From assembly GCA_964017235.1 (NCBI GenBank), contig OZ024938.1:61743816-61807815 (forward strand): a stretch of DNA of 64,000 nt. Direction: 5' to 3'. The notes below the pieces were generated by a model. That model saw nothing but the letters and a program-made list of their open reading frames with translations, was not told the origin of the DNA and ran no database searches. Below are positions 1 through 64,000 of the stretch, piece by piece; position 1 is the first letter of the stretch; each line of letters starts with the position of its first letter. A program made the position numbers and the translations under genes. Source of the stretch: Sabellastarte sp. h YS-2021. Lineage: Eukaryota > Annelida > Polychaeta > Sabellida > Sabellidae.

Positions 1-500
1 CCAAAAGTAGATGAATGAGTTATTTGATAAAAATTGGATGTCTGCAATACTTTTAGAGATAATTAGCATTTACTCATTTTGAGTAGGTGAATAATTAGCT
101 ACAGGTCTGAAACTTCACCAAGTGAAAGGTCTCCCAAAAGTAGGTGAAGGAGTTATTTGACAAAAATTGGCTATCTGGAATACTTTTAGAGATAATTTGC
201 ATTTACTCATTTTCAGTAGGTGAGTAATTACCTACGGGTCTGAAACTTCACCAAGTGAAAGCTCTCCCTAAAGTAGGTGAATGAGTTATTTGAGAAAAAT
301 TGGCTATCTGCAATACTTTTAGAGATAATTCGCATTTACTCATTTTGAGTAGGTGAGTAATTACCTACAGGTCTGGAACTTCAGCATGTGAAAGCTCTCC
401 CAAAAGTAGGTGAATGAGTTATTTAAGAAAAATTTGCTATCTGCAATACTTTTAGAGAAAATGCAGAATTACTCATTTTTAGTAGGCAAGTAATTTAGCC
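1..500 (+). repeat. 132-bp minisatellite array, forward orientation
   Basis: About four head-to-tail units of roughly 125-132 bp, cut by the left edge. Each has GTAGGTGAATGAGTTATTTG, a CAATACTTTTAGAGATAATT stretch, TTTACTCATTTTGAGTAGG and CTTCACCAAGTGAAAG. The last two are short dyads. The same unit occurs in reverse orientation at 34120-34905. Confidence 0.9.
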
Positions 501-599
501 ACAGGCCTAATTTAGACATAAAGCCTACCAATAGAATACTGTGGTGCACCCTCCAATATACCTTGCAAACTTGAGAAGGCTAGCTATAATATTTTTTTC

Positions 600-1765
600 G
601 TTAGAGCGGTAATGGTGAAATCTCGCTACACACTGCGGCTATCCAGTGGATACAATGATTTACTCAACAGTGAGAACCTGAAAGTAGATATTGCTAAGCT
701 ATGCCATGACATAGAGGTCTGCAATTTCACTCTGTTATAGCTGACCAAAAATTATGTGAATAACATATTTAAACAAAATACTGTAAATGTAATAGTTTTC
801 ACGTTATAACTGATTTACTCAACAGTGATAACCTCAAAGTAGCTATTACTCAGCTATGCAATGAGCTACATGTCTGAATTTTTTCTATGTTATAGCTGAC
901 CCAAAATTAGGTGAACAACATATTTAAGCAAAATACTGTAAATGCAATAGTTTTCAAGTTACAACTGATTTACTCAATAGTGAGAACCTGAAAATAGCTA
1001 TTGCTCAGCTATGCCATGAGCTATAAGTCTGTAATTTCACGACGTTATAGCTGACCCAAAAGTAGGTGAACAACATATTTTAACAAAATACTCCAAATGC
1101 AATATTTTTCAAGTTACAAGTCATTTACTCAACAGTCAGTACCTGAAAATAGCTATTGCTCAGTTGTGCCATGAGCTACAGGTCTGTAATTTCACTATGT
1201 TATAGCTGACCCAAAAGTAGCTGAATAACATATTTACACAAATTTCTGTAAATGCAATAGTTTTCCAATTACAACTGATTTACTCAACAGTGTGAACTTC
1301 AAAGTAGCTATTACTCAGCTATGCAATGAGCCACAGGTCTGGAACTTCACTATGTTATAGCTGACTCCGAAATAGGTGAATAACATATTGAAACAAAATA
1401 CTCTAAATGTAATACTTTTGAAGTTATAAGCAATTTACTCAACAGTGATAACCTAAAAGTAGCTATTACTCAGCTATGCCATGAGCTACAGGTCTGAAAT
1501 TTTACTATGTTATAGCTGACCCAAAAATAGCTGACTAACATATTGAAACAAAATACTCTAAATGCAATAGTTTTCAAGTCACAAGTGATTTTACTCACGA
1601 TGGAAGTTACTGAAAAGCCCAAAAGTAGCTATTACTCACTTAGCTATTGAGACAGACACCCAAGTTACTCACCATGTTGTAGCTATGAAAAAAGTATCTG
1701 AATAACATATTTTAACAAAATGCTCTAAATGCAACACTTTTCAAGTTATAAGTGATTTAGTGCAT
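600..1765 (+). repeat. 155-bp minisatellite array, forward orientation
   Basis: About seven diverged units of roughly 155 bp, each starting near TTTACTCAACAGTGA and containing AGCTATTACTCAGCTATGCC, ACTATGTTATAGCTGACCC and AACATATTTAAACAAAATAC. It follows the 132-bp array, and a related, reversed array is at 33120-34100. Confidence 0.85.
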
Positions 1766-1784
1766 GATTTCATGAATTTTAATG

Positions 1785-2163
1785 CATTTTAGACATTTTT
1801 GTCTAGTAGAGGCCTAATTTAGACATAAAGCCTACCGAAAAGATAGGGTGGCGAGTCCTCTAGCATACCAAGCCACCTGCCAAATATGAAAGAAATCTGG
1901 AAAGAAATGTGGACTGTAGGTCGCTAACAAGCAATATTCCACATTTTAGACATTTTTGTCTACCACAGGCCTAATTTAGACATAAAGCCTACCAAAAAGA
2001 TAGGGTGGCGAGTCCTCTACCATATCAAGCCACCTGCCAAATATGAAAGAAATCCGGAAAGAAATGTGGACTGTAGGTCGCTAACAAGAAATCTCTGCGG
2101 ACGCGGACGAGGACGACGACGATGATGAATCCATAGTATCCCCGCTTCGCGTCGGGGATACAA
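1785..2163 (+). repeat. Tail of satellite-bearing element, with 157-bp duplication and terminal hairpin
   Basis: A segment containing GCCTAATTTAGACATAAAGC and GATAGGGTGGCGAGTCCTC occurs twice (about 1808 and 1966), and a shorter relative lies at 505-580. The tail ends at 2136-2161 in a hairpin with arms GTATCCCCGC and GTCGGGGATAC around TTC. The hairpin resembles the ones that bound the other minisatellite elements in this window. Confidence 0.7.
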
Positions 2164-2168
2164 TTATC

Positions 2169-2204
2169 AAAAACGTGAATATATTGAAAACCTGTACATC
2201 GGCT
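2169..2204 (-). repeat. 36-bp arm inverted relative to 4590-4625
   Basis: The segment reads AAAACGTGAATATAT, then GAAAACC-GTACATC-GCTA. Its reverse complement at 4590-4625 matches about 33 of 36 positions. A third copy, in the same orientation as the second, is at about 2398-2432. The two outer copies could be terminal inverted repeats of a 2.46-kb composite element, although homology of the inner and right copies runs on past them. Confidence 0.5.
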
Positions 2205-2342
2205 AGTGGCTTGCTACCAGTAAACGCTCGCCTACCAGTGAACGTCCACCTTACATACATGTATCTTTCTTAGAGGTCAAGGACAAATGTCTCTATAAGT
2301 TTACAAAATGGGCGTTCACTGGTATTTCCGGTTTGCTGTAAT

Positions 2343-2579
2343 ATGGCAGATAATCAAGATAAATTGTTAAAATGTCACTTTCCAAAAAATATTGCACAGC
2401 CGATGTACAGGTTTTTTTTATATATTGACATTTCCGATCATTTAAACTACTACCACAGTCTCATTTTGGAAGACGTTTTAAAAATATTTTTGAATAAATA
2501 TGCAATCACACTAAACCAGAGACTGTGTGGATCTAATTTTGTTGTTGTAAGTCTGATCTTTTGGTTACTATCGTTTTGA
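2343..2579 (+). CDS. Unrecognised 78-aa ORF, probably part of a repeat
   Basis: The ATG has a good context (A at -3, G at +4). The frame starts MADNQDKLLKCHFPKNIAQP and has a GTT|GTAAGT donor-like site near 2545. I do not recognise the protein. About 145 bp of it (2398-2540) is repeated at 4588-4735, where the frame is broken, so the ORF probably belongs to a mobile repeat. A genuine first exon cannot be excluded. Confidence 0.2.
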   Translation: MADNQDKLLKCHFPKNIAQPMYRFFLYIDISDHLNYYHSLILEDVLKIFLNKYAITLNQRLCGSNFVVVSLIFWLLSF

Positions 2580-2639
2580 TACTCATGCATTAATGTCCGT
2601 TTACGTTGTCATATCGAAAACCCGTCCACCAAGGATACT

Positions 2640-3390
2640 GAATACTAAAAGTATTAATTGCATTCACTGTGCATGTCATTCACAACTTGGTCCTAGAAGA
2701 GATGTGTAATACTTTTGTAGTTCTTTTAGCCAATGCCTTGGTCAGCAGCAGATTGGACTACTGCAATTCCCTGTTTCTATCACTCACAGACTTTGAGCTA
2801 AGAAGATTGCAACTAGTGCAAAACTCACTCTGCAGGGTTGTCACCCGTTCCTCAAAATTTTCTCACATTACCCCTCAACTGAAAAAACTCCATTGGCTTC
2901 CAGTTAGGTATAGGGTACAATTCAAAATAGGCCTCATTACATATAAAATCCTCAACCAAGGTCAGCCTGTTTACCTAAGAGAACTAATCCACCCCTACAC
3001 TTCCTTTAGAAATACTAGACGAAGTACCCCTAAACTCAAGTTCCTTCATACCCCCACTTTTGACCGTAGAGTTCATAAATCAATTAAACACTTCTCAAAT
3101 TCTTTTAGTCACTATGCCCCAGTTTTTTGGAACTCTCTCCCCTTCCAAATAAGAAACAGTCCCTCTGTCGCATCTTTCAGGAAACACCTCAAAACGCATC
3201 TTTTCAACTCTAGCTTCCCAACTTAGTCTCCTTCCCTCTCGGTCCCACCCACAAACCTGGTACACTGACCTTGAACGCCCCTCGACTCTCCTTATAAGAA
3301 ATGATTTTTGTTACTAGCGCACTGAGTTCCCCTTAGTGGGGAAGATATTGCGCCTGCAAAGCAGTAGATTAGATTAATACAAAGCTAATA
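2640..3390 (+). mobile_element. 5'-truncated CR1/L2-like non-LTR retrotransposon, RT C-terminus
   Basis: An open frame at 2669-3226 (185 aa) carries the hallmark C-terminal end of CR1/L2-group reverse transcriptases: SSRLDYCNSLF, LRRLQLVQNS, LKKLHWLPVRYRVQFKI, then FWNSLP and SFRKHLKTHLF. The catalytic RT motifs and endonuclease are missing, so this is a truncated insertion. The 3' end has a CCCCTTAGTGGGG hairpin and closes with a TTAGATTAGATTAA-like tail. The uninterrupted frame suggests fairly recent insertion. Confidence 0.85.
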
Positions 3391-3400
3391 ATATATAGGA

Positions 3401-4577
3401 ATACAGGAATATACGCGGTAGGAAGTTTCGCGTACAAATTTTGAAATATACGCGGTCAATCTAGGAATATTCATGGTCAATCTAGGAACATTTCCAAACA
3501 ATATTTTACAAATAGAAAGTTTGGTTTAAGATCAAATACCAGTGCATTTCCTGTTCACAGACTTGCCTCATTAATATTAATGAGCAAATATGTGATGTCA
3601 CGGAATTCCATTGGGGTTTCCTAGCAATATTTTATAAATAGAAAGGCTGATTTAAGATAAAAATTGCCTGCATATTTCCTGTTCACGGACTTGCCTCATT
3701 AATATTAATAAGCAAATATGCGAGGTCACAAAATTTCTTTGGGGTTTCCCAGCAATATTTTATAAATAGAAATGCTGGTTTAAGATGAAAACTGCCTGCA
3801 TATTTCCTGTTCACAGACTTGCATCATTAATATTAATAAGCAAATATGGGATTAAGCTGATTGGGGATTCTTGTGGCACATGTCCTCAGCAGGATTACAC
3901 AAGTGCAATTGTATTTGAAGTTGCCACAACTCTGTCTTGAACAGACAACAAAGTGACAACACTAACTTGTTTGAAGTCTAGAAAGACACATGTCCTCAGC
4001 AGGATTACACAAGTACAATTGTATTTGAAGTTGCCACAACTCTGTCTTGAACAGACAACAAATAACACAACACTAACTTGTTTGAAGTCTAGAAAGACAC
4101 ATGTCCTCAGCAGGATTACACAAGTGCAATTGTATTTGAAATTGCCACAACACTGCATTGAACAGACAACAAAGTGACAACACTATAAACCAGCCTTTCT
4201 ATTTATAAAATATTGTCAGGAAACCCCCACAAAGAACTGCCGTGACTGCGCATATTTGCTCATTAATATTAATGAGGCAAGTCCGTGAACAAACAGGATA
4301 TATGCTGGTAGTTTTCATCTTAAACCAGCTTTTCTATTTATAAAATATCGTCAGGAAACCCCTGTGACCTTATATTTGCTCATTAATATTTATTAGGCAG
4401 GTACTGGTAGTTTTCATCTTAAACCAACATATCAATTTACAAAATATTATTAATCGTGAATCTATAACATATTTACCGCGAATCTTCTAAATATAATCAT
4501 ATCTACCGCAAATCTTCCAAATATTAACCGCAAATCTTCCAATATTGACCACGCATCTTCCTGACCACGTATATTCT
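3401..4577. mobile_element. 1.2-kb palindromic element with repeats in both arms
   Basis: The ends AGGAATATACGCGGTAGGAAG (left) and CTTCCTGACCACGTATATTC (right) are inverted repeats. Each arm holds two or three diverged units with CTCATTAATATTAATGAG, AATATTTTATAAATAGAAA and AGGAAACCCC, in opposite orientation in the two arms. The centre, 3877-4190, is a separate tandem repeat. The structure fits a nonautonomous foldback-type DNA transposon; no transposase is present. Confidence 0.75.
3877..4190. repeat. 110-bp tandem repeat, three units, core of palindromic element
   Basis: Three near-identical units start at CACATGTCCTCAGCAGG (3877, 3987, 4098). The open frames here, about 74-87 aa on each strand, are repeat artefacts: the peptide itself repeats with the unit. 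Confidence 0.9.
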
Positions 4578-4587
4578 AGACACCATA

Positions 4588-4740
4588 TGTAGCTGATGTA
4601 CGGGTTTTCGATATATTCACGTTTTCAATCATTTAAAATATAAGCTCTCAGCCTCACTTTTGGATGGCATTACAAAATTTTAGAATGAATATGCAGTCAC
4701 ATTGAAGAAGTGAATTTGAGGATTTATAATATTATTGTTG
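4588..4740 (+). repeat. Second copy of the 2398-2540 segment
   Basis: A diverged direct repeat of 2398-2540 (shared GATGTAC-GGTTTT, AATCATTTAAA, CACTTTTGGA-G, AATATGCA-TCACA). It brackets the retrotransposon and the palindromic element. Confidence 0.6.
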
Positions 4741-5295
4741 TTTTATGTCTTGTGTTTTATGTTTTATTCTTCTGTCCGGCAAATCCTAGACAGAGTTCCT
4801 CACCACACAAAAAACTTCAATATCTGAAAAGTACTGTCACTTTAAACTTTAAAATATCCACTTAAATGTATTAACAGTACAAAGCATTTTGACGCAGGAA
4901 CACAATTTTCAGTGTATGCAGTAATATAGACTCTTTTGCTGCAAAATTTTCGCAAGTGAAATAAATTTTGTTAAATATATCCATTAACTATGCAAAAAGT
5001 TTGTTTCTTTTAATGCGGGCATCACCCAGTACATATGTTTAATGTCAGGATGCATACCATTTGTTGCCCTTCAGGACGTTTATGTTTTTTGCATACTTAG
5101 GCCATCTGTCTCTCACCAATACATCCATCTTTTAAATATTGACCGAGAGACAGATTAATCGGTCTAGGCAAATCCGGGAACCTTTAAATTTGCTTTTAAG
5201 TGAAAATAAACTCTGTCACATAGTAACCACGAAATTGTGAAAATTAATTTATGCGAGTACTGTACTATATTAACACATATGTAAGCATATTGTAA
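4741..5295. other. No recognisable feature
   Basis: AT-rich sequence with no open frame of note, no recognised repeat and no RNA gene that I can see. Confidence 0.5.
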
Positions 5296-5395
5296 GAATG
5301 GGACAAGTGAAGATACTGTAGAGGCGCCGCTCGGCAAACCATGTTTTAACGGCGTTTCGACTGAATGGGCCTCTCTCTCTTCACTTGATCCATTC
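5296..5395. mobile_element. 100-bp hairpin MITE
   Basis: Ends GAATGGGACAAGTGAAGA and TCTTCACTTGATCCATTC form an 18-bp inverted repeat with two mismatches. The interior has GAGGC-CCGCTCGG and GCGTTTCGACTG, which recur in a degenerate relative at about 20323-20435. Confidence 0.6.
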
Positions 5396-5466
5396 GAATT
5401 ATTTCTGTAAATAGAGGAATAAATTTTGGAATAAATAACTTAGTTTTGTTTCACCTTATCTAGGTA

Positions 5467-5901
5467 GTGGTGGTGGACCAATTCACGCCTGGGTACCAAT
5501 TCACGCCCACCCCTGAATTTATCCAAAACAATCACAGTTAAACAATACTGCCTTGCTATCAATTATCGCCGGGTACCAATTATCGCCAGACAGAATTCAA
5601 ATGGATATAACTTCATTAAAGTAGCATCCCAAGTCTAGCAAATAAGGTAAAACTATTTCCAAAGTGAATGGAACAAATACACAACAAAAAGCCTTCAAAA
5701 TATATAACCATAACTGAAATATGAACGTTTTATTTTCTGGTTGCGATAGTTGGTAGCTGGCGATAATTGGTAGCAAGGCAGTATATTACAAATGTATATG
5801 ATCAATTTGATGATTATCTATGATGTGGTAAACATCTTCTCTATGAAAAATTATAAATCTTCAAGAAAATTGGGGGTGGGCGTGAATTGGTCCACCACCA
5901 C
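5467..5901. mobile_element. MITE family M1, copy a (TA target, interrupted by M2)
   Basis: Perfect terminal inverted repeat of about 23 bp (left end GTGGTGGTGGACCAATTCAC), flanked by TA on both sides (5465-5466, 5902-5903). Inside each end the motif CCAATTCACGCC is repeated after a TGGGTA spacer. The TA target points to the Tc1/mariner superfamily. A 234-bp element (M2) sits inside; copy b at 19211-19427 lacks it. Confidence 0.85.
5548..5781. mobile_element. MITE family M2, nested in M1
   Basis: Terminal inverted repeat CTGCCTTGCTA(T/C)CAATTATCGCC, flanked by TA at 5546-5547 and 5782-5783. The motif CAATTATCGCC is repeated after a GGGTAC spacer, the same layout as M1 with different sequence. 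It interrupts M1 and is therefore younger. Confidence 0.85.
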
Positions 5902-5903
5902 TA

Positions 5904-6130
5904 CTGCTTCCCTGCATAAGTTGGCCGCGGGTCGTAAGTTGGCCACCATCATCATATTTTGAAATTTCTATAATTCTAAAGGCCTGTATCATTCTTGAAT
6001 GGTCTATTATAATAAGATTTATTATAACCACCACTTTTAAAACCTGTGCAACCACACATTTGTCTGTTTGATTCATTTAAATGAGTGGTGGCCAACTTAC
6101 GACCCGCGGCCAACTTATGCAGGGAAGCAG
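5904..6130. mobile_element. MITE family M3, abutting M1
   Basis: Perfect terminal inverted repeat of more than 40 bp, starting CTGCTTCCCTGCATAAGTTG, flanked by TA (5902-5903, 6131-6132). The left TA is shared with M1. It again has a doubled motif, TAAGTTGGCC-CGCGGGTCG-TAAGTTGGCC. The right end is duplicated at about 6642-6710. Confidence 0.85.
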
Positions 6131-6553
6131 TAGGTACGCAGGTCACTTATGACGCGTTACTGGAGAGAAAAATACAGGACAGTTGAGGCGTGTGCCAAAA
6201 TTATCATTGAGATTTATATGTACAAGTTTTTATCTTTTGAACATGTTAAATGTTCAGGGCCAATGTTCACATGATAATATTACCCAAAACGTGTTTTAGA
6301 GATCCATCAAACGGTTTATCTAAGTTCCAAAAAGACACAGGTTTGTTTTGACATTCGTCTTCACATGAAACTAACTATTTCTATTCGAATAAAGAATCCA
6401 AGTAGAATTCATTTTATTTATTTTTCGAATTTACTGTCTGATTTATAAACTCATCTTCAGTAAATTTTCAGTTTGAGTATGGAATATATAGTGGTAAAAG
6501 TTATCTAAAAATTATAAGGAAACTACGAATAATAAAGTAAACTAAATACAGTA
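6067..6553 (+). repeat. 487-bp tandem duplication, copy 1
   Basis: From TTTGATTCATTTAAATGAG to AAATACAGTA. It appears identical, base for base, to 6642-7128 and includes the right end of M3. The interior has no coding potential. Confidence 0.9.
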
Positions 6554-6641
6554 GGCGTATTTCACAACCGTAATCCGTCGAATCTAGATTCAGATTTGGA
6601 TTCATGGATTAGTTAGATCCGTGAAATGCAATTTTCTGTTG
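6554..6641. mobile_element. Relic of the M6 MITE family between the two duplicate copies
   Basis: Starts TA|GGCGTATTTCACAACC and contains GATCCGTGAAATGC, inverted ends related to the element at 16968-17388 (GGCGTATTCCACA). About 88 bp, apparently an internally deleted copy. Confidence 0.6.
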
Positions 6642-7128
6642 TTTGATTCATTTAAATGAGTGGTGGCCAACTTACGACCCGCGGCCAACTTATGCAGGGA
6701 AGCAGTAGGTACGCAGGTCACTTATGACGCGTTACTGGAGAGAAAAATACAGGACAGTTGAGGCGTGTGCCAAAATTATCATTGAGATTTATATGTACAA
6801 GTTTTTATCTTTTGAACATGTTAAATGTTCAGGGCCAATGTTCACATGATAATATTACCCAAAACGTGTTTTAGAGATCCATCAAACGGTTTATCTAAGT
6901 TCCAAAAAGACACAGGTTTGTTTTGACATTCGTCTTCACATGAAACTAACTATTTCTATTCGAATAAAGAATCCAAGTAGAATTCATTTTATTTATTTTT
7001 CGAATTTACTGTCTGATTTATAAACTCATCTTCAGTAAATTTTCAGTTTGAGTATGGAATATATAGTGGTAAAAGTTATCTAAAAATTATAAGGAAACTA
7101 CGAATAATAAAGTAAACTAAATACAGTA
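6642..7128 (+). repeat. 487-bp tandem duplication, copy 2
   Basis: Same sequence as 6067-6553. The unit offset is 575 bp because of the 88-bp MITE relic between copies. Confidence 0.9.
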
Positions 7129-7189
7129 ACTTTTCATATACAGTCATTTTCTATTTGAATTCTAAAGGTCGGAAAGTCTGGGTATACGA

Positions 7190-7705
7190 ACATCTCGTGA
7201 CCACGGCAGCTCGTGACCTACAACTCGACCCATAACTCGTGCCAAAGATTTTATTTTAAAATATTGCAGGAAACACCACGGACTTCTGTCTCCATATGTT
7301 TTTTTTTTCTAATTTGCGTAATTTATTTTGTAACACTTCTAGGAAACCCCACGGAATTCCATGACCTCACGTTTTCTAATTTTGCATATTTTATTTAATA
7401 ATATGGCAAGGAAACCCCCACGGAATTACAAGAATTTGAAGTATTTGATCTCTAACTGAACAAATGTTCTTACATAAAATACTCGTTCTTCAAGCTGTAT
7501 TTGTATCGATTAAATATAATATATTGTTAGAAAATCCCACGTAATTGGGTGATCTCATATTTCTTCATAAATATCATGAGCTGCATATACAAGTATTTGA
7601 CATCCACGCAGAAATAATGTTTATTCTTATAAAATGTTTGTGTACGAGTTGTGGGTACGAGGTGTTGGTCACGAGATGCCGTGGTCACGAGTTGCATGTA
7701 AATCG
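7190..7705. mobile_element. Palindromic element M5 with CTCGTGACC-rich ends
   Basis: The left arm (7190-7250) contains ATCTCGTGACC-ACGGCAG-CTCGTGACC and CCATAACTCGTG. The right arm (about 7640-7700) is its inverted counterpart (GGTCACGAGATGCCGTGGTC). The interior has several copies of an AGGAAACCCCACGGAATT module. No coding sequence. Confidence 0.65.
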
Positions 7706-8229
7706 AAAGTCGGTCACATTTATCAATATTTTTCAATGTACTTTAATATTTGAAGTTGATTTTAATTTTATTAAGTAAGAACAATCGCTCTTTATATAGG
7801 TTTCCCTTAAGTGATCGACTTTATGATCATCCACTATATATAATATATATAGTAATTCAAAATAACACAAGGCACAGAGATTTTATGCAACAGGATCTGC
7901 ATAAAGCACCTTTGTGTAACGTCGCCCCATGTTAATGTCTATGTCACTTCTCCAACTTTCCCCGAAGGGAGATCTAACTTCCCGCACCTGTCCTTTGTCT
8001 CCCGTGTCTCCCTGTCTTGTCCCCCCTCAATCCGTCTCTACACTTTGGTCCTCCAACTGGGCTAAGTGGCATTATTATCCCGTTGCTTCTCCCATCGCTT
8101 GCCATCAGATTACTTCTTTCTACCTCTCTCTAAGTTTCATCCCATCATACTCCATTTACTCCCTCTGAGTGTTGTCGATGGTTAACAAGGGAGAAGCAAT
8201 TTGATTGGTTGCTGGGGAATCGTGTCCTG
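7706..8229. other. No confident feature
   Basis: AT-rich, then a C/T-rich stretch (7940-8160) with accidental open frames of 60-80 codons that resemble nothing known. A (TA)n-like run is at 7838-7853. Confidence 0.4.
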
Positions 8230-8238
8230 TATATATAG
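8230..8238 (+). promoter_or_regulatory. TATA-like box upstream of MADF pseudogene
   Basis: TATATATAG lies 163 bp before the first ATG of the decayed gene. Plausible core promoter by position only. Confidence 0.3.
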
Positions 8239-8400
8239 TGATTTCAATGGAACACAGCAGCATTTTTAAATCAAATATCGACGGTGATAGAAATGCATGT
8301 ACTTGGATAGAAATTTATTTTATTTTTGGATATACCTCTGTATATATTTGTGGATATACTTGTGGATATACAAGTTATTAGGACAATAATTCTATACAAA

Positions 8401-8798
8401 ATGACACAGGGGAGGAAAAGCAAAGGCAAGAAGAGGAAGACTAAAGAATCCCAGACTCCAGCCACACAGGATAAGCCACAGGCCCCTGAAGTTTCTGAGG
8501 AGTCAGAAGTCACTGAGGAGCAGCCAGAGGCCAGCCAGGAAATGCCACCATCCATCACACAGACCTCCTGCCAAGCCCACCAAAAGAAAATGAAAAGAAG
8601 GACCAAAGATGCCCAATACTGAGTTCCCAGATCAAGACCTCTGTGCATTCTTTCAATTCATGTAGGAGAACCCAGTCCTTTGGTCCAATGATAAGAAGCA
8701 AGCATTTCAGAAGAAACAGAAGTGGGAGGGGGCCTGGCAGAAACTGATTCTTCACCTGACAGAACAGTTTCCAGATAGTGATCCTCATGAATTCACCT
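8401..8798 (+). pseudogene. MADF-like pseudogene, exon 1 remnant
   Basis: ATG at 8401 opens 73 Lys- and Glu-rich codons to a stop at 8620-8622. A one-base shift near 8605 moves into the frame MPNTEFPDQDLCAFFQFM, a TAG stop (8663-8665), then ENPVLWSNDKKQAFQKKQKW and WQKLILHLTEQFPDSD. The donor ACCT|GTAAGT is intact. The N..LW...W pattern identifies the MADF-like domain. Confidence 0.7.
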
Positions 8799-9288
8799 GT
8801 AAGTACAAATTTACTTTTAAGTTAATTTTTTTAACAGTTTTTAATTCCATTATGTACAGATACTGAGTGTATGTGTATAACTTTCATCAGATTGGTAAAA
8901 TGAAATAATTGTAAAGTGTACCTGAAAGTAACTACATATAATAATGTTGATAATGAATGAATACGGAAGTGCTATAGGTATGAATTGTGATTGTCTAATG
9001 TTTTCACATCATGTGACAAGCTATGGACAAAAGAATAGTTATGGGGCTATGTTGTACATGTATGTTCACATAATTAATGTTTATTGATAACACTTGTTGG
9101 TTGATACAATTTGTGGATAAAAGTATAATATTTATAATTGTTTTTTATTTTGTGAATGTTTGTTGAGAATCCTTAATGAGAATTAGTCAGAATAGTACTA
9201 GGACTAGTACATCAATTATAGTGCCACTATACATAACTTCCCCAGGAGATTGTGATGGGTTAAATAATGTAACAACTAATTTTTTCAG

Positions 9289-9710
9289 TGGAGAGATTGC
9301 AGCAGTTCTGGCAATCCTGCAGGGATAAAGTGTCCAATTAAGAGTCAGAAGACCCCAAGCAGTGGTTCTGCAGCCCCTTTGAACCCAACAGTTTATTTTT
9401 TTTACGTCGCTTTCAACACTGTACAGGTCATATCATGACGGGTAGTTGGAAGGGCAGAGGAAACCAGTACATACAGTTCGCTAGGGTTCTGTACTGTAAA
9501 CTGCCGACCAACGGCAAGCAACTACCAGCTTTCCCACTTACGGCCATGACGGGGATCGAACCCCGGCCGCAGAGGTGGGAGGCGAGAGTGTTACCACTCT
9601 GCCACCGTGGCCCCTCTTTGAACCCAACAGAGAAAACCCAGGATATCATTCATCGGATGGAGTTTGCCAGGGAACACATCTGGAGCAAGGGAGCCAGCAG
9701 CAGCAGCAGA
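9289..9710 (+). pseudogene. MADF-like pseudogene, exon 2 remnant with SINE inside
   Basis: The acceptor TTTTTTCAG is followed by LERLQQFWQSCRDKVSN and a TAA stop (9339-9341). The end of the MADF-like domain is clear. A SINE occupies 9392-9616. After it, a different frame reads EKTQDIIHRMEFAREHIWSK and ends at AGA|GTGAGT, so there is a frameshift besides the insertion. Confidence 0.7.
9392..9616 (-). mobile_element. tRNA-derived SINE, reverse orientation, 14-bp target duplication
   Basis: Bounded by TTTGAACCCAACAG at 9378-9391 and 9617-9630, a perfect target-site duplication. Read on the minus strand it starts with a tRNA-like head (A-box-like TGGCAGAGTGGTAAC, B-box GGTTCGATCCC). A conserved body follows, including GATATGACCTGTACAGTG, and it ends in an A/T tail. 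It disrupts exon 2 of the pseudogene. Confidence 0.92.
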
Positions 9711-9920
9711 GTGAGTTTACTTTGAACACCTTACTTCCATGCATTGATTTGTAGCTATTGTTGTCATTAATAATACATAAGTAACAATTTTATGCATGTT
9801 TACTGAAACATTATTCTGAAATTGTACCTGTAGCGAACATGATGATAAGTAATAAGTGACAACTCGTCTTCAAAAGTTACTTGTGGATGATCCAGCAGTC
9901 ATTAGTGCATGATCCAGCAG

Positions 9921-10049
9921 TCAGAGGCCACCACAAGACTGCAGGAAAGAATGGTCGAGCTCATGCAACCCATAGGTGGCAATGTCATCAACCCCATCCA
10001 GTCCTTCCACAGGACCATGACTGCCATCTGTAAAGGCCCAGGAACTCTT
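9921..10049 (+). pseudogene. MADF-like pseudogene, exon 3 remnant
   Basis: 43 codons open throughout, SEATTRLQERMVELMQPIGG then NVINPIQSFHRTMTAICKGP, between CCAGCAG and CTT|GTAAGT. The acceptor region holds a short duplication (GATCCAGCAGTCA at 9891 and GATCCAGCAGTCAGAGG at 9911). Confidence 0.6.
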
Positions 10050-10509
10050 GTAAGTGTATTCCTAAACATTTTATAATTGTTGTACATGAAATGTGCCATT
10101 ATTGGCCTATTGTTGACTTCTTTTTATCCATTGAGGTCTCAGGTTCAAATTCTGTGTGTGGCAATTAATGGTATTAGTAATTTGGTAGTTATTTGCTGAT
10201 TCTTGCTGGTTAACAGTGCAGAATCAAGACCACACACCTTATCATGAACTACTCATCTCAATATCACCCTTGGTGCTGGATGGGTAATAAAACCAACACA
10301 AGTAAATACATTCATATGTAGAATTCAATGTCCAGGTTTACCTTTCTTACAAGTCGGTACACATGCAATGTAAGCACTTTGAAACTATATGAATAATAAT
10401 AATAACAATGATACTAACAATAATAACCTTGGTACTAAAAGTGATAATAATAATAATAAAATAAAGTAATATAATAATAAACATACAGTTCCTTCTTTAA
10501 ATCCATTTT

Positions 10510-12340
10510 CTAATTAACGCTCAACGATAGGAGAGGGTTATTGTGATCAGTTTGTTTCTGTTTGTCTGTCTGTGCACCGTTCCGCCCTTATAACTCAAAA
10601 ACTATAACACCAATTGAGCTCAAATTTGGTGGGCAGATATTTCATGGGGTACAGATGGATTCTTCCAAATTTGGTGTAATTTGTGTGAAAATTAAAGTCA
10701 GGAGAGAGTTTTTCTTATTTTTAATTGGGAATACACAGTGAAACTGCTTCTCTTCATCACATATGTAAAAAATCAATATTTTGGTTTGTGATGATGTCAT
10801 TACTCATTGATGTCACAATGCAACTGTCATTGTGAGGTCACAAACCTAGCTTGTGATACTTGCTCTCTTTAATTAAAAATATTTCTTCTCATTTTATGTT
10901 TTGAAATTCACATAAAGATAATAAAGAGAGGGGTGGTATAGTAATCATATTTTTTAAACTATTATTTCTGTTTTATTTTCTCTTTTTTTTCAATTCCTTG
11001 ACAGTTGATCACAAAAAATTACCATGCATGATTTTCACCAAGAAGTGACCTTTAAGCAATATTTTCACCTCCACCAGCAGTTTATGTTTTTGTTTGCTAA
11101 TTGTTTGCCTATTTGTCTGGGGGTTTTTTGTGTGTGTGTGTTTAGATTACTCCAAAACCAATGAACAGATCTTTATTAAAAATTTGTGGGTAGGACCTGA
11201 CCGAAGGAAGAAGTTACTAAAAGATCTGGATCTTATTATGGATACAAAAAATCATGAATTTTCAGAGGTCCTCTTTTCAATGTATTTTTAATTTCTTTAG
11301 CTTTCTACTTGATATTTCTATGAAGATTGAGTTACATGTTTGGTTTTATTTTATTGTCTTCCTTACAATACTTTATATCACTTAAGAGACTGGTTATATG
11401 GAGTCGAGCGTTTTGCTCTCTCTGAGTGCATCTTGTTTCTGTCTGTCTGTCTTTCTGTCTGTCTGTCTGTGCACCATTTTGTCCTTATAGCTCAAAAACT
11501 ATGACATCAATCTCTCTCAAATTTGGTGGGCAGGTATTTCATGGGGTACAGACGGATTCTTCCAAATTTGGTGTAATTTGTTTAAAAATTAAAGTCAGGA
11601 GAGAGTTTTTCTTATTTTTAATTGGGAATATACAGTGAAACTGCTTCTCTTCATCATATATGTAAAAAATCAATATTTTGCTTTCTGATGTCATTATACT
11701 TAATGATGTCACAATGCAATTTTCATTGTGAGGTCACAAACCTAGCTTGTGATACTTGCTGTCTTTAAGTAAAAATATTTCTTCTCATTTTATGTCTTGA
11801 AATTGACACAAAGATAATAAAGAGGGGGTTGGTATATTCATCATTTTTATTAATTATTATTTCTGTTTTTATTTTCTCTTTTTTTCATTCAATTCCTTGA
11901 CAGTCCATCACAAAAATTTACCATGCATGATTTTCACCAAGAAGTGACTTTTAAGCTATATTTTACCTCCACCAGCAGTTTATGTTTTTGGGTGCAAATT
12001 GTTTGTCTATTTGTCTGTTTGTTTTTGGTGTTTAGATTACTCAAGAATTAATGAACAGATCTTTATTAAAAAAATTTTTGTGGGTAGGACCTGGCCAAAG
12101 GAAGAAGTTACTAAAAGAAAGATCTGGATCTTATTTTGGATACAAAAAATCAAGAATTTTCAGAGGTCCCATTTCAATGTATTTTTAATGAATTAAGGCT
12201 TTCTAGTTGATATTTCTTCGAAAATTAATTTACATGTTTGGTTTATTTTATTGTCTTCCTTACAATACTTTATATCACTTTAGAGACTGGTCACATGGAG
12301 TCGAGCGTTTTGCTCTCTCTGAGTGCATCTTGTTAGTCTT
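10510..12340 (+). repeat. 897-bp element in head-to-tail tandem, two copies plus a partial third
   Basis: CAAATTTGGTGGGCAG recurs at 10622 and 11519, and TCGAGCGTTTTGCTCTC at 11404 and 12301, both with an 897-bp offset. Each copy has a TAACTCAAAAACTAT motif, GATGTCATTA- and GTGAGGTCACAAACCTAGC segments and ends with TCTCTGAGTGCATCTTGTT. No coding capacity. The array fills the last intron of the pseudogene. Confidence 0.85.
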
Positions 12341-12359
12341 TGTATTTTGTGCTTCACAG

Positions 12360-13108
12360 GCAGCGCAGTCTTGCACTGCAACAAAGGGAGAGACAGCAGC
12401 AGTAGCCACAACAGCAGCCACAAATCTTCCAAAAGCCTTCCATTCTGCAGCAGCAGCCACAAGTCTTCTAACAGCCTACCATTCCACAGCAGCAGCAGCA
12501 GCCACAAGTCTTGTCACAACAACCTACCATTCCACAGCAGCAGTCACAGCAGCCTCAGTGGTACACTCCTGTGGTGCAGGATACTCCTCAGGTGACTGAC
12601 ACTGCCCAGGTCATCGATCCTCCACAGACGTCATGTGTGTCTGGGGACACTGGGGACATCCAGGTTTCACAGGAACCGCTATTTTCAACCTCCCATGACA
12701 GCAGCCTAATTTATTCCTTGGGCCTGGCACCAGTAACACCATTTTCAATGGGACAAACCTGAGGATGCCAATTTAAGCCTTTCCGAGATAACCACCCCAA
12801 ACCTGTCTCAGAAGAGAATGCCCCATATCAGTTTGACTAGTACTATCAGCAGACCCCAATTCAGAAGTGAGTATGGTTACGACATATTTTCGGAGAATGG
12901 AGGTCACCAGATTCTCAGACGGGTTGATCCATCAACCCTTGCCTTGACATCCTCCTCCTCCGGCCCTCTACCAGAACCACTTCAGCTAGTAGAGGTCACT
13001 GATGAGACTATGTTTACCACATCATTCACTGCAACTGTGGCCACAAGCACTATGTATACAGAGACTGTCACTCTAGCTGATAGCACTAGGACACCTTCCC
13101 CAAGTTGA
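12360..13108 (+). pseudogene. MADF-like pseudogene, exon 4 remnant: Gln-rich and Ser/Thr-rich tail
   Basis: The acceptor is GTGCTTCACAG. The frame is Gln-rich (QQPTIPQQQSQQPQWYTP) with TAG at 12403 and TAA at 12469, both replacing Gln codons. It reaches TGA at 12760. A one-base shift near 12750 restores WDKPEDANLSLSEITTP, followed by FRSEYGYDIFSENGGHQ and a Ser/Thr tail to TGA at 13106-13108. Overlapping Ser/Ala-rich frames here are shadows of the CAG repeats. Confidence 0.7.
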
Positions 13109-13544
13109 TGACTTTTTAGTGTGTGAAACTGTCATTGTTTGTGTATTCTTATATGCTCAGTACAAAATGTAATATAGATGAAACTGTAATTTTTGAGTAA
13201 GTGTAGTATATGAAATATTGTTGCAGTTATACAGTGTTTGTGGTAGATTATTAAATTCCAGAGTGCAATGTAGTAGCTGTTGTCTGTTAACTTGTCTGGG
13301 AGGTAATGTTACTTTCACAGTTTTGGTAAACCATTGTTGGTTGCACAGTGACACATCATGTTTTTGGCGGCAGCTTTTTACATTTTACAGTGCCATGTAT
13401 TGGCAATATTCACAGTCACACATTGTCATGTTTTTGGTGGTTGCTTTTTTAATTTTACAGTGCCATGTATTGGCTGTTTCTGTTAATATATATGTCTATG
13501 TGGTAATCTTATTTTCACAGTATTTCAAACTGTTGTTGGTTGTG
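13109..13544. repeat. Short tandem duplication downstream of pseudogene
   Basis: A unit of about 70 bp with CATGTTTTTGG(C/T)GG-, then TTTTACAGTGCCATGTATTGGC, occurs twice (about 13355 and 13427). The 183-codon frame across this stretch is not protein-like until it enters the retrotransposon fragment at about 13545. Confidence 0.5.
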
Positions 13545-14035
13545 CAGTTAGTTCAGAATGCCACTGTACATCTTGTTTGTGGAGTGAGAAAGTATGATCA
13601 TATCACACAGGTACTCACAGAGCACTACACTGGCTTCCAATCCAACACCGTATTGAATGTAAGATCATCCTTCTGTGTTTCAAGGCAATACATGGACTTG
13701 CACCAGGCTATACCTCTGATCTACTACAGTTACACAGACCAGCTTGATCACTGCGATCAAACTCACTGAACCTCCTAGATGTACCAAGAACCAGATGCAA
13801 AACCTTTGGGGATCATGCATTTAGTGTAGTGGCACGTCATCTGTGGAATAGCATACCAGCAAAGCTCCAAGCTCAAATCTCTATATTGGTGTTCAAAAAA
13901 GATCTTAAGACATACTTATTCAGTAAGGCTTATCAATAATGATTATGCAAAATTGGTCTTTATTACATTTTTAAACTGTGAAGCGCTTAGTATGTTAAGC
14001 GCTAAATAAGTAATGATATGATATGATATGATACA
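13545..14035 (+). mobile_element. CR1/L2-like retrotransposon 3' fragment, degenerate
   Basis: Frames with breaks read LVQNATVHLVCGVRKYDHIT, then PGYTSDLLQLHRPA, then VVARHLWNSIPAKLQ and FKKDLKTYLFSKAYQ. This is the C-terminal RT region of a second CR1/L2-type family, distinct from the 2.7-kb copy. The 3' end has an AAGCGCTTAG... stem and a TGATA microsatellite tail, typical of this group. Confidence 0.8.
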
Positions 14036-14683
14036 ATCACACATTCTCATCTTTCTTTGGCAATATTTGTTATGAATGCAATAAAAGTGATATTGTTGAA
14101 ATATGTTGTCTTTACTGGCCACAGGGCACAAAGCTAACTATAGGACTTGGTCAACATACTGTTGAATTACCACACATCACATTTGGTGGAAAAATTGGCA
14201 GTTACTTACAATGATTACTTCACATCTTTGATTATATGATGCATTACTATGTCACCAGATCTTCAGAACTTCACGATCTTTTAAGGAAAATCTCTTATTC
14301 TGCTTTAAACTTAACTGCCAGTGCATGCAGCTATCTTGAAAGGTGCTGCACTTCCAGCTTGGAAAGCTTGTAGAAGGCATCTTAATGTCAAAGCCTCCAA
14401 CCTCTGAGGTGAGGGTTCAAATCCAGGGTGGTTGTTACTTGTTCACTTGGTCTTGGTCAGAGCTGTAGCAGCAAATCCAGGGTGGTTGTTACTTGTTCGC
14501 TTGGTCTTGGTCAGAGCTGTAGCAGCAGTGCAAGTACTTGACCAACTCTGTGTACTGGTTTACTCTGCATTTGCAACTATCTTTCATGATATGAACTATA
14601 AACTGATATATATCTTGTAGCATTAATAACAGAATCAAATAGCATGTACACTTTCATAGCATTTAATCTCATCATTTGAAAGA
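14036..14683. repeat. Unassigned, with a 54-bp tandem duplication
   Basis: AAATCCAGGGTGGTTGTTAC and TTGGTCAGAGCTGTAGCAGC occur twice, at 14419 and 14473. GGGTTCAAATCCAGG at 14412 is B-box-like, so an old tRNA-derived SINE may be present. Confidence 0.4.
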
Positions 14684-14698
14684 CTCTCTTTGGGATGA

Positions 14699-14928
14699 TT
14701 TTTGTTTATTTGGGGTTTAACGTCGCTTTCAACACTGTACAGGTCATATCACGACGGGTAGTTGGAAGGGCAGAGGAAACCAGTACATAGAGTTCGCTAG
14801 GGTTGTGTACTGTAAACTGCCGACCAACGGCAAGCAACTACCAGCTTTCCCACTTGAGCCCATGCGGGGATCGAACCCCGGCCTCAGAGGTGGGAGGCGA
14901 GAGTGTTACCACTCTGCCACCATGGCCC
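14699..14928 (-). mobile_element. tRNA-derived SINE, reverse orientation
   Basis: Same family as 9392-9616. Target duplication CTCTCTTTGGGA(T/C)GA at 14684-14698 and 14929-14943 has one mismatch. The B-box complement GGGATCGAACCCC is intact. Confidence 0.92.
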
Positions 14929-14943
14929 CTCTCTTTGGGACGA

Positions 14944-16190
14944 ATGCTCCAAAACAAGGTGCATTATTTTAAATCCAATGTCATAACCAGGTTATAGGCC
15001 AGAGGTCAAGGTGTTGACAGTGGGGCCAGCTCCCATAGTATAATTTACCACATGGTTTAGTTAAGTGGAAAAGTTTGCAGCTACTTACAAAGATTATTGC
15101 TAGTGCTCCCTTTTTTTTAAATCTTTTTTTACTTAACACAATTCTCATGCCTAAGAAGACATTGTGACAATGTGTAATAAAGAAAAACAACATTTAAAGG
15201 CACAATAATTCTTTCAAAGTGTCAAGTGTCACAGGTATATAATTAAAGACAGAAATATAAGTTAGTCAATGGCTTTTATAAAGTCCATAAAAAATTGCAA
15301 ATTCTCAGTCTTTGCACGCAAATCACATCAGAAAAATAGATTATTTGGTTCTGCCAGGGCACAGCACTAATGTTATTATAGTATAACTTCATTAAGTCCC
15401 TCTGGGCCTTGGCCCTTTTCTTGGAGGTGTTACCACCAATGTTCCTGTTTATGTCGTGCATATCATATCCATTCTGTCAGGCACCTGGGATCAAGTTATA
15501 ATGTTGGTCCTCTCGATCCAGCATGGGAGCATGCATAACTGGGTAGCGGTCACTGAGGATGTTATATACAAACAGTGCGTGACATGGTGCAGTAGAGACT
15601 ATTAGACACTTGACACCACTTTATGTTACATAAAGCGATGAACAGCAAAGATAGTGACAGAGTGTAAATGTAGAGAAACATCTACCTTCTGTAACGGTGA
15701 GCAAAGTGTCCAAACAGAAGACAAAGGCTGGCAATGGTGCCTTTCACAGGACACAAAGTTGGTGCACAGAATTCAATGGTTACAGCAGTGACAGACTTAG
15801 GATGACATGTAGCATGAATGGTTTGCAAAGTAAGGCAACATATAGGGACAGATACAGACGGGGAATGATGGGATGAAAATTTGACGGGAACCTACTTACT
15901 ATGGTGCAGTTACACTTGTGGAAAAGGCCAAAGACATGTAGAAGCAGGTGGTGACGGTTTAGGTGATGGTTAGCAAAGGGAAAACTGGGTTTGCCCCCAT
16001 TTGGGGGAGAGGGATAGTGATCAAGTTGAAAACTGGAGGAGGAGCTCTAATTTTCCCGTTGTACATATACGGTAAGAACGTAGCTCAGTGTGAGCCCGGC
16101 ATAACCTTTGTGACCTTTGCCTTACCTTAATATCCTCTTTAGAGCATAGTTATACTCTGGGACCTGTTTTGACCAGAAATCGAGACATTT
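14944..16190. other. No recognisable feature
   Basis: About 1.25 kb without a supported gene or repeat. A small hairpin, GCCCCCATTTGGGGG, is at about 15990. Confidence 0.5.
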
Positions 16191-16192
16191 TA

Positions 16193-16558
16193 CACTGAAA
16201 ACGTCTGACAAATATTAATTTGTCATTTATTTGTCAAAATGGTGCCTAAAACGACAAACTTCCTAAGTGACAAATTAAAACTTGTCATTTTCTTGTTTGA
16301 CAAATTAACTGACAAACTTATGACAAGAAAATAAGCCTGGCAGTCCAATTAATTAGTCATTTTAGGCATCTGTTATTGGTGACATTCCTGTGAAATTAAT
16401 TTTAAGGGCACTAATTTTCTTGTCATAAGTTTTCTAATAATTTGACCTATAAGTTATCAACATTTGACTGTCATTCAACAAGAAAATCTCATTTGATTTT
16501 GTCATTTAAGAAACTTGTCGTTTTAGGCACCATTGTGACAAATTAATAATTTTCAGTG
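16193..16558. mobile_element. 366-bp hairpin MITE with TA target (mariner-like)
   Basis: TA|CACTGAAAA at the left and TTTTCAGTG|TA at the right. The inverted homology continues inward (TGGTGCCTAAAACGACAAAC and GTCGTTTTAGGCACCA), so nearly the whole element folds on itself. TA flanks are at 16191-16192 and 16559-16560. Confidence 0.85.
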
Positions 16559-16967
16559 TAGGCACATTAGGAGCATTACATGTCTCAACAGAAATTATTT
16601 AACCCGAATATTGCTGTTAAAATGGTGTAAAATACATGTAAATCAACTCAAATGAGTAGTAAATGTTGGTCTATAATTTGTCCTGATATTTGGCCAGGAA
16701 ATAGTCTGTAACGTACTAAATCTGACTGCATAGGTTTTAGAATTACATCCAGTATAGCAGTGATTACTGGTGTGGTATATGGGCCCCAGCAGGCCAGTAA
16801 TTTGCCTTCTGGTGGGTGCCTTAAGATTTGCTCATATTTTGACCAATAAGGCAGATGTAACTCTGTAAACCATATTTTGGGCGAGAGTGGGTGCCACTAA
16901 GAGAGAATTAAGTAGTATATTCATTTTTATCTTGGAGGCTGATTTGACTGTGGTCGATTTGTCTATA

Positions 16968-17388
16968 GGCGTATTCCACAACTTAAGATCTGTGTGATCT
17001 TTGTGATCCAGATCGAGATCGAGATCCTTCAGATCAGTAGAATCTGTGAAATGCAAAAATTGCAGAAATGATGATCCAAGATGGGCACTGAAATGGCATG
17101 CTTTGCATCTTTGGAATTACTCTTTTATCTTTGGAATTACTTTTTACTTTTTCATCTTTGGAATTACTTTTTTATCAACAATTAAAATTATAAATGGAAA
17201 TTTCAAATCTCGTGTTTTCCGCCATGTTTACAAAGAATTGTGGGATACCTCACAGATCTGATCTCTCGAATCCACCTTTTCATGAGATCACTCAGATCAT
17301 GATCCAGATCAGTCAGATCAGGTTCTTTTGACCTGATCCGTTGATCCGTCGAATCTGGATTCTACAGATCATGGCTGTGGAATACGCC
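16968..17388. mobile_element. MITE family M6, TA target
   Basis: Ends GGCGTATTCCACA and TGTGGAATACGCC are perfect inverted repeats flanked by TA. Both subterminal regions are packed with GATC/AGATC motifs (GATCTGTGTGATC, AGATCGAGATCGAGATCC). The related relic is at 6554-6641. Confidence 0.85.
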
Positions 17389-17418
17389 TAATGTTTCGGT
17401 TGTTTGATATTGGTGCCT

Positions 17419-18113
17419 TATAAAACTCGGAGCTCCGGAGGTGCGGTCGGAGGGGTGCGGTGGGTGCGGGGGTGCGGTGGGGTGCGGTAAAATATTTGTA
17501 CAATAAGATATTGCTGGATCATATCATTGTAAAATATTGTTAGAAACCCCATTGTAGCCTCACGTTTTCATCACTCTGTAGATGTACAACTACCAGCATT
17601 TGATATTTTATTTGTTTTAAATATTGCGAGAAGACAGAGTGAGGTGCGGTGACAGTACAATATCAAATGCTGGTAGTTGTACATCTACAGAGTGATGAAA
17701 ACGTGAGGCTACAATGGGGTTTCTAACAATATTTTACAAATATATAATCCAGCAATATTTTACTGTCACCGCACCTCACTCTGTCTTCTCGCAGTATTTA
17801 AAACAAATAAAATATCAAATGCTGGTAGTTGTACATCTACAGAGTGATGAAAACATGAGGCTACAATGGGGTTTCTAACAATATTTTACAAATATATGAT
17901 CCAGCAATATTTTACTGTCACCGCACCTCACTCTGTCTTCTCGCAATATTTAAAAAAAAAAAAATTTATGCTGGTAGTTATACACCAAGATCTATATTAG
18001 GTGCAGTGGCAGTATCAAGACAACCAATCAGAGGAGGGGTGCGGTAAAAAGGTGCGGTAGAGGTGCGGCTCCGAGTAAAGCTCCAACTCCAGCTCCAGCT
18101 CCGAGTTTTATAA
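17419..18113. mobile_element. Palindromic GC-rich element directly upstream of PLXDC exon 1
   Basis: 17-bp perfect terminal inverted repeats, TTATAAAACTCGGAGCT and its complement at 18097-18113. Inside the left end is a run of GGTGCGG. The interior holds alternating inverted copies of a segment with AATATTGTTAGAAACCCC, CTCACGTTTTCATCACTC and AACTACCAGCATTTGATATT, joined by GACAGAGTGAGGTGCGGTGA. The TTATAA ends could include a 6-bp target duplication. It ends 93 bp before the PLXDC start codon. Confidence 0.75.
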
Positions 18114-18206
18114 CCAGCCTTTGATATCCGACGTTTAGTCCCTGCTGGAGTGATTCATGCCACATTCGATAGATGGCCTTCTCGAATGTTTTGTAGTCTT
18201 GTAAAC
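18097..18206 (+). promoter_or_regulatory. Candidate proximal promoter / 5' leader of PLXDC
   Basis: TTTATAA at 18107-18113 is formed by the end of the palindromic repeat's terminal inverted repeat and sits 93 bp before the start codon. If it acts as a TATA box, transcription would start near 18140 and the leader would be about 65 nt. There is no direct evidence of a start site; a leader spliced from further upstream is equally possible. Confidence 0.25.
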
Positions 18207-18291
18207 ATGGAGGTTGAAAAAGTGTTCTTCCTAATTATTTTAACCCTTTTATCACTGGGATACCCAATTTCATGTCAGGATATACGTAAAG
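18207..18291 (+). CDS. PLXDC: PLXDC exon 1: start codon and signal peptide
   Basis: The ATG at 18207 has a good context (A at -3, G at +4). It opens a textbook signal peptide: MEVEK, then a hydrophobic core VFFLIILTLLSLG, then a polar c-region PISC-QD where cleavage is likely. Two donors are possible. After 18291 (AAG|GTGGGA) the codon spanning the junction with exon 2 becomes GAA; after 18285 (C|GTAAAG) it becomes CAA. Both leave phase 1, which matches the two leading bases of exon 2. An in-frame upstream ATG at 18186 has a weaker context and would put polar residues before the core, so 18207 is preferred. Assignment to this gene rests on signal peptide, phase and position, because the exon is too short for sequence homology. 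Confidence 0.7.
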
Positions 18292-21200
18292 GTGGGAAAA
18301 TATTTCGTCTTTATTATGGCATGCTGTTCAAATATTGTGTCCGGCATAAACGTGAATGAAATACACTTTTCTGAAAATTGATGACATTCCAGCAAGAGGA
18401 CAACCTGCACTGCAGACGTTTCGCCTCATGTTTTTAAGATAATTCGCCCCGTTTTTAGAGATGATTTTCGCCCCTTTTTATTGAAACTTTGCACAAGACG
18501 TGCTTACAGTTCCGACCTCGGAATTCTTAACATTTTTGTTACGAATCCGTGGTCGGATTTTAAATGCATAGTTCTAGTTATATGATTGTTGTACCTATTT
18601 CCAGTCTGTTACAAAAATTGGACAATATCATTTAGTCGTCACTTCTGAAACATTTTAGTGCATTTTTCTTGTTACAAAATATTGTTTGTACAACAAACAA
18701 CACTTCTATTATAAGAATATACAGTTTCTTTTTAATATTTTTGCACAAAAACATGCATACGTCTGAGATTAAAACCGTTTAGACCGGAAAGTGGAATGGA
18801 CCGGATTCTGGTTCAAGAAGGATACAATGCATAGTTCTAGTTATACAATATTGTCTGCGAATTTGCAGTATTTGATCTGCAAGCAGCCATTCTTTTTAAA
18901 TATTGTTAAAAACACCCAGGAAAATCTGCAACCTCTACTACAAGTCCGAGAATGTAACGTATTTCATATGCAAGCACCTGTTTTACTGCTGGAAAACCCC
19001 AGGGAAATCTGTGACGTCATATATCCTCATGAATATCAATGAGATGGGTGCTGTTTTTGCAATTCCGTTCTAAAATACTCCTTGGTATTCTACTCTTTAT
19101 CTTCATGAAAATTAATGAGTTAATTGGTGCTAGCTTGCAAGTCTGAAAATTGTGTTGTATTTATAAAATATTGTACGTCCAGAGGGTCGAAACGTCTGGT
19201 AATTGAAATAGTGGTGGTGGTCCAGTTCACGCCCGTGTACCTATTCACGCCCACCCCTAAATTTATTCAAAACAATCACAGTTACACAATTAATTACTAA
19301 TGTATATGATCAATTTGATAATTGTCTATGATGTGGTAAACATCTTTTCTATGAAAAAGTATAAATCTCTGAGAAAATTGAGGGTGGGCATGAATAGATA
19401 CATAGGTGTGAATTGGTCCACCACCACTAGTCACTACAGTCAAAACGCCACCAAACCATAACACCACTCCATAACGCCACCACATGTTGTGATATATGTT
19501 TGGGACAACCTTACCCCCCTATGGTGGAGTTAACTGTAGGTAAGCAGGGGATAAATAAGAATATAAAATTGTAAATAGACAAGGTTTAAGCTTAAAAGAA
19601 AGGAAAAATTTCACAACCAAGGCTCATGAAGTGCTGTACATGTATACAAAGAGAAAATATGTCAAAACAATATAAAGTCATATATTGCATTGTGCTTGTA
19701 ACTCTGCAAATGGGAATTTTATTTTTGTTTCTTTAACAGGTTATAACTCTGTTTGGAGAAAGAAATATATTAAATAAAAATGATGTACCTGCATATTCTG
19801 TACATAAACGTTGATTAGTGGTGGATTTATGGTGGTGACGTTGTGGAGGTGGCGTTCTGACTGGTTTCCGAATTATATTATGAGCTAGCACTTAAATATG
19901 CGTTTAAATGTTCGCGTTTATTAAAAAAAGAGCTAGTAGTTTTATATGTGCAATTTTAAAGTTAATACAGTCATGCATATTTATTATACAATTAATTTTT
20001 AAAATAGGTTGTTGCTCATTCTATGTACACTTGAGTAAAAAACAGCATTTCTTATTTTTAGAAAATTGTCACAATTCTGTGACTTAAAGATGGCTAACAT
20101 ATGGAAAAAATACATTTATTGCATTTATCAAATAAAAATTATTGCTAATTAACTACTATTGTTCAGTGATCGAATTTAATTTAAGGGGCGAATTGTGTTC
20201 AGAAAACGGGACAAATTGTTTCAGGGGGTGAATCATCTTGACACAGATGTGATTACATGGTACTTAGTAACCAGTAACCAGGTCACAAACAAAATATTGT
20301 TAGGAAATCCTACAGAACCACAGGGATAAGATTGAGGCACCGCTCGGAAAACTGACGAAAGATCTCTGGCTTTACCCATGTTTAAACAGCGTTTCGACTG
20401 GGGATGCTCCTCTATTGTCACTTGATCCAACCTCAAGTCACACACATACAAAAAATATGCGAATCAACTGAATAATGGTTGGGTGAGGTGGTTTTTGTGC
20501 AAATAATATGGTAATTAATTACCTCAGCTCTACTTTTTTTAACAAACATGTAGAGTCATGAGATGGACTCAAGATGATTCAACTGTGAAACAATTTGCTT
20601 TAGTTTTAGTGTCTATACATTATAATGTCCTGTCTATAAGACTCTCTACTGTAGTACAGGCGTAAAAACAGAATATGAAATGTAAAGGTATTTAAAACAG
20701 CATTTTAGCCCATTTTTAGGTAGACTGAGGTTCTTTCCCATCAGTTGTTTTTCATAATTATCAAAAATATTTGTGAATGGTTTTAACCATCATTGCAAAT
20801 TTCAGAGTTTTCATACTACAGATGTTTTTGTCAATTTTTTTTTTTTAGGTTTCATTTAATTTTTTGTAGGTTTCGTCGCTGTAATATCTATTAATATATT
20901 ATTGATGTAATAAAACTACCTTACATACATATAGGTACATGTTAATTCAGGGATTTTTTTTTTTCATTTACTCGAGTTTAACTTGCTTCTAACAGGTGTT
21001 CCTTGATCTTCAGAAATTGCTGATAACAGCACTAAAGACCATGGATGACATATGTCTGAGTTGTTTAAAAACAGTGACAAAAAGATATGGGATCATTATG
21101 GGATGAAACCTCCAAACTTATAGGATGAAAATTCCATGGTATGAAACCTCTATGGTACGAAACCTGCAGACGCCATCATTATCACATAAATTGCTATTCT

Positions 21201-24200
21201 AAAGTTTTTATAATAGTGAGTGATTATGTTATATTTTCCCAGTACATATAATTATGGTGTACAAAGGTGGGTCCCACAAAAACTACACAATTGAAGCCTT
21301 TGGCATGAGGGATGACCTGTCTGTGGATATGTTGTTGTTTAGTTGGCTCCATTAAGTTATATTTACTTTTACTTACTTGTGTTATGCCCATTGACAGTTA
21401 TACTTCAATAAGTATAGATCAATCAGTCAGTTTTAAAGTTGCAGAATTTTTACTTTACAAAGCAACACTGTAATCTGTCATAAAATTGATACTTTCTCCT
21501 TCATACATTTTCTCATAGGTATTATTTTTCTTGCACCTTTACTTAAAATAACTTACAGAGTCTGTTCTGAAAAACTCCTTATCTTTGTACTTTTTCACCA
21601 GTTCTATATCTCATGGTGTCCAACGCCATTTGCTACTGGCTCAAATTATTTGAAAGTTGTTTCAATGAGTTGCTGTCTCAGAGTTGAGAGATATTGTTGC
21701 AAAGTGCTTGTTATACCCATAAAATGACACTTTGATGGATGTAACACTGGATTAGTAGCCACCCATACTTAAAGTACCAAGGATTATTTTCCATGAAAAT
21801 ATATTCACAAAACACAAGATTAACCCCACTGAAGCCTGTCTAATTTAGGCACAAATCACAGATCTCAAAAAGACTGATGGACTTATTCATTCCCACCCAG
21901 TCACCCAAAGATTTAGTTTTACACTTACTTTTCACATCTTAATTGAATAGTTTTTCAGAAATACTGCAGTGACATTGCAGTTTACAGCAAGAATACTTGA
22001 GAACACAAAATACTTTTTCTTTTGCTAATGATGTGTCATTTTCCACATTATAGAAGTGCTATACAGTGTTGGAACATGGGATACAAGCTATGACCTTCAT
22101 TTTGGGATACACCGTGAAAAGCGTGCTGTCACAGATCAGCCTGCTACTGATGAACCAACAACGAGTGAAACAGAGGCTGGGAGTACTGCTGGTGATGATA
22201 ACACCACTCCACCACCTACAACCACACCAACAACACTCCCACCAACTACCACCACCAACTGGACTCTTGTAGAGGTAAGTACCAAATAGATTAGACTGTG
22301 TTAGTAAAACCAGTGCAAGTGGAATTTAGGTTTAAGTGGAACCAATTTGAGATGCAGTCATAAGGATGTGTTGTATTTAAAGGTGGAGATGGTTGTGTAC
22401 TAGTTCATACACTTCACTCTCTTTTTTGCAGCTGTCAGGGTTTGACTTACAGCAAGAAATTGTGATGTGGTAATAGTAGACTTTTTTCAAAATGTTGTGG
22501 TTTGTATGAGTATAGTAGATTCTGTATAAATTGAATGTCAAAATCCTGGCAGCCTGGTCTACTACATTCGCCTTATACTCTTGGTGTGTGGTGGGAAGGT
22601 TTGTGTCAGGTAGTAAGTCTGTTAAGAAAAGGTAGTTGAGCAAAATATATACTCGGTAAGCATGCTTGTGAGTGTTAATGCAATAATCTCTAGTAGTGTA
22701 ATCTTCAAGAAACAGTCATCACTGGTTTCAATTACCAGAATTCAGACAGGTGAATGATGCTGTCAGGATTTGAAACTTTGAATCTCTACCGGGTGTTTCA
22801 TATACAGAAGTTTACCATAGACTAATGGAAACTTATAGTCATATACATTATAAATATTTCTGCTCTGTAGTTTATTTGATATACTAGTGAACTGTTATTC
22901 TTGTCTGTGACCAGTGAATAGTTGGCAGTTCATTTTTTGCCGGGGAATGAAAATATTTGTGGAAAAAATTGCAAATAACATTTGAAAGTGTCTGTTTCAT
23001 GTTTACTGGTAAGCTAAATTTAGTGTAGCACCGATTGACTTAAAAATAAACTATTCAGGTACCACAACTGAATTTTCATTCCTCAAAGGAAACCTGTGTT
23101 TACTCTGTAAAGGTTGTAAATTTTCGTAAGTAAATATATCAGTTGTTTCACGTGCAGATTTGATAAAAATTAACATACATTTTAGAAAGTTGCCATAAAC
23201 CTCGAACTGTAAACTGCATTTAGGAACACTTATTTTATTTAAAGTTTTCATTTTTGGAAAGTGTGATAAGAATATTTTGTTCTTAAACCATGTTTTTATG
23301 CAAATTATAGTTTTTCTAAGTGAGTTTATCCAGGATTGACTAAGTCCAGACACTCAAAATGTAGCAGTTCACAAATCTTTACATTGACTGACTACCTATG
23401 TTTGCTCTAACAGCAAAATTATTATTTGCACAAATGCCATAAGGTGAGATAAGAGCATGGAAACTGCATTTTATGAATGTGTCCAAGGTTAAATATATAC
23501 ACTTAAGTATTTTTATCACTCCTTGTCTACTGCATGTTCAATTTCTGAATTATAATTTTATTAGTCATGTGATTCTCTGAGCTCTTGATAGAGGTCAAGC
23601 GGCATCTGGACGAAGTTTCTATATGCCATAGGGTCATCAAGTGGAGCATTGGCATTGGTTTGCTTTACAGACCCACTTCTTCAATCTCTGCCCGGGTTGG
23701 CCAAGGCTTGAAGCTATATCTTCTGTGTCTTCTATTTAATAACTGGCAGACCCCCTGGCAGACCCCATCTGCTTTTAACCGGTCTATCATAGCTGAAATG
23801 ATTAGTAACTGCCTCTCCATTTATAACAGTAAGAGTTAAAGTTGTGCAAGATTTCTGTCGTACCTGTCCATATTGGCAACTACATTGTACCTGGCTATTG
23901 AGCTGGACCTTACCCCCTTTTATAGATATTTGGCATCCAGATATCCAGTGGTCAATACCTCCCATAGAGACTAGTGAAGGGACGATTAGACCAACGTTCG
24001 ATTAATCGTTGGCGTTATGGTACAATCACGTTCGGTCACTGACAACTTCTAGAAATCGATTAAATCTTACCCTTCCTTATGTGTCTCAATATCCACGTGT
24101 TTTTTTTTATATTTTAAGCAATTTCCTTAACTTTCCTTTGATAAATAATGAGATTTGTCACGAATTTGGGTTTGTTTATGTCTACTGCCATATTTACCGG

Positions 24201-27200
24201 AAGTGAGTGCTTTTGGTAGGTTCTAAATGTCGGAAACACCGTTCTTCTTTCCGGATTGACAATACTTCATCTTGGAAAGTGTTTCAGGATATATTTTCTT
24301 ACAGTGGAGTAAAAAAGTCGATTATGGGTCGATCATCGGTCAGAAAATTGGACGAATAATCGACCGCGAAAATTGAGGCGATTCCACTCACTAATAGAGA
24401 CACGTGTAATGTTAATAAAATTTCCTTATCAATAAGCTGACATCCGTGTGAAAAATAAAGATCCGTAAACCCCATCCGTGAGTGTCCGCAAGGTCGGTAA
24501 GCCCATCTGGGGTGTCCTTGAGACATCCTGATGCATCCGTATATTGTCCTGGGGTGTTTCCGCCGCAATGCGGGTGGTCACGGATGTGTATTCGGGGGTC
24601 ATCCGCAAGCAACGAAACGCATCCCTAATATCCTTGTGGCATCCTTATTATCCGTAGCGTGATCCGTGACGCGTCCGTAAATCACGCACTTTTCTAACAT
24701 TCCCCCTCCCCAAACCCCACGATCCACAAGAGATCCTTGGCAGTTACCATATATGAAACCGTGGCCTATATCCGTTGGGGTTCCGTGAAAGTGTAACTGT
24801 CCCCTTACTTGATGCTATCTATATAAACTGGAAAATCATTTGTCAATTACAATCTTAGGAGTTTTGTTATCATATACTGAAATTAAAATATTCTATTGTA
24901 TTCTTAGCTGCCATAACTGGCTTGATTAAAAGAAATAAGTAGGTAAATTAAAATCTACATGAAAAGTATATTTCTCCATAATAACCTGAAATCTGGACCT
25001 CAGAACAATACCCTCAGTATCATCAACAGGATCTCAAATGCTGTTGACACAACACCAAATCCCTCCACACCAGGACTTGGAGTTCTGTTTAGAATATTTC
25101 CTTTATGCTTATTTAACTCACAAAGTATGCCAGGCAGTAGTAATTTCAGTTATTTCTCTCACCTCCTGAAGGATCTTCATTCGCCAGTGTCTGGTTCTGT
25201 ATCCCTGGGTGAGTGTTTGTGCTCCCCGAGGAGCTGCTTGTTTATAAATATTAGAGTATTGGACAAGGTGACATTTCCCAGGATGGTATATACTTTGGTT
25301 TAGCGTCCGCTACGCCGCCGCCGCCGCCGCGCGTAGAGAGATTTTCGGCGTTAACGCTCTAAGAGGAAAACAACAGCAGCTAGGTTCACCAAATTTGCAG
25401 GATATCTTCATTGGGGGGTAAGCTTCTCTGGGAAGGAAACTAGCCTCATTCTGAAAAACAATATGGCCGCCACGGGCATTTCTTTGAAAATAATCTACAT
25501 TTTTCTACTGGCTGTTCCTCATAGGTAGAAGGTTGAATCTCTTCATAGGTGATATGTATGACACATATACATGTCCTCTACAACCTTGCACACATTTGAC
25601 CTTGAAGCTCCTAATTCAAGGTCATCCACGGAGTGCTGAAGTAACCCACATAGCGCACTTTAAAAGTGCCTATATCTCCCTTATTATTGGTCCTAGAGGT
25701 TTGCAATGTGAAGCCAACCTATAGGAAATCATGTGCTGCGAATTTCTGATGTGGTCATATTTGACCTTGGACCCCTCCTTCAAGGTCAAACGAGGATAGC
25801 AGAACTTAAAAGTGCTTATAACTCGCTTATTATCGATCCTAGAGGTTTGGGATGGTAAACCAACCTATAGGAAATCATGGGCTGGGAATCTTCTGGCGTG
25901 GTTGGATTTGACCTTGGGCCCCTCCTTCAAGGTCAAGCGAGGACAGCCAAACTTAAAAGTGCTTATAACTCGCTTATTATTGGTCCTAGAGGTTTGGGAT
26001 GGTAAACCAACATATAGGAAATCATTGGCTGGGAATCTTCTGGTGTGGTCGGATTTGACCTTGGGCCCCTCTTTCAAGGTCAAATAATTACAGCCAAACT
26101 TAAAAGTGCTAATAACTCACTTATTATTGGTCCTAGAGGTTTTTGATGGTAAACCAACCTATAGGAAATCATGGGCTGGAAATCTTCTGGCGTGGTCGGA
26201 TTTGAATCTCTTCATAGGTGATATGTATGACACATATACATGTCCTCTACAACCTTGCACACATTTGACCTTGAAGCTCCTAATTCAAGGTCATCCACGG
26301 AGTGCTGAAGTAACCCACATAGCGCACTTTAAAAGTGCCTATATCTCCCTTATTATTGGTCCTAGAGGTTTGCAATGTGAAGCCAACCTATAGGAAATCA
26401 TGTGCTGCGAATTTCTGATGTGGTCATATTTGACCTTGGACCCCTCCTTCAAGGTCAAACGAGGATAGCAGAACTTAAAAGTGCTTATAACTCGCTTATT
26501 ATCGATCCTAGAGGTTTGGGATGGTAAACCAACCTATAGGAAATCATGGGCTGGGAATCTTCTGGCGTGGTTGGATTTGACCTTGGGCCCCTCCTTCAAG
26601 GTCAAACGAGGATAGCCAAAGGTAAAAGTGCCTATAACTCTCTTATTATTGGTCCTAGAGGTTTGGGATGGTAAACCAACATATAGAAAATCATGGGCTG
26701 GGAATCTTCTGGTGAGGTCGGATTTGACCTTGGGCCCCTCTTTCAAGGTCAAATAATTACAGCCAAACTTAAAAGTGCTAATAACTCACTTATTATTGGT
26801 CCTAGAGGTTTTTGATGGTAAACCAACCTATAGGAAATCATGGGCTGGAAATCTTCTGGCGTGGTCGGATTTGACCTTGGGCCCCTCCTTCAAGGTCAAA
26901 CGAGGATAGCCAAAGGTTAAAGTGCCTATAACTCGCTTATTATTGGTCCTAGAGGTTTGGGATGGTAAACCAACCTATAGGAAATCATGGGCTGGGATTC
27001 TTCTGGTGTCGTCGGATTTGACCTTGGGCCCTTCATTCAAGGTCCAACGAGGACAACCAAACTTAAAAGTGCTTATAACTTGCTTATTATTGGTCCTAGA
27101 GGTTTGGGATGGTAAACCAACATATAGGAAATCATGGGCGGGGAATGTTCTGTCATGGTCGGATTTGATCTTGGGTCAAGCGAGGACAGCCAAACTTAAA

Positions 27201-30200
27201 AGTGCTTATAACTCGCTTATTATTGGTCCTAGAGGTTTGGGATGGTAAACCAGCATATAGAAAATCATGGGCTGGGAATCTTCTGGTGTGGTCGGATTTG
27301 ACCTTGGGCCCCTCCTTCAAGGTCAAATGAGGACAGCCAAACTTAAAAGTGCTTATAACTCGCTTATTATTGATCCTAGTGGTTTGGGATGGTAAACCAA
27401 CATACAGGAAATCATGGGCAGGGAATCTTCTGTCATGGTCGGATTTGACCTTGGGCCCCTCCTTCAAGGTCAAGTGTGAGGACAGCCAAACTAAAAAGTG
27501 CTTATAACTCGCTTATTATTGGTCCTAGATGTTTGGGATAGTAAACCAACATATAGGAAATCATGTTCTGGGAATCTTCTGGTGTGGTCGGATTTGACCT
27601 TGGGTCCCTCCTTGAAGGTCAAATGAGGACAGCCAAACTTAAAAGTGCTAATAACTCGCTTATTATTGGTCCTAGAGGTTTTGGTGCATTGTCTTTACGG
27701 TGGATACAATTTGCATCGGTTCTCCGATGCGCTAGGTCTAGTTTCTATTGAAAACATTCCTGGTTTTATGGCTTACCTAGGTACAAGACTTATCAAAATT
27801 AAAACACATACAGTGGTATTGCATTGTGTATTTATACTCTGCGCAATATCTCATTGTACTACAAGACTCAAAGGACTATTTGGCCCATGCTGACTGCACA
27901 AGTACAGATCAAACTCTCAAAGTTACTGACATTCCCTTAAATGAAAGGTCGGGGCCATGGTGGCGGAGTGTAACACTGTCACCTCCCACCTCCGAGGCCG
28001 GGTTTCCGCTCCCGGCACGGCCTCAAGTTGGAAAGCTGATAGTTGCTTGTCATTAGTCGGCAGTTTACTGTACAGAACCTTGACCAACTGTATGTACTGG
28101 TTTTCTCTGCCCTTCCAACTACCTGTTGTGATATGACCTGTACAGTGTTGAAAGCGACGCAAAGCCCCAAATAAATAAATTAAATGAAAGGTTCAAGGAT
28201 GACCATATATGAACTTCCATGAGGTTCTTTATCCTGACACTGAATATAACTTCTATATTTCAGGACACCCATGAGTACTACACTTCCCAGGTGTTTTCTG
28301 GAACCTCCTCCTCACACTCTACAATGTGGAGGGACAAGCTGTCTTATCCTAACACCATGAAACATGCCTCCCTGTCCCATGCACACAGAACTGCTTTTGT
28401 AAGTATGTCTGCTAGAGTGACTGAGTTAAAGTTAACTTAATTAAATTCCTTACCTTTGATCAAGTTTCCATTCACATGGCAATTTCAGGTGTGACTATTG
28501 TGCAAAGACGGAATGCATAAATTTTTATGACAGACTCAGGTAATCTGAAGGAATAAAAAAATTAAGCATATGCTGTTGATATTTTGGGCATCTGATAAAA
28601 TAAATTTTCACAAAATAATAAAGTTGATAAAGGGGTTTGATGAATGAGGAGTTTCACATTGTGTGATGCATTTCGCATATCTCACTATATTTGTGGTGTG
28701 TTTCACAGTGTTTTTGGTGTTTGTCATCATTTTATAACATAAGGCTGGCTCAGTGGTTTTAGTGATAAACTCAACCTGCCAACCAATGGGTTTATGGTTT
28801 TGAATCCATACTATTGACTCTAAAAATTACCTAAACTACCCCACATAGTATAATACTAAACTTTTAAAACCTGAAACTAAAATGTGAGCTGCAAATCTTG
28901 CTCTTTAACAAAATTAACCTCTTTCAAACCCCTCCAAGAAGCAAGTAAATAGGGTTTTTATTTATTAAATTTTTTTTGTTCCTGTAAAAGTGTGAGACTA
29001 TTGGGGAGTCTCAGAGGTAATTTCACTGGTCGAACAGAGCCAGTGCTTTGAATTTCTTGCTTTGTTCATACTTAAGCAGAATACTAAATTACAGAGATAC
29101 ATGTGTAAATGTATTACCCAAAGTAATGTGTCTCTGACATAAAGTTGTGTCCTTGGCTTTGTGTTGGTTTCTAACTTTCTATAATACAGGATAGTTATTT
29201 ACTTGTATTTGTGGACAGAAAACTTGTAGATGTTTATTGTTTAGCAAAATATGAAACAATAAGGTGAGCAAAGTGTATGGATAAATCCCTACATTAAGTA
29301 ATACAGTGACTCAAAAGAAAGGCCACAAAACCTGAAGTAACATCCAGTCCACTTAAATCCATCTGCTCTTTGCAAATACGATGCTACAAGAGGAAATTGG
29401 GAGAAAAATAAGTAATTAGATTACAGTCACAGAGAATTGTGGAGACACTGGCATTATAACAAGTGAGAGACAACATAATGTTCCTCTGTGCAGATCAGGT
29501 ATTGACCAGAATTTTTGTCACATAAACTTGGCCACACAAAATCCCTACTAGTCTGGTTCAAATTGGGAAGTTAGCTCTCGTGAACTTAATCTGTTGTAAT
29601 CAGAAGGCTCAGTGAGAGGTGTTGGTTTGTAATTTTTATATCCAGGCAGCCAGGCCCCATTTCACATCAAATTTATGAACATGCAATATTGATGTCATGT
29701 TACAAAAAAATTACGCAATAAAACAATAAATTTAAACTGTTAGATCTCTTACTGCTTCCAGGTCCTCTAGCTGCTAGAAAATATTAACCCCCCCAAAAAA
29801 ACCGAAATAAACAAAAACAAAACCAAAAAAGACAGGACCACTACTGTGGTGGTTATCTCCTGGTAGGTATTAAGGAAAAATTGAAGAAGTGTGACCTTGA
29901 GACAGAGTTCTTAGTCCATGTACCCATAATGAGGGAGATTTAAGGCTCTTTTAGTATGGTAACTCAAATCTGAAACAGGGTACAAAGTTAAATTGGATAC
30001 TTATAAAAGATTTAAAGGCCATGATTTCTTACAAGTTGTTTTATATTTCCCAGCCCTTGGGCCAAAATTTAAAGAGATATAAGGCCTTTTTAGTATGATG
30101 ACCCCACTCGACCTTAAAGCAGAGGTCCAAGGTCAAATTTGATATTCACAAAAGATTGGCACACCATGATTTCCTGTCAGTTGTTTTAACATTTCAAAGC

Positions 30201-33200
30201 CTTAAAAATTTAAAATGGATAATAAGGGAGATACAAGGCCTTTTTAGTATTATAATAGTGATCCCGCTAGACCTTTAAGGAGGGATCAAAGGTCAAATTT
30301 GACACATGCAAAAGATTCGCAGACCATGATTTGGTGTAAATTGTTTTCACATTTCAAAATGCTAGAACCTGTTATAAAGGCGATACAAGACCTTTTTAGT
30401 ATGGTGGCCCAAATCAACTTTAAAGAAGGGGTCAAAGGTGAAATTTGACACATGCAACAGATTTGCAGGCCATGACTTCCTTTGGGTTGTTATCACATTT
30501 CCAAGCCCTAGGACAAAAAGTTAAAGAGATATAAGGCCTTTTCAGTATGATGACCCAACTTGACCTTGAAGCAGGGGTCAAAGGTCATATTCAACACTTA
30601 CAAAAGATTCACAAGCCACGATTTCCTAAAACGTCCTTTCACATTCTGAAACCCTAGGACCAATGATAAGGGAGATATTAGGCCTTTTAATATGATGACC
30701 CAATATGGCTTTAAAGATGTGATACGGCAGCCATTTGTTTTCAAAATATGATCAAATTAATCTCAGGCAGGGCCACGGTGGCAGAGTGGTAACACTCTCG
30801 CCTCCCACCTCTGCGGCCGGGGTTCGATCCCCGTCATGGCCGTAAGTGGGAAAGCTGGTAGTTGCTTGCCGTTGGTCGGCAGTTTACAGTACAGAACCCT
30901 AGCGAACTATATGTACTGGTTTCCTCTGCCCTTCCAACTACCCGTCGTGATATGACCTGTACAGTGTTGAAATCGACGTAAAACCCCAAATAATCCAGCC
31001 TTATCCAGTTTGTACAAATCTGATGAAGCTAGCTGCAATATTTTAAATTTTGGAACATCTTAATGATCTTCAAGCAATCATCTATGGTGGCCATTTTGTT
31101 TTTTTTAAATGAGGCCAAAATTTATTTGCATATATAAATGTTTAAATACTAGTCATAAACATTCCCTGCAAATTAATTTGAAGATATTTTCATAAATGAA
31201 TGTGATTTAAAAGTTTATGTAAAACCATGACAAACGGATGCTCACATGCATGCATATATAGAAGGCATTTCAGAATCTCGCGATCCTAGCCTTTCAGACT
31301 GGCCGGAGATAATTAGTGTACTCAATTTGTATTGCCCTTGATAGAGTTTTCATTAACGTGACATTTTCTGGAACTGTAATTCTCCTCCAAGGTAGAGCTC
31401 TATGTAATAACTAATTAAATTTTTGTGACAATCTCAATTAAAATTTGGAACTGAGGGTGTCTCTGATGTTTTTCCCATATATACTTATTACTAATAAAGT
31501 TTAACTTAATATATATCCCAATGTCCTATAGTGTAATATTTCACATGAGTTTTTTATAGTAGGGCCTGTTATTAGGTTGTTGAAGAGTGTGTCAGTACAC
31601 TTTTAAAGGTTTAAGTTTTATTTGGGGTACAGTATTAGCATAAGGATACTCTTGTATTTTAATATTGACAGTTTTAATAATATTTACATAAAATTAACAA
31701 TTTCTACTGTTTCTTATGGAAATAAAATGCTCCATGAATGATGATATTCTCATCATAAGGGTTATTGTAAGAGAATCCGAGTTGTAAAGTAACTGCTGTA
31801 ACAGCTTTATGCCATGTGTTTTAGAAGTCCGAGTAAGAAATGTGAAGTGTGCCAGAGTAATGTGAAATTTGTCATTTGTATCACCCCTAATATTATAAAA
31901 CAAGAACAAAATGTTACAAATTATTTCAGTATCTAATTTTCAGTGGTCAGATAACTGACCAGGGGCGTTATCCAGTACTATCCACCAACATTCCTATCTT
32001 AGTCTTAGTCCTAGCTTTAGTGGTTTATCATTTTAATCATATGGTTAATTTTTTTTCTATTATAGTAAGCACAATTTTAAATCTTAAATCTTCATGTAGA
32101 ATTATTATACTTTAAAATTACTAACTGAATTTGATTATTGATTTAGAGTATCGTTAGAAAGTGATGATTGATACTTGTATCCAGTGGAGGTATCCGGTGG
32201 ATACTTTGGTTTAGCATTCGCTAACCTAGAGCCTAGAGGTTAGGGATGGTAAACCAACACATAGGAAATTATGGGCTGGGAATCTTCTGGTGTGGTCGGA
32301 TTTGACCTTGGGCCCCCACTTCAAGGTCAAACAAGGATACTGAAACTTAAAAGTGCTTATGATGCACTTATTATTGGTCCTAGAGGTTTTGGATGGTAAA
32401 CCAGCCTATAGGAAATCATGGACTGGGAATCTTTTGGTGTGGTCAGATTTGACCTTGGGCCCTCGTTCAAGGTCAAACAAGGATAGCCAAACATAAAAGT
32501 GCTTATAACTCGCTTATTATTGGTCCTAGATGTTTGGGATGGTAAACCAACCTATGGGAAATCATGGACTGGGAATCTTCTGGTGTGGTCGGATTTGACC
32601 TTAGACCCCTCGTTCAAGGTCAAACGAGGATAGCCAAACATAAAAGTGCTTATAACTCGCTTATTATTGGTCCTAGAGGTTAGGGATGATAAACCAACAC
32701 ATAGGAAATCATGGGCTGGAAACAGGGTTCCCACTGCACAGGGAAAACAGGGAAAACAGGGAAAATTGTGAAAAGTAATTCCAGACAGGGAAAACACAGG
32801 GAATTTGAAAATTTTGGAAAAACACAGGGAATTTGAAAATTTCAGAATGATTTTGAAGAGTAACAGCCATTTGCATTCACACGCTGCGGGTCGTGACTCG
32901 CCGGTCACATTTGATGTTTTGGCTTGATTGTGTTAGTATCTCCCGCCGGCGGGGTGGGAGATTATAAAACGCATTCCGTGCGTGCGTGTGTTCATGTGTT
33001 ATTGAGTGTGTGTCACGCTTTTATAAAGGGCTGTACATCACACTGGTTGTTTCTCCTTGGCCTTTTCAATGTTTTTTATGACCTTATTGCTTATGTCCTT
33101 TCATTTGATACTGTTATTTCACACCTAGGACCATAGCTAAGTGAGTAATAGCAATGGTGGCTACTTTGAGTAAAGTGCTCATAACTCCAAAACGACTGCA

Positions 33201-36200
33201 TTTAGAGTGTTTCTGTAAAATACGTTGTTCAGCTACTTTCTCCATGCCTACAAGATGGTACCATTTTTAGGGTTCTATCTTCATAGCTAAGTGAGTAATA
33301 GCTATTTTCTGTTATTAACAATGAGCAAAATGAGTAAATTGATTTTGTCTTTGTAACTGTTACTTACAATATTGGCCTGAAATATGTTGTTCGACAACTC
33401 CTTCATGTACTATATCATGGTGAGGTGTCCAAGGTGTAGCACCATAGCTAACTGAGTAATAGCTATACTAAGTTTAACATTTGACCATTGAGCAAGTCAC
33501 TTATAACTCAAAAGCTATTGAATATAGAGGATTTTTGTCGAATATGTTGTTCACCTATCTTTTGGATATACTGTATTGTGAATTTTCACAGCTGTAACTC
33601 CATAGCTAACTGAGTAATAGCTACTTTGATGATAACCATAATGAGTAAATGGCTTATATCTTCAAAAGTATTGCAGCTACACAATTTTGTTCCAATATGT
33701 TGTTCAGCTACTATCTCCACAGCTACAACATGGTCACTAGTTTGGAAGTGTATCTCCATAGCTAAGTGAGTAATAGCTACTTTGTCAATTTTTAATGATA
33801 ACCATAATGAGTAAATGGCTTATATCTTCAAAAGTATTGCAGCTACACAATTTCTCTCAAATAAGTTGTTCATCTACTTTTTTGTGAACTGTAACATATT
33901 TAAGTTTCACAACTGTTGCTCAATGTACAAGTGAGTAATGGCTACTTTATTGCTACTTTTGGTGAAAATGTGAAAAATGACAAATATCTCGCAAACCGTA
34001 ATAGCTACTTTGTCAATTTTTAATGATAACCATAATGAGTAAATGCCTTATATCTTCAAAAGTATTGCAGCTACACAATTTCTCTCAAATAAGTTGTTCA
34101 TCTACTTTTTAACTCATTCATCTACTTTTGGGAGAGCTTTCACATGGTGAAGTTTCAGACTCGTAGCTAATTACTCACCTACTGAAAATGAGTAAATGCG
34201 AATTATCTCTAAAAGTATTGCAGATAGCCAATTTTTCTCAAATAACTCATTCGCCTACTTTTGGGAGAGCTTTCACTTGAAGTTTCAGATCCATAGCTAA
34301 TTACTCACCTACTGAAAATGAGTAAATGCGAATTATCGCTAAAAGTATTGCAGATAGCCAATTTTTTATCAAATAACTCATTCACCTACTTTTGGGAGAG
34401 CTTTCACTTGGTGAAGTTTCAGACCCATAGCTAATTACTCACCTACTCAAAATGAGTAAATGCGAAGTATCGCTAAAACTATTGCAGATAGCCAATTTTT
34501 CTCAAATAACTCATTCACCTACTTTTGGGAGAGCTTTCACTTGATGAAGTTTCAGACCCATAGCTAATTACTCACCTACTCAAAATGAGTAAATGCGAAT
34601 TATCTGTAAAAGTATTGCAGATGGCCAATTTTTCTCAAATAACTCATTCACCTACTTTTGGGAGAACTTTCACTTGGTGAAGTTTCACACCCATAGCTAA
34701 TTACTCACCTACTCAAAATGAGTAAATGCGAATTATCGCTAAAAGTATTGCAGATAGCCAATTTTTCTCAAATAACTCATTCACCTACTTTTGGGAGAGC
34801 TTTCACTTGATGAAGTTTCAGACCCATAGATAATTACTCACCTACTCAAAATGAGTAAATGCGAATTATCTCTAAAAGTATTGCAGATAGCCTATTTTTC
34901 TCAAGGAGTTTTGTCAAATATGTTGTTCACCTACTTTTTGATGTAGTGCGGCGGGAGATCATACCACGGCAGTGGTCTTGTTTTATTTATAAAATCCACA
35001 GGGAAAAATATAAACTTCACAGGGAAAACACAGGGAATTTAAATTGGAAAAGGGAGTGGGAACCATGTCAGGGAATCTTCTGGTGTGGTCGAATTTGAGC
35101 CCCTCCTTCAACATCAAGCGATGGTTCACTGGCTTTTGTGAGTTGTCTTTCCGGTGGGTACAAATTTACATTGGTTCTCCAACTTCGTAGGTCTAGTTTG
35201 ATTGTTCGTTGAATTTGGTTATTGAAATAAAATCTTCCAACAAATGTACAAGTTAAGAAATAGGGAGAGTGTTTCTGTGAGGGATTGGGGCTTTTATTTT
35301 GGGAAGTACAGTAATTGGAAATCATGGGCTAGGAATCTTCTGGTGTGGTCGAATTTGAGCCCCTCCTTCAACATCAAGCGATGGTTCACTGGCTTTTGTG
35401 AGTTGTCTTTCCGGTGGATACAAATTTGAATTGGTTCTCCGATGCGTAGGTCTAGTTTGATTGTTCGTTGATTTTGGTTATTGAAATAAAATCTTCCAAT
35501 AAATGCACAAGTTAAGAAATAGGGAGGGTGTTTCTGTGAGGGATTGGGGCTTTTATTGTGGGAAGTACAGTAATTGATGTGTGTACCCCAGGGAGCGGAC
35601 TGCTTTTATCACTGTTGTAATATAACATAGGGAAGTAATGGTTATTAGCCTAAATGAGAAGGGCTATTCCAGTGCAGTGTTAATCCCAAAACATTGCACT
35701 GATCAGACATTGTGGAGTGGGTATCCTGTAGCATTATTTCATGTCCTGGCATGTTGTGGCACTCCGTTGCAACTTTGTCTCTTAATTTTGGGTGCTGTGG
35801 GAGTGGGGGTGGGGCAGTTAGTTTTACTGGTGTTTGTAACTTTGTAGTTTGTACCATAGTATGTTTAATTGTTTGGTATAGGTAAAGATATCATTGTGAT
35901 ATAGAAGTACATTACAATGTCTTGAAATTTTCTCAATGATGTTGTCTTATCTTCACAGTTGACTCTACCTTTTTGTTGTTGTTTTTTTTTTTTTTTTGCG
36001 AATGAAGTGTTTATTCAAAATTTTCATTTACTGCCATTTGCACAATATTTAGATTAAGGCAGTAATAAATTAGTAATTAGTAAAGATATCTAGCATTTTT
36101 ACAAAGGCCAAATTAAAATCCAGGCAATTTGTGTAGATGGATTCAAGAATTGTACCAGTTACATTAGGGAAATTAAGAAAATAGAAAATTTGACAGTGAT

Positions 36201-39200
36201 GAAGTTTGCGTAAAGTTTATGGAAATGTCTTTAAGATGTTTTTTTAAGCCTCAGGAGTCAGGACAGATAATCTGGCTAGATTTTTGACACAGTTGAGTCA
36301 CTGTACTGTGGGTGTACTTGTAATTAAGTCTGTGATGTTCTGCACCCTTTGAAAAGGTTGCCTGCAGCTACATTTTCATTCTGCAAAAATGTCCCTCAGA
36401 TGGAGTGCATGGATTTGATAAAGATTGTAACTGTCGTCATCATGTAAGATTAAACTGGGGATTTATGTAAATTCCTTGGAGCTGTCCTTTATAGAGACAT
36501 TTTAGAGGGATGAGTTTGGAGGTTGGATTGAGAAAACTGTGAGGTGGGGGGCGACTGTTTGTCATTGGAATTGGAAATGAGGTTTTTTTTGGCTAGCTAG
36601 GCTGGAGGAGGGGTTATCAAGCTTTAGGTTCCATTAAGTTGTGTCACTAAAACTGATGGGGTTACACTCTCTTTGTCTTTGGAGGCTTCTCAGTGTGTGT
36701 GGATTGCTTTCAGTAGGACAGCTAGCACTGAAAGATGTTAAAAAAAGATTAATACAAGGGTCATATCAGTTGTATCAGTGATGTAGACATAATTGACAAA
36801 GTGTAGTTGTAACATGTTTTTGTAACATGTTTTCCTGACATTATAAAATACTTTGTCCAACAAGAAGTTTCACTTTGATTTTTTTTTCAACTTATTTGAA
36901 GTGATAATAAATTTAATCAGCAGTTTAGAATTGTTTAGAAAAAAAAAATCAGATTTTTTTTTATAAAAGATCACACCATACATATCATGGTCACTCCTAA
37001 TTGGAATGTTGTTGACAATATTTATACAGGAGTGTTTGTTGAAATACCGCAAGTTACTGTAAATTTGAGAGAAAACGACCCTTTAGTGTCATCAGTAAGC
37101 AGATTTATGCTGGTCATATTGACTAGTGCAGAGGGCAATGGTTATTCCAGGAAAATAGCTATTTCAGACTCCTTGTAATTGCCTTATTACAGTATTACAG
37201 TTCCTGATTCAGTGCAGATGAAATACGAGAATTTGTAGCACAACAGGGGACAGTTATTGCACTATGCTGTCTGACTTTAGTGTTTGTTTGAAAGGAAACC
37301 TGTGTTAATTACACGTTAGGGTTAAAACCTGTGGTTTTAGCTGGTTTGAACTGTCATTTCAAAATTAGGCTTTGGGCACCTAATTGTGATAGAGAAATAT
37401 TAAAACCTGTAGATATAACAGTAAAACAAAAAGTTTAAAGTACTATTCAGAATGACAGAACCCTTTTGTTTATAATAGTTATACAGTCTGAAAAACTGCT
37501 GTTATAAGGATGAAGAATATTGAAAGCTGTTAAGAGAAACTGTGAAAGGAAAGAAGCTTAGTTGAGAAAAAAATTGTATTAATTCTAGAAGCCTCAGTGG
37601 TTGTGTGGTTCAGAATTTTGGTGTTGGATTACTTGACTCTGACCTCTATGCTCATCAGTTCAAGTCTAGCTCTTGGCTTCATGTAGGACTGACTGAGGGC
37701 TTTCCCTGTTATGAATTTAGCTGTAAGATTAAGATATGTAAGACCTTGTCCTTTGGTTGAATCAAATAGCAAATGGAGGGCAGTGAATAGTTGAGGTTGG
37801 GAATCGCACTTATTTTTGTGGTCACGTAAATTTTTCTGTGTTGGTTTTATTTTAAAAAATTTAATACTTTAGAGGGTAGAGTAGTGTATAAATGACCTGT
37901 GAATAATTTCAATGTTTCTGAAATTGACTGATTCATTGTATACCACATTTATATGAATTTTGAATTTGTGCTATCTACACAAAGTGGGTAAGCAAATGAG
38001 GAATTTGCCTAATATAGGTGTAGTTGGAGCGAGTTTAAAGTTCTCTACATCAGAAAATTATATTTGATGGTACAAATAGAAGTAAACCATAGAACCAGAT
38101 CTTTTAGATGTTGGAGATTCTAGCTGTACAGAGTTTATGCACTTGTTTCATTATTCCAATATGTGGGCAGCATTAGAAAGCTCCCACTGATCAGTGGTGC
38201 AGTTAATAAGGTTTCCTGAGACAGCTAGATGATAAATAGTCCTCAGCCTGCATTGCCAATGTGCTTTTCTTTTCTGTGCCAGAAGGAATTTGTTCATGCC
38301 TGGAGCTGACGGTGATAGTGCAAGAAATAACTCATGTTACTCGTTACACAGTGTCAGGGTATTAGATTGAAATTTTATCAAGTTTCTTGAAAATCAATTC
38401 AGTGTGGGGGAATTTTAGCTCCAAAATTGGTTACTTTGTTTCCATTGTGTGCAGATGTAGGTTCTGTTTTACCCAAGCTTTCAAAAGTGGTGTATTTAGA
38501 TACAATGACAAGGTTTTATATTTTTTTCTTAGAGAAAAATATGAAAAAAAAAAATTATACATGGAAAGAAAAGTAAACTGAATTGGGTGATTTAGTCATA
38601 ATTATATAGAAAAGTATAGGTATCTGTGCCCTTGTGGTTAAATTTGTCAATTACTGGGTCTTGGGTTCATTACTTGGCCAGGTCATGGAGCTTGTTTTTT
38701 TGGATAAAATACTTTACACACTTGTATCCACGTTCACCTAGGAGTTCTATTATATTCTGTACTTTTATAGCGCTTAAATCTCTGCCAATTAGGCAACACC
38801 AGGTCTAATTCAGTAATTGTCATTCCATAGACACTGAGCCAGATCTTCAAGTCAGTATCAACAATAGTTTGGGCTTAAACCTGAGACCAGCTGGCACCCT
38901 ATTCGGTGGGGTAGAAAAACTAGTAATATTCTGAGTCACTTTATGCCATAGAAGCTGGAAATAACGACCAGCCATATGGGTCATTGGGCCCTGAGAATGA
39001 CTTACCATTTGTGTAATACAGTACAACTGCTGATATCTTAAGTTCTCTTATCCAACTATTTAATTTCATGAATGCTTATAAATTTCTGTCCTTCTATATA
39101 TTTTGTTTTTGTTTGTGCTTTACATGACAGTATCTCTTTCATGTTATGACCTATTCCCCAAACAAAAGCAACTCCCAAGTTCCAACATAGTTCTGTTTTC

Positions 39201-42200
39201 TCACTTGGAATTTATCAGCCATGTAATATATAACACCAATCCATTTTTAGGCGGGTTGCGTGTAGTGTTGGTATCGAATAATAATATCTATATCGATATC
39301 AAACTACAATTTTGCTTTGTGTATCGATCGATATTGAAATATCAGGTCATAGATGTTTTCAGAGAGAGACCTTCCGAACTTTCTCGCAAGTTTTAGTAGT
39401 TTCCCAAAACGTAAACAAGTATGGCGTTTCCGCTGTAGCGGTAAGTGAAAGTTGACAAAAGTGATATAATAACTAATACATTCTTTAAATTTTCCAACTT
39501 TATTGGAATGGAAAACAGCTTAATTTCATCCACTAAATCCTATTTTCCGATATTGATATTGTACCCTGCATTATCGATATCAGTATACTTGGCGTGAATT
39601 GATAAATATTTCAATATTGATAAACAATACCATTACTAGTTGCGTGTTACCAACCTGCCTATTAGATTGATGTGTCCGACGTCCGTCTGTCCATCCACAT
39701 TTTGCTTTTCTGACTCTAACTCAAAAATGCTTTGTCCAATCGAATTCAAACTTGACAGGCACATAGATCACCATCACAGCTAGGTTCCTTTCGAAATTGG
39801 TATAATTCCGTCTCTTTGTTTGTCCGTTTTTTGTCCATTTGTCCATCAAAATTTCCGTTTCCGGACTCTAACTCGAAAACGGCTTGTTCAATCGAATTCA
39901 AACTTGACAGGGAGATAGATCACCATCACAGCTAGGTTCCTTTCGAAATTGGTGTAATTCTGTTCCTTTTGTTTGTCCGTCACCAATCCTGTTTCCAGAC
40001 TCTAACTTGAAAATGCTTTGTCCAATCGAATTTAAACTTGACAGGGAGATAGATCACCATCATAGCTAAGTTGCTTTTGAAATTGTTATAATTGCGTCCT
40101 TTTATTTGTCCGTTTATAGCATAGATACAATTATGTAACCTAGATTACAAGTTTTACATTTCTTAGCACGTCTAACACATTCACCTTAACTGGGTGACCT
40201 AACATTTCTTTCCTAAGTGTTTCTAAATGTAATTATAGCAGTCGCTAACCTTATTTCTGTCTGCGCAACCCGCATTTTGGGGCATCTTTGACCCTCTTGT
40301 TTGTATGTTTCCAGACTGAAGAATTGATGTTTGACTTTCCATTTTACGGTCATCTTGTGAAAAAGATTACTATAGCAACAGGAGGTTAGTCATATATATC
40401 TTTCTTTTTTCTGTTGTTGTTGTTGTTTGCCTGTTAATGCCACCACTTTGGCACTATTTATGAGTTGAAGGTACACTGATTCAGTGTCACTAACATTAAA
40501 ACTAATGAAGTGGTAAGATCTAAAAAATTGCTGTTTTCTATAGAATTTACTTTTCCCATTGTCTTATGCCTAAAAAAAAAAAGTTACACTTCATTTCACT
40601 TTTGTTTAAAGACTGGTGATTGATATATTGTTTTCTTATTTTATGCAGGATGTTGTATTCTTGCAAATATTTCAAAATCAGTGTAAAGAACTTTTTGTTT
40701 TTCAGTATTGACATTCAAAGTGTCAATATCAGTATCATTTGCAGGCGATCACCACAAAAGATTTAATGAAATTTGATTGGTTAATGGTCTTTGGTATTGT
40801 ACAGTCAAATTCTGTCACTGATAAATTAAAGAAAAAAGCCAGATTATTCAACAATAAACTTACCTGCCTTTAGCCAAATAATCAAATTTAAAATAGAATA
40901 GAACAGAGTAAAATAACTTTTTTTCAGACACATCAGTAAGGTGTGGTCTATATCTATACAGTTTTACATTAGTTCAGCCATTTTTTATAGATTTAATGAA
41001 AACAAGATTCACTGTAATTTTTTTTCATGTCTACTATCATTAATTCAGAAAGTGGCTTTTCTTGGTAGAAACTCAATGTTGAAAGTTTTAAAACAACCAA
41101 TAATCTTTAACCAAATTAATATATAAATTACCCCAGAAAATGACTCAGGCAGTATTCACCAACAGAACAATTAAATAAGCTAAATAATTGATTATTGCCT
41201 GATCATTGATCAGAAAAATTCATAATTACATAAACCTGGAGAATAGAATACCAACATTACTCTGTAGTATTTGTAACCATTTAGTACCTTGATTCACTGA
41301 TAAAAACAAGCTCATTGTAGATTCTTAGACTGTGTACTCTGTAGTGCTTTCTCTTTAACATTTACAGTGAAAGGGTTTAACTCTTTCGCCGCGAGTTTCA
41401 CGTAGCGAATTGCGGATAAAACGCGGCAGTCGACTTTCGTCGACTCTTCTTTGAAGCGCGAAAGTCGACAATAATCGCCGTGACGTATGAAATTATAAAA
41501 CGTTATAATGACGTGAGAAACACGTCATTTCTTTGTGTAAATAAGCTGTAAATATATTTCTTGGCATCACAAAGTGATTTAAAAGGCCTAAAAGACATTA
41601 TTCTGCAAAAGAAGCAAGGAATTTAGTGTTCCAAGACAGCGAAATGAACTTATACATAATAACATACATCATTGCGTATATCTAGTGGAGAGCCTGTCAA
41701 TCAATGAATACTCAAATTCTATTGGATAGCAGTCGGCCAATAAGAAATCAAAGAAAAATATATTACTTCGTACTGGTATTTCATTGGTCAAGGGCTCAGC
41801 CAATGAAAAAAATCCTGTTTTCTCATTCGCTATTCACCAGCAAAGCCTGTCATAAAAGACACTTCCAAATGAAAAACATTTCCGCATCGATCTGCTCAAA
41901 AGTTACGTTAACGTCGCGCTTTCAATATATGTCGACGGAAGTCGCCAATCGCGCCGAAAGAGTTAAAGTGTACTTATGCTGCATTCAGACGTAAATTCAC
42001 GAGTGGTGCGCACCACCTGTGAGTACAGCGGACAGTTTTGACCGTTCTAAACAATTCACCGCCTGTGTGTTTATGTGTGTATGTAAACAAACACAAATCA
42101 CAAAGAGAAAAAATAAAAGAAATCACAATATTTCGCTATCCGCCATGCAAATGATGCATATTTCATTTGTTACACCTTTTCCAATGTTATTTATCAAAAT

Positions 42201-45200
42201 CCAGAGTACTGAAACACTTTATTTAACATGTTTTTTATAACGAAAGCACATGTATTCTGCATCTTTGTTGTCATTAGAGGTGAAGGTCAAAGTTTGGAAA
42301 GTCTCTGGAGGCACCCAACTCACGAGTGGTATATACCACCTGTGAGACCGTTCTTGACCAATTTACAGGCTGTGAGGTCGTGTTTACGGCCGGTAAAAAT
42401 GCTGCATTATTTAGCATGAATTTTCTACCATGGTTCCCCCGTAGGGATGGGTCGGTAGCAGTATATGTCTTGGTATCAAGTGCATGGTACTGAAATGCTG
42501 TGACGATATCATCCAAACACAATCTCACTTGTCAACACATACACTTGATGGAAAACTTTAAATTGTCTACACAAATTCTCAATCTTAAGAAATTGTAAAC
42601 TTCCATCTCATCTTTTCATGCATTTGCAGACATTTATAAAAATTTCATTGAAAACAGCTGCCATAAATGGCATTCTGAGTTTCACTTCCTATAAGAGACA
42701 ACAGTTTACATTCACCCTTTTTGATTGTCAATGCATATAATTGAAGGAAAGCTTAAAATACTGAAAAAAACCCATAAAATCCCAAAATTTTGTCACATTT
42801 AAATCCTTTGTAGCTATTTTGAAAAATGGTACTGCCATGTTTTGTTTTCATGTGCTTCGACTGGGGATGTACTAAAATTCTATAACACATCTTTTTTTAA
42901 AATCCGAATGGGAAACATTGGCATCCTCTCGATCTTTATATTTTTGATACCGACCCATCCCTAGTTCCCCGACACCTGTGGTTTTAAACCACCCCCCCCC
43001 CTACACATGCACTGCATCACCATCTGGATATTAAAAAAATATTATTGGATTTTCCCATTTATTTAACATTTATTTATTATTTTATACCCTAACAGAGGTA
43101 TGTGATGTCTGTAAACTGTGTGTTAGAATGTACCAGGTCACAGGTTAAACATTACAAAAGTATAATTAGATTGTATTAGTGTAGTTGTAACTATGTGACT
43201 TTGTTTTTATGACAATTGTAGGTTTTCTCTACATGAGTGATTTTGTGCATCAGTGGTTAACAGCTACTCAGTATATTGCTCCACTCATGGCAAACTTTGA
43301 CACCAGAATTGGGAATGAATCGGAAATATATTATGTCGACACAGGTATAAACAGTTATGGAAGACATTTTTAAAAGTGTAACATTTTGTAAACTTGAATT
43401 GACTTAGTATTGACATTACATTGAAGTTGCTGTTAGTATTGTTTTATTAAAAAATGGTTCAGGCTTTCGGAACCAGGCATGTATTTTTTAGGCTGCAAAT
43501 AACAGTAAATTTTGAATTGTAGTATTTTTTGCCATGATTAATCTCCAAAATGAGTCTTCTTTCATACCATATAATAGGCAAAATTTTCTGGTAAAAATGA
43601 TTTTGTTCATTCTAGATTTATGAGGATATTTGCAAAACAGCAAAATTATAATTTTTGAACTGGTACAGCTGTGTATATTTTAAACATAAAGTGGTCCTGA
43701 AAGCATTTTATATTTAAGGAGTTATACACCATGTATTTAATTGAACCAGGCATGAATTTGAATTCAAAGTATTATCAGTTTAATGTTACAGTACATTCCA
43801 CCCACTTCCTAGCCCGAGCTTGTCCGAGAAATGTTGATTAAAAAGAACACTTGTAACTTGGAATTTCTGTCACATGTTGATGGTTTGCAGTGTCAAAGGC
43901 TGGTTGTTTCCCTGTACTGATACTACTTAGCACAAGTTCCAAAACAGTTGATTGCAAACTAAAACCCTGTTCAACTCGTACATCTCTTGGGTTTAACTTA
44001 TTAGTTATTTTGCAATAAACAATTAAATACCTTGAGAAATTGATTTTCAAAGTAGTCCCTTATATGTAACTTTACATGTAGCAAAATTTAAAATTTAAAA
44101 TGAAAATCTCTTCTTTTTAGTTCAAATTATTCACAGAATTGTTCATCTACTATGTGAACTGTGATTTGCCTTCATTGTTTTCCTGAGCCTTCAGGTCCAG
44201 GGTCACTTTGTTTTTGATCAGCAAAATCCCTTTTTTTTTACCAGTTGTTTTCAGTAACATTCACAATTTAAATTGGCAATACCAACTGATCATTGTTTCA
44301 ATTTTCTCTTCAGGCAATGAGTTTATTGTGTGGTGGGAGAACTTACATTTGAATGATGATATAGAAGGTAAGTGGCACAATCGTTATAAAGTTCAAAGAA
44401 CAAATTACTGAGTATTGCATATTTTCCAGCTTTATGTGAGAGATGACATGCAATCTGTTTTGTCTTCTGTGATGAAGTTCAAAAATATCCAAACATATTT
44501 ACTTAAATTTTGTACTTTTGCAAATTCATGTTTTGTCTACCCATATTCACTAAGTGGCAAAAATGAACTTAATTTGAAGTTTTTGTGATTTCCCTCGATT
44601 TCTAAATGGGTTTTACTGAAATAAAGATTAACTGTATCACTGTAAAAGTAGCTTTCCAGTGATATATATGCAGTATATATTTAAGAATTCAATATTTTTA
44701 AAATATGTGTGAAAATTGAAACTGATCCTATTTATGCAAAATCCGTCCACACTGAAGGACACTGGTACATACAAAAAAATGAAAAAATATTATCCATTCC
44801 ATAGGTTTCACATTTAGATCATATACAGCATACTGTGAATAATTGTCTCCACCGGAGGCATCCGGTGGATACTTTGTTTAGTGTTTGCCACGCCGCCGCT
44901 GCTGCGGGTAGAGAGATTTTCGGCATTAGGCTCTCAGAGGAAAACTACACCAGCTAGGTTCACCAAATTTGCAGGATATCTTCATTGGGGGGTAAGCTTC
45001 TCTGGGACTGAAATTAGCCTCATTCTGAAAAACAAGATGGCGGCCGTGGGCATTTCTTTGAAAATTATCTATATTTTTCTACTGGCTGTTTCTTATAGGT
45101 AGAAGGTTGAATCTCTTCATATGTGATATGTATGACAGATATATATGTCCTCTACAACCTTGCAGACATTTGACCTTGAAGCTCCTAATTCAAGGTCATC

Positions 45201-48200
45201 CATGGAGTGCCGAAAAAACCCACATAGCAGACTTTAAAAGTGCCTACATCTCCCCTATTGGTCCTAGAGGTTTGCAATGTGAAACCAGCCTATAGGAAAT
45301 CATGTGCTGTGAATCTTCTGATGTGGTCAGATTTGACCTTGGACCCCTCCTTCAAGGTCAAACGAGGATAGCCAAACTTAAAAGTGCTTATAACTCGCTT
45401 ATTATTGGTCCTAGAGTTTTGGGATGGTAAACCAATCTGGGAAATCATGGACTGGGAATCTTCTGGTGTGGTCAGATTTGACCTTGGGCCCTTCCTTCAA
45501 GGTCAAACGAGGATAAGCAAACTTAAAAGTACTTATAACTTGCTTATTATTGGTCCTAGAGGTTTTGGGATGATAAACCAATCTATGGGAAATCATGGAC
45601 TGGGAATCTTCTGGTGTGGTCGGATTTGACCTTGGGCCCTTCCTTCAAGGTCAAACGAGGATAGCCAAACTTAAAAGTGCTTATAACTCGCTTATTATTG
45701 GTCCTAGAGGTTTGGGATGGCAAACGAACCTACAGAAAATCATGGGCTGGGAATATGTTGGTGTGGTCAAATTTGATCTTCTGCCCCTCCTTAATGGTCA
45801 AACGAGGATAGCCAAACTTAAAAGTGCTTATAACTTGCTTATTATTGATCCTAGAGGTTTGGGATGGTAAACCAACTTATAGGAAATCATGGGCTGGGAA
45901 TCTCGTGATGTAGTTGGATTTGACCTTGGGCCCTTCCTTCAAGGTCAAACGAGGATAGCCAAACTTAAAAGTGCTTATAACTCGCTTATTATTGGTCCTA
46001 GAGGTTTGGGATGGTAAATGAACCTACAGAAAATCATGGGCTGGGAATATGTTGGTTTGATCAGATTTGATCTTCTGCCCCTCCTTAATGGTCAAACGAG
46101 GATAGCCAAACTTAAAAGTACTTATAACTTGCTTGTTATTGGTCCTAGAGGTTTGGGATGGTAAACCAATCTGTGGGAAATCATGGGCTGGGAATCTTCT
46201 GGTGTGATCGGATTTGACCATGGGCCCCTCCATCAAGGTCAAACAAGGATAGCCAAACGTAAAAGTACTTATAACTTGCTTATTGTTGGTCCTGGAGGTT
46301 TGGGATGGTAAACCAATCTATGGGAAATCATGGACTGGGAATCTTCTGGTGTGGTCGGATTTGACCTTGGGCCTCTCGTTCAAGGTCGAACGAGGATAGC
46401 CAAACTTAAAAGTGCTTATAACTCGCTTATTATTGGTCCTAGAGGTTTGGGATGGTAAATGAACCTATGGGAAATCATGGACTGGGAATCTGCTGGTGTG
46501 GTCGGATTTAACCTTTTTCTGTCCATCCGTCTGTCCGTCCACATTTTCGTTTCCGGACTCTAACTCGAAAACGGTTTGTCCAATCGAATTCGTACTTGAC
46601 AGGGAGATAGATCACCAACATAGCTAGGTTCCTTTCGAAATTGGTGTAATTCCGTCCGTTCGTTTGTCTGTACATCTGTCTGTCCGTCCACATTTTTGTT
46701 TCTGGACTCTAGCTCGAAAACGGTTGGTCCAATCGAATTCAAACTTGACAGGGAGATAGATCACCATCATAGCTAGGTTCCTTTTGAAATTGGTGTAATT
46801 CTGTTAGTTTGTTTGTCCGTTTGTTCGTCAACATTTCTGTTCCCGGACTCTAGCTCGAAAACGCTTTGTCCAATCGAATTCAAACTTGACAGGGAGATAC
46901 ATCACCATCATAGCTAAGTTGCTTTCGAAATTGGTGTAATTCCGTCCTTTTGTTTGTCTGTTTATATCATAGATACAATTATGTAACCTAGATTACAAGT
47001 TTTACGTTTCTTAGCACATCTAACACATTAACCTTAACTGGGTAACCTAACATTTCTTTCCTTGTTTCTAAATGCAATTACAGCAGTTGCTAACCTTATT
47101 GCTGCCTGCGCAACCCGCCTTTTGGGGCATCTTTGACCCTCTTGTTTTTGACAGTACCTGTGTGTTAAAATAGGGTGAGTGTCTGCAATCTAGGAATTCT
47201 GTAGGTTTGCCAGTATGTAATAGGTACTTTGTTTAGGTGGGATTTTATTATTCATTTCTATTGATGTTAGCTTTAAATGATTTGTCATCTAAATTTATTC
47301 ATAATGTCTATATTATAAAAGTAGGTAGGGTATACTTAGGTATAGAATTAGGTGAAATGTGTTAATTGTCTCCAGTAATGCAGGTTGCTTGATTTCCAGG
47401 GTTGTCCAGCAGTGGTAGGTTTCATATACTGTGACAAATTTCGCGCGTCTCACTGTGTATATATGTTTGTGTATCTCCCTTACAGCTGGTTATTTTACAT
47501 TCCAAGCTCGCCTTTCCTCCACTGGAGTCATCACATTTGCATATAAAAAGGTGAGTTGGGACTTTATGATTTTTCACAAACGATTAATTATTGAAGCATT
47601 TGTAGAACAACAAGATTACTAGAAATTGATGACCAAATGTGCATACAAAGTTCAGCTTATTTAGATAGAAAGTCTCCGAGGTGGAAACTCCCTATTTAGG
47701 TGTTTGGGACCTCGGTGGCACTGTGGTTATTGAATGTGTCAGGTGATCACCTGACCTCCTCCTTGTACACAAGGTGGTCATGGGTTTGACTCCATCTCAT
47801 GACAACATGTTGGAAATCGTACTGCCTTGTCCCGATATCACCTTAGCTGCAACAAAGAATTTTAAAACAAAAGGTTGACCCTCCCTGTACAGATGAAGTA
47901 ATTTTTTTCAGGCTGTTTCTATCAAATGTAACTTTGATATCCAGTCATTAGAAACATTTGTCAGGTCCTTCTGTCATATTTTAACAACACTATTTTCTGT
48001 GTATACAACATTATTTGGTCATATGTTAAATACTGCTATATGTTTAGTCATTTAAGCAGATAAAGATGTAATATAAGCTATAATGTTGGTATAACATTTT
48101 CATGTTTTAACAAATTTATGAGACATAAGGTAGTGGTTTAAGTTTCCTCAATGATACTGATAATAGAGTGTTTTGTGAAAGACAGTGCAGTTAAATTTTT

Positions 48201-51200
48201 TTTTTTTTCTAACTGATACTGATATTTATATTGAGAAATGTGAATGTCTGTCCAGCTATCCATTCATCCATCTGAAACCTCTACCCCATCAAATCCTTGC
48301 TTTTACAACTTTATGGGAGCCCTCTGCTTGAAGTAGCTTAAAATTCGCACGGATTGCAACGTCTTGTATTGAAAACAGGAATGGTTTGATTTTATGAATG
48401 TATTGAGATATGAGTTCACCTTACTCTCTGGTATGCATCTATGATTGTACATGGTTGAGAGGTCTACAGTGGCACAGTTGTAAGACTCGCCTCCACCTCT
48501 GAGGTCAGACTTTGAATCATGGCCTAATCACATGTGGGAAAGCTGGTACGTGCTTGCCACTGGTCGGCAGTTTACACTACAGTTTCCTCTGCCCTTTGAG
48601 CTATCCCTCACAGTGTAACTGTTAAGATCCAAGGAGTAAAACACCAAATAAATAAAATAAAGAAAAATTTTACATGATTCAGTTGAATTTCGAGGGACTG
48701 TAAAAATACTTCTACTTGACTACGATTTACACATAATGGTGGGGTGATATAAGTGGAGAAATCCTCTCATGAACTAGGCATAGACATGTACTGGATAGGA
48801 AATTAAACTAATAAGAGTTCTACTTCTGCTGTAAAAATATAGTAAGGCATGAAACAGAAAAAAACTTCTGCAGTTTGTGGAGAAATAATATAATTGGGTG
48901 AAGGTGACAAGATATTTGATATTTGATCCTTTACATAACAAGCTACAATGAGTCGATATACTTTGAGGAAGTATATAAGTTTGCACTTGGGTTCAGCCTG
49001 GCAGAATTAAATATAGTGGCTGACTCTTATTTTATATTGGTCATGACAACATTATATAACATGAAAGCTTTTGTCATTCTGTGTGCACATTGACGTCTTG
49101 AATTCATGCCAAATATTTCAGTGAAATGTGCTATAACACTCTGGTTTGTTTCTGTAGTCCCAGTGTTATTGACAAACATGTTACTATTAAAGTATTAGGC
49201 AAGAAATAAATCTTGAGAATGACGAAAATTTAATGTCCTTATAGCAGTCATTGATTTTGAGCCCTTGTGCTTTTCGTGAGAGCTCCAGTTTGTTTATTTG
49301 GTGGCGTTTCATAATCTATACATTTTACATAATACACAAGTTATGACTAGGATAGCAATAGGAAAACTTCCCAAATGACATAGGATGCAATTGAATATAT
49401 TATATTGTCATCTAAATCATCTTCATTAATTTTGTGATGTATCTTTTTTTGTATGTATCTATTAGACATTGTCTAATAAGGATTTTTTTTACTTTTATTA
49501 TGTACTTTTATTCAGTGTTTTACATATCAAAGAAAAAAAAAATTCATGTTTGTGTACAATTTGTAAAATAGGAAACTTCCTGATTGACATGTACAGAAAA
49601 AGTATATCATGAATGAAGATAAGAATATTGTTCAAGTGCGTAGCACAAGTATTGTTAATCTTCATGGGTGATATATTTTTCTTGTATATGTTGAATGAGG
49701 GAATCAATGTTTTACTTTTATTAGCCACCATTTGTATGATTTAAGAGTTACAAATCTCCATATTTAGACAGAGAATGTGAAAAAGGCTGTCATATATACA
49801 GGGGCACTAGTGGCTATGAAAAACTCGATGTTTAACTTGCAGTTTCTCAGCCATTATTGAACAGATTTTTATGCAACAAAACAAGCAGAAGTGCAGTAAG
49901 AAGACCTTTCTAATGATATATAATACATATTTGTAGGTTACATACTTTCCAAGATATTAGTGAAAAACTGGAAGTTATTGACACTAATTATCCATGGTCA
50001 GGTGACAGTGACCACTGTATTAAAAAAAATACATCCCACTCTCTATATCCCACTATATAGTTCATACATGACACGTAGTGTATAATTAATCTCCCTATTT
50101 AAAAAAATATATATAGCCCCGAATAGATAGTAGAAAAGTAGAGTACAAATGTGTCCATAAAATTGAATTGTCATAGTATAATAAGTCAAAGATAAAAAAT
50201 TGAGATTTTAAGTTCCCAATTCAAGTCCAACAGCCAGGGTCATTTCAGGACAGTTCCTTGGTATATCTCACATGGTGTCATCAGTGGGATTCAAACCCAC
50301 AACCACTGAGGTGAGAATGTACGTATTAAGTGCCAAACTTGTGAACCACATGGACAGTGAGGTCTCCCCATATTAGGGATGGGTCGGTATGAAAAATATG
50401 TACATTGGGAGGTCACCAATGAAAAACTGTACCGATTCCGGGACTCCACATTTTAGTACATCACAAACAAACATGGAGGTTTCTTCTTCACGACATCGCA
50501 ATAAAAGTGGCCAGATGCACAAAATATGAAATGAAAACTTGTCATTTCTTCATATTTGTTCCCAATATTTTAAGTTTTTCTTCAATTATATGAGCTGACA
50601 AGCGAGATTGAGGTTATAAATTGTCGTAACCAAAACATGGCAGTTCTGTTCAACGTTTCACTATGAAAGTCTGCAAATGGACGAAAATATGGGAATAAAA
50701 GCTTATAATTTCTTCAGATTTTGGGTATGTTTCTCATATTTTAACTCTTCCTTCCATTATATGTGCTGACAAGCAAAGTGGCGGTTGTGACATCTCATCA
50801 CAGTATTTCACTAAAATGCTCTTGATACCGAGATACCGGGCCTCCCGACCCATCCCTACCTCATATACATTGGAAGGTTGGATAGTAGAAGTTCCACTCT
50901 GCCATGTCTATGGAACTGTCAACTATTGAAAGTATTGAAGGTAGTTGATAAAGTCATGTTTAGTATTAACTGCATTATGTGCACACCAGACTTAGTCTTA
51001 ACCCTGGGTGAGTTAAGAGAAAATGCATGTAGATCTGTAAGATTTTTTTTTTTCTGTACAAAATGGTGAGAATCAGTAGGGCTGCAAATGGTATCAAAAG
51101 TATTTATTAAGGAATTGTGCAATGATTTATAAAAAAAGCTTTGTTTTTATTTAATGTTGAGAATTTTTTGGAAATAAAGTATTTATTGAAAATTAACATA

Positions 51201-54084
51201 AAATTAGTAATTTTATTCAACCTGTTCAAATAAGGTAAGGCAAAACCAGGCTGTTTTCACATTGAGAAGTGAGTACTGTAACTTTTACAATATTAAAGTA
51301 ACAGTAAAAGCGTACTCGTACAGAAAAACTGACTTCTCATTCCAGTTCTATTTCTTTATGGAACTTCTGTTATCTGGAAAAACCCTTCTCCCAGCATTTC
51401 ATACAATAGAGGGTCTAAAGTACTTTTATAGCAATCCTCTCACTGAAGGGAAAATGAAATCTGTGGATGGTTTTGATCCAGTAAGTCAACTGTCAACTTT
51501 CCCACTTAAAGCAGGAACTGAAATTTAAGCGCATAACACATCAAGTAGAAGGGGAGTTCACGGCCAAGGATCATAACCCATTGGTTTCCTCATGTGGCTT
51601 TTTTATCACTTTAAGTATTTACAGTTTGAAGGTTTGCAATGCTGTAACTCAGGTTTTTTTCCTCCACCATCTATGGACTTTGTAAGAGGACCTGTAGCCG
51701 TTAATGTCAAAATAAAAGTGAAACAAGCTTTCAAACTGATTTGTGTTTGTGTATATCTTATTATATTCTCATTCTTATAGAAGCGTGTATTGTACAGTGT
51801 TCTGGTTTCTTATTTTATAACTTTAAAGCCTGTTGAGTTGTTGTATAGCACAAGGTTGATGTAACGTTAAATGTGTCATTTCTTTCTCACACAACTGATG
51901 GTCTTGTTCACGTCTGTGCACATTTAATGCATCGGGTGTTCAATTGATTGCATGAGTGAGTTTCTGTTATACTGAATGTTACACGGTGTTATCACTGTGA
52001 AATATTACAGTACTCATCATATTTCACATACCATAGAGGTATTGACAATTTCTTCAATATTTTGTCATTAAAAATAGACTGTGTTTATTCAGTTCAGTTG
52101 TGTAAAATTGTAAATTGATTAAAATTCACCCTTTCTGTCCTTCATTTAATCTTATTCAGTCAATATTGAACTGTTTAAAGATAATTTCTAATGCACTTTT
52201 TCTGTATAAAACTTTTTATATTCTATCTAAAAATAGCACTTTGTTTAGCTTTTGTAAATGTTATTTTTCTGTACATTTGCACATATTGTCAAGTGTAAAA
52301 ATAAGTAAATAAAATTGGATATATGTTCAGGGTTCACACAAAAACTCTGGACTGTAAACAATTATATCTAATGACTGGGTTATTGAGGAAGTAAAGAAGT
52401 GCCTGTATTTTGTATTTATGTATCAATTAAGACTTCCTGTGTAAGTCCATTACTGTAAAACACAGGAGTAATTTTGGCCAAGTGAAAGAAAAATGAGGAT
52501 GTCTCTGTGGAGTTATGTATCCTTGTTTGTTTAAATTCAAAATCCCAGGATATTTTGTGCTGTAAAAAGTCTTGATTGAATTATTCTGCTAATCATTCAC
52601 AGTTCTTTAGTTAAGTAAAGTGTTTGACCAGAATTACCTAGATTCCATACATCTTTAAAATAACCTTTGTCTTTTGATCAAGGAATATCTTTTCATGTTA
52701 TGTTTTATTTTTGTGCCCTCTCACAAATTCCCATTCATTCGGTAAACCTGATTGTTTTCAGGCTTTTGTCTATATTTTTTTCACTAAGAATCATTTTTGT
52801 GGAGGGTTAGTACACATATGTCAAGCCTGGCATAAAGTTACAGTGACCGTTGATTGTATCTATAGTCTATACGTATGGGGCAGGGGGTGGGGGGCTGGGG
52901 TGGGGGCTTAAATTAGTCACCAGCTGTAGTCACAGCCGTGTTCCCTTGGTGTCATTTGCTTCACATATAATTACCTCCATGAATCCATGAAGGGGGTTAT
53001 ATGATTGTTGGATTGTTTTTGAACTGCAAAATAGTACTGCATAAATTTATCTCACACTTAGCACAGTGGTCAATTCTTGGTCTAATATAGAACTGATATA
53101 ATTCTGGGACTGTCCCACAATCAGTTTTGGATTCAGAATTTTCTAAAGGATTTTTGAGCCTTGGCAGAGGTAGGCACTCAACAAAAGCTTGTTTTGCTTG
53201 TAGATACCCCAGTACTATCATCCTTAGATGTACTATGGCTTCATCTATGCCTTTTGGATGGTTAGTCCAAATGCAATACTGTGTTAAGCTTTTAAATTTG
53301 AATGACAAGTGCTGCACTGCATGCAGGGATAGTTTGAACCTTCATTCCTTTGAAGGTTGAGCAGTTATTAAGTCTTTTTCAGAGCTGACTTTACCCCGTA
53401 CTCCTAACTGGATTGCCATAAAGTTGGGGTTTACAAACTAAATCCCTGCAAAATGAAAGGTATGTTTAAGCGTATCGTTGGTATATGCTCTGGCCTTAAA
53501 ATATTCAACAGTGCTATGAAAACTTGGACTCATATAAACACTGGTAGAAACTTCATTTCTCTTCAACAACAAAAGAGTATCTTTAACACTAACTTGAAAT
53601 TGTTGACCTTACAAGTTCAGTGAGTTAACAGGTACTGAAAACTAGAAACATTCAGTCTCTCCTTATTTAATTATTTTCTGGTGACTTTACAGGATCCAAG
53701 ATGTGTAAATGTCGGAATTATCAGTTTTCACAGGATGTTTGATTTGTGACTCTTGTCCAGATTTGAACATAGTTTTTCATGAACTTTTGCTGCACCAGGT
53801 TTTCCTTGAGAAGATAGTCAAGAGATTTAAGCCAAATGTTGTTATAATATAGGTGAGCCCTATTCAACATATGATAAGTTCGAACAAATTCTTGTTTCCC
53901 GCAGTTAATTTATTCATCCCATAGCCTTTGAATTCATTTCACAGATTGATGATCATATATTTACGTTCTCTTTTTAACATTACAATAAAGGTGCCACTAG
54001 ACATAGGAAGCATTAATACCACAAACCATCCTGTAAAAGTAGGGATTTCTGATGCATACTATATGGACAGAGCCACAAAAGACA
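18207..54084 (+). CDS. PLXDC: Plexin domain-containing protein (PLXDC1/2, TEM7-like), 5' eight exons, gene partial at 3' end
   Basis: Eight exons on the plus strand join in frame: 18207-18291, 22054-22274, 28264-28398, 40315-40384, 43222-43344, 44314-44367, 47486-47550 and 53991-54084. Together they give 847 nt, or 282 codons plus one base. The order is signal peptide, a Thr/Pro-rich low-complexity segment, then the conserved PLXDC ectodomain with landmarks FDFPFYGH, ITIATGG, LTATQYIAPLMANFD, YFTFQA and TNHPVKVGISDA. Vertebrate PLXDC1 and PLXDC2 are single-pass cell-surface proteins of about 500 residues, reported as PEDF receptors and nidogen/cortactin binders. The PSI, transmembrane and cytoplasmic exons were not found before the window ends. 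Introns are 3.8, 6.0, 11.9, 2.8, 1.0, 3.1 and 6.4 kb and full of mobile elements. The family call rests on recognised motifs, not on a search. Confidence 0.9.
18582..18830 (+). repeat. Dispersed repeat, copy 1 (partner at 60085-60340)
   Basis: Shared blocks in the same order: TGATTGTTGTACCTATTTCC, AACTTCTATT-like sequence and TGGACCGGATTCTGGTTCA. Identity is moderate. The nature of the element is unknown; it lies in PLXDC intron 1. Confidence 0.6.
18831..19208. repeat. Diverged AATATTGTTAGGAAACCCC-module region
   Basis: Contains AAATATTGTTAAAAACACCC and GGAAAACCCCAGGGAAATC, followed by CATGAATATCAATGAG. These are the modules seen inside the palindromic elements at 3401-4577, 7190-7705 and 17419-18113. 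Confidence 0.45.
19211..19427. mobile_element. MITE family M1, copy b (without nested M2)
   Basis: GTGGTGGTGGTCCAGTTCAC at the left and GTGAATTGGTCCACCACCAC at the right, flanked by TA. The interior matches copy a (AACAATCACAGTTA, TGTATATGATCAATTTGAT, ATGATGTGGTAAACATCTT) and continues straight across the point where M2 sits in copy a. Confidence 0.85.
19437..19863. mobile_element. MITE family M4, GCCACC-rich ends
   Basis: Left end CAGTCAAAACGCCACCAAAC and right end GTGGCGTTCTGACTG are inverted. The doubled AACGCCACC and ACCACTCC motifs in the left end recur inverted in the right end. TA flanks the left; the right flank is altered. Confidence 0.65.
19864..21384. other. PLXDC intron 1, mostly unassigned
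   Basis: One degenerate relative of the 5296-5395 hairpin repeat lies at about 20323-20435 (GAGGCACCGCTCGG, GCGTTTCGACTGGGG). An AATATTGTTAGGAAATCC module precedes it. T-runs are at 20836 and 20956. Nothing else recognised. Confidence 0.45.
21385..21680 (+). repeat. Dispersed repeat, partner at 59370-59600
   Basis: Both copies share CATTGACAGTTATACTTCAAT, CATACATTTTCTC and TTCTATATCTCATGGT in the same order at moderate identity. In PLXDC intron 1. Confidence 0.5.
22054..22274 (+). CDS. PLXDC: PLXDC exon 2: Thr/Pro-rich N-terminal stalk
   Basis: The acceptor is TTCCACATTATAG and the donor GAG|GTAAGT. Two leading bases complete the split codon and 73 codons follow, ending in phase 0. The protein begins VLYSVGTWDTSYDLHFGIH, has a basic KRAV stretch, then an acidic and Thr-rich tract, then PPPTTTPTTLPPTTTT. 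NTT and NWT are N-glycosylation sequons, and the Thr/Pro run is a likely O-glycosylated stalk. It ends TLVE and joins exon 3 (DTHEYY), paralleling the acidic run before D-x-x-x-YY in PLXDC2. The low-complexity middle is poorly conserved in the family, so homology here is by context. Confidence 0.8.
22275..23963. other. PLXDC intron 2, unassigned part
   Basis: No supported gene, repeat or RNA. Open frames of up to 100 codons on the minus strand are AT-rich noise. Confidence 0.5.
23972..24393. mobile_element. hAT-like nonautonomous element, perfect 8-bp target duplication
   Basis: ATAGAGAC flanks both sides (23964-23971 and 24394-24401). Ends TAGTGAAGGGACGATTAG and GGCGATTCCACTCACTA are imperfect inverted repeats. 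The interior has GATTAATCG/CGATTAT palindromic clusters. An 8-bp duplication with TAG...CTA ends fits hAT. Confidence 0.85.
24420..25284. repeat. ATCCGT-rich tract, then unassigned intron
   Basis: Between about 24440 and 24690 the words ATCCGT, ATCCGC, ATCCTT and GGATG recur roughly a dozen times with many CpGs, unlike the surrounding AT-rich intron. The rest (24790-25284) shows nothing recognisable. Confidence 0.4.
25285..27741 (+). mobile_element. 147-bp satellite element, locus 1 (Helitron/Helentron-like, nonautonomous)
   Basis: The head segment (GGTTTAGCGTCCGCTACGCC, CGCGTAGAGAGATTTTCGGC, GCTAGGTTCACCAAATTTGC) is followed by about 14 tandem units of 147 bp. It ends ACGGTGGATAC, then hairpin GCATCGG-TTCT-CCGATGC and GCTAGGTCTAG|T. 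The 5' hairpin is missing here. All open frames of 60-137 codons in the array (GPKVKSDHTRRFPAHDF-type on the minus strand) are repeat artefacts. A 669-bp internal duplication makes 25535-26203 and 26204-26872 near-identical. It lies in PLXDC intron 2. Confidence 0.85.
27742..27936. other. Short unassigned stretch between repeats
   Basis: Host intron between the satellite element and a SINE; nothing recognised. Confidence 0.5.
27951..28179 (+). mobile_element. tRNA-derived SINE, forward orientation
   Basis: Target duplication TTAAATGAAAGGT at 27937 and 28180. The head carries TGGCGGAGTGTAACACTGTC, a somewhat diverged B-box (GGTTTCCGCTCCC), the GATATGACCTGTACAGTG body and an AAATAAATAAAT tail. 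It ends 84 bp before PLXDC exon 3. Confidence 0.92.
28264..28398 (+). CDS. PLXDC: PLXDC exon 3
   Basis: The acceptor is CTATATTTCAG and the donor TTT|GTAAGT, with 45 codons in phase 0 at both ends. The peptide starts DTHEYYTSQVFSG, has MWRDKL in the middle and ends LSHAHRTAF. This matches the PLXDC family stretch just before the FDFPFYG block (DxxxYY...W..I...SNTHR). The exon follows a SINE insertion at 27951-28179 by only 84 bp. Confidence 0.88.
28399..29879. other. PLXDC intron 3, first part
   Basis: A weak tRNA-like head (GGCTGGCTCAGTGG, B-box-like GGTTTTGAATCC) is at about 28743-28815, perhaps an old SINE. Otherwise nothing recognised. Confidence 0.4.
29880..30750 (-). repeat. Ancient, inverted copy of the 147-bp satellite array
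   Basis: Five to six diverged units of about 145 bp (GGCCTTTTTAGTATGATGAC, GGTCAAATTTGACA, CCATGATTTCCT). Reverse-complemented, a unit aligns with the 147-bp monomer: CCCCTTCTTTAAAGTTGA, GGTTCTAGCATTTTG, AAATCATGGTCTGCGAATCTT and GTCAAATTTGACCTT fall in the same order and spacing. The paired GACCTT/AAGGTC motif is retained (for example TTGACCTTGAAGCAGG, then GGTCAAAGGTCA near 30550). Confidence 0.7.
30771..30993 (+). mobile_element. tRNA-derived SINE, forward orientation, best-preserved head
   Basis: GGCCACGGTGGCAGAGTGGT, then CTCGCCTCCCACCTCTGCGG and B-box GGTTCGATCCC; the body ends TTGAAATCGACGTAAAACCCC. Target duplication is unclear. Adjacent to the inverted satellite array. Confidence 0.9.
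30994..32176. other. PLXDC intron 3, unassigned
   Basis: AT-rich with no supported feature. Confidence 0.5.
33120..34100 (-). repeat. 155-bp minisatellite array, reverse orientation
   Basis: Repeated CCATAGCTAAGTGAGTAATAGC at about 33130, 33280, 33440, 33600 and 33755, with AATATGTTGTTCA-CTAC between. Diverged; reverse complement of the 600-1765 type. Confidence 0.8.
34120..34905 (-). repeat. 132-bp minisatellite array, reverse orientation
   Basis: Six highly similar units. GGAGAG/GGAGAA recurs at 34131, 34264, 34395, 34528, 34661 and 34794, a 131-133 bp period. The sequence is the reverse complement of the 1-500 array. Confidence 0.95.
35073..35592 (+). repeat. 260-bp tandem duplication spanning the 3' end of satellite locus 3
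   Basis: GAATCTTCTGGTGTGGTCGA at 35073 and 35333 begins two near-identical segments. Each runs through the element terminus and then GTTTGATTGTTCGTTG, AAATAGGGAG-GTGTTTCTG and GGGAAGTACAGTAATTG, which is sequence beyond the element. Confidence 0.85.
35593..39249. other. PLXDC intron 3, unassigned part
   Basis: T-run at 35984-35998. A possible degenerate tRNA-like SINE is at about 37600-37790 (CCTCAGTGGTTGTGTGGTTC, later AGTTCAAGTCTAGC). TTTTATAGCGCTTAAATC at about 38764 resembles the inverted 3' end of a CR1/L2 element. Short open frames here do not resemble PLXDC exons. Confidence 0.35.
39250..40303 (+). mobile_element. Dispersed repeat vi with hairpin start, abutting PLXDC exon 4
   Basis: The start is a hairpin, AGGCGGGTTG...CAACCTGCCT, split by a hAT insertion. 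Three diverged internal units carry TCTAACTCGAAAACGG, TGTCCAATCGAATTCAAAC and TTGACAGGGAGATAGATCAC. The end reads CGCAACCCGC, TTTTGGGGCATC, GACCCTCTTGTTT. A second copy is at 46516-47145. Confidence 0.8.
39263..39638. mobile_element. hAT-like element with perfect 8-bp target duplication, inside the hairpin of repeat vi
   Basis: GTTGCGTG flanks both sides (39255-39262, 39639-39646). Ends TAGTGTTGGTAT and ATACCATTACTA are inverted with two mismatches. The interior is rich in ATCGATAT. Confidence 0.9.
40315..40384 (+). CDS. PLXDC: PLXDC exon 4: FDFPFYGH...ITIATGG block
   Basis: The acceptor is GTATGTTTCCAG and the donor GGAG|GTTAGT. It has 23 codons plus one base: TEELMFDFPFYGHLVKKITI then ATG and a split Gly. 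FDFPFYGH and ITIATGG are among the most conserved PLXDC signatures, which makes this the most diagnostic exon. A dispersed repeat ends about 12 nt upstream, so much of the polypyrimidine tract is repeat-derived. Confidence 0.95.
40385..41376. other. PLXDC intron 4, unassigned part
   Basis: No supported feature. Confidence 0.5.
41381..41962. mobile_element. piggyBac-like MITE with TTAA target
   Basis: TTAA at 41377-41380 and 41963-41966. Ends CTCTTTCGCCGCGAG and ATCGCGCCGAAAGAG are inverted. A subterminal inverted pair, GTCGACTTTCG and CGAAAGTCGAC, follows at the left. 582 bp, no transposase. TTAA duplication with a CYYTTT-type end is the piggyBac signature. Confidence 0.85.
41995..42441. repeat. 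Two GTGGT-N4-ACCAC dyads with shared flanks
   Basis: CACGAGTGGTGCGCACCACC and TGTGAGT (about 41998-42025) recur as CACGAGTGGTATATACCACC and TGTGAGA (about 42317-42345). A third dyad, GTGGTTTTAAACCAC, lies at about 42978. The unit is unidentified. Confidence 0.5.
42442..42963. mobile_element. hAT-like element, TAGGGATGGGTCGGTA ends, copy 1
   Basis: Perfect 16-bp inverted ends, TAGGGATGGGTCGGTA and TACCGACCCATCCCTA. Flanks are GTTCCCCCG (left) and GTTCCCCG (right), an 8-bp duplication with one extra C. 522 bp, no coding sequence. Confidence 0.9.
43222..43344 (+). CDS. PLXDC: PLXDC exon 5: LTATQYIAPLMANFD block
   Basis: The acceptor is ATGACAATTGTAG and the donor ACAG|GTATAA. It is 123 nt, starting with two bases that finish the Gly codon and ending with one base. 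The peptide reads FLYMSDFVHQWLTATQYIAP then LMANFDTRIGNESEIYYVDT. TATQYIAPLMANFD is essentially invariant in PLXDC proteins. NES is an N-glycosylation sequon. Confidence 0.95.
43345..44313. other. PLXDC intron 5, nothing recognised
   Basis: AT-rich intron without supported repeats. Confidence 0.5.
44314..44367 (+). CDS. PLXDC: PLXDC exon 6
   Basis: The acceptor is CAATTTTCTCTTCAG and the donor GAAG|GTAAGT. It is 54 nt in phases 1 and 1, encoding NEFIVWWENLHLNDDIE between split Gly codons. It corresponds to the family segment with the V-x-W-x-x-V/L-H-L-x-D pattern. The exon is short but both splice sites are strong and the phases fit both neighbours. Confidence 0.9.
44845..46515 (+). mobile_element. 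147-bp satellite element, locus 4
   Basis: Hairpin GTCTCCACCGG...CCGGTGGATAC, the same head segment as locus 1, then about nine 147-bp units. It ends abruptly inside a unit at GTGGTCGGATTTAACC, where repeat vi begins, so its 3' hairpin is missing. In PLXDC intron 6. Confidence 0.85.
46516..47145 (+). mobile_element. Dispersed repeat vi, copy 2, joined to satellite locus 4
   Basis: Three units with TAACTCGAAAACGGTTTGTC, TTGACAGGGAGATAGATCAC and TCCTTTCGAAATTGGTGTAA, then the same end as copy 1 (CGCAACCCGCCTTTTGGGGC, GACCCTCTTGTTT). The 5' hairpin is absent. Confidence 0.8.
47486..47550 (+). CDS. PLXDC: PLXDC exon 7: YFTFQA...ITFAYK block
   Basis: The acceptor is TATCTCCCTTACAG and the donor AAG|GTGAGT. 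It is 65 nt, with two bases completing an Ala codon and then GYFTFQARLSSTGVITFAYK K, ending in phase 0. The pattern (G-x-F-T-F-Q-A...G-x-I-x-F-x-Y-K) is the conserved beta-strand pair of the PLXDC ectodomain. Confidence 0.93.
47551..47705. other. Start of PLXDC intron 7
   Basis: Nothing recognised before the SINE-like element. Confidence 0.5.
47706..47880 (+). mobile_element. Diverged tRNA-derived SINE, second family
   Basis: GGGACCTCGGTGGCACTGTG (A-box-like region), GGGTTTGACTCC (B-box-like), then CTGCCTTGTCCCGATATCAC and an A-rich end. Resembles the reverse copy at 50225-50367. Confidence 0.5.
47881..48460. other. Intron 7, unassigned
   Basis: No supported feature; a T-run at 48197-48209. 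Confidence 0.5.
48461..48661 (+). mobile_element. tRNA-derived SINE, diverged member of the main family
   Basis: TCTACAGTGGCACAGTTGTA, CTCGCCTCCACCTCTGAGG, then GTGGGAAAGCTGGTACGTGC, CGGCAGTTTACACTACAG and an AAATAAATAAAATAAA tail. Older than the four intact copies. Confidence 0.8.
48662..50224. other. Intron 7, unassigned
   Basis: AT-rich with no supported gene or repeat. Confidence 0.5.
50225..50367 (-). mobile_element. Diverged tRNA-derived SINE, second family, reverse
   Basis: On the minus strand: GGAGACCTCACTGTCCATGT, later the B-box-like GGGTTTGAATCCCAC, then CACCATGTGAGATATACC. It abuts the hAT element at 50374. Confidence 0.55.
50374..50858. mobile_element. hAT-like element, TAGGGATGGGTCGGTA ends, copy 2
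   Basis: Left end TAGGGATGGGTCGGTA, right end CCGACCCATCCCTA preceded by an ATACCGGGCCTC variation. Target duplication CCCCATAT / CCTCATAT (one mismatch). Same family as 42442-42963. Confidence 0.88.
50859..52870. other. Intron 7, unassigned
   Basis: An open frame of 88 codons at 51262-51528 has no family resemblance and lacks matching splice phases. Nothing else recognised. Confidence 0.5.
52876..52908 (+). promoter_or_regulatory. G-quadruplex-capable tract
   Basis: GGGGCAGGGGGTGGGGGGCT, then GGGGTGGGGG. More than four runs of at least four G with loops of 1-2 nt, in the sense strand of intron 7. Potential structure only. Confidence 0.7.
52965..53190 (+). mobile_element. Degraded Helitron-like nonautonomous element
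   Basis: Starts with hairpin ATTACCTCC...GGGGGTTAT and ends GAGCCTTGGCAGAGGTAGGC then ACTC. Hairpin start and GGCAGAGGT-GCACTC end echo the layout of the larger minisatellite elements. No tandem array inside. Confidence 0.45.
53191..53990. other. Intron 7, unassigned end
   Basis: No supported feature up to the exon 8 acceptor. Confidence 0.5.
53991..54084 (+). CDS. PLXDC: PLXDC exon 8: NHPVKVGISDA block
   Basis: The acceptor is CATTACAATAAAG, and the donor chosen is ACA|GTGAGT at 54085, a perfect consensus. It is 94 nt from phase 0 to phase 1: VPLDIGSINTTNHPVKVGIS then DAYYMDRATKD. NHPVKVG[IL]SDA is a PLXDC signature, and NTT is a sequon. Without splicing the frame continues to a stop at 54192, but that extension does not look like the family. 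The next expected exon (TIYEYH-like, then the Cys-rich PSI domain) was not recognised downstream. Confidence 0.92.
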
Positions 54085-54193
54085 GTGAGTTGGTTTGCAT
54101 GGTGAACTATGTATGGTATCCCAGATATATGCTTGATGAATGGTGCATGTTAGAAACAGTATTTAGTGACAACCTGCCAAAAGATGACCCCTA

Positions 54194-54234
54194 AGTAGTA
54201 CTAGGTTGGGTCGATTGACCCAAATAGTACTACT
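54194..54234. repeat. Perfect hairpin 109 bp after PLXDC exon 8
   Basis: AGTAGTACTA and TAGTACTACT form a 10-bp outer stem, and GGGTC-GATT-GACCC an inner stem. Confidence 0.7.
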
Positions 54235-56099
54235 CCCCTACAGTGGTAAATGGAAACATTGAACCATTGATACTCAGAATTAGAAACAAAAATGATTATA
54301 AAGTAATTGTTCCAGCATATCTGAAATCAAACTGTTCACTCTAAAATTCTGTAAGCACCACACTGATGCATCCAGATCCAAGTTTTCTTCAAGCCGAACA
54401 AAGTAATGCAAAAAATATTTAAAAATATTTTCAGAAATTAAAAAAAAAAGTTTAATCATTTTAAGTTGAGCTGTATACTATATGCAAACTTTATCTTCTG
54501 ATTTCGATAAAAGTTTCAGAAATTAAAACTATGATAATGTTTTGTGTCGTCTTATATTTGGTACTTACAGAGAAGGTACCTGACAGTAGTTCCACCTATA
54601 TTGGATTGGATTATATCGTGAATTATCAATGTACACTGGCGTGCCTCGATAAAGTAAAATGAATGTTGCATTGATATTCATCAGTAGTTTGTTATTAGAT
54701 GGTAGGTTGTCACTAGTACACTTGATCTGTGGTAGCATGAGGATATTGGATGTCTCTAGGATCTCTTTTGTATTTATATCCAAGCTGAGTAACGTGTTGT
54801 TGATCAACAAAGTTTGAAACCATCATACTATGAGGGTCAGTCCAAATACTGAAGTTGGCACAAATTAATACAGTAACCAGTGGAACACACTAAATGTGAG
54901 GAAAAATACTAATAGATAATAGATATGCATATATATACATTGCAAACTCCAATCCATCAGGATTTCGAATTCCGACATCAGAAATCCAATTGGAAGTTGT
55001 GATATCAGAAACTCCAGTGCAAGTTGTAATATAGGAATTTGAAAAAAATGTGGTATGAGTACTTCAACATTTATTTGAGAACACATGGGTATGTTATTAT
55101 ATAGATCTGCTTCTTCATGTCTTCATTTTATGGAGTTCCTTAATCCCTGGTCATGGACTTATTCATGTACACGAGTCTACATGTGTTTGAATAGTAACCT
55201 TATGTGTAGATGGAGAAAATTAATTACAATATACCATTTTTGTATGCAGCATATCATAGAATTCCTGCCTTATTTACATACTTATGAACTAAGCCACACC
55301 TAAACATATAAGCAATAATTTAAATATACAGTTAAAAACTTAAATATTAAGAAAAGAACACAAGTTTGTCTGCATTTATTTGTGTATCGTGTAATAACTG
55401 TACCATGGTTATTAACGTCATGAAAACTGAGTGCTCACATAATTCGTGTAAATGTTTCAAAGCGTGAGACCGGGTACAGATAATCATAAAAAGTTAAACA
55501 GACTGTTGAGGATAAGCATCGTATGTGACCATTCTTTGCCTACATTTCAGCCTTAGGTTAGTGATGTAAAAGGATATCATAAGGTTAGTCTTAGAAATGA
55601 TTTCAACAGTCATATTTACAAAAAAAAGTGAAAAAAAAGGTTCAGTTGTGTTTGAGAAAAGACTGTTGTTTGCAAACTGGGTATTATACGACAAATGACA
55701 AACTGCAGTGTTCTAATAGTGTATCTTAAAGACAACTGGAATCAGTGATATTGTCATTGATAAAGTTCAGAATGCCCATATATTCAAGGCCTCTGTTGCA
55801 TTTCTATATTGAACTTCACAATAGCTTTTCCCCATCAGATTTGACTATCAGATACTGTCACCTTTCATGGACAAAATGTGAAAAATTGGAAGTAATATTG
55901 AATACTGAAACTATGTACAATTTTGTAGCAGTGTGCATGGCAACTAACAAATAGTCCTTGCGATAAGACTGAGGTTAAATCAGTCTCATGTCAGTGTAAT
56001 CTGTTGTTAACCATTTGTAGTAACTGTTATTTAGTGTTCAGTTAACCTTTTTTGTTAACAATTTGATTAAGATTTTGTTGCTTATACAGTTCTGATTTT
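54235..56099. other. Unassigned, presumed PLXDC intron 8
   Basis: No family-like exon seen. Open frames up to 81 codons show no domain. Confidence 0.45.
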
Positions 56100-56870
56100 T
56101 ACCCCACAGCCTTTAATGGCCGTGTGGGTATTGTTTTCACCCATGGCGTGGATGGGCAAGCAGGCAGACTGTCGGACAGATGGCGGAAAAATGTTTCTCC
56201 AGGCTCTATCTCAGAAACCATAATATATAGGAAATTGGTTGGGGGTGTAGGTGTGCAATGTCATAGTGTGACCTGGGTTTGACTTTTGACCTTATTGTAG
56301 TCACCTTGACCTTTAAAATCATTCCCAGGCTTTATCTTGGTAACTATAAGGTGTAGGAAGTTGAGACTTGGTAGGAACATTGGTTGAGGGATGTAGTATG
56401 CAATGTCACGGTGTGATCTTGATTTAACATTGCTGTGGTGACCTTGACCTTTAAAATCTTGTCTGGACTATATCTCAGAATCTGTAAAGTGTAGAAGGTT
56501 GATATATGGTATGGACATTGGTTAGGGGCTGTAGGTATGTAATGTCATTGTATGACCTTGAATTGACCTCTGATCTTGCTGTAGTGACCTTGGCCTTTAA
56601 AATCCTGTCCAGGCTATGTCATGGAAAGCGTAAGTTGAAAGAAGTTGAAAATTGATCAGTTGATAGGGATATTGGTTTGACCAACATGGTGTGACACTAA
56701 TTTGACCTTTGACCTTGCTGTAGTGACTTTGACCTTTAAAACTTTGTCTGGGCTATATCTCAGAAACTGGAAGGTGTAGGAAGTTGATTTTTGAATGGGT
56801 CATTGGTTGGGGGTGTAGTAATGCTAAATCATGGTGTGACCTTAAACCTCAATTGGCTCTGCCAAAGTGT
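56100..56870 (+). mobile_element. 140-bp minisatellite element with hairpin start
   Basis: Hairpin TACCCCACAGCC-TTTAAT-GGCCGTGTGGGTA (56100-56130), then about five diverged 140-bp units with GGCTATATCTCAGAAACTG, AGGTGTAGGAAGTTGA, GACATTGGTTGGGGGTGTAG and ACCTTTGACCTTGCTGTAGT. Every unit has TGACCTTGACCTTTAAAA or close variants. Confidence 0.75.
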
Positions 56871-56940
56871 GTACAAGTCCCATATTTGAGACATATTTCT
56901 CTTATCAAAAAGATATATGGATTGCTGTAGCTTATTATTG

Positions 56941-59339
56941 TATCCACCGGAAGCATCCGGTGGATACATTGGTTTAGCGTCCGCTACGCCGCCGCCGCGC
57001 GTAGAGAGATTTTCGGCGTTAACGCTCTAAGAGGAAAACAACAGCAGCTAGGTTCACCAAATTTGCAGGATATCTTCATTGGGGGGTAAGCTTCTCTGGG
57101 AAGGAAAATAGCCTCATTCTGAAAAACAAGATGTCCGCCACGGGCATTTCTTTGAAAATAATCTACATTTTTCTACTGGTTGTTCCTCATAGGTAGAAGG
57201 TTGAATCTCTTCATAGGTGATATGTATGACACATATACATGTCCTCTATAACCTTGCACACATTTGACCTTGAAGCTCCTAATTCAAGGTCATCCACGGA
57301 GTGCCGAAGTAACCCACATAACGGACTTTAAAAGTGCCTATATCTCCCTTATTATTAGTCCTAGAGGTTGGCAATGTGAAGCCAACCTATAGGAAATCAT
57401 GTGCTGCGAATCTTCTGATGTGGTCAGATTTGACCTTGGACCCCTCCTTCAAGGTCAAACGAGGATAGCCAAACTTATAAGTGCTTATAACTCACTTATT
57501 ATCGATTCTAGAGGTTTGGGATGGTAAACCAACATATAGGAAATCATGGGCTGGGAATCTTTTGGCGTGGTCGGATTTGACCTTGGGCCCCTCCTTCAAG
57601 GTCAAACGAGGACAGCCAAACTTAAAAGTGCTTATAACTCGCTTATTATTGGTGCTAGAGGTTTGGGATGGTCAACCAACCTATAGGAAATCATGGGCTG
57701 GGAATCTTTTGGTGTGGTCGGATTTGACCTTGGGCCCCTCCTTCAAGGTCAAACGAGGATAGCCAAAGGTAAAAGTGCCTATAACTTGCTTATTATTGGT
57801 CCTAGAGGTTTGGGACGGTAAACCAACATGTAGAAAATCATGGGCTGGGAATCTTTTGGTGAGGTCGGATTTGACCTTGGGCCCCTCATTCAAGGTCAAA
57901 CGAGGACAGCCAAACTGAAAAGTGCTTATAACTCGCTTATTATTGGTCCTAGAGGTTTGGGATGGTAAACCAGCATATAGAAAATCATGGGCTGGGAATC
58001 TTCTGGTGTGGTCGGATTTGACCTTGGGCCCCTCCTTCAAGGTCAAATGAGGATAGGCAAAGGTAAAAGTACTTATAACTTGCTTATTATTGGTCCTAGA
58101 GGTTTGGGATGGTAAACCAACCTATAGGAAATCATGGGCTAGGAATCTTCTGACGTGGTCGGATTTGACCTTGGGCCCCTCCTTCAAGGTCAAACGAGGA
58201 CAGCCAAACTTAAAAGTGCTTATAACTCGCTTATTATTGGTCCTAGAGGTTTGGGATGGTAAACCAACATATAGAAAATCATGGGCTGGGAATCTTCTGG
58301 TGTGGTCGGATTTGACCTTGGGCCCCTCCTTCAAGGTCAAACGAGGATAGCCAAAGGTAAAAGTGCCTATAACTCACTTATTATTGGTCGTAGAGGTTTG
58401 GGATGGTAAACTAACATATAGAAAATCATGGGCTGGGAATCTTCTGGCGTGGTCGGATTTGACCTTGGACCCCTCCTTCAAGGTCAAATGAGGATAGCCA
58501 AGCTTAAAAGTGCTTATAACTCGCTTATTATCGATCCTAGAGGCTTGGGATGGTAAACCAACATATAGAAAATCATGGGCTGGGAATCTTTTGGTGTGGT
58601 CGGATTTGACCTTGGGCTCCTCCTTCAAGGTCAAACGAGGATAGCCAAAGGTAAAAGTGCCTATAACTTGCTTATTATTGGTCCTAGAGGTTTGGGACGG
58701 TAAACCAACATATAGAAAATCATGGGCTGGGAATCTTTGGTGAGGTCGGATTTGACCTTGGGCCCCTTCTTCGAGGTCAAATGAGGATAGCCAAACTTAA
58801 AAGTGCTTATAACTCGCTTATTATTGGTCCTAGAGGTTTGGGATGGTAAACCAGCATATAGAAAATCATGGGCTGGGAATCTTCTGGTGTGGTCAGATTT
58901 GACCTTGGGCCTCTCCTTCAAGGTCAAATGAGGACAGCCAAAGGTAAAAGTGCTTATAACTCGCTTATTATTGATCCTAGAGGTTTGGGATGGTAAACCA
59001 ACATATAGGAAATCATCTGCTGGGAATCTTCTGGTGTGGTCGGATTTGACCTTGGGCCCCACGGTCAAGGTCAAATGAGGACAGCCAAACTAAAAAGTGC
59101 TTATAACTCTCTTATTATTGGTCCTAGATGTTTCGGATGGTAAACCAACATATAGGAAATCATGCACTTGGAATCTTCTGGTGTGGTCGGATTTGACCTT
59201 GGGCCCCCCTTCAAGGTCAAATGAGGATAGCCAAACTTAAAAGTGCTTATAACTCGCTTGTTATTGGTACTAGAGGTTTTGGTGCATTGTCTTTACGGTG
59301 GATACAATTTGCATCGGTTCTCCGATGCGCTAGGTCTAG
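56941..59339 (+). mobile_element. 147-bp satellite element, locus 5: complete copy
   Basis: The most complete copy. It has 5' hairpin TATCCACCGG-AAGCAT-CCGGTGGATA (56941-56966), the head segment (CGCGTAGAGAGATTTTCGGC, TTCATTGGGGGGTAAGCTTC, TTGAAAATAATCTACATTTT) and about 13-14 units of 147 bp. These are followed by ACGGTGGATACAATTT, hairpin GCATCGG-TTCT-CCGATGC and GCTAGGTCTAG|T. It matches the DINE-1/HINE plan of head block, minisatellite, tail block and terminal stem-loop. No Rep/helicase is encoded. Long frames on both strands are repeat artefacts. Confidence 0.88.
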
Positions 59340-59369
59340 TTATATATACGTTTATTTAATTGTGCTATT

Positions 59370-59600
59370 TTCATTGACAGTTATACTTCAATTAATAAAT
59401 CTTACAGCTTCATAATTTTTAGTTTACTGATTAATGCTGTCATATTGCAGTTGAATTGTCTTGTTATAATACTTTATCTTTACATACATTTTCTCTCTCT
59501 TATTTGTATCTTTATATAACTTTATACGCTGTTTGCTCTGAAATAAGTCTCCTGATCTTTTTCTGTTTCACTTCTTCTATATCTCATGGTTTAAAAAAAA
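59370..59600 (+). repeat. Dispersed repeat, partner of 21385-21680
   Basis: CATTGACAGTTATACTTCAAT, ACATACATTTTCTC and TTCTATATCTCATGGT occur in the same order as in intron 1. Confidence 0.5.
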
Positions 59601-60084
59601 TGTTTCTGTGGGCTGTGGGATACGTCCATCTCAATGCTATTTTGTATTATACAGTAACAATAAGCTCATGTCAGTCAGCATTCTGTGATCAAATTCATTG
59701 TAGTGTCAGTTTAATTGCTTGTTATATAATTGTATTAACTGCTATTTAGTGCTGAGGAAAGCTTTAGTGAGCTTAGTTTGTTGCGAATTTATTTTAGATA
59801 CACATGCATGTCTGAATCAAAGCTCTGTTAGACTATATGCAAAATACAGAAATGCTGATTCACTTGTCGTAACAATTAGAAACCAATTCATCCAGATTTG
59901 TGTGCTTATATAATGAATACTATTTCATATACACATCAAACATAATACACATTTTGCTTTGTAATGTACAGTAATACAGATGTTTTTACAGTGAAGTCTG
60001 GGATATCAAACCTTTTATTCTTACCTGAATATTTGGTTTTGTGAAGTCATTTCCATTCTTTCAAATTTGTATTTTCTATTGCTT
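59601..60084. other. Unassigned
   Basis: AT-rich, no supported feature. Confidence 0.5.
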
Positions 60085-60340
60085 TATTGTTTGATTGTTG
60101 TACCTATTTCCAGTCTATTACAAAAAGTGTACAGTCTTTTTATCTGTTAGCAGTTCTGAAACATGCATGTTTTTGTACCCACAAAATCGTGTGTATACCA
60201 AACAGAACTTCTATTTTCAGAATATAAAGCTTCTATTAATATTTATTCTCAAAAATATGCATTAATCTTACATAAAATGTGTTCAGACCGAAATGTGGAG
60301 TGGACCGGATTCTGGTTCATAAAGGATAAAATACTTAACT
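60085..60340 (+). repeat. Dispersed repeat, copy 2 (partner 18582-18830)
   Basis: TTGATTGTTGTACCTATTTCC, AACAGAACTTCTATT and GTGGACCGGATTCTGGTTCA match the intron 1 copy in order and spacing. Confidence 0.6.
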
Positions 60341-61125
60341 TATCCAAACATACTCTCCCAGTAGGGTCAGATAATAGAGGTTGCTGTACCATTACAAAAA
60401 ATTCATCTAAGTTTTTATATCGATGTTATTTTATTATCTATGTCATAATTTCAGAGATTCCTTCTCATGTAGAGTAATGTCTTTGCCGACTGTATTTCAG
60501 ATGAAACCATGATCTGCTTTAAGAGGGTGGCAATTAGATTAACCTGTTTAAACGGTTATAAACACTTTAAACCTTTTCCCATTATAACCAACATAAGTCC
60601 CTAAGTGTAGCATTCAACTTTACATGGTAGCATAGATTACTGTGTTGAAACAAAATGTAAGTTTAAACAAAACATTCGTAATCTGCCATTAGTCAATACT
60701 TTACCATTATTTGATAAGTATATAATATTCAACAAATGTTTTCTTTGGACTACTTAAAGTTGCACCATAAAATAGAGAATAAGTCGATTATGTAAACTAA
60801 CAGGACACACAAAGAGGTGTGTTGTTATTTTGGGGTGTGGTTCAATATAATGTACATGACTACATATTCGTGATGTGGAGATACTGAAATAATAAAGTGC
60901 CAGTGTGTGCAATGGGGTTGTTATATATATTTGGTCACCACCACCCATGAGAGGCCTCGGCTGTCCAGTGGTAAACCGGTCCGGCATTTTAACACTTGCT
61001 TGATGACGCTCATCTCTGTCAGCTTTGTGGGTTCAGAGACATCTCATAAAAATGTGTGGGATTCACTGCTGGCCTGTTCTGACATGAGTTCTTGAACAGA
61101 TTGTGAAATCCTAACTTTGATTTTA
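60341..61125. other. Unassigned
   Basis: A weak tRNA-like segment (GGCTGTCCAGTGGTAAACC) is at about 60958. Nothing else. Confidence 0.4.
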
Positions 61126-61145
61126 CCCCCCCCCCCCCCCCCCCC
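61126..61145 (+). repeat. Poly-C run of 20
   Basis: Uninterrupted C20, unusual in this AT-rich sequence; length is prone to sequencing error. Confidence 0.9.
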
Positions 61146-64000
61146 TTTCTTTTACTCAGTTATCTAAAGACTAATTGCCCCATTCACACTACAGACAGTA
61201 TACCCTGAGGTTAGAAGTTTTACTTGGCAGCGGAACTGTCTCCCACAATGCCTCATTCTCTTCTGAGAAATTTGGTGTATCGATAAGGTATCATGCATAT
61301 GGCCACTGAAGGGATACGGTGTGTAACCATCAATAATAGGACAAAAGTAGGAGTACAGTAGTGCAAATGTTGGTCAACGAGAGACAACCTCCATTAACCT
61401 CAACTCACGTTCAGTAGCTGTCGGATGTGCATGTGCTACCAAAGCAAGACCGAATAACAATGTTCTATAAACCATGGAATATCACTTCAGTTACAGTATG
61501 AAAAATTTATTTACGGAATGTCACGATGAGAATTTCAGAGGCAGAATTTTTAAACATTTTGAAATTTCTGTAGGATGCCCAAGGAATTGGACCGTTTGCC
61601 ACTGTGTCACAAGTTCTCATATGGATGTTAGATGGTCGTTGAAGGATAGGGGTGTTTTGCCCAACACCTACTATAGCAGGGTATACTGCCTATAGTGTGA
61701 ATGTTGTATAAGGTATGACTGGTTTGTGGCTCATATAGTAAAATCATAATATGATTGTCAGTGAAAAGAGCACCCTTTACAATGTGCACATGCTACCAAC
61801 AGATCTTTATGTCCCAATAAAATAAACAGAATTTTAAACATTTCTGGGGAAAAGGGCTTATGATATTTTCGTTTTTTTGTCACAATACAGTCAAATTATC
61901 CCAATCGTTTTAAACATGTTTTACAAATATTTGTTGGTGTTTTGGAGTTTTTTTTTCTTTTTAAACATTTGGTGAATAATTCAGTGAAAGAAATATAAAG
62001 TACACAAATGTCTCGTTCAGAATTTAGTGAAGATTTGACAAACATAATGCTTGTCTGGCAAAGGATTAACATAGATAAACACATAGTACAGATTGATAGA
62101 TTTTTGTCATTCAAGTAGAGCTAATAAATAGTAGGTTGCTAATATCATTAGACAAATAATCCTATATAGTGAACTTACATGGTATTGATCTAAATTTGAA
62201 GTATCAAACACATAGTTGTGGGACACCAGTTTAAGCTGAAAACAAATCGAAAATCAAGTTAGAATACTTTACTTTAGAATTTGTTGAATATTTGAACTCT
62301 TTTCTATTTTAAAGTTGATCTATCTCAGGTGGTTTCTTGATCAAAGATTTATGTTCTCTTGTGATACTCATGTCCACCAGGCACCAGAGAACTTGTCACA
62401 AAACATATCTGTGATGGAAGAGAAGACCATCAGATCTTCATATTTTCACAACTTTTTGTTCATCTAATTTATGCCAAAAAATTATTTTGATGCCACAAGT
62501 GAAATCAATCACATGACAACCTACATAAAAACATGGAAAAAAATGCAGTAAAACTGCAACTTTTCTTGCAATATTATCTGTTTCATAATTTTTTTTAAGA
62601 TAATTACAGTAGGCCAAATATATGTCGCTGTCAGATGTGATTGGAACAGTAAATATATTGATCCTGTTAAGCAATTACAGCTGGTGTGTGAATAGCTGAT
62701 ATCTGATATTTGCCTTTCATTCATATCATTTATAAATATCCCATCACAAGGTTCCACAGACTGAAGTCACAGTCCCGTTAATCTCATGAATTAACCAAAG
62801 GCAGCATGTTGCTAATCATGTGTGTTCAACCTTGATAACAAGTACTGTTTAACTAAGCATTCCCCTCAACTGCTTAGGTTTTAGTAAATTAAAGTAGATT
62901 AGGTTTTAAAAAAACTTTCACACTGTCGAATTTTTCGATATAATCATTCCTTGATACAGATTTTATAACATGAAATGAATTTGCTGCAGTAGTTGTTACT
63001 AAAGCCACACCAATAAGAATAAGAACTGAATACAATGCAAATTTGTTAAGTGAAAATTTTCACTTTCTATGAATTTTAAATGTTTTAGCTTTTGACATTG
63101 GATAGTGAAATTAATTCATAGTGAAATTTAAATCTTTGTCTCTTTTAGAAACAATTAAGTAGATTTTAAGATTTTATCTTTGTTAAAACAGTAAGAATGT
63201 TCAAAGGGAAAATATACAGTTATAACCACTCCAGCAGGAGTTAGTTCCGTGAAGTTTTGTTCACAGGAGTGTTTGAACTAGTGAAGCTTTTTCAATAGAC
63301 ATTACCATTGACTCTGTGAAAAGGCATAACACCCTGATCTTGTTGATCTACTTGGTTTAAGTGAATTAAGATTAAATATAACAGGATGGTAATGACAGAT
63401 TTCAAGTGAAAAAGTATACTAAAGTTAGATTACTATCAATAAGACAGTGTCAATTCACAGTGGAGGGTATTTATTTTTACGTCTTTAAATATATCTAAAC
63501 AAATACCTGCACAGAATTTACAATCCACACAGTGAGTAGTATATGGACGTATAATTCAAGCCCTGGGGGTTTGTAATGTACCATATAAATTATAAATATT
63601 TGGTATCACTTTTGACAAGCAGTATTTCTTTCTTTAATTATCCTTGTCATTTCAGGCTCTTTCATATTGTAACTTCTTTGTAATACCTTAAGTTTATAGA
63701 TTGCTTCAGGGGACTTCTAGTCTTTGTATTGTTACAAAGATATTCTTTTTTTTTCTCATGTGAATTTAAATCAAATTGTAACAACTTTCTTTGAACTTAC
63801 AAAAAACATATTTAAATACAAATAATGAAAGGTTTCACACACACACACACACAAAAAAAATTAAAAAAAAAACAAACAAAAAAAATATTTAAGAATGTAT
63901 CAAGGTGTAAAACATCTTTGATAATATCTTTAGGGCACCTACCTTATGATGTATGTGATACCGGAATAGTTGTTGAAAATTGACACATTGAAAGCTAGAG
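61146..64000. other. Unassigned right end
   Basis: No gene, RNA or transposon recognised. A (CA)n run is at 63837-63852, followed by A-rich low complexity. The missing PLXDC exons were looked for here and not found. Confidence 0.45.

Follow-up and report, generated by a model that had tools for sequence, protein, structure and literature searches.

The 147-bp repeats in the window (the whole 64,000-nucleotide stretch of DNA that was analysed) lie in five related loci, e1 to e5. We read these loci, with a probability of about one half, as copies or fragments of one non-autonomous rolling-circle element of the Helentron-like HINE (pearl-like) type, in which the palindrome carried by the repeat unit is a possible motif of the element itself. 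The earlier note, which had drawn attention to the palindrome, missed the identity of the arrays as central repeats of one HINE-like element; its observation was confirmed in part, and its interpretation was partly supported.

The most complete element, e4 (positions 56938–59341, plus strand), consists of a left flank (LF), an array and a right flank (RF), all features of which are given here on the plus strand. The LF includes the 5' subTIR GTATCCACCGG (56940–56950), its inverted copy or IR, CCGGTGGATAC (56957–56967), a CGC trinucleotide run as the microsatellite (56987–57001), and a body. The array (57328–59281) has 13 full monomers and a partial last one. In the RF, the 3' subTIR ACGGTGGATAC (59295–59305) matches the complement of the 5' subTIR in 10 of 11 letters, giving subterminal inverted repeats near both ends, and is followed by the 3' palindrome GCATCGG-TTCT-CCGATGC (59311–59328) and then GCTAGGTCTAGTT. 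The 3' subTIR lies ~35 nt from the 3' end, slightly below the range of 38–60 given for mite HINEs in the part of the source available, a small point against the HINE reading. The 81-nt stretch 56930–57010, covering the 5' subTIR/IR region, folds with z = -5.35. As judged by the criteria in the available parts of PMC7492417 and PMC4067079, the HINE hallmarks (5' subTIR, IR, microsatellite, tandem repeats, 3' subTIR and 3' palindrome) occur in order, which argues for the element.

The other loci, also on the plus strand, retain these parts to different extents. The e1 copy (25290–27742) includes a 669-bp internal duplication of LF and array, with 12 full monomers and partial ones; it has no normal 5' subTIR or IR, the missing subTIR likewise counting against that reading, and the 3' subTIR occurs here as well, at 27697–27707. 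In e2 (32175–32722), the LF is mostly missing and the RF is missing, leaving three near-full monomers and one partial. The e3 copy (44839–46515) has the LF, eight full monomers and one partial monomer, which breaks off within the left arm of the palindrome; from there a 149-bp array containing GTCC-type simple repeats takes over. Locus e5 (35059–35457) is a 259-bp tandem of two RF ends with monomer remnants. The IR CCGGTGGATAC stands beside the 5' subTIR also at 44862 (e3) and 32194 (e2), and CGC-type runs of differing lengths or letters are present in e1 and e3. In e1 and e4, ~11–13 nt separate the 3' palindrome from the end; in e5 it is degraded. As TTG precedes the subTIR in e2–e4 and e1, e4 and e5 end in CTAGTT, the termini are compatible with insertion between two T residues (T/T). 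Canonical Helitron ends (5'-TC, 3'-CTRR, A/T insertion) could fit e4, with CTAG/T and A/TCC, whereas e3 has C/TCC; the subTIRs would point to a Helentron rather than a canonical Helitron.

A satellite-carrying HINE architecture is already in print for the oyster Crassostrea gigas (PMC7492417, in the part available). Like the element described here, Cg_HINE has an LF with subTIR, IR and microsatellite, constant array orientation and an RF containing a subTIR and a palindrome; it inserts at oligo-T sites without target duplication, with which the termini found here would be compatible. Its central arrays consist of 138–181 bp repeats, CL6 being 147 bp in the table and 146 in the text (PMC7492417, same part). 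Its microsatellite has mostly 4-nt units, several of them GTCY-like, as well as 3- to 8-nt units, as compared with CGC here, and a receptor-like palindrome in its monomers is not mentioned in that part of PMC7492417, the likeness being one of description. HINE/DINE-1 elements similarly have subTIRs at both ends, a 3' palindrome, no proteins and, in some copies, tandem repeats; an autonomous Helentron partner and empty sites are documented for them, whereas the class of the present element is read from its architecture (PMC4067079, part available).

The arrays are passed on together with the element. Between e1, e3 and e4, first monomers differ by 3–6%, whereas the closest other monomer within the same array differs by 12–15% (the duplicated first monomer of e1 excluded), and therefore arrays travel with the element. 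The tree also groups the second and last monomers of e1 and e4, and the right ends of these two copies are identical across 71 bp. Counting against the proposed element, interior monomers do not track position, most e3 units group with e3 units, and the mean distance between monomers is 10.2% within loci vs 11.8% between them.

A monomer HMM, trained on 23 perfect units matching the palindrome pattern exactly, identified 36 near-full (at least 125 letters) and five partial young monomers in the window, five old monomers on the minus strand (29978–30689) and, near 35.1 and 35.3 kb, two short remnants. When up to three mismatches are allowed, TTTGACCTTG-N11-CAAGGTCAAA has 33 matches in the window, two of which are in the old inverted array, whereas 100 dinucleotide shuffles average 0.01. 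The claim that nearly every monomer carries the palindrome was largely right: the 10-bp inverted repeat is perfect in 25 of the 36 near-full young monomers, and in 33 neither arm departs from it by more than one of 10 letters. Two of the 25 perfect palindromes escape the exact pattern because their spacer has 10 letters. As to the remaining three of the 36, both arms are changed in monomers 45672 and 45966, and monomer 27064 has lost the spacer and part of one arm. The 35-kb remnants are without the end of the left arm.

A further copy of the inverted repeat, with a spacer of 12, is found in the LF at 57263–57292 (plus strand), ~36 bp ahead of the first full monomer. Thus, the head of the element does keep the pair, as had been described, although the 10-mers quoted sit 9 nt and not 8 nt apart; measured as in the monomer, the LF spacer is 12 vs 11. 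The rest of the head had been called unrelated, which holds for the upstream sequence (253 of 300 shuffles do as well) and not for the downstream sequence, which weakly resembles the monomer (14 of 300). Hence, the 100 bp upstream in the LF are unrelated to the monomer, though the palindrome is common to both; its core shares 25 of 32 letters, which counts for the element.

The old inverted array (29978–30703, minus strand) consists of homologous 146-bp units that are clear relatives of the 147-bp monomer. The palindrome, said to be kept there too, survives as degraded remains, with a single exact ER15 over the length of the array and one relaxed DR1; identity to the young consensus is 70/86 letters in the arms, 38/49 in the spacer and 336/505 elsewhere.

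Conservation of the palindrome is modest. Its arms show 26 changes at 20 sites vs 271 changes at 115 sites in the rest, so that it is conserved above the rest overall within the window, but not in the e3 array. The palindrome might be a passenger without function, of chance origin in a founder repeat, and conspicuous because the copies are young and few changes happen to have fallen in the region; the reading as a HINE would be unaffected. We regard this as a serious possibility, though one on the doubtful side. When the arm mask is shifted circularly, 6 of the 145 shifts give as few changes as the arms, the site permutation value (p = 0.007) becomes p = 0.035 without CpG columns, and the shifts for e3 (60/145, no conservation), e2 (12/145) and old vs young units (11/145) also agree with a passenger, as do the GGAAATCATG and TAAAAGTGCT boxes, the conservation of which is comparable to that of the arms, and the picking of the motif for being conspicuous. 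Against it, the mismatch in e4 is 0.4% in the arms vs 5.8% (1/145 shifts), e1 gives 4/145, and all 36 units give 2/145 by mismatch. Moreover, the pair recurs in an LF block with unrelated upstream sequence, and of 3000 shuffled monomers, 9 contain a perfect 10-bp inverted repeat (loop 3–15).

Most likely, then, the palindrome either serves the element in array junction or recombination or is such a passenger. It belongs to the repeat unit, with a related copy in the left flank beside the array; its abundance is most likely due to copying of the array by transposition and subsequent expansion, contraction and rearrangement of arrays. Any job of the palindrome would most likely be the element's own, that of a junction or recombination motif (a hairpin or a protein site) at the points at which arrays start, break and are exchanged, perhaps during rolling-circle replication; both this role and Helentron-driven transposition are inferred from the architecture. 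The earlier suggestion that the palindrome serves the transposition machinery comes closer than a receptor role, given the HINE-like build and the precedent of DTC84 from Donax trunculus, a pearl-like element in which a palindrome close to the repeat junction is conserved, likened here by description (PMC5139131, part available). In phBglII400 of Ruditapes philippinarum, also likened by description, array junctions lie inside monomer palindromes; its name hints at a longer monomer, and HINE cargo is not stated in the part of PMC5139131 available. For BIV160/Cg170, junctions had no significant link to conserved motifs (PMC5139131, same part), which counts against a junction role.

Among 11 breakpoints compiled by hand once the arrays had been inspected, six are in the palindrome or within 5 bp of it (P = 0.045, with the window chosen after looking), five in a tighter window (P = 0.087) and four in the palindrome proper (P = 0.19); this clustering test is weak and post hoc. 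As single-stranded DNA, the palindrome region of one monomer folds better than shuffles on both strands (z ~ -4). A hairpin maintained by covariation was rejected: in an alignment of 43 rows, 41 of them distinct (36 young monomers, four of five old ones and three of four LF copies), 1 of 407 cells was compensated and the score was matched by 220 of 500 shuffles, the power being low.

The extended half-site YCAAGGTCA is the consensus of NR5A, ERR and NR6A, and the match of the arms to the receptor monomer site (Y)CAAGGTCA is real, as judged by exact letters and without a matrix. It was considered that NR5A/FTZ-F1, ERR or NR6A, as monomers, bind the two outward-facing half-sites of each repeat unit, TCAAGGTCA and CCAAGGTCA, the arrays acting as enhancers or sinks in host gene introns or driving germ-line transcription of the element; this appears unlikely, a receptor function of the palindrome being possible but unsupported. 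In its favour, the window has 76 exact extended half-sites (42 TCAAGGTCA and 34 CCAAGGTCA), of which 71 are in the 147-bp family, three in a 138/139-bp array and two elsewhere; half-site centres are 21 bp apart, which would be about two helical turns; and AGGTCA outside the arrays is somewhat over-represented (39 vs 25.1). The 138/139-bp array (56230–56843, plus strand) lies beside e4 and has 12 AGGTCA within the 711 bp examined, including one DR0 and one DR1; when its unit is compared with the 147-bp monomer, homology is not detectable, the score being at shuffle level. On the other side, AAGGTCA outside the arrays is at chance (9 vs 8.7), and boxes without half-sites are conserved to a comparable degree. 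The half-sites do not form a classical inverted pair and are instead everted (TGACCT-n15-AGGTCA): everted AGGTCA pairs within 40 bp comprise 29 ER15, four ER16 and two others in the whole window, exact IR0/1/3 or ER6/8 pairs are absent from it, and direct AGGTCA repeats within 40 bp are absent from e1–e5. We know of no receptor dimer element with everted half-sites 15–16 bp apart; receptors binding as monomers need no dimer arrangement. Thus, the proposed receptor sink or enhancer has the half-site match on its side and, against it, geometry, chance-level AAGGTCA, conservation that is modest and absent in one array, and the fact that a known kind of transposon accounts for the repeats as its cargo. 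More improbable still, the unrelated 147-bp and 138-bp families could have independently kept CAAGGTCA-type half-sites owing to binding by a germ-line orphan receptor (NR6A/NR5A-like) that opens or replicates the element; the transposon would then make use of receptors by way of its satellite core.

Among other units, the 149-bp (minus strand) and 133-bp repeats show marginal similarity to the 147-bp monomer (z ~3 over single-letter shuffles), and the 133-bp and 155-bp units are relatives of each other. The host gene is presumably PLXDC, a name given by peptide motifs; no match was obtained for frames of the window in Pfam (10 pieces from 128 frames), NCBIfam (1) or PDB (1). RNA families and tRNAs gave no match, nor did the exact palindrome pattern in viral contigs and GTDB genomes, where few animal sequences are expected and the result therefore bears little on distribution. 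As judged by the starts of abstracts, no work linking such repeats to nuclear receptors was among the matches listed, and nothing relevant was returned for receptors and satellites in molluscs; a search with the motif letters gave no satellite titles among the matches listed.

Since 147 = 3 x 49, a 49-aa repeat protein might be read through the array, which we consider very improbable. On the minus strand, frames reaching 146 aa do span about three units, and the 147-letter consensuses have open frames in e1 (one and two in its two arrays) and e4 (one). However, e3 has none, the open frames differ among arrays, the overall consensus has none, at least one open frame occurs in ~31% of shuffled monomers, and the arrays are interrupted by stops and indels.

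These results place the repeats in a known class, the satellite-carrying HINEs, and provide evidence that arrays are passed on together with the element. The question left is whether the palindrome found in both LF and repeat unit serves as a motif of the element, acts as a receptor site or is a relic. Receptor binding, if real, would hint at the way in which transposons with satellite arrays come to be read in the germ line and distribute regulatory sites to introns.

Alignment of the flanks revealed a single element carrying the 147-bp repeats. The copy at 56938..59341 (e4) opens with TTG-TATCCACCGG...CCGGTGGATAC, followed by TTTAGCG and a CGC run, continues with a body of ~300 bp, 13 full monomers and one partial monomer, and closes with ACGGTGGATAC...GCATCGG-TTCT-CCGATGC...CTAGTT. 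This order of parts is that of HINEs, non-autonomous Helentron-like elements, in the sections of PMC7492417 and PMC4067079 drawn on here, and the section 5 table of PMC7492417 includes a C. gigas HINE cluster, CL6, that likewise has 147-bp repeats, a likeness in length. The element is ordinary in kind, being satellite-carrying and HINE-like. The left flank of e4 is 96.0% identical to that of e1 (25290..27742) over 373 bp and 89.5% identical to that of e3 (44839..46515) over 400 bp. Damage differs from copy to copy: e1 lacks a normal 5' end and includes an internal duplication (669 bp of left flank and array, 25530-26874, joined at TTGA of the palindrome), e2 (32175..32722) has lost its right end and most of its left flank, e3 is cut off on the 3' side, and e5 (35059..35457) retains right ends alone. 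Simple repeats of GTCC/GTCY type mark an array of 134-149 bp present in two copies, at 39679-40122 and at 46511-46970, the second of which is joined to e3 within a palindrome arm.

Tandem Repeats Finder together with an HMM of the monomer located 147-bp arrays at 25.66-27.68, 32.2-32.7, 45.2-46.5 and 57.3-59.3 kb. A diverged (old) array lies on the minus strand at 30.0-30.7 kb, and monomer remnants occur twice near 35 kb. The palindrome, two 10-bp inverted arms around an 11-nt spacer, was found 33 times in the window with up to 3 mismatches (0.01 expected). As the earlier note had stated, nearly every monomer carries it: among 36 near-full monomers of the young arrays (e1-e4), 33 keep 9 or all 10 letters in each arm, and in 25 both arms are perfect. 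As claimed, the left flank also shares the palindrome core (25/32 here), and alignment of its upstream 100 bp with the monomer is at shuffle level.

The palindrome is real and mildly conserved. A comparable inverted repeat appeared in 9 of 3000 shuffles. Mismatch is 2.5% in the arms, 7.8% in the spacer and 7.1% elsewhere, with 2 of 145 circular shifts of the arm mask as low, and parsimony on 36 young monomers together with 5 old ones (41 sequences, 40 of them distinct) gave 1.30, 2.82 and 2.36 changes per site, respectively (6/145 shifts). The comparison with the rest of the monomer, suggested in the earlier note, favours the arms overall and, in agreement, within e4 (1/145) and e1 (4/145), but is weak for e2 (12/145) and for old against young monomers (11/145), and e3 has no excess arm conservation (60/145). 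The old array keeps 70/86 letters of the arms, in degraded form, and its spacer is nearly as well kept (38/49); GGAAATCATG, with 45/50 kept, rivals them. No covariation was found between the arms. As the palindrome was noticed for its conspicuousness, any such test is biased.

The arms had been read as nuclear-receptor sites, and the extended half-site indeed has 76 exact matches, of which the 147-bp family accounts for 71. Outside the arrays, AAGGTCA occurs at chance and AGGTCA alone 39 times against 25.1 expected. Among the arrangements searched, all AGGTCA pairs within 40 bp in e1-e5 are everted, nearly all with 15 or 16 bp. With some two turns of the helix between them, the two monomeric sites might still be candidates for binding by monomeric receptors. 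A 138/139-bp tandem array with GTGACCTTGACCTTTAAAATC boxes lies directly upstream of e4 (56230-56843). It contains 12 AGGTCA, including one DR0 and one DR1 (direct repeats), and has no detectable homology to the 147-bp monomer or e4; AGGTCA in this array is the best hint of receptor-linked convergence. As function, the likeness to receptor half-sites is unproven.

Peptides such as FDFPFYGH..TIATGG (40.3 kb) and NHPVKVGISDAYY (54.0 kb) would fit a plus-strand PLXDC-like gene; searches of Pfam (10 frame pieces) and PDB (one) gave no match. If so, e2, e3 and e5 would lie between its exons. The exon-like peptide at 28.3 kb would then follow e1, whereas e4 would come after the last such peptide seen. 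The window also holds related 133-bp and 155-bp arrays (1-495, 651-1597 and 34031-34904; the two sites have opposite orientations) and five copies (75-99% identity, one short and diverged) of a ~220-bp repeat resembling a tRNA-derived SINE, at 30761-31000, 27952-28174 and 48460-48582 on the plus strand and 9400-9613 and 14706-14928 on the minus strand, in which ARAGORN found no tRNA. An open frame of 194 aa (2642-3226), which we take to resemble the C-terminal region of a LINE reverse transcriptase, had no match in Pfam or NCBIfam.

A role of the palindrome in transposition had also been proposed. In monomer coordinates, breaks fall at 98 (left flank/array start), 105 (e1 internal junction), 109 (e3 end), 111-124 (deletion in unit 27064), 106-111 (e5 deletion), about 135 (e5 junction), 31 and 82 (e2 start and end), 44 (array end), 62 (e5 left) and 21 (3-bp deletion). 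Of these 11 breakpoints, picked by eye, the first 6 listed lie within 39 of the 147 positions, in or near the palindrome (P = 0.045); 5 lie within a narrower span of 34 (P = 0.087), and 4 fall inside the 31 bp of the palindrome (P = 0.19). In the part of PMC5139131 consulted, junctions fall within a palindrome in phBglII400, a conserved palindrome is close to the repeat junction in DTC84, junctions are random in DTHS3, and in BIV160/Cg170 junctions have no significant link to conserved motifs. We favour a palindrome that serves the element over one that acts through receptors; a neutral passenger ranks a close second.

Between e1, e3 and e4, the first monomers differ by 3-6%, but each differs by 12% or more from the rest of its own array, except for the duplicated first monomer of e1, which is identical to the first. 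In the tree, the second monomers of e1 and e4 group together, as do their last monomers, and the right ends of these copies are identical over 71 bp. These matches indicate that the arrays travelled as part of the element. Among interior monomers there is no grouping by position, and e3 units mostly cluster with e3 units, which argues that the arrays were altered locally too. A small number of copying events, followed by growth of the arrays, therefore accounts for the dozens of palindromes, which were not each selected independently.
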